DNA from: a virus
IMG/VR virus record: IMGVR_UViG_3300020122_000696
Coordinates: 1 to 35,980 of that record
Length of the DNA: 35,980 nucleotides
Reading direction: 5' to 3' (one strand)
Shown here: positions 1-35,980 of the stretch, one piece after another
Layout: each line of letters starts with the position of its first letter
Position numbering within the stretch: the first letter of the stretch is position 1
The notes under the pieces: model-generated
Told to the model about the DNA's origin: nothing
Databases searched by the model: none
What the model saw: only the letters and a program-made list of their open reading frames with translations
Made by a program: the position numbers and the translations under genes

Positions 1-237
1 TCACTTCATCGCCTCCGCCAGTTCCTCCAGCCACTGCTTGAAATCTCCCGCATCGCACAAGCGGGTGCCGCTCTTCAACCGTGCCCGGTAGACGACGTTC
101 GCCAGGACACGCGCGAACAAGTAGTAGTCGGCGCGCTTCTTTTCGAACTCAGCGTCGGCGCGTGAGATGCCGTCGATCACGTGGGCGGGCGTGAGGTTGA
201 TCTCGGGATCGAGCGCTTCGCGCAGAAGGTTAATCAT
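1..237 (-). CDS. Hypothetical protein, 78 aa
   Basis: Short acidic-to-mixed protein starting MINLLREALD, with a charged helical middle and a C-terminal LEELAEAMK helix. The start at 237 is chosen because its ATG overlaps the stop of the zinc-ribbon gene upstream (ATGA), a sign of translational coupling; the longer in-frame version only shadows that gene. It is the last member of a minus-strand chain of small accessory genes. I do not recognise a family or function. Confidence 0.6.
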   Translation of the reverse strand: MINLLREALDPEINLTPAHVIDGISRADAEFEKKRADYYLFARVLANVVYRARLKSGTRLCDAGDFKQWLEELAEAMK

Positions 238-413
238 GCCGCGGCCTGCTTTCTCTGATCGGCGTGCACGTCTTTTCGCCGGCAGCGCCGGCAGTCGCAG
301 TCGACGCGCGGAACGTCCGCACGGTGCCCGCAGCTGAAGCAAAAAGTTTTGCGCACGCGATCGAGTTCGTTCGACTCGTGGCACCAGGAACAGGTGACGA
401 AGGTTTTTGCCAT
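234..413 (-). CDS. Small zinc-ribbon protein, 59 aa
   Basis: Begins MAKTFVTCSWCHES. Two knuckles are visible (CSWC and CFSC, 17 residues apart), followed by a CDCRRC cluster and a basic tail, so it probably binds zinc through cysteines. It overlaps the next gene by 4 nt (ATGA) and lies 3 nt after the previous stop, so it sits in an operon of tiny genes. Such ribbons in phages often bind nucleic acid or partner proteins, but the specific role is unknown. It is read from the nucleotide sequence because it is short. Confidence 0.6.
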   Translation of the reverse strand: MAKTFVTCSWCHESNELDRVRKTFCFSCGHRADVPRVDCDCRRCRRKDVHADQRKQAAA

Positions 414-416
414 CGC

Positions 417-644
417 TCACGCTCCCTTCGGGTATTTGACTTCGCGGCCCATCTTCGCCAGCTTCTCGGCGGCCAGGCGCAGCACCGTCGATTCAGTGCC
501 GAAATAGTGCGTCGACACGGAAAACTCTTCGCCGTCTTCCATCACCACACGCCACAGCGCGCGGTCCGAGCGGTAGTACCTGAACTCGATGCGGGCGATG
601 CCGAGCGCGGCCTGCGTGATCGCGTTGCGCTGATGAACTCGCAT
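417..644 (-). CDS. Hypothetical protein, 75 aa
   Basis: Starts MRVHQRNAITQ at 644 behind a strong ribosome-binding site (GGAGGA, about 5 nt upstream). The sequence looks like a small alpha/beta fold: a strand-rich part (RIEFRYYRSD, WRVVMEDGEEFSV) followed by a helix (LRLAAEKLAKMG). No cysteines and no membrane segment. Family unknown. It is immediately followed by the zinc-ribbon gene at 413. Confidence 0.6.
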   Translation of the reverse strand: MRVHQRNAITQAALGIARIEFRYYRSDRALWRVVMEDGEEFSVSTHYFGTESTVLRLAAEKLAKMGREVKYPKGA

Positions 645-750
645 GTTTCCTCCACCATTCCCAGATCAGAGCGCACACCACGAACGGCGCGAAGCCCGTA
701 GTGACAGAGAGCTTCGCGAGACAGAGCGCGAAGATAGCGGGATCGCTCAC
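493..750 (-). CDS. Possible small membrane peptide (GTG start)
   Basis: A GTG at 750 overlaps the stop of the upstream gene (GTGA), the coupling pattern used throughout this operon. Residues 3-28 form a convincing hydrophobic segment (FALCLAKLSVTTGFAPFVVC...IWEWW). After residue about 35 the frame runs inside the better-supported gene 417-644 and becomes Arg-rich run-on sequence, so either the genes truly overlap by about 150 nt or the functional part is short. Weak call. Confidence 0.3.
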   Translation of the reverse strand: MSDPAIFALCLAKLSVTTGFAPFVVCALIWEWWRKHASSSAQRDHAGRARHRPHRVQVLPLGPRAVACGDGRRRRVFRVDALFRH

Positions 751-959
751 GCCGCCTGCTTCCTCTTCCACTTCGCCCAGCGCGCCCGCTGCGCAGCTCC
801 GATGCGTTGGCGTGCGGCGATCGACATCACGCGCCGGCCGCCGCGGCGCGCACCGTTCAGGGAAGCGACTGCCTTCCGGGCTTGTTGGAGCGTGGCGACG
901 CGATTCTCTGCGGTGCGCAGCTCACGATCGATTAAGTGGATCATCTGTAGACGATTCAT
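747..959 (-). CDS. Small basic protein with RARWAK tail, 70 aa
   Basis: Starts at 959 behind AAAGGAG. The N-terminal half (MNRLQMIHLIDRELRTAENR) is a predicted coiled helix, and the C-terminal half is very basic and ends AAQRARWAKWKRKQAA. The same type of tail occurs in the 53-aa protein at 33704-33865. This tail is common in small proteins of Acidobacteria-like genomes as far as I recall, and is probably a nucleic-acid contact. It overlaps the previous gene by 38 nt. Confidence 0.55.
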   Translation of the reverse strand: MNRLQMIHLIDRELRTAENRVATLQQARKAVASLNGARRGGRRVMSIAARQRIGAAQRARWAKWKRKQAA

Positions 960-1227
960 TCGGGGTTGCTCCTTTCAAATTGAAAACACACACAGAATTG
1001 CTCACGGTGCGGGTGAAGGGCGCGACACTCTCGTCGCCGCAATTCGCGCAGCAGCCATAGAGCCCGTTCAGCAGTTCGATCTGCGCGATGAAGCGCGTCT
1101 CGAGCTGGCACACCGGGCAGAAGCGCATGAACTCGACGTAGGGCTCAAGAGCGGCGACTCCTCCCCAGGAAACGCCGCCCTCGTCTTTGCCGACCGCTGC
1201 GGTCGGTTCATCGATCGGCAAACTCAT
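922..1227 (-). CDS. Zinc-ribbon protein, 101 aa
   Basis: Begins MSLPIDEPTAAVG behind GAGGAG. Cysteine knuckles FCPVC (about residue 36) and CCANCGDE (about residue 60) are spaced as in a two-knuckle zinc ribbon. The ends look flexible. The start codon overlaps the preceding stop (ATGA at 1224-1227). Function unknown; one of about seven small cysteine-knuckle proteins in the window. Confidence 0.6.
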   Translation of the reverse strand: MSLPIDEPTAAVGKDEGGVSWGGVAALEPYVEFMRFCPVCQLETRFIAQIELLNGLYGCCANCGDESVAPFTRTVSNSVCVFNLKGATPNESSTDDPLNRS

Positions 1228-1430
1228 TGGAAAAACTCCTCGCGCTGCGGGCAGAAGCGGCGCACGTCGCGCTCGTCGGCGAACTCGATCAGCATGCCTT
1301 CGCGGCACAAGGCCTCGAGATCCGCGACCAGCGCGATCGTTTGTACAACGTCTTCGATCGAGAGAGTGGAAACCGGGCGCGGCATCGGAACGGTGCGCGC
1401 GATCGAGCGGCGGCATGGAGCTGAGGCCAT
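1224..1430 (-). CDS. Hypothetical protein, 68 aa
   Basis: ATG at 1430 follows AGGAG by 6 nt. After a basic N-terminus the protein has a helical core (STLSIEDVVQTIALVADLEALCREG) and a charged end with a CPQREEFF motif. The longer in-frame extension would run into the tRNA and is rejected. Coupled to the next gene by ATGA. No family recognised. Confidence 0.5.
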   Translation of the reverse strand: MASAPCRRSIARTVPMPRPVSTLSIEDVVQTIALVADLEALCREGMLIEFADERDVRRFCPQREEFFQ

Positions 1431-1438
1431 AACGTTCT

Positions 1439-1585
1439 CCTGGCGGTCACTTGGAGCGGCTGGCCGGCGTCGAACCGGCATCTCTCGACTGGTGATCGAG
1501 CGCTCTACGTTGAGCTACCACCGCAAAACTTTCCCACCGCTGGGCCTCGTTTGGTATGCTTTCCCCGTTGAGGCCTGGCGGTCAC
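1439..1585. repeat. 12-bp direct repeats flanking the tRNA
   Basis: cctggcggtcac occurs at 1439-1450 and again at 1574-1585, 135 bp apart, with the tRNA-like gene (1452-1524) between them. The left copy also supplies the ribosome-binding site of the 1430 gene when read on the minus strand. The repeats could be scars of a tRNA cassette insertion or chance. Confidence 0.5.
1452..1524 (-). tRNA. tRNA-Gly-like gene, anticodon ACC by position
   Basis: Minus-strand cloverleaf of 73 nt with encoded CCA. The acceptor stem GCGGUGG/CAGCCGC has one G-A mismatch. The D stem GCUC/GAGC has an unusually short 6-nt loop without GG. The anticodon stem CUCGA/UCGAG is perfect, the variable loop is short, and the T arm GCCGG-UUCGACG-CCGGC is canonical. 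GCGG...CCGC plus discriminator U73 and C35-C36 match known glycine tRNA identity elements. The loop UCACCAG gives anticodon ACC, and position 33 is C instead of the near-universal U, so decoding ability is uncertain. Confidence 0.75.
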
Positions 1586-1603
1586 AACAACGCATCACAG
1601 CGC

Positions 1604-1626
1604 GGCGCAGGGCGGGAACCTGCGCC
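1604..1626. other. Perfect 8-bp hairpin after the initiator-like gene
   Basis: ggcgcagg and cctgcgcc are perfect complements around a 7-nt loop, lying 9 nt beyond the stop codon of the winged-helix gene (1635) and before the tRNA. On the minus strand no T-run follows, so it is not a textbook terminator in that direction; in the plus direction gtttgctttta follows. It may stabilise the mRNA end or guide tRNA release. Confidence 0.45.
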
Positions 1627-1634
1627 GTTTGCTT

Positions 1635-2375
1635 TTACGGGCCTTCGGGCTCCTCGAACTTGAAGCCCCAAAACTTCAGCGCCTCCGCGACGCTGTCGGG
1701 CGCGCGCTTCCAGAGCCTGCACACCTGCGCGAGCGCTTCGCGAAAATTCATCGGGTGAAACACGCCCGCACTGCTGGGCGTCAACCCACTAGACCCGCGC
1801 ATCATCGTCACGACGTCGGCCACCAGCTTCGAGCATTCGCGCTTCGTGAGCTTCGGCTGCGCGGGCGTGTCGCGCTGCGTGCTGCGGTGCTGCGGCTCGG
1901 CCTTGGGCTGCGGCGGCGCAGGACGCGACGACTGCGGCGGGAATGGACAGAGCGCGCCCGAGGAACTCTCTTCGAATTGCTGTTCGGTCATGCGCGCCGC
2001 GAGCCGATGCGGGTGTAGCTCGTAGGTCGCGGTGCGGCGCAGCTTCCCACCTGGCCGTTTGTTCGGCTCGATCGCGAGCGAGAGCACGCCTTCGCAGCGC
2101 ACGATGTTTTTTCTGCCGAACTGGTGGCCGCGCTCGAGCCGGTCGATCATGCGGCGCACCGTCGAGTAGCTAACACCGAATTCGCGGGAGAGTTTGCGCT
2201 GCGATCGATAGAGTTCGGTGCCGAACCGGTTCTTGTCCAGCATGGCCAGCAGCAGTGCACGGTAAAGGGCGGGCCAGGTCGAAGATTCAACGAGTTGGCG
2301 TAGCGAGAAACGTGAAGGATTTTCACTTTTCCCACCATCCGGATTGCGGTATGCTCTCGCTGTTGGAGCGGCCAT
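1635..2375 (-). CDS. Winged-helix DNA-binding protein, replication-initiator-like
   Basis: 246 aa from MAAPTARAYRNPDGG. Residues about 30-100 form a helix-turn-helix with wing: LYRALLLAMLDKN, then LSREFGVSYSTVRRMIDRLER as turn and recognition helix, then FGRKNIVRCEG as a beta wing. This arrangement is typical of phage and plasmid replication initiators and MarR/GntR-like regulators. A Pro/Gln/Ser-rich linker (about 140-175) leads to a C-terminal helical domain (LVADVVTMMRG... WKRAPDSVAEALKFWGF). The length and linker favour an initiator or regulator over a small repressor. It lies beside the operator/repeat region at 3.1-3.3 kb. DNA binding is fairly sure; the exact role is inferred. Confidence 0.65.
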   Translation of the reverse strand: MAAPTARAYRNPDGGKSENPSRFSLRQLVESSTWPALYRALLLAMLDKNRFGTELYRSQRKLSREFGVSYSTVRRMIDRLERGHQFGRKNIVRCEGVLSLAIEPNKRPGGKLRRTATYELHPHRLAARMTEQQFEESSSGALCPFPPQSSRPAPPQPKAEPQHRSTQRDTPAQPKLTKRECSKLVADVVTMMRGSSGLTPSSAGVFHPMNFREALAQVCRLWKRAPDSVAEALKFWGFKFEEPEGP

Positions 2376-2440
2376 TCGAGGGCTCTTCGACGTGCTTTCC
2401 GGCGGCGCGAAATTTTGCAGATTTCGCGCCGTGTACTTTT

Positions 2441-2695
2441 TTACGCCTGCTTCCGCTCCACGTCCGCGATGCGCACCGACTGCACCGGCTTCTTCGGCGC
2501 CTTGATCACATCGCATTCGTGACAACGTCGAAAGCGTGCTACCAGCGGATCGGGATCAGGGAAAATGGTGAGTTGATGGCCGCACGCCAGCGTCTCGGTC
2601 ACGAAGCACAACAGGTACTCCGGGAGTTCGGCGTTGGGCATGAACGGCTCAGGTTTGCGATGAACAACTTTTGACAAAGCGGCTTTGGCTGGCAT
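2441..2695 (-). CDS. Hypothetical zinc-binding-like protein, 84 aa
   Basis: The start at 2695 is chosen because AGGAAGGG lies 5-6 nt before it. The protein has CGHQLTIF and CHEC motifs that could bind one zinc ion, then a basic tail. An alternative in-frame start at 2818 or 2812 (GGAG nearby) would add a stretch that looks like a signal peptide (PPRAAVVLFSLLISFCWS), making a 123-125 aa exported protein. The mature part looks cytoplasmic, so the short form is preferred. Confidence 0.5.
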   Translation of the reverse strand: MPAKAALSKVVHRKPEPFMPNAELPEYLLCFVTETLACGHQLTIFPDPDPLVARFRRCHECDVIKAPKKPVQSVRIADVERKQA

Positions 2696-2801
2696 AGACC
2701 CTTCCTGCGCGCCCCGCAACAGGGAGGGCGAGGCTAGAGGGGCCCCGGCAGGGGTCGACCAGCAAAACGAAATCAGTAACGAAAACAGAACAACGGCGGC
2801 C

Positions 2802-3137
2802 CTAGGCGGCATGCGCATGGCTCCGTTGGGGTTGGGGATTGACGGACGCCGGCGGCTTTTTGTCCGCGCCAGGTTTTACAGAATACCTGTTCTTATCGGA
2901 CACCGAGCCATCAGAGCCGTATTCGATGGCCCCGCCGAGCGTGGCTTGCAGGCCGCCGCCGTCCCCACCTCCGCCTGGGGGCGTTGGACGTTCCTCGCAG
3001 CGATGGCGTTCTAAGAAGCGCCTTTGCCGCATGCGATTCCCGCAGCGCTTCGAACAAAACTCCTGCTTGATCTTCTCGTCGAGCTTCGGGACGAACTCGT
3101 TTTCGCAATCGTTGGCCGCGCAAGTCCGCTTTTCCAT
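2802..3137 (-). CDS. Zinc-finger protein, 111 aa, candidate leaderless gene
   Basis: The N-terminus MEKRTCAANDCENEF...EFCSKRCGNRMRQRR carries a Cys4 finger (C-x4-C and C-x3-C) followed by Arg-rich sequence, as in small DNA-binding fingers. The C-terminal half is Gly/Pro-rich and probably disordered. No Shine-Dalgarno precedes the ATG, and a candidate -10 element ends only about 7 nt upstream (3145-3150), so the transcript may be leaderless. It is the first gene of the left minus-strand cluster and sits against the palindromic operator, which suggests a regulatory or early role. Confidence 0.55.
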   Translation of the reverse strand: MEKRTCAANDCENEFVPKLDEKIKQEFCSKRCGNRMRQRRFLERHRCEERPTPPGGGGDGGGLQATLGGAIEYGSDGSVSDKNRYSVKPGADKKPPASVNPQPQRSHAHAA

Positions 3138-3144
3138 GCGGCCA

Positions 3145-3173
3145 ACCGTAACCTTAACGCGTTAACGCGTCAA
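3145..3173 (-). promoter_or_regulatory. Candidate promoter of the left cluster
   Basis: On the minus strand TTGACG (3173-3168, 5 of 6 to consensus) is followed after 17 nt by TACGGT (3150-3145, a weak -10). The near-perfect palindrome 3152-3175 covers the -35 and spacer, as expected for a repressed promoter. The expected start site falls at or next to the ATG at 3137. Confidence 0.4.
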
Positions 3174-3175
3174 GG
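3152..3175. promoter_or_regulatory. 24-bp near-perfect palindrome, candidate operator
   Basis: Eleven of twelve base pairs are symmetric about gtt|aac, with outer arms ccttaacgc and gcgtcaagg. It lies 15 bp upstream of the gene at 3137 and overlaps the candidate -35 element. A dimeric repressor or initiator site is the simplest reading; the protein that binds is not known. Confidence 0.6.
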
Positions 3176-3220
3176 GAATTCTGGTCCGGGGACGCCGACT
3201 TGCCACTCAGGATTTCCACA

Positions 3221-3292
3221 ACCCTGCTCAATTTGCTACCGGTTCCAATTTGCTACCGGTTTCAATTTGAGCAGAGACCCTGCTCAATTTGC
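3221..3292. repeat. Iteron-like repeat cluster
   Basis: accctgctcaatttgc occurs twice (3221-3236, 3277-3292), exactly 56 bp apart. Between them caatttgctaccggtt occurs twice with a 17-bp period (3229-3244, 3246-3261), and a third partial caatttg starts at 3263. The region is AT-richer than its surroundings and non-coding on the minus strand. Direct repeats with helical-turn spacing are typical of iteron origins or multi-site operators. Confidence 0.6.
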
Positions 3293-3321
3293 ACACCAAA
3301 GAAGCTTTTAGTACTTGAATC

Positions 3322-3561
3322 TTGATAGAAACCCCCCTTTCCCCCCTTACGACCGAAGCGATACGAGCAGCCGAGGGAAAAGCAAAGGCGGTGCCGCGCC
3401 CAAGATCCCAACAGATCCGAATTCCCTGCCAGCGCGGAATCGGAAAAGCTTCTTTCGAACGAGCAACCGCAACAACAACAGCAACAGCTTCCCGCGAGGC
3501 AAAATCGCAATTCGAGTGCCACTGCGGGCAGCGGTGCGCGTGGAAAAATTGTGCAGGGTGA
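3322..3561 (+). CDS. Possible small plus-strand protein (TTG start)
   Basis: A 79-codon frame that would be divergent from the 3137 gene across the repeat cluster. It ends with a cysteine-rich patch (FECHCGQRCAWKNCAG). It has no ATG, no clear ribosome-binding site and a low-complexity ACA-rich middle, so support is weak. If it is not real, 3300-3590 is essentially empty apart from the repeats. Confidence 0.25.
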   Translation: MIETPLSPLTTEAIRAAEGKAKAVPRPRSQQIRIPCQRGIGKASFERATATTTATASREAKSQFECHCGQRCAWKNCAG

Positions 3562-3592
3562 GGAAAAAACCGAGGCGGGAAAAATGCGGGAA

Positions 3593-3904
3593 CTACTCTT
3601 CGAGCGTGCGCAGCTTCAGGTTGTAGCGGTGCGCGAAGCCAGGCGCGAAGGCTTTGATCGCGCCGCGGAACTTGTCTTCGATCTCGAGGTAATGCTTCTC
3701 GTCGACCTTGGCGCGGCGATCTTTCTTCCAGGCCCGCACTAGGCGCTTGAGTGTGGCGTCTTTCTGGTCATAAAGCGCTTTGGCCTGCTCGTCTAACTCT
3801 TCGTGTAGCGCGTAGAGCTCGGCAACGGTCTGCGGCCTCTTCGGCCGAGCGCGGCGCTCGGAAGTGGGCGGCTTGCGGGCGGGCAGTGTGGCGGTTGCGC
3901 TCAT
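3593..3904 (-). CDS. Hypothetical helical protein, 103 aa
   Basis: After a disordered, basic N-terminus (about 1-28) the protein is almost entirely charged helix (TVAELYALHEELDEQAKALYDQKDATLKR in two stretches), a probable coiled coil. It has no cysteine or membrane segment. The ATG overlaps a preceding stop (TTATGA). Function unknown. Confidence 0.6.
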   Translation of the reverse strand: MSATATLPARKPPTSERRARPKRPQTVAELYALHEELDEQAKALYDQKDATLKRLVRAWKKDRRAKVDEKHYLEIEDKFRGAIKAFAPGFAHRYNLKLRTLEE

Positions 3905-4025
3905 AACTCGATTCGCTTAGTTTCTCCGCAGCGCATACAGAACATCGTGGTGCGCCAGGGGATCTCGCGACTCCCCTATCGGGTCCGCAGCCGGCACAAA
4001 ACGGTGCCAGAAAAACCAACACCAA
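3768..4025 (-). CDS. Possible zinc-ribbon peptide (GTG start)
   Basis: The gap between the sponge gene and the 3904 gene contains a frame with two knuckles (CAGC and CSVC, 14 residues between them), classic zinc-ribbon spacing. It then runs 137 nt into the 3904 gene, where it is probably run-on. A competing frame in the same gap ends TMFCMRCGETKRIEL with its stop overlapping the 3904 start (ATGA). Both cannot be main products; a frameshift or sequencing error could join them. Confidence 0.3.
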   Translation of the reverse strand: MVLVFLAPFCAGCGPDRGVARSPGAPRCSVCAAEKLSESSYERNRHTARPQAAHFRAPRSAEEAADRCRALRATRRVRRAGQSAL

Positions 4026-4029
4026 AACT

Positions 4030-4281
4030 TCACAGCGAGAGCCCGTTCAGCGCGACGGCCGCATTCGCGGTCATGCGCGCTTCGCGGATCTGGCGGATCG
4101 CTGCGGAGCGATCGGCCGAGCGCGGGCAGTTCGCGAGAACCACTTCCGCGAAGTGTTTGGCCGCTTCGTTGATCGCGTTGTACTTCGGGACCGTCTCTTC
4201 GTTGGGCGCGTGATAGCGAAAGAGGCTGTCGAGGATCTCGCGCTCAGGCACTGCTGTGCCGGTCTGGTTACCTGCGTTCAT
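4030..4281 (-). CDS. Acb2/Tad1-type cyclic-nucleotide sponge (anti-CBASS/anti-Thoeris)
   Basis: 83 aa. The pattern FRYHAP (21-26), a first long helix (PKYNAINEAAKHFAEVVLANC), the turn CPRSADRS (52-59) and a second helix ending MTANAAVALNG (70-80) matches the Acb2/Tad1 hairpin-domain family as I know it (conserved F.YHaP, CP.S..r..A, ANAaiA). Known members form multimers that soak up cyclic oligonucleotides or gcADPR-type signals and so block CBASS or Thoeris immunity in the host cytoplasm. Length is typical. It is the first minus-strand gene left of the lone plus-strand gene, with a 163-bp divergent spacer. The family call is from motif memory, not a search; ligand choice is unknown. Confidence 0.75.
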   Translation of the reverse strand: MNAGNQTGTAVPEREILDSLFRYHAPNEETVPKYNAINEAAKHFAEVVLANCPRSADRSAAIRQIREARMTANAAVALNGLSL

Positions 4282-4415
4282 GGCCCAACGCTAGCGAAGC
4301 CGTGTCCTTGCGGCCAAGGGCGAAGTGCCGATCGGGCAAACCGAAGTAACCGCGGCCGCGCCGGCTGTTTACTCGTCTGAGTCCAGCCAGTTGCCCCTTC
4401 TTTCCCGGTCTGAGA

Positions 4416-4429
4416 GTTTGTTAACAAAC
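4416..4429. promoter_or_regulatory. Perfect 14-bp palindrome upstream of a plus-strand gene
   Basis: gtttgttaacaaac is perfectly symmetric about gtt|aac and lies 5 nt before the AGGAGG of the 4445 gene. It shares the gttaac core with the 3152-3175 palindrome. It could be an operator controlling the plus-strand gene; no clear -35/-10 pair is visible. The rest of the spacer 4282-4415 shows nothing else I can name. Confidence 0.5.
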
Positions 4430-4444
4430 CCCTAGGAGGCACCA

Positions 4445-4828
4445 ATGGGCCGCCCACGCCAGAGGCAAACCTGCTGCTCCGCCCGCTGTTTACGCGACAT
4501 TGAGCCCCACGAGAAGGCGGTGGCCCTCACCTGCTTCGCGCAGACCCTCGGCATGGGGAAGCGGCGCAGCTCGAAGTCCGAGCGGCTCTTCCTGTGCCCG
4601 CAGTGCGCCTGGCGCGTGGCCGCGGTCGAGAAGTCGCCCTCGAAAACGACGCCCTTCCACCTGGCGATTTTCAAGGTGCTGCTCGACCTGGTGGGAGCCG
4701 AGCCCGATGTCGCGCAGGCTGGCTGGGAGCAGCTACAAAAGCGCCGCACGGAGATGCTCTACCCGCCGGCGCTGCCGGAAGCAGAGATCCTGCCGCCGGC
4801 ACGCAAGCAACTGAACGCGGCCGGCTAG
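4445..4828 (+). CDS. Cysteine-rich hypothetical protein, 127 aa
   Basis: Excellent ribosome-binding site (AGGAGG, 7 nt before ATG). The N-terminal part holds two pairs of metal-ligand candidates, TCCSARC (9-15) and LCPQC (about 50-54), so a zinc-binding domain is likely. A helical C-terminal half follows (FHLAIFKVLLDLVGAEPDVAQAGWEQLQKR). It is alone on the plus strand between minus-strand genes, and its stop shares the tetranucleotide CTAG with the stop of the gene at 4825 on the other strand. It has its own palindromic control site. Function unknown. Confidence 0.7.
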   Translation: MGRPRQRQTCCSARCLRDIEPHEKAVALTCFAQTLGMGKRRSSKSERLFLCPQCAWRVAAVEKSPSKTTPFHLAIFKVLLDLVGAEPDVAQAGWEQLQKRRTEMLYPPALPEAEILPPARKQLNAAG

Positions 4829-5157
4829 GCCGGCGCGATCGTGCCCTTCAGATACTGCACCGCGACTTCGACGAGCATGTTGATCAAGCTCTCGCCGACC
4901 TGGTAACCCTGCGTCTTGAAGTCCGAGGCGATCTTCTCAAACGCGGCGGAGCGCTTGCCGGCGTTGTCGAGCTCGAGCGAGTCGACCGCTTCGACAGCGT
5001 CGAGCACGATCTTTCCCTCGGCGGTCTTGAGCACCGCGAGCGCGCCCTGGGCGAACTGGTGGGCGGCATCTTTCCCGAAAATCTTGACGAAGGCGTCGGC
5101 CACTTTCACTGCGGCGCCGTGAATGAAATTCGCGATCTTGCTCCACAAACTGCTCAT
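4825..5157 (-). CDS. Phage_holin_LLH-like protein, 110 aa
   Basis: Starts MSSLWSKIANFIHG. The N-terminus is an amphipathic rather than clearly membrane-spanning helix. The remainder (AEGKIVLDAVEAVDSLE, AGKRSAAFEKIASDFKTQG, ESLINMLVEVAVQYLKG) follows the helix-turn-helix pattern seen at the C-terminus of LLH-family phage holins. It is last in the lysis cluster, right after the lysozyme and the 5154 gene, overlapping the latter by 4 nt. Assignment is tentative because the usual N-terminal transmembrane helix is not evident. Confidence 0.5.
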   Translation of the reverse strand: MSSLWSKIANFIHGAAVKVADAFVKIFGKDAAHQFAQGALAVLKTAEGKIVLDAVEAVDSLELDNAGKRSAAFEKIASDFKTQGYQVGESLINMLVEVAVQYLKGTIAPA

Positions 5158-5462
5158 GCTTTTTTCTCCGTTTGAAATTTGCTGAGGTTTTCCGGCTTCA
5201 ACATGTCCGAAGGCACGGTGAGGGTGAGGAAGTTTTTCTTCTCGAGCGCACGCAGCGAGAGGTACATCGCGGTGGCGGCGTCCTTCAGGGCTTGCCCTTC
5301 GCCAAACCACGCCGACCACTTCGCATCGCCCGAGCGCCAGAGCGCCGTGATGGTCGCGCTATAGGCGGCACTCACCAGGGCGTTCAACTCGTCGCGCTCG
5401 AGGCCGGCGGTCTTGGCCGATTCGAAAATCGAAACCGGATCCGGAAAACTTAAAAAGCTCAC
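5154..5462 (-). CDS. Hypothetical protein of the lysis cluster, 102 aa
   Basis: A GTG start overlaps the lysozyme stop (GTGA), and the gene overlaps the next by 4 nt. Mostly helical, soluble sequence (ESAKTAGLERDELNALVSAAYSAT split by turns) with Trp residues (LWRSGDAKWSAWFGEG). No signal or membrane segment. Tight coupling to the lysozyme suggests a lysis-linked or virion accessory role, but I do not recognise it. Confidence 0.6.
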   Translation of the reverse strand: MSFLSFPDPVSIFESAKTAGLERDELNALVSAAYSATITALWRSGDAKWSAWFGEGQALKDAATAMYLSLRALEKKNFLTLTVPSDMLKPENLSKFQTEKKA

Positions 5463-5899
5463 TGCCGCACACCGGTGAGGATCTGCTTCGACAATCTTTT
5501 CGCGCGATCGGGCGACTGCGTGCGCGCCCACACCGAATCGAGCATGGCCACCGAGGCGCCGATCAGGTCTCGATTCTCGAGCTTCGCCAGGAAATCGCGG
5601 AACTCGCCCACGCCGTGAATGCCCATTTGAAAAACCATGTTCAGCAGCGCGTCGCGGCGCACGTCGTCGAGCGCGTCGGTCCAAGGAAATTCGGACGAGA
5701 GCGCGACCGCATTTTTCGCGATGCGATTGTTGACGATAAAATCGATCTCTTCCGGCCAGAGTCCGCAGCCCTTGCGACCGTCGACGCAGATGCCGATTCC
5801 GATCGTCCAATAGCCGAGCGAGTCCGGATAAACCGCCGTGCGGCAGTTTTCGTCGCGTATAAGTTGCTCTTTTAAGTTAGCAGGAATCACGGAAGGCAC
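5459..5899 (-). CDS. Endolysin, GH24 (T4-type) lysozyme
   Basis: 146 aa. The catalytic block is intact: E17 in IRDENCR, D26 in YPDSLGYW, T32 in WTIGIG, at the same spacing as E11/D20/T26 of T4 lysozyme. It cuts the beta-1,4 bond between MurNAc and GlcNAc in the host wall. A second helical lobe (DALLNMVFQMGIHGVGEF) fits the family, as does the length. No signal peptide or SAR helix is seen, so release through a holin is expected; holin-like genes lie upstream (6585-6923) and downstream (4825-5157). Confidence 0.9.
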   Translation of the reverse strand: MPSVIPANLKEQLIRDENCRTAVYPDSLGYWTIGIGICVDGRKGCGLWPEEIDFIVNNRIAKNAVALSSEFPWTDALDDVRRDALLNMVFQMGIHGVGEFRDFLAKLENRDLIGASVAMLDSVWARTQSPDRAKRLSKQILTGVRQ

Positions 5900-5906
5900 T
5901 TACTAA

Positions 5907-6092
5907 CTACTTAGAATGCTCACGTTTCATGCGGGCAATCTCTTCCTCGGGCGTCTCGACGTAGCGGTTCACATACTTCGCGAGATCATGCAGCGCGTCG
6001 GCCGCCTGGTCGACGTTGCCAGTGCGCATGAGGTTGAGAATACCCATGAGGCGGTTGGTGATCTTATTGGCCAGCTGGCGCGAGATCAGCAT
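5907..6092 (-). CDS. Hypothetical helical protein, 61 aa
   Basis: Starts MLISRQLANKITNRL. Two or three helices with a MRTGNVDQAADALHDLAKYVNRYV pattern (positions about 21-45) and a charged end EEEIARMKREHSK. Its start lies just beyond the stop of the 6101 gene, and the lysozyme gene follows 8 nt downstream. Similar small helical genes sit between holin and lysozyme in other phages, but no family is recognised. Confidence 0.6.
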   Translation of the reverse strand: MLISRQLANKITNRLMGILNLMRTGNVDQAADALHDLAKYVNRYVETPEEEIARMKREHSK

Positions 6093-6100
6093 CTCGGCAG

Positions 6101-6415
6101 CTACTTGGCCATCGCTTTCAAAACACAGGGCAGGACCAGCTTGACGATCCAACCCATCACGGACCAGGTGAAACCGAGCAGGGCGGTAAAACCCCTCAAC
6201 CCCCATTTCTGCCTCCGGTGCATCTTCAGCAAGGCGAGGCGAAGGCGGTCGTTTTCGCGCACCACGGCGCGCAGGTTGTCGTGCGCTTTGTCGGCGGACT
6301 TGCGCAGCGCTTCAGGCGTGTCGCGCCGCGGCAGCCGACCGGGAACCAGGGGGATCGCACGATAGTACGCGAAATCGCTGGGCCGCAGAAGATCATCGAT
6401 CGGCGGATCGTCCAT
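6101..6415 (-). CDS. Membrane-anchored coiled-coil protein, 104 aa
   Basis: Starts MDDPPIDDLLRPSD with its ATG overlapping the preceding stop (ATGA). A charged helix (KSADKAHDNLRAVVRENDRLRLALLKMH) precedes a hydrophobic C-terminal segment (GFTALLGFTWSVMGWIVKLVL). A coiled coil next to a tail anchor in the lysis cluster could suggest a holin or spanin-type role, but no lipobox partner is seen. The topology is clear and the function is not. Confidence 0.6.
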   Translation of the reverse strand: MDDPPIDDLLRPSDFAYYRAIPLVPGRLPRRDTPEALRKSADKAHDNLRAVVRENDRLRLALLKMHRRQKWGLRGFTALLGFTWSVMGWIVKLVLPCVLKAMAK

Positions 6416-6585
6416 CACTGGCCGCCGAACTTCGCCTGGCCGATGGCGTTGCCGATCGCGTCGAACAGACCGCGCCAGAAGCCCTTTTTGCCTTTGCACT
6501 TGCACTGCGTGCAGCGGAAGCCCTCGTGCCGCGGGTGAATGCAGAACTGGCAGAAAGGATCGAGCGCAGGGGCGGGCGTCGCCAT
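6415..6585 (-). CDS. Small zinc-ribbon protein, 56 aa
   Basis: Starts MATPAPALDPFCQFCIHP. Two knuckles, CQFC and CTQCKC, followed by a basic/hydrophobic helix (KKGFWRGLFDAIGNAIG) that is amphipathic and could touch a membrane. Its start overlaps the stop of the holin-like gene (6585), and its stop overlaps the next start. One of several cysteine-knuckle proteins in the window. Confidence 0.6.
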   Translation of the reverse strand: MATPAPALDPFCQFCIHPRHEGFRCTQCKCKGKKGFWRGLFDAIGNAIGQAKFGGQ

Positions 6586-6923
6586 TAAGACGTCACCGGC
6601 GGGCCGGCCTTCGCATCGAGCGCGGAGCCGACCACGTGCGTGAAGGCGTACTGACAGAACCAGTGCCAGATCCCGTGCGCCAGCACCGCGGCCGAAGGGA
6701 TCGTGATCATCAGCACGTGCGCATCGCCCGCCGCCGACCAGGCCCAACTGATACCGACCGTGGTCGCGAGCGCGAGACCTGCGCGTACCATCTTGTTGAT
6801 CACGGCCGTGTGTTCGGTGATCCACGGAGTACGCGACCACTTTTGCAGAAGGTTGAGCAGGTAGGCGCATGCCGCGGCGCCGCCAAGCTGGGTCGAGAGA
6901 AGAGTTGTTGCGTCTGCTGACAT
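6585..6923 (-). CDS. Holin-like membrane protein, 112 aa
   Basis: Three hydrophobic stretches are visible: QLGGAAACAYLLNLL (about 12-26), MVRAGLALATTVGISWAW (about 45-62) and MITIPSAAVLAHGIWHWF (about 72-89). Size, three membrane helices and position as the first gene of the lysis cluster, directly after the spike gene and shortly before the lysozyme, fit a class I-like holin that makes the membrane lesion for endolysin release. No sequence family is recognised, so the call rests on topology and context. Confidence 0.6.
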   Translation of the reverse strand: MSADATTLLSTQLGGAAACAYLLNLLQKWSRTPWITEHTAVINKMVRAGLALATTVGISWAWSAAGDAHVLMITIPSAAVLAHGIWHWFCQYAFTHVVGSALDAKAGPPVTS

Positions 6924-6973
6924 AGAGGGACTTCTTTCCGGGGAAGGGAAGTTGGGTTAGTAAGTGGCGAGCG

Positions 6974-9112
6974 TTACTGGCAGAAGATCGAAACGATTTC
7001 GGTTGCGCTGGCGGTCGGCGTCAAGGAAAACGTGAACGTTGCACCAGTTGCGCTTATGGCCGTGGCGGCGAATGTGCCTATTGCGTTGGTTCCGCCCACT
7101 TGCACAGCTTGGCAAATGCTCGGCACGACGGGCAACGGAGTCGGGAACGTGTAGGTGATAGTCGGTGACGCTGCTAGGCCAGCCGTCCCATTGGTGATCG
7201 TTCCCGTGAAGCTATTCCCTCCGGTCAATGCAGACCAGGCGGCAGTAGGGGTATTTCCCCAACCAGCAGAGAGCACCGCGTTAGCCGCAGCAATCCCCAC
7301 GGAACCTTGCGAGTCGAGATTGAGGACGTTCGGAAAAGTGCTAGCCACGCCGCCCGTGAAAGTGTTCCCGCCGCGATTGATGAGAAGTGAGTTGGTACCG
7401 GTGATATTGATGGGAGCCTTGGTGCCCGCTCCAATCATGGCTACACCTTGTAGATCAACCGTGCAGGTCACGTTGCAGAAGATGCCCGTGCCATTCGTTC
7501 CGGTAAAGGCGTACTTGCCGCTGACAATTTTAAGTTTGGGGCCGTTGGTTGTAATAGCTTGATAGAAGAATTGATTGGTGCCTGTCGTAGTCGAAAATCG
7601 CGGATCGTAAAGTTCGGTGATGCTCGATGCTCCAACTCCAACGATACTGCTTAAAGCAGCAGTCGCAGTTTGCGTATTGAAGAAGCCGCATGAGAAGCAG
7701 ACAAAGCGACCAGTCACAAGAGCGTTTGAACTATTGGCATTTATGGAGTTCGAATTTTCCAAAGTTACGCGGTATCCGGTAGTCTGCGATGCCGCAGTTA
7801 CCTGAAGATGGATGTCTCCGCAGGCGCTTACGTTCAATTGCTGAAGCTGTACCCAGTGATAAGCAGCGACACAGATATGTTGGTTGCCAGATGCGAGGTC
7901 AGCTAGGTTAGTTAACGTCACATAGTCTATGCTGCCGACATCCACGCCAAGAACAACGCCTCCATTCGGTATGTTACTGCCAGCCGCGCCAGAGCCCCCT
8001 GAAATTTGCAGATTACTCCAGCGACCTTCAAGAGCTACTTGAAAACAATTTACGCTTCCGAATCCATGATTGCATGCACCTGTTTCTGGAAAGTCTGGCA
8101 CCAGCCAAAGGATAGTCGCGCCCGGGCCGCGACCTTCAACTTCATAACCGGCGGCATAGAACATATTTCCTAGTGAGCCACCGCCTCCTAGCGCCGGTAT
8201 CGCAGTGCAAGCCGGAGGCTGTGCATAGAGCGCCGAAGGGGGAGTCGTGAGCATGTATCCCGCGCCCGCAAGATACAGTTTTGGGCACTGCGGCGCCGTC
8301 GTAAGCGATCCAATGGCAGTCGAAAGGGCCGCGAACCCTGAGTCGTCTGGATGCCCAAAAATCAGACAACCGCTGCCGGCAGCCAACCCCGCCGCGTTAG
8401 CGCTGACGTTAACGTGGGCGCTATCGGTGAATGTTTGAATAGTTACCGTCGTCGCCGTCAGAGACCCGCTGAGAGGTTGGGCTGCGAACGGGTTGCAATT
8501 CCCGGCATAGCCGAAAGCGGTCTTGCCCACGTCGGTAGAAACAAATGTTCCCGCAGCGCAAGTGACAGCGGGGCTGCCGCCGGCCCACGAACAGCTATTG
8601 ATGACCTGCGTATCGGCAGGAGTGTTGAAGCATTGCCCAGTGTTAGCGACTGGACACGCCGGAGAAAGGTAGAAGGCCATAACAGGGGAAGCGCCAGAGC
8701 CTACGCCCGAACCCGAGGCGCTTCCGCTTTTCACCGCCGCAGTCGAAGCATTCAGATCGACCACCGCCGTGCCCGACGAAACTGAGGCGCCGCAGATCTG
8801 AAACAGCGACATGCCGGCGACGCCCACGGTAAACGTACCGTTTGCGGTGATGGTGGTTTGTGAGGTGGAAGAGCCGGCGGGCGTCACCGAGACATTCACC
8901 GGCGCCTGGCCAGCAACGGCGACTTGCGGCTGCAAGGTGCCTGTCCAGGTGCCCGACACTACGATACCGACGGTCGAGACCGAGCCGCCGGTTGAGATGG
9001 TGACGCACTGCGTCGAAGTGATGTTCCGGCCGGTCTGCTGCGCGAAAGCACCGGAAGCGAGAAGCAACCCCAGCCAGGCAAGCCAGGCGAGGCGGTTGCG
9101 GAGTTTGTTCAT
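6974..9112 (-). CDS. Tail spike, beta-helix type, with Sec signal peptide
   Basis: 712 aa. The N-terminus (NKLRNRLAWLAWLGLLLASGAFA, cleavage expected before QQTG) is a clear Sec signal peptide. Next comes a Ser/Thr/Gly-rich domain, then residues about 160-600 with repeating short strands and Asn turns (LTNLADLASGNQ, VTLENSNSINANSSN, VSGKYAFTGTNGT) typical of a pectate-lyase-like right-handed beta helix. The C-terminal domain (from about 610) is a small beta-sandwich cap ending SATEIVSIFCQ. About 20 cysteines are present, unusual for a cytoplasmically folded phage spike. Central codon use is more AT-rich than its neighbours, suggesting a swapped receptor-binding domain. Likely the host-surface recognition or depolymerase protein. 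Confidence 0.7.
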   Translation of the reverse strand: MNKLRNRLAWLAWLGLLLASGAFAQQTGRNITSTQCVTISTGGSVSTVGIVVSGTWTGTLQPQVAVAGQAPVNVSVTPAGSSTSQTTITANGTFTVGVAGMSLFQICGASVSSGTAVVDLNASTAAVKSGSASGSGVGSGASPVMAFYLSPACPVANTGQCFNTPADTQVINSCSWAGGSPAVTCAAGTFVSTDVGKTAFGYAGNCNPFAAQPLSGSLTATTVTIQTFTDSAHVNVSANAAGLAAGSGCLIFGHPDDSGFAALSTAIGSLTTAPQCPKLYLAGAGYMLTTPPSALYAQPPACTAIPALGGGGSLGNMFYAAGYEVEGRGPGATILWLVPDFPETGACNHGFGSVNCFQVALEGRWSNLQISGGSGAAGSNIPNGGVVLGVDVGSIDYVTLTNLADLASGNQHICVAAYHWVQLQQLNVSACGDIHLQVTAASQTTGYRVTLENSNSINANSSNALVTGRFVCFSCGFFNTQTATAALSSIVGVGASSITELYDPRFSTTTGTNQFFYQAITTNGPKLKIVSGKYAFTGTNGTGIFCNVTCTVDLQGVAMIGAGTKAPINITGTNSLLINRGGNTFTGGVASTFPNVLNLDSQGSVGIAAANAVLSAGWGNTPTAAWSALTGGNSFTGTITNGTAGLAASPTITYTFPTPLPVVPSICQAVQVGGTNAIGTFAATAISATGATFTFSLTPTASATEIVSIFCQ

Positions 9113-9134
9113 GAGGATCTCCTTAAAAACTTAC

Positions 9135-10229
9135 TTACTTCGTGAACAGCACCTGGCCCCAATAGAACGTGATGGCCTCTGCGGTCGCGGTGTTTTTGTT
9201 GTCGACCGTGAAGAAAGTGCCGATGAGTTGACTATTCGCCATCAGATTGGTCGAGACCGTCGCCACCTGTACGCCATTGAGAAAGAACACGGCCGAGGTG
9301 CCACCGGTACCGGGGATGATTTCGAACATGGTCGACGTTGCGGTCGCGGGCGCGATGCCGGTATCGACGACAGTCTGATTCGCGGATGAGGTTGCACAGA
9401 CTGCTTTCCAGGTCGTGTCGGTGGTCGAGGAAAAACGGAAGGCGCAATAGTTGAGGTTCGGGGTATCGGTGGCATTGTTCGCGGCGCCGGCGGAAAAATC
9501 GCCTGCGCGGCAGTCGGACAGGCCGACCCAGTAGCGCGCGGTCGACGTGACCTGCGTCATGATGCGCATCCCCCAGCGCGTGGTCGTGCCCCAGCTCATG
9601 GCCGCTTGCCCGAAGTTCGCGCCGCAGCCCGACTCGAGCCCAATCACGGTGTTGGCCGAGCCGGCCGCGGTCGCGCTCATCTGTCGGCCCTGCGTCTCGG
9701 TCGCCGTGGCGGCGAGGCCCGACTGCGTGCCGAAGCCGATGCAGCTGTTGTTCCCGACGGGTACGCAGGAGATGCCCGAGGCGTCGCCGTACTGGTACCA
9801 GAAGCGCCCGATCTGGCCTGGACCTGCGGCAGTGCCTGAGCTGGTCGGCGCGGCGGGTGCAACGAACGCGGTGTAGTTGGCGCCATCGGAATAAAGATCG
9901 ACGTTCTGGCCGGTCGCGAGGTTGAGTGTCGAGGCCGCCGTGCCGGTCGCGTTGATCGTGCAGCTCGCGCAGGTGATGGTCACAGTGCCGACGCCGATGT
10001 TTTTCGCCGAGAACACCGCGCCCGCGCCGAAGTTGAGAGTCGCGCCCGAAGGCAGAGACACGGCCACCGGGGAAGCATTCGAAAACGTGGTGACGCGCGT
10101 CGAGTCGGCGGCGACGATGGTATAGCTTGCGCCGGTGACTGCGTTCACGCCCGAGAGCATGCGCGCCGAGTTGACCTGCGCAGAGAGACTCGAGGCCAGG
10201 AGCAGGAAGAAAAGCGAAAGTCGTTTCAT
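9135..10229 (-). CDS. Tail fibre/adsorption protein with lectin-like domain and signal peptide
   Basis: 364 aa. Signal peptide MKRLSLFFLLLASSLSA with expected cleavage before QVNS. Residues about 35-120 follow a repeat seen in many tail-fibre proteins (SYTIVAADSTRV, SNASPVAVSLPSG, GTVTITC, LYSDGANYTAF). The C-terminal half (FRFSSTTDTTWKAVC ... VFFLNGVQVATVST ... ITFYWGQVLF) resembles a concanavalin A/LamG-like beta sandwich, usually a glycan-binding fold. Cysteines are frequent and mostly in the C-terminal half. It sits between two other signal-peptide-bearing tail genes in the same direction. Confidence 0.65.
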   Translation of the reverse strand: MKRLSLFFLLLASSLSAQVNSARMLSGVNAVTGASYTIVAADSTRVTTFSNASPVAVSLPSGATLNFGAGAVFSAKNIGVGTVTITCASCTINATGTAASTLNLATGQNVDLYSDGANYTAFVAPAAPTSSGTAAGPGQIGRFWYQYGDASGISCVPVGNNSCIGFGTQSGLAATATETQGRQMSATAAGSANTVIGLESGCGANFGQAAMSWGTTTRWGMRIMTQVTSTARYWVGLSDCRAGDFSAGAANNATDTPNLNYCAFRFSSTTDTTWKAVCATSSANQTVVDTGIAPATATSTMFEIIPGTGGTSAVFFLNGVQVATVSTNLMANSQLIGTFFTVDNKNTATAEAITFYWGQVLFTK

Positions 10230-10234
10230 AGGAA

Positions 10235-12118
10235 TTATTGCGACGTGAGGATCTCGATCGCCAGCCAGGGCAGTTGCGAGGATCCGAAGGGCGGCGCTGC
10301 GGTGCTGATGCCGCCGGCCGAATCCGTGTTGCCCTTGCCCGTAAAGGTCACCGCCTGGCCGTTGGTATAAGTCACCGGCGAAATCGACGAGGCGCTAGAA
10401 CCGGCCGCATTGCCGCTGGCGGTCTGCGTGAGTGCGCGCGAAGTGGCGAACTGATTCGGGCCGACATTGTCTTCGACCCAGAAGGTCGCCGTGCCGGAAG
10501 CGGCCGAGGTGAAGGACACGCCGTAAGACGCGCGCACGCGGCACGGGCAGCCCGACGAAGGCATGGTGACCGCCTTGGTGACCCATGTGACGTTCGAGGC
10601 GCCGATCGCCGTGCCCGAGTTGGTTGTGATCGAAGGCGAGAGCAGTGTCGGCGGCGCGCGCTGTTCTGGCGGGAATAGATCGATCGTATAGGCGCCCGTG
10701 CCGACGTTGGTCGTGAGCACGCGCCCGATCACCTGGCCGCCGCCGGGAAGCGTCGCGCCGGCATCGTGGCAATCGCCGTTCACGATGGTCGAGTTCTGCA
10801 CATAGTCGCCGGCCGTGGTCGCGCCGTCGAACTGGCATGTGATCAAGCCGATCTGCCCGATCACCGCGCTGCCGGTCGTGCCCGCGCCGGCAGTCGTGAT
10901 TCCGACGATTCCGCCGGTGTCGCCCGTGGTCGCCATGATCGCGGTCGACGGCGCGCCGGTGAGCTTGGTAAGTGTGTTGATCGTGGTGCCGGCGCCATTG
11001 TTCGCGATGGTGACGCCGATCGAATTCGCCGCTGAGCCTTCGATGTCGGGCGGGAAGAGCAGCACCTGATAAGTGCCGGCGCCGACGTTGGTTGTCATCA
11101 CCCGGCCGATCACCTGGCCTTTGAGCGGATAAACCGCCGAGCCGGTGTCGTGGCAATCGCCGCCGACCGTCGCCGAGATCTGCGCGTAGTCGCCGGCGCC
11201 GGTGGCGCCGTCGAAGACGCAGTTCGCCAGGCCGCCGGCTTGCACGACCGCGTTGCCCGTATTGCCTGCCCCTGACACTGTGATGCCGATGACGCCGCCG
11301 GTGTCGGTGGTTTGGGCGATGGTGGCCTGCGCGGTCGAGTTAATTAACTTAGTAAGTGTCGAGGCCGTGGTCCCGGTGGGATTTGCGTTCGCAATCACCA
11401 TGTAAGTGGCGGGCGAGTTCACCACCACGGCGCCGTTGATGGTTGGTGTTGAGAAGGTGCCGCCGGTCACCGTGGGCGACGTAAGCGTTTTGTTTGTGAG
11501 CGTGTCGGTCGTGGTCCTGCCGACGAGCGTGTCGGTGATGTTGGGCAGGTGCAGCGTCACGTTGCCGGTCGGCGGCGGCGCGTCGAGCGTGGTCTGGTTG
11601 CCGGGCGCTCCGAAAATGATCTGGTTGTCGGTGGGCAGAATGGTGATGGGCTGCGAGAACGTCTGCGGCTGCGACCAGGTGTTAGCGAGGTTCAGGATCC
11701 CGAAGGCATAGCCGGGGATATTGTCGACGCAGCGCAGCTGCACCCCCAGCGAGTTCTGGATGCAGAATTTATAGGACTGGTTCGCCAGCCAGATGCCGAC
11801 TTCGACGCCGCTCGCGCTGGCGGGCACGCCGGCTGCGTCGAGCACGATCGGATCGGTGTTTTGGATCGTGCCGGTCGAGTCGATGTAGGTGTTGCGCAGA
11901 TTGGTCGTGCCGGCGTCGTAAGTGAAGACCTTGCCGCCGGCCAGCGGCTTGCCGGCATTGTCGAGAAATTGCTGGTAGGGCGAGGGCGTGATCGAGACCA
12001 GCACCTGCGCCGAGAGCACACTAAAGTACCCGCACAGTAACAGGCCGAAAAGGATGCGAGTAACTAGCCGGAAGAGACATGGCCAGGCGCGCCAGAGCAA
12101 GCTAGATTGAATGAGCAT
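10235..12118 (-). CDS. Tail fibre with phage N-terminal domain, tandem repeats and signal peptide
   Basis: 627 aa from ATG 12118 (an in-frame ATG at 12178 is possible but adds a polar tail). A long N-terminal hydrophobic signal ends FSVLSA before QVLV. It is followed by the familiar fibre N-domain (YQQFLDNAGKPLAGGKVFTY, DAGTT, DPIVLDAAGV, VGIWLANQSYKF). Around 250-460 lie two copies of a roughly 105-residue unit, each with TLTKL, DTGG, FDGAT-AGDY, GDCHD, GQVIGRV-TTNV and LFPP. The C-terminal beta-rich part holds CPCRVRASYGV and TFWVEDNVG. The phage fibre N-domain behind an export signal is the striking point. Confidence 0.7.
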   Translation of the reverse strand: MLIQSSLLWRAWPCLFRLVTRILFGLLLCGYFSVLSAQVLVSITPSPYQQFLDNAGKPLAGGKVFTYDAGTTNLRNTYIDSTGTIQNTDPIVLDAAGVPASASGVEVGIWLANQSYKFCIQNSLGVQLRCVDNIPGYAFGILNLANTWSQPQTFSQPITILPTDNQIIFGAPGNQTTLDAPPPTGNVTLHLPNITDTLVGRTTTDTLTNKTLTSPTVTGGTFSTPTINGAVVVNSPATYMVIANANPTGTTASTLTKLINSTAQATIAQTTDTGGVIGITVSGAGNTGNAVVQAGGLANCVFDGATGAGDYAQISATVGGDCHDTGSAVYPLKGQVIGRVMTTNVGAGTYQVLLFPPDIEGSAANSIGVTIANNGAGTTINTLTKLTGAPSTAIMATTGDTGGIVGITTAGAGTTGSAVIGQIGLITCQFDGATTAGDYVQNSTIVNGDCHDAGATLPGGGQVIGRVLTTNVGTGAYTIDLFPPEQRAPPTLLSPSITTNSGTAIGASNVTWVTKAVTMPSSGCPCRVRASYGVSFTSAASGTATFWVEDNVGPNQFATSRALTQTASGNAAGSSASSISPVTYTNGQAVTFTGKGNTDSAGGISTAAPPFGSSQLPWLAIEILTSQ

Positions 12119-12332
12119 GAGGGATTCGATCGAATACGAGTTAGTTGAGTGGGAACCGCGCGAGGTTTGGAAGTGCACAGTGTGTGGCCGCTATCGCCAT
12201 CGCAAAGCTTTGTTCGGGATCCTGCCGGCGCAGTGCTGCGAGCAGCCGGCCATTCTCATCGATCGCTACAAGCAGCCCGTCGAGATCACGATCACTGAAC
12301 CGGTGACACCTTCGGCACCCGCCGCACAATAA
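12111..12332 (+). CDS. Small zinc-binding protein on the opposite strand, 73 aa
   Basis: MSMRDSIEYELVEWEPRE, then WKCTVCG and CCEQ as probable zinc ligands, then a Pro-rich tail. Codon use looks genuine. It lies head-to-head with the fibre gene (start codons overlap around 12111-12118), and its end overlaps the end of the 12292 gene by 41 nt, so it fills a gap in the minus-strand operon. No clear promoter or ribosome-binding site is seen. Function unknown. Confidence 0.55.
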   Translation: MSMRDSIEYELVEWEPREVWKCTVCGRYRHRKALFGILPAQCCEQPAILIDRYKQPVEITITEPVTPSAPAAQ

Positions 12333-14166
12333 TCGGAATTCTTTTAATGCCTGCGCGTTGCGCTGCGATCGCTCGCGCCCGGCCGTCGACTTCGATGATG
12401 TTGTTGTCGGCGTCGCGTGTCTCGAGCACGGGCTCAACCGGTTTGCCTTTCTTATAGGCCTCGGCCAACTTCTGCACGTAAGTCTCGGTCTCGGCCGCGG
12501 TCATGCCGCGGGTTTGCTCACGGGTGGCCGCCAGGCTTTCGGCGTCGACGCCCCAACGCGTCGCGAGATCCTTCGGCGTGATCGTGGTTTGGACTCCGCG
12601 GCTGGTCGTCTGGTCGAGCGACTGATTCAGCAGCGAGAACAGATCGTTTTCTTCGGGCTTTGCCGCCGCCGCGGGTTTCGGTGCGGGCTTCGGCGTTTCT
12701 TTGGCAGCTTCCGCGGCCGCCGGCGGTGGTTCGTTCGTGCCTGGTGCGGGCGCGTTCGGATCCGCCGAGCGCAAGCCGGCCCGCTGATAAGGTTCGAATT
12801 TTCCGCCGACGTATTTGCCGAGCGGCGTGCCGTTCGAGCGCAGCTCGCCCCAGGCCGTGCCCTTCGAGTCGGCGGCTTCAAATTTCTTGAAGTCGTCCGG
12901 TGTGACTTCTCCGGTGCGATAGCGTTGCCAGTTGTTGGTGACCGCTTCGAATTCCTGCGCCGCGGGATCGTACTTGTAGCCGCGGATCGCCGTCGACTTC
13001 ACCGGCGTAAAGCCCTCGGGAAGCTTCGGCGCGGCCGTGGTGCCCTGGTTGCGCAGCGAGACGCCGGGCTGCAATGGTCGGCCGCCGAGCGCTTCGCTGA
13101 GTTGTTGCTCGAGGACGGCGGGCGCCACCTTGGGAGTTGGCGCTTCGAGCGGCTGCGCCGTTGACATATCGAGCTTCACCGGCGCAGTCGGGCGTGGCGT
13201 GACAGGTGCCGGACCTGCAGCAACGGCCGGTTCGGCCACTTCGCCCGGCAGCATCAGGCCCTGGCGCGGCGGCATGATGCGTTCGATGGAAGGCCGCGCG
13301 GTGACGCCAGGTATCGGCTGCTGCGGCACGATCACTTCGGGCGAAATTTGTCCGGGCAAGGTGCGCGCCGGGCTCACCAGCGCCGGGTTGAGCTGCTCGG
13401 GCGCGGGTGTCGCCGGCAGTGGTGCGCCCGCATTGACGGGCGGTGCTTCCGGCAGTGGCGCGCCCGGATAGACCGGCTTTGGCAGACCGTAATCACGGCC
13501 AGGGATCTTGACGTTCACGGCCTCGGCTGCGTCCGCCGGCGTGAAGAGATTCACGATCGGCTTAACTGGTACGAGCTTTTGGTTGATCGCCGCCTCGGCG
13601 CTGCGAGCTGCGAGCCGGACTGGTGCGGTGCGAACCGTGGACGGGATGGCGTCGATCGCCGCGGTGCCGCCCTTCGCTGCACCATAGCCACCGGCGAGCG
13701 AAGCAATATCGCCAGCGAGATCCGCCTGGTCGGGCGTTGCTCCGAGTGCAGTCGCGCCAGCCTTGCCTGCAGCTCCGCCTGCAGCTCCGCCGGCGAGTGC
13801 GAGACCGGTCGCCAGCGGTGCCCCTGCAGCTGCGATCGGAAGTGCGGGCGCAGTGAGCGATCCGCCGCCGGTCATGATGCGATGCAGGCCCTTCGCGATA
13901 TTGCCCGACAGGATGTCTTTGACTCCGCCGCCGATCTCGCCGAACGAAGCCTTATCCCACTCAGCCAGGCCGCCGGCCAGGCCTGCGCCTTCGCCTGCGC
14001 CCGGCATACTTTTGCCGTGCTGCTTTTCGAATTCTTTTGTCTTTTCCCACCAGCTCTTTTCGTGCGGAGCTTCGCCGATCGGCGTCGCGGTCGACATATC
14101 GAGCGCGACCGGACCTGCGTCGATCGGCTTGGCGGTCGACATATCGAGCGTGACTTGGGCGGGCAT
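12292..14166 (-). CDS. Candidate ejection protein with ParB-like C-terminal domain
   Basis: 624 aa. The N-terminus has two copies of LDMSTAxPI (residues 7-15 and 22-30) and a third (LDMSTAQPL) near residue 333. Residues about 75-165 are Ala/Gly-rich and hydrophobic (AAGAPLATGLALAGGAAGGAAG), as in membrane-penetrating phage internal proteins. The middle is Pro-rich and disordered. The last 70 residues (YVQKLAEAYKKGKPVEPVLE, IIEVDGRARAIAAQRAG, IPIIVRRV) match the core of ParB/sulfiredoxin-like domains (I..l...G...P...V.DG..RA.AA...G...IPvIv). Its position after the head-completion and injection genes suggests a virion protein delivered into the cell. Confidence 0.6.
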   Translation of the reverse strand: MPAQVTLDMSTAKPIDAGPVALDMSTATPIGEAPHEKSWWEKTKEFEKQHGKSMPGAGEGAGLAGGLAEWDKASFGEIGGGVKDILSGNIAKGLHRIMTGGGSLTAPALPIAAAGAPLATGLALAGGAAGGAAGKAGATALGATPDQADLAGDIASLAGGYGAAKGGTAAIDAIPSTVRTAPVRLAARSAEAAINQKLVPVKPIVNLFTPADAAEAVNVKIPGRDYGLPKPVYPGAPLPEAPPVNAGAPLPATPAPEQLNPALVSPARTLPGQISPEVIVPQQPIPGVTARPSIERIMPPRQGLMLPGEVAEPAVAAGPAPVTPRPTAPVKLDMSTAQPLEAPTPKVAPAVLEQQLSEALGGRPLQPGVSLRNQGTTAAPKLPEGFTPVKSTAIRGYKYDPAAQEFEAVTNNWQRYRTGEVTPDDFKKFEAADSKGTAWGELRSNGTPLGKYVGGKFEPYQRAGLRSADPNAPAPGTNEPPPAAAEAAKETPKPAPKPAAAAKPEENDLFSLLNQSLDQTTSRGVQTTITPKDLATRWGVDAESLAATREQTRGMTAAETETYVQKLAEAYKKGKPVEPVLETRDADNNIIEVDGRARAIAAQRAGIKRIPIIVRRVPKVSPVQ

Positions 14167-15690
14167 CTATTCTGCGAGTCCGAGATCCTCGCCTTTGGCG
14201 TTGGTGTAATGCAGTTTCTTGTCGGATCCCATCGCGGTGTGCGTGGCGCCAGTGGGTGCGGCCGGCTTCGTGGGCTGCCCGCTTTTCATCTCGTCCATCT
14301 CGACCGGCTGGAAGTTCGCGCCGTAGGTCTGGTTGATGGTCTTGAGCGAGTTGTTGTATTTCAGCTTCGAGCCGTCGGCCTGAATCTTCTGGATCTCGGC
14401 CATGTCGTCGAGCACGCTGCTCGGAATCGATGCGCCGGTGAGTTGCTTGCCGACGTGGCCCATCATGCGCTGCCACAGCGAGCCGCCGCCGGCATACTGC
14501 TCGATCTCGGCCTGGTTGATGCGGTGCACGCCCTGCGAGGTCGTGATCTGCAGCGTGCCTTCCTCGGGGATGACCTGGTAGGCGACGACGTTGCCCTTGG
14601 TCGCTGCTTTCATCATGGCGTTGAGCCGCTGCGTCACCGATTGCGCCTGCGCGTAATCCTCGCCGGCTTTGGCCGCCTGAGCGCTGGCTGGTGCGACCAG
14701 GTGCGGCGGAACTTGCGCGAGTGCCGCATTCGATCCGCGCGCCGTCTTTGCTTCCTGCGCAGCTCGAGCGGCGCCTTCTGCGGCCGCGACTTCGACCTTC
14801 CCGCGCTGAATGTCGGGGTTGGTCGCGACCGCGACGTCTTTTTCGACCGCGCCGACCTGTGTGCCGGCTTCTTTGATCAGCTCCTTCGCGCCATCGATGT
14901 CGCCGTTCATGATCGCGTTGTGAATGCCGGCCTTGGTCCGCTGATTCAGCGAGCCATACTTATTGGCGGGCGCGATCGCGTCGACCTGGTCGAGCAGTGA
15001 CTGCGGGTTCGCCTTGTAGGCGTTCATCACGCCGGCTTTGTTGCGCGCGAGAAAAGCGTCGGCGTTGTCCTTCGCCGCCTGCGCGTTGTTCTTATCGGTT
15101 TCCGCCTGCTCTTTGGCGCGCGAGAATTGCACCGACTCGAGCTGGTAACTCTTCTTAAAATTGTCGAGGCCTGCGCGCAGGCTTTTCGGATCCGTGCCGG
15201 CTTGCTGCAGGAGTTGCTGCGCGGCTTGCGCGTGCTGCGGATCCAGATCGCCAGAAGTAACCGAATCTTTCAGCGCCGATTGAATGTGCGGCACGAGCTG
15301 CTCGTCGGGCACGGCCTCGGCAGCGTCGAAGCGCCCGAGCATGCGATCGGTTTTCTTTTGCTGCAGCGTGAAGTCCGACTCGCTGAGCGCGTTTTTCTCC
15401 TGCTGGCGCGCCATCAGCGTCTGCGCGACCGTGTTCGCGGCGGCGCCGGATCCGCCGGCCGAGAGCACGCCCTTCACGAGCGAATCGGTGTCTTTGCCGT
15501 CCCAGCTTTTCCAGGCGTCGGTGACGGCCTGGTTGTCTTTGAGCTTCTGCTGGTTCTCCTGGATCTGCTGCTGCTGGATCTGCTGCTCGCCGAGCAGGGA
15601 CTTCATGCGCATTGCGTTCGAATACTGCGTCAGCGCGTCAGGAGATTGCGCCGGGTGAACGTCGAGAGCGGGAAGAGGGATAGAAGCCAT
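14167..15690 (-). CDS. Candidate virion ejection protein, helical, 507 aa
   Basis: Begins MASIPLPALDVHPAQSPDAL and quickly becomes long Gln/Ala-rich helices (QQIQQQQIQENQQKLKDNQA, then further Ala/Lys/Glu-rich coils to about residue 400), with a compact end that holds TTSQGVHRINQAEIEQY and RMMGHVGKQL. Composition, size and place between the 15700 and 12292 genes resemble P22 gp16/gp20-type and T7-like internal proteins ejected with DNA. No enzymatic motif is seen. The stop abuts the next start (14166/14167). Confidence 0.55.
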   Translation of the reverse strand: MASIPLPALDVHPAQSPDALTQYSNAMRMKSLLGEQQIQQQQIQENQQKLKDNQAVTDAWKSWDGKDTDSLVKGVLSAGGSGAAANTVAQTLMARQQEKNALSESDFTLQQKKTDRMLGRFDAAEAVPDEQLVPHIQSALKDSVTSGDLDPQHAQAAQQLLQQAGTDPKSLRAGLDNFKKSYQLESVQFSRAKEQAETDKNNAQAAKDNADAFLARNKAGVMNAYKANPQSLLDQVDAIAPANKYGSLNQRTKAGIHNAIMNGDIDGAKELIKEAGTQVGAVEKDVAVATNPDIQRGKVEVAAAEGAARAAQEAKTARGSNAALAQVPPHLVAPASAQAAKAGEDYAQAQSVTQRLNAMMKAATKGNVVAYQVIPEEGTLQITTSQGVHRINQAEIEQYAGGGSLWQRMMGHVGKQLTGASIPSSVLDDMAEIQKIQADGSKLKYNNSLKTINQTYGANFQPVEMDEMKSGQPTKPAAPTGATHTAMGSDKKLHYTNAKGEDLGLAE

Positions 15691-15699
15691 AGGTTTTTA

Positions 15700-16887
15700 T
15701 CAGCTGGCCGCGGGGATCGGCCCGATGCCGCCCTTGTTGAGTAGCTGCGACATCATCAGCAGCTGGCCGAGGTTGCCCGTGAGACCGCTCAGCCCGCTGC
15801 CGTAAGCGTTGGCGCCGCCCACGTAGCCGCTCGCGGTGGCCGCGGCCGCGTTGTTCAGGTTCTGGCCGATGGCGTTCGAGCCGCCGAGCAGGATGTTGCC
15901 GACATTCTGGCCGAAGCCGAGGCCAGCCGAATTCAGTTGGCCGGCCTGCGTCTGGCCCATGCCGGCGAGCGAGGCGAGGCGGTTCCACTGGTTGGCCTGA
16001 TTTTGCTGGAAAATGTTGTAGTTCTGCTGGTACTCGCCCAGCGAGCGCCCGTAAACGTTGGCGTACTCGTTTGAGGCCAGGCCTTGCGCGTAATCCTGCT
16101 CGGCTTTCGCCGTGTTGCCGGAAAGCAGGCCGCCGCGCGCCGCGGCGGAATTCTCGAGGGCGCCGAGGCCTTGCGACATGCGGAACTTGTAGCCGGGATC
16201 GTTCTGTTCGGTGACGTCGGTGGGCGCAACGAAGGGCGTCGTCCAGGGTGCGAACGGTTGCAAATTGCCGCCCAATGGCCCGCCAGGCCCACCAGGAGCG
16301 CCAGAGGCTGCACCAGGGGCGCCAGGGGATCGAGGGGCGCCCGTGCTGGCGCCCGGCGCCGGCATGCCAAAAGTGCCGCCCATCACGGGCGTGCCGTTGG
16401 ACTGACCTGGGAATGCGGTTTCCCCATCCGTGCCGCGCACGGGCTGCATCGGGCTGCCGGTGGAAGCGCCAGGATGCGGACTGAGGCCCATCATCGAGAA
16501 CTGGCTGCCGTTTGTGCCATTCGGGCCAACCATGCCGGGATTCGGCGCGCTGGGCACAGTCGAGGTGCCGCTGGCAGGGAAGGGACTTCCCGGCGTGATG
16601 CCACTCGAGGGCGACGGCAAGCCGAGCAGCTGCCCGAGCGCGAGCTCGGCGGATCCGCCGGTCTGCAGCCAGGGCGCCGCGTTGGTCTGCGATTGCTGCC
16701 ACTGCTGCATCTGAAACTGCAGCGCTTGTTGCTCGGCTTCGAATTGGAGTTCGGCCGCGCGGTTGGCTGCGTTGGCTTGCGTAGAAGCGGCATTGCCGGC
16801 CGCGTTGGCCGAGAGCGCCGCGCCGCCGAGCGCGCCGCCCGCACTGAGGGCGCCGAGGCCGAGAGCTAATCCGGTGGCAATGGGCAT
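15700..16887 (-). CDS. Candidate DNA-injection/internal virion protein, 395 aa
   Basis: The N-terminus is hydrophobic and Ala/Gly-rich (ATGLALGLGALSAGGALGGA), then helical Gln-rich (EAEQQALQFQMQQWQQSQ), then a long Gly/Pro/Ser linker (about 100-215), a conserved-looking block (DPGYKFRMSQGLGALENSAA ... GEYQQNYNIFQQNQ) and a Gly/Asn/Ala-rich end. The DPGY.FRM.QG motif is common in phage virion proteins annotated as injection or internal proteins. It precedes two other candidate ejection proteins, as P22 gp7 precedes gp20 and gp16. Confidence 0.6.
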   Translation of the reverse strand: MPIATGLALGLGALSAGGALGGAALSANAAGNAASTQANAANRAAELQFEAEQQALQFQMQQWQQSQTNAAPWLQTGGSAELALGQLLGLPSPSSGITPGSPFPASGTSTVPSAPNPGMVGPNGTNGSQFSMMGLSPHPGASTGSPMQPVRGTDGETAFPGQSNGTPVMGGTFGMPAPGASTGAPRSPGAPGAASGAPGGPGGPLGGNLQPFAPWTTPFVAPTDVTEQNDPGYKFRMSQGLGALENSAAARGGLLSGNTAKAEQDYAQGLASNEYANVYGRSLGEYQQNYNIFQQNQANQWNRLASLAGMGQTQAGQLNSAGLGFGQNVGNILLGGSNAIGQNLNNAAAATASGYVGGANAYGSGLSGLTGNLGQLLMMSQLLNKGGIGPIPAAS

Positions 16888-16891
16888 GGTT

Positions 16892-17323
16892 TTATAGGGC
16901 TTTCTGGAAACTGACTTCGACCTGCTTGTAATTCAGAGCTTCGTAAGCTCGGCCAACTTCCGCGGTGGGCGCGGTGAATTGCATGTACTTCGCGCCGAAG
17001 CTACGCGCCATGCGTTCAGCGCCGCGCAGCAGCTGCAGCGCCGTAAAGCTCGAGCGAAATTCCGGCTCGACATACCACATCACCTCGCCGGCAGTCAGCT
17101 CGCCGGAAAAGTAGTGCGGGAAGACGATGAACGCGAGCAGGCCGATCAGCTTCTCATCTTGTTCGGCGACCAGGATCATGCCCTTGGTGAGGACATCGAG
17201 CGCGAGCTTCGCGGTCTGCTCGGGGTTGTCGCCGACTAGATCCTTGTAAGGGCCTTCGCGCAGCGAGCGCGTGCCCATCTCGACGATGCGCGGGATGTCG
17301 GTCTCGATTGCTTCGCGGATCAT
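16892..17323 (-). CDS. GNAT-fold protein in the structural operon
   Basis: 143 aa from MIREAIETDIPRIVEMG; an upstream in-frame ATG at 17398 would add 25 residues and overlap the previous gene. The N-terminal strand-helix, the central strands (GMILVAEQDEKLIGLLAFIVF, split here by position) and TAGEVMWYVEPEFR followed by a helix and KYMQFTAP are the GNAT layout. The acetyl-CoA loop, normally Q/RxxGxG/A, reads RSSFTA here, so acetylation is doubtful. Small GNAT-fold genes recur among podophage structural genes; the role may be structural or host-modifying. Confidence 0.6.
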   Translation of the reverse strand: MIREAIETDIPRIVEMGTRSLREGPYKDLVGDNPEQTAKLALDVLTKGMILVAEQDEKLIGLLAFIVFPHYFSGELTAGEVMWYVEPEFRSSFTALQLLRGAERMARSFGAKYMQFTAPTAEVGRAYEALNYKQVEVSFQKAL

Positions 17324-17367
17324 GGGCTTGGTCGATTGCCAGCGAAACGGAGGCCACTCACGGACGG

Positions 17368-17640
17368 TTAAAACGGGCTCAACGGGATACGCACCCATGT
17401 GTTCGCCTGTGGGCCTCTGGTCTGGTTGGTGTTCACGCAGAGATAGAGAAAATTCTGGTCGAAAGCGATTTGCCCGGCGATGCCTTGATCACTCGACGAT
17501 GTCGGCGGCGTTCCCACTACCGGCGAAGTGAGACGCGCCGCGACCAGCGTGAACCACTGGTACCAAGATTTCTGAGGCTTATCGCCCTCGAGAAAAACCT
17601 GCTCGCGCGGCGGCGCCGGCTGGAAGCGGGGAACGGCCAT
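17368..17640 (-). CDS. Small structural-operon protein, 90 aa
   Basis: MAVPRFQPAPPREQVFLEG, then KSWYQWFTLVAARLTS and a C-terminal part with FLYLCVNTNQ and TWVRIPLSPF. This pattern (Pro-rich start, W..WF..L helix, closing strand ending in a WVR-like motif) recurs in small proteins encoded beside head-completion or fibre genes in phages. It could be a tail-needle-adjacent or fibre-attachment protein. Three nt separate it from the gp10-like gene. Confidence 0.55.
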   Translation of the reverse strand: MAVPRFQPAPPREQVFLEGDKPQKSWYQWFTLVAARLTSPVVGTPPTSSSDQGIAGQIAFDQNFLYLCVNTNQTRGPQANTWVRIPLSPF

Positions 17641-17643
17641 TGC

Positions 17644-19476
17644 TTAAGCTCTTTCCGCCAGCTCTTTCGGCAGCCGCTTGCTGCCCGAGCCCGTCGGGCC
17701 TTTCAGATAGCTGTCAATAAAGCGCCAGGGAATCGGATCGGTCACCACGCCCTGCATCACCCAGTCGCGCGCTTTGCCGAGCCGGCGCACCACTACGCGG
17801 CGCGTATAGTCGCCCGCCTGGCCGCAGTCGATCCAATTCTCGGCCGAGAAGGTGTGCCCGCTATCCTTCGACCAGTTCATCATGATCTGCGGACCACGGG
17901 CGAACATGCCGCTCGGTGTCACCTTCTCGATCCCGTGTCCGCTGCCGACGTCGGTGATGAAAAACGTCCAGATCGAGCGACCGGTCGACGAGACCATCTG
18001 CGCCGCGTTTGGATAGTTGCCGTTAAAGGTCACCGGCGCCGCCGCCAACACGCCGATCGTCGAGACGATCACCTGCCACGACGTGCCGGCAAGGGGATCG
18101 TTGAAAAACAATAGGCCAGGCGTCGCCGTCGCCGGTGCCAGCACGGTCTGCAGGATCCCGACGTCGTTCACACTCAGTTGCCAAACGACGTTATTCGCAT
18201 CAGCCAGGTAAAACACCGTCGGGATCCCGGTACCTTGCAGAGGCGGCACTGGGCCGAGGCCGGTCTCGAGATCGATCTCCCACTGCGAAACGAAGAGCCA
18301 CTCGAGTTCCTGCGAAACATGCGGCGCGCGGCGCAGCCGGCGGATCGGGTTGCCGTTGTCGGTCACGAACTGATAGGTCGAGCCGACCAGCTGCGGAATC
18401 GCCATCTGGTAAACGTTGCCGGTCGTGGGATCGCCCACCAGGTGCTGGCCAAAATTAAAGGTGTGATACATCGCGCGGTGTTGGGTGTACTTGCCGAGCT
18501 TCGTGTCCCAATAGCCGCGCTCGCCCCACTGGCTGGTGGCCGCGTCGTACACCCAAGTTTTCCCGGCCGTGGGAAATGAGAAGACCACGAACTCGTGTCC
18601 CTGGTCTTGGTAGGAATAGGCGACGCAGTCGGCGATCGTCGAGTAACCCTGCATGGCGAGCTCGATCGCGTGATTCGAGACGCGCACCGGCTGGAAGCCG
18701 TTCGCGCGCCGCACCACGCCGTTGCCGCGCTCATCCGAGCCCAGCCAGAAAAGCGAGTTGTCGGCCTTCGCGATAGCGTTCGCCGCCGCCAGGCCGCTTT
18801 CGATGTACGAGCCCTCGATCACGTCGTAAGGAAAGGGAAAATTGCCCGAGTCGTAATAGGGCTGAATCGCGTTTGGGCCAAAGACCCAGAGGTTGCGATG
18901 GTCGACAAAGATCGCGAGAATCTTGTCGGTAAACACCGAGACCACGGTCGCGCTCGTGCCTGGCCAGGTCGTCGCGTCAAGCGGCGCCGAGGCCTGGATC
19001 TTGTTCGAGTTCGCATTCAACGCGATAAAAAAGCCGTCGGAGTAGCGCACCTGCGAGACCGGCGCGCCGATCGTCGGCGTGACTTCAGTGAGCGTGTTCG
19101 CGTTCAGATCGAAGACATAGGCGCGCTGTTGAGAAGCGATCAGCAGCTGCGAACCGCCGCCCGCCATCGAGACGGGCAAGCCATCGGAGGGCAGGGGAGT
19201 GCCGCCCGAGCGATTGGTTTGCCCGCCGCCGGCGAGGAGCTCCCAAAGAATCGTTCCCTGTACCACGAACGTGCGGCCGAGCACCGTGATCGCGCCGCGC
19301 ATCGGAGCGGCGCCCAGCTGGTACGCCAGGTTCGTGCCTGGCGTGCAATACATGGCGAACGCGCTGCGCCCCATCTGACTCTCGATCGACTCGAGGTAGA
19401 GGTTCATCAGCGTCTGACAATCGGCGTTCACCGATTGCGAGCGGTAGGAAGGTCCGCAAAATCCGAAGCGTGCCAT
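17644..19476 (-). CDS. P22 gp10-like packaged-DNA stabilisation/tail hub protein
   Basis: 610 aa. Opens RFGFCGPSYRSQSVNADCQT followed by LMNLYLESI, the start pattern of gp10-type head-closure proteins, and continues as beta-rich repeats (propeller-like; VFGPNAIQPYYDSGN, GSDERGNGVVRRANG, VYDAATSQWGERGYW). It would bind the gp4-like ring under the portal and seal packaged DNA. It is longer than P22 gp10 (472 aa), with an added C-terminal region (from about 400: VFYLADANNVVWQL, IEKVTPSGMFARGPQ). Gene order right after gp4-like supports the call. Confidence 0.7.
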   Translation of the reverse strand: MARFGFCGPSYRSQSVNADCQTLMNLYLESIESQMGRSAFAMYCTPGTNLAYQLGAAPMRGAITVLGRTFVVQGTILWELLAGGGQTNRSGGTPLPSDGLPVSMAGGGSQLLIASQQRAYVFDLNANTLTEVTPTIGAPVSQVRYSDGFFIALNANSNKIQASAPLDATTWPGTSATVVSVFTDKILAIFVDHRNLWVFGPNAIQPYYDSGNFPFPYDVIEGSYIESGLAAANAIAKADNSLFWLGSDERGNGVVRRANGFQPVRVSNHAIELAMQGYSTIADCVAYSYQDQGHEFVVFSFPTAGKTWVYDAATSQWGERGYWDTKLGKYTQHRAMYHTFNFGQHLVGDPTTGNVYQMAIPQLVGSTYQFVTDNGNPIRRLRRAPHVSQELEWLFVSQWEIDLETGLGPVPPLQGTGIPTVFYLADANNVVWQLSVNDVGILQTVLAPATATPGLLFFNDPLAGTSWQVIVSTIGVLAAAPVTFNGNYPNAAQMVSSTGRSIWTFFITDVGSGHGIEKVTPSGMFARGPQIMMNWSKDSGHTFSAENWIDCGQAGDYTRRVVVRRLGKARDWVMQGVVTDPIPWRFIDSYLKGPTGSGSKRLPKELAERA

Positions 19477-19486
19477 AATTCAGCGA

Positions 19487-19771
19487 ATGAACCGGCGCGG
19501 CTTTCTCTCACTTCTCGGCATGGGCGTCGCCGGCATTGCACTCGAGCAAGCGATTCCGCTCGGCCGCGTGTGGTCGTTTCCGAAAGAGATCGTCATCGCG
19601 GCTTTGTCTGAGAAAGAATTCGAGGACCTATACATCCGGCCGGCGGCGGAGCAACTCGTGCTCGAAGCTTTTAAAATGCCCTGGATCTCGGCGGAAGCGC
19701 TCGAAGTTCTCGAGAAGAATCTCTTAATCCAACCCTACCGGCCCGCCGGCTCGTCGGTCAGCCAGTTGTAA
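19487..19771 (+). CDS. Tat-signal-like small protein on the opposite strand, 94 aa
   Basis: N-terminus MNRRGFLSLLGMGVAGIAL has the twin-arginine motif (R-R-G-F-L) and a hydrophobic h-region, so Tat export or a Tat-like membrane anchor is likely. The rest is a small helical domain (LSEKEFEDLYIRPAAEQLV, then AEALEVLEKNLLIQPY). It starts 10 bp from the start of the gp10-like gene on the other strand, and its end overlaps the gp4-like gene end by 37 nt. A cATAATt box just upstream could be a -10; no -35 is clear. Function unknown. Confidence 0.65.
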   Translation: MNRRGFLSLLGMGVAGIALEQAIPLGRVWSFPKEIVIAALSEKEFEDLYIRPAAEQLVLEAFKMPWISAEALEVLEKNLLIQPYRPAGSSVSQL

Positions 19772-20511
19772 AGATCCATTTTCGGGTTGACCAGCGCGGG
19801 ATCGCAGGCCGCCACCGGCGGCCGGTAGTTCATCGTCTTGATCTCGCCGATCGTGTCCTCGGCCGTTTTCAGCACCATCGGATAGCGCGCCGGCTCGCCG
19901 GGGAATTCCGGCATCAAGTCTTTGGCCAGGTTGAAGCGAATTCCTTTCGCGTAAGCCGGCGGCAGCGCGTATTGCGTGACCAGATCCGGAAACTGCGTGA
20001 GCAGCTGCGGAATGTAGAGCGCGAAGTTGACGGTGACCGTGGGGATCGGCCAAAAGTTGAGATTACGCAGCGGATTCGCGCAATCATCCCAGACGCGCTC
20101 GGGCAGCCCGCCTTGCGTGTTCTTCACCGGAATGTCGCGCCAGCCATAAGGCTCACTGATCGCGCTCACCATGTCGAGCGCAAGCTCGATCGGCTGCGTC
20201 GATCCCGGCTGGCTGATGACGCTCACTGCATTGATCTTCGCCGGCCGCACGATGTTGACATCGCCAGTCGGGCCGACCGAATAGGTTTGTTTCAGCGTCA
20301 GCGGCGCGAAGAGGTAGCGCTGCAGGCCGGGAATCATCCACGATTGCGCCTGCCAGGTGTCGACCATCTGATTCAGGATGGCGAGCGCGTCCTGGTTCTC
20401 GGCCGCGGTCGGCAGCTCGCCCGACCCGAGCGCCCCGATCAGGCGCAGGGCGCTATTGATGTAATCCTGCGCCGACCAGAACAGGCCCGGCGCAAGAATT
20501 GGGGTTGCCAA
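19735..20511 (-). CDS. P22 gp4-like tail accessory (head-to-tail ring) protein
   Basis: 258 aa. The N-terminal helical block (SAQDYINSALRLIGALG, ENQDALAILNQMVDTWQAQ) and a beta part (QTYSVGPTGDVNIVRPAKI) match the gp4 family, which adds to the portal after packaging and receives gp10. The C-terminal block PPAYAKGIRFNLAKDLMPEF is typical. Longer than P22 gp4 (166 aa), as in many distant relatives. Its position just before the gp10-like gene is the P22 order. Confidence 0.75.
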   Translation of the reverse strand: MATPILAPGLFWSAQDYINSALRLIGALGSGELPTAAENQDALAILNQMVDTWQAQSWMIPGLQRYLFAPLTLKQTYSVGPTGDVNIVRPAKINAVSVISQPGSTQPIELALDMVSAISEPYGWRDIPVKNTQGGLPERVWDDCANPLRNLNFWPIPTVTVNFALYIPQLLTQFPDLVTQYALPPAYAKGIRFNLAKDLMPEFPGEPARYPMVLKTAEDTIGEIKTMNYRPPVAACDPALVNPKMDLYNWLTDEPAGR

Positions 20512-20514
20512 GGG

Positions 20515-20757
20515 TTACTCGATGTCCTTGAGCGTGTACTTCGACTTCGCGGCTGGTTTGCTGGCGGCTTTGTCTTGCTCGGGCGAGTCCGCGATGATGT
20601 CGTTGCCGGCTTCGTCTTTGCCGATCACCTTCGGGTACTCCTGGTGCTCGTACTCTTTTTCGACGTAGCCGGAAGGCTCGCCGGGCTTCACGCTTGCAGG
20701 GGCAACGTAATCGTGATGCCCTTCGGTTCCGGGCGGTTTGTCTTGTGCTGGTCGCAT
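20515..20757 (-). CDS. Hypothetical protein, 80 aa
   Basis: Starts MRPAQDKPPGTEG behind AGGAG. Low-complexity, charged sequence with a central YVEKEYEHQEYPKVI motif that resembles YVPVQYKHEEFPRML in the next gene upstream (20812-21237). The two may be related short structural-operon proteins. No enzymatic feature. Confidence 0.55.
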   Translation of the reverse strand: MRPAQDKPPGTEGHHDYVAPASVKPGEPSGYVEKEYEHQEYPKVIGKDEAGNDIIADSPEQDKAASKPAAKSKYTLKDIE

Positions 20758-20811
20758 GTTGCGAATCTCCTGGTGTGATTTGTAGAGCACGCCCTGGCGG
20801 GCGCCTGGTTC

Positions 20812-21237
20812 CTAGAGGTCTTCCGACTCCATATCGAACAACGGGTTTTCTTTGCGGATCGGTGGTTTATCGAGCCAGCCCTTTTTGATGAGGCGCTCGA
20901 GATCCTTCGCGTTCGTTACCAGCTTCACGCGGTTGCTGCGCGCCCACTTGGTCTCGGCTTCCTGGTAGGCCGTCATCGCGTTCTGCATCTGTTCCTGCGT
21001 GATCGCGCCGATGAAAAAGCGGCCGCCTTCGGGCTTGGGCTTCGCGCCCCATTCCGGGTGATAGAGCATCCGCGGGAACTCCTCATGCTTGTACTGCACG
21101 GGCACGTATCCCACAGCTTTGTTATTGACGATGGTGCCGTCGTATCGGTGCGGGCCTTTGCAGACGCGAGCGGCGCGCGGGATCGGCACGGGATTCTCTT
21201 CGAGTTGAATCTGATCGAGCAGCTGGTAGTTGCTCAT
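20812..21237 (-). CDS. Hypothetical protein, 141 aa
   Basis: Starts MSNYQLLDQIQLEENP behind AAGGAA; longer in-frame extension shadows the gene upstream and the terminator. Contains VQYKHEEFPRMLYHPEWG (about 55-72), then a helical region with EQMQNAMTAYQEAETKWARS and a LERLIKKGWLDKPP end. This type of small protein commonly sits between coat and gp4 genes in P22-like and related phages, role unknown. Confidence 0.6.
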   Translation of the reverse strand: MSNYQLLDQIQLEENPVPIPRAARVCKGPHRYDGTIVNNKAVGYVPVQYKHEEFPRMLYHPEWGAKPKPEGGRFFIGAITQEQMQNAMTAYQEAETKWARSNRVKLVTNAKDLERLIKKGWLDKPPIRKENPLFDMESEDL

Positions 21238-21254
21238 GAAAATTCCTTTCGGCG

Positions 21255-21297
21255 AAAAATGCCGGGCGGTCTCGAGACGAGTCGAAAGACCGCCCGG
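21255..21297 (-). terminator. Intrinsic terminator after the head-operon protein gene
   Basis: An 11-bp perfect stem (21262-21272 with 21287-21297; ccgggcggtct/agaccgcccgg) with a 14-nt loop. On the minus strand it is followed by C-A-TTTTT (21259-21255). It lies between the stop at 21314 and the ribosome-binding site at about 21245, so head-gene mRNA levels can be separated from later genes. Confidence 0.75.
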
Positions 21298-21313
21298 TTC
21301 TTGGGTGAGGGGT

Positions 21314-22330
21314 CTACTGCAGCGAACAGTTCGATCCCGGCTGAATTGTGAGCGTGCCGGCACCGTTGGCCGCGGCCTGCAGCTGCACCGTGCCGCCGTT
21401 TGCACCGTTGACGATGTCGATGCTTAGGACGTCGGTGAAGTTTGTCGCCGTGGTGATGGTTCCGGTATTGGCCACCGGGGAAGAGAAGGCCACCGCCGAA
21501 GCGTTGGCCGCGGTCGCTGCTGTGATCGGACTGTTCAGCCCTACCGCAACCGCCGTCGGTGATGCCGGGCCGGTGAACTGGTATTTCGGTCCGGTCGTGT
21601 TCGCCGACCCCTGCCAGGTGATGCGGCAGATGGCGTGATAGTTGCGATTAGGCAGAACCAGGAAGGCGATATTTCCGGTGTTTGCCGTCGCGCCGGCCAG
21701 GTTCGAGAACGTGGTCGTCGCGTTGGTGTAGGCCGAGGTTATCGATACTTCCTGCGAAACGTTCTGGCTTGGGAACGAGTAAGTCGTCGCCGGAACCCAG
21801 CCCGTAAGCACTGCGCCCGCGGGTGTCGAGAACGGCGCGCAGACGAACTGCGTGCCGGTGATGACATTGATCCAGGGCTGCAACAGCGTCGAGCCTGCCA
21901 CACAGCTGCCTTGGATCGGAGGATCCGACAGATACAAACCGCCCGAGCCGGCAAAGCCGCCGAACTGCGGCGTGCCGACCTGAACATAGACCACCGCGTT
22001 CGCCTTATGGAACGCGGACTTCGTGCCTTGCTGTGCGCGCAGCACGTTGAAAATGGTCGTCTGTCCGGGCACCGTGGTGAGCACGCCCATCAGCTCGGTA
22101 TCAACATAGAGCCACGTAATGGGCGAGCCGTTGAAAGCGGCCTGCACACCGGTGGCGGAAGCAAGACTTGCGGTTGTGGTGAATGCGCCCTGCGCGCCGC
22201 CGGCCAGGGAAGCCGGGCCGAGTGGCATATCCGACGACAGGGTGGTTTGCGTGAGGTTGGTCTGGCCGAAAGCCAGGGCACCCATCAGCACGAGAACGAC
22301 AAGCGAAAGAGTCTTGAGTGTGTTTTTCAT
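21314..22330 (-). CDS. Exported structural-type protein with Sec signal, 338 aa
   Basis: Signal peptide MKNTLKTLSLVVLVLMGALAFG, mature end QTNLTQTTL. The body is Ser/Thr/Gly/Ala-rich and beta-like (ITWLYVDTELMGVLTTVPG, FNVLRAQQGTKSAFHK, YHAICRITWQG), with a VLRGxxGT-like motif seen in phage head-decoration and fibre proteins. It immediately follows the coat gene, so a capsid decoration or head-fibre role is plausible, yet it carries an export signal. Strongly expressed location, ended by a terminator. Confidence 0.6.
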   Translation of the reverse strand: MKNTLKTLSLVVLVLMGALAFGQTNLTQTTLSSDMPLGPASLAGGAQGAFTTTASLASATGVQAAFNGSPITWLYVDTELMGVLTTVPGQTTIFNVLRAQQGTKSAFHKANAVVYVQVGTPQFGGFAGSGGLYLSDPPIQGSCVAGSTLLQPWINVITGTQFVCAPFSTPAGAVLTGWVPATTYSFPSQNVSQEVSITSAYTNATTTFSNLAGATANTGNIAFLVLPNRNYHAICRITWQGSANTTGPKYQFTGPASPTAVAVGLNSPITAATAANASAVAFSSPVANTGTITTATNFTDVLSIDIVNGANGGTVQLQAAANGAGTLTIQPGSNCSLQ

Positions 22331-22373
22331 CGTTGGTTTGTCCTTGTCTTAGGCTCGTTAGGCTCGTCGCTCC

Positions 22374-23594
22374 TCAGCTCGCGATCCGGCAGGCGAGCTC
22401 GGGATAGAGTGTGGCAACGCCGTAGAGCACGTCACCGCGGAAGGGGAATCGATCCTGGTTGATGTCGTAAGCGCGCACCAGTCGGAACGACGCTTTCATC
22501 TCTTTCGAGGAAGCGCGCTCGCCGATGTCGACGCCGCCGGGAACTACCAGGTCGGCCATACCGAGAGTGAAGGCATCCTCGTGGAAGGCCAGCCCTCGAG
22601 GCGAGGGACCAGTTCCGGAAGCACCTTGCACCGTGATGGCTGCGTTGTTGGCGGGCGATGCCGATGCGTTCATGAACGGCCCGGCTGTGATCAGGCCGTT
22701 GCCGCTCGGGCCGGCGATCGGAATCGTCGCGGCGCCGCCGCCGCTCGAGACTACGTTCGCGGTGACCACCCATTGCGCAAGCGAAGCGTTCGCCTGGCGG
22801 TTCTGTGCGTTCACCGAGAAGACACCCGCGAAGCTGATCACATCGCCTTGGTTCAGCACCTGCGTCGAGTTCGTCCAGCCCGACGTGATGATCGACGAGC
22901 CGGTTTGGTTCGCGCCGTTCACGACTGGCGTCGAGCCCGCATAGCTGCCGACGGTTTGCACGCGCGTGTTCTGGTCGACGTACCAGTCGAAGCCCAGAAA
23001 GTCGCGCGCCATCATGCCTTTTTCGTTCTGGTCCGAGATCTGCCGCTGCGGATTGAACAGGCCTTTGACGGTGTCGACGAGTACCGCGTTCATGCCGGTG
23101 GAAAGCACGACGCAGCGATCATCGAACGGCACAGACATATCGCTCAGCCGTTGGCCGGCCTGCAGATAGGTCAGAGTGAGGTTCGGGATCGTGCCCGGCG
23201 TGCCGATTTCGTTGAACACGTTCAGATACTGCCCGAGCACGTCGAAGTCGATGAAGTTCGCGAGCGTCGACAGGCCTGGACGGATGAAGCGCTTCGAGAA
23301 ATCGTCGATGTTCAGCGCCAGGTCGACCGAAGAGAAAGCGAGGCCGAGATGTCGCTGCGTGTTCAGCACGAGCGGCACACTGGTCTCGGTGGCGTCTTCG
23401 ATCTGCAGCGCCTGGCCGACGGCCGTTAGATAGCGGGGTGGGCGCCGGATGTTAAGCACCGTCCCAATTTTCGCACCCTCGACGCCGAAGCGGTCATCGT
23501 ATTGCCGATTGACACGCTTGACAGCGGCGAGGTTATTCACGAGGACCATCAGTGCCTCGTTCGTCACCATGCCGATTGTTAGGTAGGTATTCAT
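22374..23594 (-). CDS. Major capsid (P22-type coat) protein
   Basis: 406 aa, close to P22 gp5 (430). Starts MNTYLTIGMVTNEALMVL, with an N-terminal arm, then GTVLNIRRPPRY, an ALQIEDATETSVPLVLN stretch (like the P22-coat ...T..S..l.l... strand) and QRHLGLAFSSVDLALN, patterns shared with the P22_CoatProtein family. A middle insertion (about 225-330; variable Gly/Ser/Ala) could be the surface (I-like) domain. It would form the T=7 shell with the scaffold encoded just upstream. Confidence 0.8.
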   Translation of the reverse strand: MNTYLTIGMVTNEALMVLVNNLAAVKRVNRQYDDRFGVEGAKIGTVLNIRRPPRYLTAVGQALQIEDATETSVPLVLNTQRHLGLAFSSVDLALNIDDFSKRFIRPGLSTLANFIDFDVLGQYLNVFNEIGTPGTIPNLTLTYLQAGQRLSDMSVPFDDRCVVLSTGMNAVLVDTVKGLFNPQRQISDQNEKGMMARDFLGFDWYVDQNTRVQTVGSYAGSTPVVNGANQTGSSIITSGWTNSTQVLNQGDVISFAGVFSVNAQNRQANASLAQWVVTANVVSSGGGAATIPIAGPSGNGLITAGPFMNASASPANNAAITVQGASGTGPSPRGLAFHEDAFTLGMADLVVPGGVDIGERASSKEMKASFRLVRAYDINQDRFPFRGDVLYGVATLYPELACRIAS

Positions 23595-23613
23595 AGGCTA
23601 GGGGCCGGTTCCT

Positions 23614-24585
23614 TCAGTGCCGGCGAGAGCTTAGCTGCGCTTGTCTGCGCGCGATCCACCCGTCTGTGTCTTTCACGAGTGTGGGATCGGCGAGATCCGG
23701 CGCGGCCTTGGTTGTGCCACGTACCGGCGTTGTCGGCGCCGGCGTGCGGCTAACAGGTTTCGCGCGAGCCGTCTCAGAAGGGCTTTTTTCAGGAAATAAC
23801 CGGGCCTCGAGCCTTCCCACCATGCGCTGCACACCTGCGGGTGACAGATTGGAAAACTTCTCCATGTCTTCCGGGTGATTCGCCAGGTGGTACATCAGCT
23901 CGCCCGAGTTCTCGGAATCGACCAGGGCGATCTGAAAGGCCTGGTTCGCCTGTGGGCTCGAGAACGTGAACACGGGCATGCCGTTGATCGCGTCATCGAA
24001 ATCTTCGTGCGCGTCGCGGGCATCCTCGAGCCGCTCGAGATGAGCGTTGTAACTTTGCTTGGCGCTCTCTTCGGCTTCCCGAGCCGTTTCCTTCGCGTCG
24101 AGCTGTCGCTGCTCGTCGCGAACGATCCAACGGTTGTGTGCCGCGTTCCACTGATCCCAATCCTTGAAGTCTTTCAGTTGCGGTTCGGGATCCGCGGAGG
24201 TAGCAGCTTTGGCGGGCTCGGGCTTTTCCGTGCGTTCGGGCTCGCCGCGGCGGCGCGTGGCCTTGAGCTCTTCCTCGGTTTCCCGAAGGCGAGCTGTCAG
24301 CCGATCGATGCGCTTGCGGGCGCCCGGTGGCAGGTCTTTGTCTCCTGGTTCGTCCTTCTCTTCGCTCGCAGTCTTGCCCGTTTCTGAGGCGGGCGCGGTC
24401 TTGGTCGCGGCCTTTTTGTCGGCCGCTTCCGCAGATGTTTCTTTTCCCTTGCTCTCTTCCTCGGCCTTCGCCTTCGCGGGATCAAACTTCTCGCGCCAAT
24501 TAGGCCCGGTCGCATGATCGAGTTCCGCTTGGGTTTCGGTGGTCGAAGCGAGGGTGATGTCAGGCTGCTGTGTCGGTGTCGGCAT
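23614..24585 (-). CDS. Scaffolding protein
   Basis: 323 aa, charged, Lys/Glu/Ala-rich and almost wholly helical or disordered (KAKAEEESKGKETSAEAADK, RIDRLTARLRETEEELKATR). Residues about 175-255 hold a more ordered region (FDDAINGMPVFTF, SGELMYHLANHPEDMEKFSNL) and the C-terminus is basic (ARRQAQLSSRRH), as expected for coat contact. Size matches P22 gp8 (303 aa). Position between portal-side and coat genes supports the assignment. It drives prohead assembly and leaves before packaging. Confidence 0.75.
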   Translation of the reverse strand: MPTPTQQPDITLASTTETQAELDHATGPNWREKFDPAKAKAEEESKGKETSAEAADKKAATKTAPASETGKTASEEKDEPGDKDLPPGARKRIDRLTARLRETEEELKATRRRGEPERTEKPEPAKAATSADPEPQLKDFKDWDQWNAAHNRWIVRDEQRQLDAKETAREAEESAKQSYNAHLERLEDARDAHEDFDDAINGMPVFTFSSPQANQAFQIALVDSENSGELMYHLANHPEDMEKFSNLSPAGVQRMVGRLEARLFPEKSPSETARAKPVSRTPAPTTPVRGTTKAAPDLADPTLVKDTDGWIARRQAQLSSRRH

Positions 24586-24655
24586 GGAATTTGCTCTCCA
24601 TTGGGATCAGGCGCGGTGTACAAGGCCCGCCGCTAGGCCGTGGTGCGAAAACTGG

Positions 24656-25135
24656 TTAGGCGCTGCCGCTGCCCGTGGTCTGGATCGTGATCGAGGTCGG
24701 GCTGTTCACGGTGACGACGTAATCGCGGTTTCCGGTCGTGGCGATTGAAGTCGTACCCGTGCCGAGGCTCACGCCTGTGCCGGCGACGAGTGTCAATGTG
24801 CCGGCGCCCTGGTGCACGATGCGCAGGAAGTACTGAAAGCCGTTCTGCGGCTGAAAGCCGAGCGCGGCCGTTAGGTCGGCATACATCTGCGCCGCGGTGC
24901 GCGTGGTTTGGTTGCCCGGGTTCGCGCCGGTCGAGATCAGCAACACGTCGAGCGCGCCGGTGATGGCGCCCTGCGGAAGCGTCGAGGCCGCTGTCAGCGC
25001 AAGCGACGTCGCCTGGCACTGCGAAGAAACGATGTCGCTGATCGCCGACTGGTCATAAGCGCCGACGTGTGCGAAGGTCCCGAACAGCGGGCAAGCGATC
25101 GCGGCGAAAAAGCAGAAAAGCATGAACAGATGCAT
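24656..25135 (-). CDS. Exported small structural-type protein with Sec signal
   Basis: 159 aa behind AAAGGAA. Signal peptide MHLFMLFCFFAAIACPLFGTFA. The mature part contains a pattern typical of tail-fibre or head-fibre repeats (FQYFLRIVHQGAGTLTLVAG, GVSLGTGTTSI, SPTSITIQTTGSG). It lies between portal and scaffold, where a head-assembly protein is expected, but carries an export signal. Function inferred only. Confidence 0.55.
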   Translation of the reverse strand: MHLFMLFCFFAAIACPLFGTFAHVGAYDQSAISDIVSSQCQATSLALTAASTLPQGAITGALDVLLISTGANPGNQTTRTAAQMYADLTAALGFQPQNGFQYFLRIVHQGAGTLTLVAGTGVSLGTGTTSIATTGNRDYVVTVNSPTSITIQTTGSGSA

Positions 25136-25147
25136 GGTGGTTTCCTT

Positions 25148-27394
25148 TTACTGAGAGGGTTGATTACCGTTCTGCGGAGGCTGCGCGGCGGCCGCGGCCG
25201 CGGCCTGGTTGGCGGCGGCGCGATCGCTTTGCTCGAGCGCGTTCGAGTGATCCATCGCGCCCGAGGCGATGTCGTGGGCCTGGCTGCGCAATTCCGACAT
25301 CAGGTCGGCGTCGATTTCGGCGCGCGTGTCGCGCGATTGCGCTTTGGTCGTGATCTCGGCGACGACGATGGGCGTGATCGCCTTCAACTTGCCGAGCAGG
25401 ATGTCGGCGTCGATGCGCATCTTTTCGATCGAGGCCTTTCCTTGCTGCTCGACGGTCTTCGCCTGGATGATGTTCTGCGCATTCTGCAGCGCTTCGACCA
25501 CTTGGCCGTGCACCTTTTGGAGCGCGGCGAGCTGCGCTTGTGACTTTTGGGCTTGTACTTCCGGGGTGTCGCCTTCGGCCTGCTGCAGCCAGGGATTTTG
25601 CTGCATCACCCACATCTTCAGGCGCTTCGCGATCTCGGGCGCCTGGTTCCAGTCCATATTCCCGACCAGCAGATCGCCGACGAGCGAGATGATCTCGGGC
25701 GTAGCCTGGATGAGCGCCATGATCGAAGCAACTGCCTCTTGCCGCTTGGTCTGGTAGTTCGGGCCAACGTCGACGGTCACGTCGTAGCTGCCATTCGAGA
25801 GATCCAGAAACTTTTTAATTGCCGGGTTCTGCTGCTGCAGCTGCTGCGCGTCCGGTTGCTGGTCGTCACCGATGTGCGTGATGACGTGGTCGCTCGTGCC
25901 GTCCGGGTTCACGATCCGCATGATCGTCGGCACGTCGTAAACCTTGGGCAGCGCCGGCAGAATCAGCCGGCCCACGCGACGCTTGGCGCGTGCTGAGTTG
26001 TCCGAGTAGTTGAGATTCGAAATGTCGCCTTGCTTTTGCCGGGCGAGCACTGCTTTTCCGCTCTCGTCGGCCTTGATCCGGCCGAGAACCGCGTCATTGA
26101 TTCCGGTGACGGCCTCGAGGTTGGCTGCGCCCGACTGCCGCATCGCCGCCATCGCCTGGATCGGCGGCTCGGCCTGGTCACGTTCGGGCAAGGGCAGCAG
26201 CTGGCCGTCTTTCACGACCGCTTTGCCGGTGAGGATTGAATAGTTCGTGCGGTTGGCGTTTTTCCACTCTTCCTCGTGCCCTTCGATGACTTCGGCGTAG
26301 CCTTTCCACTGCGCTTTCGGCGCGAGCGCGATCAGCTCGGTGGCGGCGGTTTCCCAATAGTTGAATTGGCGCTGCGGATCCTTGGCATCGCGCACCATGC
26401 CGGAAACGTACTTCTTTCCGTTGATGTCGAGCTCCTCGCCGATCACGGGCACGTTCGGGATCGAATTCCACACCGTGGGCCGGCCGCCCGTGCCCTCTTT
26501 GTTGCCGTCGAGGATGTCGACCGCGGTGATCTTGCACCACATGCAACGCGGCTTTTTCCAGTCGCGGCTTGTGATGCTGTCGTCGTCTTCGGTCACGCCC
26601 TCGGGCAAGCTGTCGACGATGGTGCCGTCGGCCAACTGATAGAGCTTCGAGTCCTCGTGCTCGATGTACCAGTATTCGGCGACACGAATCTGATCCTTGG
26701 CAAGCCAGTCGTGCGCGTTATCGCCGATCGAAGAGAAATTGTCGAGCGAGGCGGCCTCGGTGTCTTCGCCGAACTTCGAGACAAACTCGGCGCGGGTGTA
26801 ATCGTGAATCTTGAAGTGCCAGGCCGCGTCGCTTTTGTCGAGCTCGTTCGCCGTCGGGTCGGTGTAGTGCATGAACGGATTGGTCGCGGCGCCGATGTGG
26901 ATCTCCTGCAGCATGGTGCGGCCGGTTTTATAGCGCGTCGAGAGCTCGAGCCAGCCCATGCCCGCGATCACCATGTGATCGTCGGCCGTGTCGTAAGCGA
27001 CTTCCGCATCCGAAGCAACTTCGATATGGCGTACCACGCCGGTGATCATGGTCGCTTCTTCGACCGAGGCGCCGTCGCCGACCGGGTTGACCTGGATCGC
27101 CGGCCGCTGCTGGCGCATTTCGTTGCAGACCACGCGCTTCATGGGCTTTAGTCGGTTGATCGTGAGGCAGGGGCGCCGCTCGCGATCACGCTGCGTCTTA
27201 ATATCGGTCGGCCACTGCTCGCCCACGTAAAACTTGAAATCATCGAGCGCCTCGCGGCGCCATTCCTGCTCGGCATCGGACGCGAGTTTGAAGCGCTCGA
27301 GCGCCAGCTGCAGAAAGAGCTCGCGCTTTCTGGCTTCGGGAGTCTTTTGTCCGATGAACCGCCCGCGCTCGTCGCGTTTAGCTGGCATTGTCAC
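25148..27394 (-). CDS. Portal protein, P22-type
   Basis: 748 aa, near P22 gp1 (725). Features of the P22 portal family: N-terminal RKRELFLQLALERFKLA, then DFKFYVGEQWP and RPCLTINRLKP, YRTKTGRTML-like sheet, a long clip/stem region and a C-terminal Gln/Ala-rich helical barrel end (QSDRAAANQAAAAAAA). The 12-mer would form the DNA entry and exit pore, binding terminase and then the gp4-like ring. The start overlaps the preceding stop by 17 nt. Confidence 0.85.
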   Translation of the reverse strand: MTMPAKRDERGRFIGQKTPEARKRELFLQLALERFKLASDAEQEWRREALDDFKFYVGEQWPTDIKTQRDRERRPCLTINRLKPMKRVVCNEMRQQRPAIQVNPVGDGASVEEATMITGVVRHIEVASDAEVAYDTADDHMVIAGMGWLELSTRYKTGRTMLQEIHIGAATNPFMHYTDPTANELDKSDAAWHFKIHDYTRAEFVSKFGEDTEAASLDNFSSIGDNAHDWLAKDQIRVAEYWYIEHEDSKLYQLADGTIVDSLPEGVTEDDDSITSRDWKKPRCMWCKITAVDILDGNKEGTGGRPTVWNSIPNVPVIGEELDINGKKYVSGMVRDAKDPQRQFNYWETAATELIALAPKAQWKGYAEVIEGHEEEWKNANRTNYSILTGKAVVKDGQLLPLPERDQAEPPIQAMAAMRQSGAANLEAVTGINDAVLGRIKADESGKAVLARQKQGDISNLNYSDNSARAKRRVGRLILPALPKVYDVPTIMRIVNPDGTSDHVITHIGDDQQPDAQQLQQQNPAIKKFLDLSNGSYDVTVDVGPNYQTKRQEAVASIMALIQATPEIISLVGDLLVGNMDWNQAPEIAKRLKMWVMQQNPWLQQAEGDTPEVQAQKSQAQLAALQKVHGQVVEALQNAQNIIQAKTVEQQGKASIEKMRIDADILLGKLKAITPIVVAEITTKAQSRDTRAEIDADLMSELRSQAHDIASGAMDHSNALEQSDRAAANQAAAAAAAQPPQNGNQPSQ

Positions 27395-27647
27395 CGACGC
27401 GGAACGAGAGCGCAGGGTTGCAGTGCTTGTTCACGGGCAGGCCGGCCGCTTTCCACACGTCGAAAGGAATGTACGCGCTGGTCACCGGAGGGATCACCAC
27501 GCGCGTCTGGCGGTCGATCAGCTTGCCGTTCGCCCAGTTGATGTAATCGTGCATGAATCCATAACGAGCCCGGAAGCGACTCTCGGCGCGATCCTCGGCA
27601 CACGTCGGGCAGGCGCAATCGGCCTGGTAGCCGTGCGAGTGAAGCAA
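27378..27647 (-). CDS. Cysteine-motif hypothetical protein, 89 aa
   Basis: MLHSHGYQADCACPTCAEDR gives a C-x-C-x2-C cluster near the N-terminus that could bind metal. It is followed by ARYGFMHDYINWANG and VWKAAGLPVNKHCNPA. Small upstream neighbour of the portal, with a 17-nt overlap. Unknown function. Confidence 0.6.
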   Translation of the reverse strand: MLHSHGYQADCACPTCAEDRAESRFRARYGFMHDYINWANGKLIDRQTRVVIPPVTSAYIPFDVWKAAGLPVNKHCNPALSFRVGDNAS

Positions 27648-27648
27648 A

Positions 27649-27996
27649 TTAGGCGTGGTATCGCCCCCAGATGTCGGCTTCGCGAACCAGGTAAAAGCCC
27701 TCGGGCGCGTCGGCCCAATCGTTCCACTCGGTGAAAACCACGACTTCGCCAGGCTTCACGGTGGTCGGCTTGAACTTGAATTTCTTATTCCACGCGCCCG
27801 GGCCGACCGCGACCACCACGCCGAGCACGGGCACGCGCCGATAATCGCCGTGTTCGCCGTCGGTCTGGTTCGAGACCACGTCAACCAGATGTGGATTCTC
27901 GCGAATGACGATTAAGCCGTTCTCGTCCGACTTCTGGTAGCGGCGCACGAGGACACGATCAAGAGTGGGCTGGAAGGGAATCTCTTCAGCGGGCAT
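27649..27996 (-). CDS. Phage GroES-like (Cpn10) co-chaperonin
   Basis: 115 aa from MPAEEIPFQPTLDRVLVRR. The Cpn10 signature runs in order: P-x-x-DRVLVRR, then G-LIVI before a mobile loop (about 30-52), then VLGVVVAVGPG, VKPGEVVVFTEW and a final YLVREADIWGR. The order and spacing are those of GroES, whose heptamer caps GroEL to fold bound proteins. It sits among head genes, so it probably helps fold coat protein; P22 coat needs GroEL/ES. The loop after GLIVI is longer than in GroES. No GroEL partner is in the window, so host GroEL would be used. Confidence 0.75.
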   Translation of the reverse strand: MPAEEIPFQPTLDRVLVRRYQKSDENGLIVIRENPHLVDVVSNQTDGEHGDYRRVPVLGVVVAVGPGAWNKKFKFKPTTVKPGEVVVFTEWNDWADAPEGFYLVREADIWGRYHA

Positions 27997-28000
27997 GGTG

Positions 28001-28231
28001 TTATCGGTGGAGCAGGGAAGACATCTTGAGGCTCGAGCCTTTCCCGATGCCAGGGTATTTTCGGTGCACCTTGGCGCGCACGGTGGCTTTCTCGGCCGGC
28101 GAACCATGTTGAGCAACCCGCGACAGTGCATTGCGGGCGTGCGGCTTGTCTTCGATCGGATAGCGCCGGCCAGGCAGAGCAAATTCTCCGGTCGGGATCT
28201 CGCGACGGGTTTTTGCAGTGAGTTGAGCCAT
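28001..28231 (-). CDS. DUF6582-like small protein, 76 aa
   Basis: MAQLTAKTRREIPTGEFALPGRRYPIEDK, then ARNALSRVAQHGSP and KVHRKYPGIGKG: the P.RRYPI.D..HARNALSR..Q.. pattern is a widespread phage small protein (DUF6582-like, by memory). Ends KMSSLLHR, similar to the end KMSTMLR of the next protein. Function unknown; in the capsid operon. Confidence 0.7.
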   Translation of the reverse strand: MAQLTAKTRREIPTGEFALPGRRYPIEDKPHARNALSRVAQHGSPAEKATVRAKVHRKYPGIGKGSSLKMSSLLHR

Positions 28232-28234
28232 AAC

Positions 28235-28432
28235 TTAGCGGAGCATCGTCGACATCTTCAGCTTCGATGCGGCCTGCTTCTCGGCGTGCTTCTTTTCCAT
28301 GCGCCGGCCCTTGGCGGTGATCTTCGAGCCGTGCATGGCGCCCATGTTATTCATTGCGCCGTACACGTAGCGATCCGGATCCACACCGGCCGGCACGTGC
28401 GCACGCAGCTTGTCCTCGAGAAACTTCGGCAT
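28235..28432 (-). CDS. Conserved small phage protein, 65 aa
   Basis: MPKFLEDKLRAHVPAGVD, then VYGAMNNMGAMHGSKITAKG and a basic tail ending KLKMSTMLR. The M-N-x-x-G-A-M-x-G-x-K-I-T-x-K-G motif is found in many phage small proteins next to head genes. Two nt separate it from the previous stop on the downstream side. Unknown role, probably head-related or DNA-binding. Confidence 0.65.
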   Translation of the reverse strand: MPKFLEDKLRAHVPAGVDPDRYVYGAMNNMGAMHGSKITAKGRRMEKKHAEKQAASKLKMSTMLR

Positions 28433-28699
28433 TCAGTTCTCGCACACCAGGATCCGGCGATCGCCGTCCTGGATCCAGTCGGACTCGGTGCACTCACAGG
28501 TGAGCGCGTCATCGCCTTCGTCGGTAGCCGTGATCGGATGACAGCGGCGCACCTCGATCTTGCGGCCGGCCGTGGCATCCGCGAACGCATGCAGCGCAAA
28601 GCCGAAGATCAAAATCAGGAGCAGCATCACCGCCATGCCCAACACCAGGTATTGCGCCGCGATCGAGCGCTCGCGATCGGTGAATTCTCGACGCGTCAT
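28433..28699 (-). CDS. Single-span membrane protein, 88 aa
   Basis: N-terminal basic segment, then one hydrophobic helix (YLVLGMAVMLLLILIFGFAL, residues 17-36). The C-terminal part has a CECTE cluster and further cysteines (RRCHPI, LVCEN). Topology with the cysteine-rich part outside is likely. Tight overlap with neighbours. Unusual inside a head operon; function unknown. Confidence 0.6.
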   Translation of the reverse strand: MTRREFTDRERSIAAQYLVLGMAVMLLLILIFGFALHAFADATAGRKIEVRRCHPITATDEGDDALTCECTESDWIQDGDRRILVCEN

Positions 28700-28980
28700 T
28701 TCTTGGGCGCGACGGGTTCCTTGCCGTGCTCGGGTTCCGACTCGTTCTCGAGATCGAGCCCTTTGGTGTCAATGTGGGCGTGTTGGGCGATGTAAGAGAT
28801 CGCCTTCGGGCCTTCGTCCTCGCCGAAAGGCTGCTTTTCCGGCTGGTGTTCGTAGTGCGTGAAGTGCCGCTCGACAATGTGCCCACCGTCGGCGCCTTGA
28901 TACACGCGCAGATGATCGAGCACCTTCGGCGCTTTGCGGTCTTCGCTCGGGCTCGACGTCCTGATCTCTTTTCCGACCAT
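28696..28980 (-). CDS. Hypothetical charged protein, 94 aa
   Basis: MVGKEIRTSSPSEDRK, then VYQGADGGHIVERHFTHYEH and a highly charged C-terminus (ESEPEHGKEPVAPKK). It overlaps the next gene by 4 nt (ATGA). Contains His-rich stretches (HFTHYEHQ, AQHAHID). No family recognised. Confidence 0.55.
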   Translation of the reverse strand: MVGKEIRTSSPSEDRKAPKVLDHLRVYQGADGGHIVERHFTHYEHQPEKQPFGEDEGPKAISYIAQHAHIDTKGLDLENESEPEHGKEPVAPKK

Positions 28981-28989
28981 GTTGCTCTC

Positions 28990-30516
28990 CTATGCCATCC
29001 AGCCCGCGTTATCGTTCCGCGGCGGTGGCGGTTCGTATTCTTTCGGCTTCACTCGCGGCGCGACTGGCATCGCGAACGTGAGCGCCAGGGCATCGCCGTC
29101 GTCGGGCGAAGCTGAATCGAGATTCATTTTCGCCAGGCGCTTTTTCATGTCGTCCTTCGACTCGAGCTTGACGCGCTGCAGGCGATCGGACACCAGGATC
29201 GGCTTCTGCAGATCCGCCTCGAGCCCTTTGTCGCCATCGATTGCGCCCTTCGCGAGAAACGCTTTCATCTCGCCCCACATGAAATCGCGCATATACGCAT
29301 AGTGCGGATCGGGCGAGTCGGCGCCGAAGTTGACGACCATGATGTTATTGAAGCCGAGCTGGCGCAGGCGATTCTCGACCGGCGCCGCGATGCCGGCGGA
29401 ATCAAAAAACAGCATGGCGACCTTGTCGCCGTTGTAGCTGCGCGAGAGCACGTCGGCGAGCTTGCCGGTCATCACCGCGGGATCCTTCGTAAACTCGCCT
29501 TTCACTTTGACCGGCGGGATCGAGCGCGCGTCGAGCCCTTTGCGGAATCGGACGACATTGTCATCTGCACCACCCCACGCAAAATCCACGCCCGCAACAA
29601 GGGGATCGTCAGGCAAGCACTGTACAGCTCTCTGCTGAGCGCCTCGGACGAGCTCGAGATCGATATACTTGCCGCCGCCGGCGAGGGGGTAGAGTCCGCG
29701 GTACCGCACGCGGACGTGATCGGAATCTTCGCCGTAGATCTTGATGCTCTCGTCGATTTCTTCGACATTGATGCCTTCAACTTCGCGCGAATCGATGACG
29801 GCCGGATCCCAGCGGTGACGCTGATCGCCGAAGCAGGCCTCGAAAAAGGCGCCCTCGGAGCGAAAGCACTGCGAGAAGCACAGCCAGATGATCTCGGTGT
29901 TGGCATCGGTGAGCGCGCCCTCGATGACCTTATAGATCGCGTCTGAGATCCCGGCCGCCTCATCGAAAATGATGATCAGCCGTTTGCCGGCGTTGTGCGC
30001 GCCGGCTGAGGCCTGCGGGTTATCTTCCGACCAGGTCGCGAAGTCGGTTCGCCAGGTGTCCTCGCTCTCGGCGTCGACGACCTTGATCGACGTGACGTTA
30101 ACCTGAAACCAATCTTTATTGATCGCCAGGCGAAACCACTTCGCCATTTCCGGCTGCGTCTTCGTCTTGAGCTGGTCGCCGGTGTTGGCCATCACCAGCA
30201 CTTTGCAATCGAGGCAGGTCGACTTCCCCCAATGCGTGACCATGCCGATAATCGCCGACTTCCCGATCCCGTGACCGCTCGAGAAGGCCTTGCGAAAAAC
30301 CTTGTGCCGCGTCGCCGGATCCTGCAGGTGACGCCCGAGTTGCTCGAGAAAGTCGACTTGAAACTTGCGCAGCGCCTGGCCGGCGAGCTCGTCCTCGCCC
30401 CACGGGAACGAGTAGCGCACACAGGCCAGCGGATCCCAGCGAAAGTCGATCGCATACCGCTCGACCATCTGCTGCTCGAGATCCTCGAGCTTAGTTTCGG
30501 CTGCTGCTGGTGACAC
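28990..30516 (-). CDS. Terminase large subunit
   Basis: 508 aa. ATPase domain: Walker A SGHGIGKS (80-87), Walker B LIIIFDE (180-186). The nuclease domain follows: D311 in GVDFAWGG and D372 in LFFDSAG act as metal ligands, with a later DGDALAL motif likely giving the third. It would pump DNA through the portal and cut concatemers, headful style as in P22 relatives. Size fits the family. The start overlaps the small-subunit gene end by 26 nt. Confidence 0.85.
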   Translation of the reverse strand: MSPAAAETKLEDLEQQMVERYAIDFRWDPLACVRYSFPWGEDELAGQALRKFQVDFLEQLGRHLQDPATRHKVFRKAFSSGHGIGKSAIIGMVTHWGKSTCLDCKVLVMANTGDQLKTKTQPEMAKWFRLAINKDWFQVNVTSIKVVDAESEDTWRTDFATWSEDNPQASAGAHNAGKRLIIIFDEAAGISDAIYKVIEGALTDANTEIIWLCFSQCFRSEGAFFEACFGDQRHRWDPAVIDSREVEGINVEEIDESIKIYGEDSDHVRVRYRGLYPLAGGGKYIDLELVRGAQQRAVQCLPDDPLVAGVDFAWGGADDNVVRFRKGLDARSIPPVKVKGEFTKDPAVMTGKLADVLSRSYNGDKVAMLFFDSAGIAAPVENRLRQLGFNNIMVVNFGADSPDPHYAYMRDFMWGEMKAFLAKGAIDGDKGLEADLQKPILVSDRLQRVKLESKDDMKKRLAKMNLDSASPDDGDALALTFAMPVAPRVKPKEYEPPPPRNDNAGWMA

Positions 30517-30949
30517 GCTGCTCCGCTTTGTCGAGTGCGAGCTTGAAGCGCTCGCGCAAGGTGACGTTCACATTCACATCGAGCGGCTTGTCGTGTACGT
30601 GGTTCACGGTGTCGACTGGCCGACCGAGATCGCGATCGTCGAGGTACCGCAAAAGGTTCGTGAGCGGGATGATCGAGAAATGGCCCTGATAGTCCGGGCC
30701 GCTGATCACATTCCCTTTCTCATCGTGCTTCAGTTCCGCCGCCAGCAGCTTGCCGGTCTCGGGATCGATGCCGAGGCGCTTGCACTCGAGCATGACCAGC
30801 GACACCCAAAGCTGCTCGGCGTGAACCTTCGCCTTGATCTTCCGCGCCAGGTTGCCGTCGACTGGCCGGGTGGCCTTCGGCCGGCCCATCTTTGGGCAAT
30901 TGCCGCATTTGCAGTCGGCCGGGTGTTTTCGGGATCCGCCTTTGGGCAT
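30491..30949 (-). CDS. Terminase small subunit-like protein
   Basis: 152 aa. N-terminal HPADCKCGNCPKMGRPK is a cysteine cluster followed by a basic patch, then RKIKAKVHAEQLWVSLV and an IIPLTNLLRYLDDR segment, ending in a charged tail. Position directly before the large subunit, overlap and the basic N-terminus support a DNA-recognising small terminase. Cys-x-Cys-x2-Cys could bind zinc. Sequence-level family is not certain. Confidence 0.6.
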   Translation of the reverse strand: MPKGGSRKHPADCKCGNCPKMGRPKATRPVDGNLARKIKAKVHAEQLWVSLVMLECKRLGIDPETGKLLAAELKHDEKGNVISGPDYQGHFSIIPLTNLLRYLDDRDLGRPVDTVNHVHDKPLDVNVNVTLRERFKLALDKAEQRVTSSSRN

Positions 30950-30971
30950 CGGGCCTGGTACTAAAGCAGAA

Positions 30972-30985
30972 AAAGCAAAAGAAGC
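30972..30985 (+). repeat. Direct repeat, left of the integrase gene
   Basis: aaagcaaaagaagc (14 bp) matches aaagctaaaagaagc at 31534-31548 with one base missing. It lies 5 bp past the integrase stop (on its 3' side) and inside the leader of the small terminase gene. Confidence 0.6.
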
Positions 30986-30990
30986 AGAAC

Positions 30991-31527
30991 CTATATTTCC
31001 CGCAGCGCGTCGTTCACCAGCTGGTCAGTGACCACTTTTTTCGGGTGCAAATAAATTCCCAGCGATCCCAGCTCGACGTGCCCGCTGCGATCCTGCAGCT
31101 TGTCAAGCGGCATGCGATCAGAGAGATAGGTCAGCACCGAATGTTTCAGCGTGTGCGGGTGACAGTACAGCTCGGGCAAGCCGGCGAGCTCGCCGTAGTA
31201 GTGCATGCGGCGCTGAAAGGTGCGCGCCGAGATCGGAAACAGTCTTTGCTTTGGCGGCGTCGCGCGGCACAAAGCTAAGAGCGCCGGGCGCTCATTCAAC
31301 AGCGGATTTTCGTGCTCGAGCAGATCGTCCTCGAAAGGCCGCGACTTCTTTTTCCGCTTGCCGACCAGGCGCGTACCGACCACGTTATCAGCTGTCAAAC
31401 CAACAGCTTCCGAAGCGCGCAGCGCATGCAGGAAAGCGACGAGGATCAGCAGCCAGTCCGCTTCGCTCTCTTTCCTGGCCTCTGCGAGTAGCTTCAAAAT
31501 TTGATCGATTTCGAAGAAGTGCGGCAT
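30991..31527 (-). CDS. Catalytic-domain-only tyrosine recombinase (integrase-like)
   Basis: 178 aa with no N-terminal core-binding domain. Residues in order: R37 in LHALRASE, a basic beta-hairpin GKRKKKSRP (57-64), H125-T-L-K-H129 where canonical enzymes have H-x-L-R-H, H150 in SGH and the nucleophile candidate Y159 in GIYLH. The R to K change at 128 is a deviation; Lys is seen in some phage integrases as far as I recall. Length is about half that of lambda integrase. It lies just upstream of the terminase small gene, flanked by direct repeats. Might integrate, resolve or invert; activity is uncertain. Confidence 0.7.
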   Translation of the reverse strand: MPHFFEIDQILKLLAEARKESEADWLLILVAFLHALRASEAVGLTADNVVGTRLVGKRKKKSRPFEDDLLEHENPLLNERPALLALCRATPPKQRLFPISARTFQRRMHYYGELAGLPELYCHPHTLKHSVLTYLSDRMPLDKLQDRSGHVELGSLGIYLHPKKVVTDQLVNDALREI

Positions 31528-31533
31528 GGGGAG

Positions 31534-31548
31534 AAAGCTAAAAGAAGC
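31534..31548 (+). repeat. Direct repeat, right of the integrase gene
   Basis: aaagctaaaagaagc, the partner of 30972-30985, lying 6 bp before the integrase start codon. The 63-bp spacer 31528-31590 holds little else than this repeat and a T-run (atttttgtctg). Confidence 0.6.
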
Positions 31549-31590
31549 TATTTTTGTCTGAGTTCCCCAAATTCGGACAGGGGGCGCAGC

Positions 31591-31815
31591 CTAACTGCGC
31601 GCAGCCAGCGTGGTCTCGATGCACTGCTTCGCGAACTCCGCCAGCGAGATCTCACGCTCGTGCTCGTTGCGACACTGAGCCGCGGCGCGCTCGAGCTGGG
31701 CGAACAAACGATTCGTGAGCACCAGGTGCAGGCGCTTCACTCTGCTCGCGTGTTTCGATCGTGCAGAACGCGAACTCGCCTTCGGCTCGGTCTTCAAGAT
31801 GGTCCGGCTCCTCAT
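31591..31815 (-). CDS. Ribbon-helix-helix-like DNA-binding protein, 74 aa
   Basis: The C-terminal part (KRLHLVLTNRLFAQLERAAAQC then EISLAEFAKQCIETTLAARS) has the strand-helix-helix pattern of RHH/CopG-like regulators, preceded by a basic linker. An in-frame upstream start at 32004 would give 137 aa but overlaps the next gene and has low-complexity composition, so 31815 (no good ribosome-binding site) is preferred. It may be a regulator of the integrase or the cargo region. Confidence 0.45.
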   Translation of the reverse strand: MRSRTILKTEPKASSRSARSKHASRVKRLHLVLTNRLFAQLERAAAQCRNEHEREISLAEFAKQCIETTLAARS

Positions 31816-31895
31816 ACATATGGCGGCCTGGTTCTCGAGCCAGAAGCCGGCGGCGCGGCTCGCTTCAGGCGGAGAGGGAAGGGGCGCGTGGAAGT

Positions 31896-32300
31896 TCACA
31901 AAGGGAGTTCCCCGGAATCGTAAGCGCTGTTTTGTGTCGGCAGAACGGCGGCCGCGAGTGGGCTTCGAGGGTCCGGGGAAAGTCGTAAGAGATCGATCGA
32001 CCAATCCCAGCCGCCGCCGCGACCGAGATCGGATCGAAAATGGGGAATCGGGTTCGGTGGCCCGATGAACTTCACGCCCAGCGCTCGATCCGAGGAGCAG
32101 GTTCCTGTCTCTGGTTCAAACTGCGGGGGGCGTTCGCGATTGAGCATTTCCCGGCACACGATGCCCTTGCGCAGATCGGTGGGATCGATCCAGTCGGCCA
32201 GGCCAGCCTCAACTTGGCTGGCAGCATACGTGTGGCTCTTTTTCAGGATTGGACGGTCCACGCGAGGATTCGCGCGGCGAGCAAACACAGGAATTCTCAT
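31896..32300 (-). CDS. Hypothetical protein, 134 aa
   Basis: Starts MRIPVFARRANPRVDRP; the stretch YAASQVEAGLADWIDPTDLRKGI followed by CREM looks like a folded core seen in small phage proteins, then a less ordered end with GGGWDWSIDLLRLSP. It lies left of the terminator of the cargo gene. No ribosome-binding site is clear. No family assigned. Confidence 0.5.
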   Translation of the reverse strand: MRIPVFARRANPRVDRPILKKSHTYAASQVEAGLADWIDPTDLRKGIVCREMLNRERPPQFEPETGTCSSDRALGVKFIGPPNPIPHFRSDLGRGGGWDWSIDLLRLSPDPRSPLAAAVLPTQNSAYDSGELPL

Positions 32301-32439
32301 GGGGTAGGGCAGTCGGCAGCGCTTTGGCGCGCGCGCGGGCGCTGTTACGAGGACCGGGCGGTCAACAGGGGAGGAATCAGGGGCAATTCTCGGTGTTCGG
32401 GGGGCGAAACCACAAGTTACGGTCGTGCTAGGGCTGCAG

Positions 32440-32476
32440 AAAAAGACGGCGCGGGTCTCGTTGCAGGACCCGCGCC
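32440..32476 (-). terminator. Intrinsic terminator of the cargo gene
   Basis: Stem ggcgcgggtc (32448-32457) and gaccccgcgcc-type partner (32467-32476, exact complement gacccgcgcc) with a 9-nt loop. On the minus strand it is followed by GTC and TTTTT (32444-32440). It lies 27 bp beyond the stop at 32503. The rest of 32301-32439 has no feature I can support. Confidence 0.75.
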
Positions 32477-32502
32477 AGAGAAAGAAGCGATATGCGTGCC
32501 CG

Positions 32503-33651
32503 CTATTTTCGCACGGCTAGGTTGAAGTCGCAGGCAATTTTCCGGTCGCGCGACTTCTGCCTCTCGCCTTCATCCGGGTTGATCGAGGCCACGAAGCTGC
32601 ACTTGTTGCCGATCGCGTCCATCTCGTCGACCGCGGTGTAAGTCAGGGCCAGGCGGTGGATTCCGACCTGGTCGAGAGGAAATAGTTCGCGATCGAGCGC
32701 CACGCAGGGCCGATCCGGCGTCAGATGACAGTGCACCGGTTTCCAGATCCGCAGCTTCGGCCAGATGCGATCGCGTTTGTCGAGCACGCCGTCGCCGTTC
32801 CCGCCTTGCGAGGGCTGATCGTAGAAACCAAGGGCAAGCCAGCCGTTCGCATCGGTCTTGTTGGGGAAGGGCGTGTAATCGGCGTCGGAGTGGGGGGTGT
32901 ATTGCCCGAACAAATCGTCGGCTGAATCGACCACGCCGTTTTTCGGCAGAGCCAGCCAGGCGTTCGCATACTTGTAATCCGGCCAGGAGACTTTCTTCAG
33001 CTGTCCGCCGAAGCGGAAGGTCACGTAGCCCGAGGCCTGGTTCGGGTCGGTGAAGTGGAAGCCCTGCCCTTGCGTGTCGATCAGGATCGGGGAAGGTCCG
33101 CAGGGGTTGATGGGGTTGTTGAGTCCGGTCGCGCCGCAGCTGTTGATGGTGACCTTGTGCGGCACGCATGTGTTCACGTAGGGGTACTCTTTCGACCACT
33201 TCGGGGTTGCGCTGAATTGCGCGCTGCCGATGGAACTCGAAAGCGTCACCGAAAACGAGCAACCGGCAAAACACTCACGTACTGCTCCAACGCCTTTCGC
33301 GGTGGCCACCGCTGGAGCGGGGTACGTCGAGGTGGCCAGGCCGCCCGCATCAGCGACGCCAGTCTCGTGCACATAGCCGAACGTCAGCTGGCCGCCTTCG
33401 GTCATCTGGGAAACGGAATCAGCCGTGGCCTTGCCCGCGCACGCAGTTGCCGAGGCAGGCGCGAGCAAGTACTCGCAGCGGCCACGAGTGTAATTGATGA
33501 AGGTGTGGTTCCCGGAGATGTGGCCCTGCGAGTCGTGGGCGAAGAATGGATAGGGGCCGAGGTTGTGGTTGAAGACCGTGCAGCCGTCCTGGGAACGGAC
33601 GAAGGGGGCGAGGCACAGCAGAACGAGCGGAAACAGCATGGAAGACCTCAT
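32503..33651 (-). CDS. Secreted protein with calcium-loop motifs (candidate lysogenic cargo)
   Basis: 382 aa behind AAGGAG. Signal peptide MRSSMLFPLVLLCLAPFVRS, mature start QDGC. The second half holds the pattern SPILIDTQGQGFHF, ANAWLALPKNGVVDSADDLFG, ANGWLALGFYDQPSQGGNGD and KRDRIWPKLRIWK, which are EF-hand/dockerin-like D-x-N/D-G loops. I associate this type with large secreted bacterial proteins, notably of Acidobacteria, and not with phage virions. Several cysteines suggest disulphides. It has its own terminator and lies at the edge between integration and early genes, so it is a likely cargo (moron) gene changing the host surface. Confidence 0.65.
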   Translation of the reverse strand: MRSSMLFPLVLLCLAPFVRSQDGCTVFNHNLGPYPFFAHDSQGHISGNHTFINYTRGRCEYLLAPASATACAGKATADSVSQMTEGGQLTFGYVHETGVADAGGLATSTYPAPAVATAKGVGAVRECFAGCSFSVTLSSSIGSAQFSATPKWSKEYPYVNTCVPHKVTINSCGATGLNNPINPCGPSPILIDTQGQGFHFTDPNQASGYVTFRFGGQLKKVSWPDYKYANAWLALPKNGVVDSADDLFGQYTPHSDADYTPFPNKTDANGWLALGFYDQPSQGGNGDGVLDKRDRIWPKLRIWKPVHCHLTPDRPCVALDRELFPLDQVGIHRLALTYTAVDEMDAIGNKCSFVASINPDEGERQKSRDRKIACDFNLAVRK

Positions 33652-33703
33652 GGTTCTGAACTCCTTTACAGTTCAAGAATGGGACGAAAGAGGCCGAGCG
33701 GAT

Positions 33704-33865
33704 TTATGAGTTGGCGGGCTTGTTCTTCTTTTTCACCTTGGCCCAGCGGGCGCGGGCTGCCTTCTGGGCGGCTTTCTTGCGCTGTTCCGGGGTGAGCTTC
33801 TGGTTGGTCACGGCCGCGCCTTTGCGGCCCAACTTAGAAAGATAGTCACGCACCGGATCAGTCAC
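33704..33865 (-). CDS. Small basic protein with RARWAK tail, 53 aa (GTG start)
   Basis: VTDPVRDYLSKLGRKGAAVTNQ, then LTPEQRKKAAQKAARARWAK and a Lys-rich tail ending KPANS. Read from the nucleotide sequence. The RARWAK motif also ends the 70-aa protein at 747-959. No Shine-Dalgarno is evident before the GTG. Probably binds nucleic acid; it could be a small regulator, as it is transcribed divergently from the early operon. Confidence 0.55.
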   Translation of the reverse strand: MTDPVRDYLSKLGRKGAAVTNQKLTPEQRKKAAQKAARARWAKVKKKNKPANS

Positions 33866-33879
33866 GGCAAGAGGTTACC

Positions 33880-33951
33880 ACATGCGCGGCGGACGGGCAA
33901 GCGGACATGTCCAAAGGAGCTAGAATAGGGGGTTGACATGCGCGGCGGACG
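33880..33951. repeat. 16-bp direct repeats across the early promoter
   Basis: acatgcgcggcggacg occurs at 33880-33895 and 33936-33951, 56 bp apart. The right copy covers the end of the -35 box and most of the spacer of the early promoter. A 10-bp palindrome ggacatgtcc sits between them (33903-33912). Arranged like two operator sites on either side of a regulatory region. Confidence 0.6.
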
Positions 33952-33961
33952 CGAATAAAAT
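33933..33961 (+). promoter_or_regulatory. Sigma70-type early promoter
   Basis: TTGACA (33933-33938, perfect) and TAAAAT (33956-33961, 5 of 6) are separated by exactly 17 bp. It faces the plus-strand operon that begins at 34054. This is the best promoter match I found in the window. Confidence 0.8.
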
Positions 33962-33986
33962 CCCCATAGTAGCAAGTAAGCAAGGC

Positions 33987-34021
33987 GCTTCGGGCGGGTG
34001 CTTCTAACACCCGCCCGGAGC
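33987..34021 (+). other. Strong hairpin in the early operon leader
   Basis: Positions 33987-34000 and 34008-34021 pair over 14 bp (one G-T pair) around a 7-nt loop. It is between the early promoter and the first gene, about 32 nt before the start codon, and is not followed by a T-run. It could be an antitermination, stability or translation-control element. Confidence 0.6.
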
Positions 34022-34053
34022 TAACCACAACGGACCTGTAAAGGAGGTCAGCC

Positions 34054-34308
34054 GTGGCTCACCCGATTCTAGTTGCATCCCCCTCAAAAGATTTCCACAC
34101 CGTCTACGACGCCATCTTCGTGCGTTTCGTGGCAGAAGTAAGCCGCTTCTACGAGGAACGCTCGCTCGATTTCTGCGCGTTCGAGTACCCCGAATCTTTC
34201 CCTGGAGCATGCGATGGCCAGCCGTGCTGCGCGAAGGGAACCGTGCACGACATCGCCGGGGAGCGGGAACTGTGCGCCAAGCACTTTGCGGAGCTGAACC
34301 GTGGATAA
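34054..34308 (+). CDS. Early hypothetical cysteine-rich protein, 84 aa
   Basis: GTG start with AAGGAGG eight nt upstream. Sequence MAHPILVASPSKDFHTVYDA followed by cysteines at FCAF, CDGQPCC and LCAKHF, which may form a zinc site. It is the first gene after the early promoter and overlaps the next start (GTGGATAA). Function unknown. Confidence 0.7.
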   Translation: MAHPILVASPSKDFHTVYDAIFVRFVAEVSRFYEERSLDFCAFEYPESFPGACDGQPCCAKGTVHDIAGERELCAKHFAELNRG

Positions 34309-34477
34309 GCGCTCCCAAGACATCGACGCGCTGCTGGATCTCCTCGCCGAATGCTTCGACAACGGCATGGCGGTTTACTACGGCACCCCTTTGCTCGACG
34401 CAACCACCAATCACCCAACCACAGCCGGCGAGTTGCTTGAGCGAATCCGGCTGGGAAAAGGAGACGACCGTGGATAG
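34301..34477 (+). CDS. Early small protein, 58 aa
   Basis: GTG start, GGAG seven nt upstream, overlapping the previous stop by 8 nt. The sequence (VDKRSQDIDALLDLLAECFD, then GMAVYYGTPLLDATT and GELLERIRLG) is helical and acidic. Read from the nucleotide sequence because of the GTG start. Stop overlaps the next GTG in the same manner. Unknown function. Confidence 0.6.
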   Translation: MDKRSQDIDALLDLLAECFDNGMAVYYGTPLLDATTNHPTTAGELLERIRLGKGDDRG

Positions 34478-34742
34478 GGCCGAGCTCCGCGAACAAATCG
34501 AAATCGCCGCGCGCCAGGTGGCGAGCCGTGCGTTCCACGACTCGCCCGATCTGCGCGACCTGATGCGCCAAGCCGAAGCCGACGGCTTCACTGTGTCGGC
34601 CGACCTGGTGCTCACCTACAAACCACTCCCAACAAAATCGAAGCCGGCGCCGATCGCGCTGGATGAACTCGCCAACCTGATTGCTTCCCCCGCTGCACTC
34701 GAAGAGCTCTATCAACTCGAAGACACCAGAGAGGAGAACTGA
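34470..34742 (+). CDS. Early helical protein, 90 aa
   Basis: GTG start behind AAAAGGAG. VDRAELREQIEIAARQVASR is a helix, with a second helical part IALDELANLIASPAALEELY near the end; the middle FTVSADLVLTYKPLPTKSK is a strand region. Probably a small DNA-metabolism partner of the ATPase that follows after 5 nt. Confidence 0.6.
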   Translation: MDRAELREQIEIAARQVASRAFHDSPDLRDLMRQAEADGFTVSADLVLTYKPLPTKSKPAPIALDELANLIASPAALEELYQLEDTREEN

Positions 34743-34747
34743 CCGCC

Positions 34748-35980
34748 ATGCCGTTCAAACCAGCAACCAAAGAGATCGGTTTCGTAAAGGGCTCGATGTT
34801 CGGCCCGAAGGGAACCGGCAAAACCACCCTACTAGCAATGCTGCTGATTCACCTGTCGAAGACCTATCACAAGTGTGCGCCCGTCGCCTGGCTCGCCAGC
34901 GAGAAGGGCGTCGACTTCGTGGTCGACATCTTCAAAGCCGAGGGCGTGCCGCTGCTGCTCAACCGTTCGCGATCCTTCCTCGATCTGCGCGCCGCTTCGC
35001 GTGACGCACTGCGCGAGGGCTGCTGCGCGGTGGGCGTCGATTCGGTTTCCCACTTCTGGCAGGACCTGTTCACCGAAGGCATGAAGGCGCGCGGTCCGCG
35101 GCTGCAGCGCATCGGCCGGATCAAAGAAGAGTGGGCGCCCTTCGCGCAGGACTTCCAAGACTCGGCGATTCACTTCCTGGTCACCGGCCGCATGGGCTTC
35201 GTGTGGGACGAAGTCGAGATGCCCGACGAGAAGGGCGAGCTCGTGAAAGAACTCTCGAAGGCCGGCACGAAGATCAAGGCCGAAGGCGACTTCGGGCATG
35301 AGCCGGATCTCGAGATTGAGACCGCGCAGATCGACGATCCCGACCTGGTGCGCTTCGACAAGGTCGCCGGCAAGGCGCGCCGCAACTTCAAGTCGCAGAT
35401 GATCCACGTCGCGACCGTGAAGAAGTGCCGCGTATGGTCGCTGAACGGCAAGGCCTTCACCTGGAAGGACCAGACCGCTTACAAGGCCGGCTACTACAGC
35501 AAGGTCGCCGAGCCCTTCCTGCCGTACTTCGACTCCATCAACATCGGCGGCGTGCATGCCGTGAACAACGTCGACCGGGGCAGCTCGGCGATCTTGTTCG
35601 AGAACGGCTCGGCCGAGAGCTCTGCCGAGTACCAGGTCAAGCGCGAGATCGCGATCGAGAAGTGGCAGGCCACGATGGAAATTCTCGCCGGCGGGCAGAC
35701 CAAGGACAACATCCGCAAGCGCGCTCTGATCGGCGAGGCGATCACCGGCACACGCTCGCGCACCGAGTTCGAGCGCAAGTCGCTCGACGAGATCCTGCGC
35801 GCGGTGACCGTGCTGCTCGCGCTCGAGAACCGGCTGAAGCTCGACTCGCCGACGAACGACGCCGAACTCAAGGCATGCTGCGCGATGGCGGCCGAGGACG
35901 TCGACCACCCCGGCAAGAGCATGACGCTGCTCGAGGCCATGCTGCACAAGGGCGTTGACCAGGTCAACGGCCAAGCCGAA
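34748..35980 (+). CDS. P-loop ATPase (RecA/Sak4-like phage AAA family), partial
   Basis: Open for 411 codons to the window edge, so the 3' end is missing. MPFKPATKEIGFVKGSMFGPKGTGKTTLL gives a Walker A (GPKGTGKT, residues 19-26), and CCAVGVDSVSHFWQDL gives a Walker B-like D. The later GDFGHEPDLEIE motif is common in phage single-strand annealing/ATPase (Sak4-like) proteins, by memory. Early operon position fits a role in replication or recombination. The ATG follows a GAGGAG by about 12 nt. Confidence 0.7.
   Translation, partial: MPFKPATKEIGFVKGSMFGPKGTGKTTLLAMLLIHLSKTYHKCAPVAWLASEKGVDFVVDIFKAEGVPLLLNRSRSFLDLRAASRDALREGCCAVGVDSVSHFWQDLFTEGMKARGPRLQRIGRIKEEWAPFAQDFQDSAIHFLVTGRMGFVWDEVEMPDEKGELVKELSKAGTKIKAEGDFGHEPDLEIETAQIDDPDLVRFDKVAGKARRNFKSQMIHVATVKKCRVWSLNGKAFTWKDQTAYKAGYYSKVAEPFLPYFDSINIGGVHAVNNVDRGSSAILFENGSAESSAEYQVKREIAIEKWQATMEILAGGQTKDNIRKRALIGEAITGTRSRTEFERKSLDEILRAVTVLLALENRLKLDSPTNDAELKACCAMAAEDVDHPGKSMTLLEAMLHKGVDQVNGQAE

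Follow-up and report, generated by a model that had tools for sequence, protein, structure and literature searches.

Predicted Sec signal peptides on exterior proteins of a P22-like podovirus and their probable export

Tailed phages are taught to be assembled entirely in the cytoplasm. In the window considered here (the whole stretch of 35,980 nucleotides, positions 1 to 35,980 of IMG/VR record IMGVR_UViG_3300020122_000696), an initial annotation pointed to five genes for virion-type proteins that appear to begin with Sec signal peptides. All five open reading frames are present on the minus strand, with starts as described. The question is whether these signals are genuine and, if so, how exported proteins could become part of the particle.

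We identified the phage as a P22-like podovirus from its coat (PF11651, 7e-27), portal (PF16510, 2e-150) and hub (phrog_578, 7e-90). Within the window, signals are carried only by proteins expected on the exterior of the particle (Table 1). No match was found in a DNA-level search of cultured phages, in tblastn searches of cultured phages with the spike, the full post-coat protein, the portal-adjacent protein and a signal protein of locus L016, or above the cut-off in Pfam for the five signal proteins.

Table 1. Predicted signal peptides, mature chains and signal-free core genes of the window (a slash marks the predicted cleavage site).
Feature	Position	Strand	Remarks
Spike, signal peptide	9041..9112	-	Sec/SPI; MNKLRNRLAWLAWLGLLLASGAFA/QQTG
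Spike, mature	6974..9040	-	688 aa, 20 Cys; without further membrane segment
Lectin-like fibre, signal peptide	10179..10229	-	Sec/SPI; MKRLSLFFLLLASSLSA/QVNS
Lectin-like fibre, mature	9135..10178	-	347 aa, 8 Cys; N-terminal part matches phrog_8780 (minor tail protein)
Head-binding-domain fibre, signal peptide	12008..12118	-	Sec/SPI; start ATG 12118, ORF open to GTG 12178
P22-tailspike-type head-binding domain, mature N-terminus	11711..12007	-	C82 and C93 opposite across beta-hairpin
Head-binding-domain fibre, remainder	10235..11710	-	
Three ejection-type proteins	12292..16887	-	zero Cys; without signal; internal control
Head-closure/tail-hub protein (phrog Hc3, P22 gp10-like)	17644..19476	-	without signal; expected docking site of fibre
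Post-coat protein, signal peptide	22265..22330	-	Sec/SPI; MKNTLKTLSLVVLVLMGALAFG/QTNL
Post-coat protein, mature	21314..22264	-	316 aa, 4 Cys
Major coat protein (P22_CoatProtein)	22374..23594	-	without signal; internal control
Portal-adjacent protein, signal-like N-terminus	25070..25135	-	without K/R; MHLFMLFCFFAAIACPLFGTFA/HVGA
Portal-adjacent protein, mature	24656..25069	-	portal-scaffold interval; 137 aa, 1 Cys
Portal (P22_portal)	25148..27394	-	without signal; internal control
Sixth signal peptide	33592..33651	-	MRSSMLFPLVLLCLAPFVRS/QDG; missed by the initial annotation, outside its range
Predicted secreted protein, mature	32503..33591	-	362 aa, 12 Cys; L002 homologue has signal

Four of the five N-termini are textbook Sec/SPI signals, and by eye their positively charged n-region, h-region and A-x-A-type c-region are shared by a sixth protein (32503-33651). 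The fifth (24656-25135) is signal-like, with no K/R before its h-region. The best cleavage sites are AFA/QQTG after residue 24 of the spike, LSA/QVNS after 17 of the fibre at 9135-10229, LSA/QVLV after 37 of the fibre at 10235-12118 (counting from ATG 12118), AFG/QTNL after 22 of the post-coat protein, and TFA/HVGA after 22 of the 24656-25135 protein. The h-regions of the five have 12-residue mean hydropathies of 2.2-3.0. No further membrane segment was identified in the mature chains, where no 19-residue window exceeds a mean of 1.41. The mature end, described at first as mostly Gln, is indeed Gln after A or G in four of the five, with His in the 24656-25135 protein.

Gln occupies position +1 in 31 of 39 listed signal proteins, at sites placed by hand and partly by eye. 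Gln directly after the signal peptidase I site (the Q-rule) has been reported as Bacteroidetes-specific (PMC5837995, PMC10653852). The proteins listed here are alike in this respect, although the window genome has 62% GC. Genome contigs bearing this coat family (Paraburkholderia, Noviherbaspirillum, a Fermentibacterota MAG and others) fall mostly outside the window's clade, and no host of the clade was found from them or from the control genomes.

Among the five, a virion-binding domain is demonstrated in the fibre at 10235-12118 only. This head-binding domain matches PDB tailspike chains with profile E-values of 3e-12 to 4e-11, and Foldseek gives a probability of 1.00 to P22, Sf6, Pam1 and Pan3. 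It thus resembles the tailspikes of these phages (gp9 of P22, gp14 of Sf6) in sequence and fold, and, as for P22-like tailspikes, the gene follows those for ejection proteins in a genome with P22-type portal, coat and hub. However, in P22 gp9 and its signal-less relatives the domain stands at the very start of the chain, whereas here a cleavable signal comes first and many members have a cross-strand Cys pair. As the domain directly follows the signal, the fibre appears still to be built as a virion part.

The domain is 37-46% identical to those of signal-less virion-type fibres. Judged from the alignment, the signal is an added module, as the Met of signal-less homologues coincides exactly with the start of the mature chain. 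A downstream start in homologues had been named initially as grounds for rejecting the signals; the signal-less homologues indeed begin at that point, but this represents a separate state of another lineage. The arrangement of signal and head-binding domain occurs in the window and at ten other loci (L002/L015, L009, L012, L013, L049, L155, L186, L196, L203, L204). Comparison of the extension among homologues indicates that the type of signal is conserved and its sequence is not.

The residues C82 and C93 lie in the facing strands E79-84 and E90-97. This cross-strand pair is present in seven of nine signal-bearing head-binding domains (L155 and L186 lack it) and in 0/77 signal-less ones (Fisher 7e-9; related sequences are not independent, so this and the other p-values given here overstate). 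A DNA search on the Cys pair alone retrieved three new fibres, all three with a signal. In the post-coat family, an N-terminal domain common to the signal-less orthologues is followed by a Cys-pair insert in 9/9 signal-bearing and 0/7 signal-less rows of the alignment, and Cys content is higher in signal-bearing members (p = 1e-4). Cys pairs thus co-occur with signals in two unrelated families. An AlphaFold model of the post-coat protein (pLDDT 59.6, no Foldseek match at or below 0.001) was not used.

Signals were also identified on the spike-type genes of L049 (29 Cys), L196 (25) and L204 (28), and on lectin-like fibre homologues of L014, L196, L203 and L204. The 24656-25135 protein is a weak member of the set. 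Its N-terminus is signal-like in L002 and L003, with MPRGxxN instead in L008/L010/L012/L013. Mature Cys numbers are even in five of the six signal proteins of the window (20, 8, 8, 4 and 12).

Cleavable signals, together with Cys pairs absent from signal-less relatives, point to probable export of the outer cell-binding proteins of this phage, with disulfide bonds formed outside the cytoplasm ahead of their joining the particle. The initial suggestion that adsorption proteins are exported is well supported at the level of sequence by the conserved signal type, the virion-binding domain and the Cys pairs, but their joining the virion in the envelope is a step that we infer. From gene positions, signals and conservation of their type, clade restriction, homology of the head-binding domain and Cys co-occurrence, the following scheme can be drawn. 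The inner particle (coat, portal, scaffold, connector, hub and ejection proteins) would be made in the cytoplasm. The head-binding-domain tailspike/fibre, the second fibre and the spike would leave via Sec, as probably would two surface proteins (post-coat and portal-adjacent), and cleavage by signal peptidase I would leave Gln at most of the new N-termini. The chains, which are Cys-rich and beta-structured, may then form disulfides and trimerise under the oxidising conditions of the periplasm. Once the inner membrane is broken at lysis, finished heads would meet the periplasmic pool and the exposed head-binding domains would dock on the tail hub.

On balance, we favour export, cleavage and periplasmic oxidation of peripheral virion proteins that then bind finished heads at lysis. 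It is an even call whether this tailed-phage clade builds one virion in two compartments, with cytoplasmic heads and periplasmic disulfide-bonded adhesins and surface proteins joined only at lysis. The P22 tailspike needs no export, so any advantage of export is a guess. The scheme leaves unexplained how exported trimers escape loss or binding to the cell's own surface.

Alternatively, the exported proteins could be non-virion factors displayed on, or shed from, infected cells or lysogens, with roles in exclusion of other phages, biofilm binding or as free depolymerase. In favour of this, the signals appear genuine, a tyrosine recombinase gene makes lysogeny possible, and the 32503 protein, which has no virion-like homology, could be such a factor. 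However, the fibre retains a head-binding domain similar to those of virion-type fibres, the signal-bearing genes occupy virion-gene places in the late operon, and signal-less orthologues of the post-coat and portal-adjacent genes are found at the same positions. We therefore regard this explanation as unlikely. Coating of the lysogen surface, raised by the initial annotation, is likewise disfavoured as the main role, given that the genes belong to the late structural operon and that the fibre retains its virion-binding domain.

It is more doubtful still that an uncleaved hydrophobic N-terminus keeps the spikes at the inner membrane, where heads dock before lysis. The 24656 protein, with no basic n-region and a possible lipobox (AIAC), and the long post-coat signal of L002 would fit such a tether. 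However, cleavage-type c-regions are kept across diverged sequences and are mostly followed by Gln, an N-terminal anchor would leave the head-binding domain without a free end, and a disulfide requires exposure to the periplasm. Virion proteins of filamentous phages (e.g., M13 g3p) are preproteins with Sec signals that interact with SecY (PMC8310372). Those proteins are anchored in the inner membrane and extruded, whereas the proteins of this tailed dsDNA phage have no second membrane segment to retain after cleavage.

Recombination with genes for secreted host proteins could have left the signals behind as dispensable remnants, with a downstream start or a cytoplasmic pool supplying the functional protein; we consider this very improbable. 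Signal sequences differ even between near relatives (the window and L002), as repeated capture would give, and GTG or ATG codons are present near some mature ends. However, no internal start near a mature end of the signal-bearing genes has a Shine-Dalgarno sequence, the signal type is retained over large divergence, and Cys pairs accompany the signals. Shine-Dalgarno sequences were identified at the signal start of four of the six window genes (e.g., AAGGAG 6 nt 5' of the spike ATG and 9 nt 5' of the ATG of the 32503-33651 gene), with none clear for the fibres at 9135 and 10235. Mis-annotated start codons are ruled out by these positions.

The signal predictor is crude and rule-based: it detected neither the known ModA signal nor the one at 32503. 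Signal-positive genes number 24/261 in the window's clade vs 0/558 in the sister clade (Fisher 6e-13), and core-gene homologues 3/422 with the same predictor and the same freedom of start codon. That high-GC hydrophobic N-termini resemble signals by chance is nearly excluded already by these counts and by the reciprocal Cys-pair search, although shuffling the first 45 residues still gives 4-20% positives, owing to hydrophobic N-termini; the argument is therefore carried by homology and the Cys data rather than by the predictor. L112, whose predicted signal proved spurious (the start of the gene is at MTTLTPTPKQQFLD), was counted as signal-less. As the initial annotation had stated, ordinary relatives lack such signals, the controls being P22, crAss001 virion proteins and the 77 signal-less head-binding domains. 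In crAss001, considered as a precedent, positives were confined to lysis- or membrane-type proteins, and none of the tail, head-fibre or coat proteins scored.

Export and oxidation of adhesins, followed by their addition at lysis, would, if real, amount to a second route of tailed-phage assembly. It would explain the unusually Cys-rich spikes of environmental phages, and cytoplasmic expression would be the wrong production route for these proteins. A signal and a Cys pair around a head-binding domain would then provide a sequence rule to find more. How phage adhesins relate to host signal-peptide preferences could also be tested, which would be of use for host prediction.

A word-based search of the open-licence literature found no report of Sec signals on tailed-phage adhesins. 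In Porphyromonas gingivalis phages, five genes of unknown function with Q-rule signals were proposed to encode cell-surface modifiers (PMC10367356). These are likewise adapted to the host's Sec signals; in the window, however, the signal leads into a virion-binding domain. In Rhodoferax phage P26218, SignalP detected just one signal gene (PMC4657236). This gene (gene 24) and gene 35 of Xanthomonas phage PBR31 are, in these cultured phages, single signal-bearing genes near the tailspike, but the tailspikes themselves are without signal.

All five virion-type proteins for which the initial annotation had claimed Sec signals are present in the window, with starts as it described. In four, the predicted signal starts with a basic n-region, continues into a hydrophobic core and ends at a clean A/G-type site with Gln next to it; the portal-adjacent protein fits less well, being hydrophobic with the site TFA|H and without K or R. 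We identified a sixth signal-bearing protein that the annotation had missed. It has 13 Cys in the whole chain and no family match, and its homologue in the nearest relative, L002 (30% identity), also carries a signal. Its product is possibly a secreted non-virion factor. No further membrane segment was detected in the mature chains of the window's signal-bearing proteins, which contain 20, 8, 8, 4 and 12 Cys (1 in the weak, portal-adjacent member). In the early region, a 125-aa ORF with a predicted signal (MRMPPRAAVVLFSLLISFCWS) adjoins a CGNR zinc-finger ORF.

Features of the window and of related loci
Locus	Feature	Position (strand)	Match
Window	tRNA-Gly	1452-1524 (-)	
Window	125-aa ORF	2441-2818 (-)	
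Window	CGNR zinc-finger ORF	2802-3137	
Window	Spike	6974-9112 (-)	
Window	Lectin-like fibre	9135-10229 (-)	
Window	Head-binding-domain fibre	10235-12118 (-)	
Window	Post-coat protein	21314-22330 (-)	
Window	Portal-adjacent protein	24656-25135 (-)	
Window	GroES (Cpn10)	27649-28182 (-)	
Window	Short protein	28433-28699 (-)	
Window	Sixth signal-bearing protein	32503-33651 (-)	
Window	P22-type coat		PF11651, 7e-27
Window	P22-type portal		PF16510, 2e-150
Window	P22-type hub		phrog_578 'head closure Hc3', 7e-90
L017 (DSL-LC05)	Signal-less structural protein	6481-7098	
L049	Signal-bearing spike	6449-8644	
L100	Signal-bearing post-coat gene	11245-12159	

Signals were scored with a purpose-written rule-based predictor. 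Among the P22 genes tested, no structural protein was positive and only the holin and spanins were flagged; across 45 genes from a segment of E. coli K-12 it flagged one lipoprotein and three membrane proteins and missed ModA. The predictor is thus conservative, yet it mixes up N-terminal anchors with signals, and shuffled hydrophobic N-termini also score; the case therefore rests on comparison. With the start-codon freedom allowed to candidate signal genes, 3/422 homologues of core genes (terminase, portal, scaffold, coat, gp4-like adaptor, hub, ejection and others) score. None of the crAss001 virion proteins score. Signals are restricted by clade: counted by locus, with clades taken from a quick coat tree, 24/261 genes score in the window's clade versus 0/558 in the sister clade, which holds the Pseudomonadota prophages.

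Coat and profile scans collected about 90 related loci, and relatives of the fibre N-terminal domain were found in cultured phages and 80 further contigs. The objection that homologues simply start downstream was examined: signal-less fibre copies do begin with Met at the position of the mature Gln, but as a different lineage state. A Shine-Dalgarno motif, where found, precedes the signal start, and none was seen before internal starts near mature ends; for fibres 9135 and 10235 no clear motif was recognised. The fibre signals vary in sequence, even between the window and L002, although the domain is 85% identical. The post-coat family carries a signal in the window, L002-L005, L021-L023, L025, L026 and L054, and orthologues at the equal gene position start at the mature end in L006, L008, L011-L013, L024, L027-L030, L034, L040, L045 and L049. 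In the window, L002 and L003 the portal-adjacent N-terminus resembles a signal; in L008, L010, L012 and L013 it reads MPRGxxN. The signal is thus a module, gained or lost on more than one occasion. The L100 post-coat gene, whose contig is prophage-like and belongs to a Candidatus Sabulitectum (Fermentibacterota) MAG, has no obvious sequence kinship with the window's family. L016 has four adjoining signal-bearing tail-type genes, and a mature start there (ADTALSALSSVSSVNGTDL) resembles a signal-less structural N-terminus of phage DSL-LC05.

The mature N-terminal domain of the fibre matches PDB tailspike head-binding domains in profile searches (3e-12 to 4e-11). Its AlphaFold model (pLDDT 72.8, core >90) matches the P22, Sf6, Pam1 and Pan3 tailspikes in Foldseek with probability 1.00. 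Unlike in P22-type tailspikes, the domain is preceded by a signal. Since this signal sits directly on a domain with a known role in docking to P22-type tails, and the phage has a P22-type hub, the fibre still appears, from sequence and model, to be made for incorporation into the virion.

Proteins acquire disulfides in the periplasm and normally not in the cytoplasm. In the model, C82 and C93 of the fibre domain belong to strands that face each other (E79-84 and E90-97), and their register suits a cross-strand pair, since the midpoint coincides with the turn (residues 87-88). The window, L002/L015, L012 and L013 have this pair, against 0/77 signal-less domains. We searched the virus collection for this hairpin as a DNA pattern, with signals playing no part in the query. 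The nine stretches recovered comprised two outside reading frames, four known loci (two being halves of L002) and three new fibres (L196, L203, L204), all three with a signal followed by Gln. Each new locus has more signal-bearing spike or fibre genes, most with 5-36 Cys. These fibre cassettes hold at least two signal-bearing adhesin-type genes, of up to 1142 aa and 36 Cys. In the sample studied the pair implies a signal and not the reverse, because the L155 and L186 fibres have a signal without the pair. A second, unrelated Cys-pair insert occurs in all signal-bearing and 0 signal-less alignment rows of the post-coat family. Median Cys over all genes of the window's clade is 1.6% in mature signal-bearing proteins vs 0.5%. 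The pairs thus seem to offer a witness for export independent of signal prediction. At the position of the window's portal-adjacent protein, L049 has its spike with 29 Cys, flanked by portal and scaffold genes.

Only proteins expected on the particle exterior carry signals. P22 tailspikes attach last and can join finished heads in vitro. Anatomy, homology, clade restriction and Cys co-occurrence are shown by the analysis; as the economical reading, we infer that the outer proteins would be exported, trimmed of their signals, and oxidised and assembled in the periplasm, docking when lysis brings heads to them. Surface display, as in the lysogen coating also raised by the initial annotation, is a possible role for exported proteins, but leaves the retained head-binding domain unexplained.

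Gln occupies the first mature position in 31/39 hand-placed sites of the window phage and relatives. Secreted Acidobacteriota proteins, too, often show A|Q. The frequent Gln in the phage proteins resembles the Q-rule reported as Bacteroidetes-specific (PMC5837995). Sec signals are known on virion proteins of filamentous phages (PMC8310372), Q-rule signals on P. gingivalis phage genes without known function (PMC10367356), and one signal gene was found by SignalP in phage P26218 (PMC4657236). No paper describing Sec signals on head-binding-domain tailspikes, or a tie of such signals to Cys pairs, emerged from word searches of open-licence literature. The window phage thus has P22-type adhesins, a known type, with a proposed export route that is new within the literature searched.

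The virus contig (35,980 bases, 62% GC) also encodes GroES-like and GNAT genes and a short tyrosine recombinase. In L002 (39,990 bases; coat 95% identical) the fibre gene spans the contig ends, so this contig probably represents a complete genome with circular permutation. L002, L003 and L005 also encode GroES, and annotations of it exist in the cultured phages DSL-LC05, PBR31 and crAss001. The short protein between the GroES and terminase genes, with one hydrophobic segment and 4 Cys in a 48-residue tail, is predicted to be exported or membrane-anchored. The tRNA-Gly, whose ACC anticodon call is unusual, may be a remnant.
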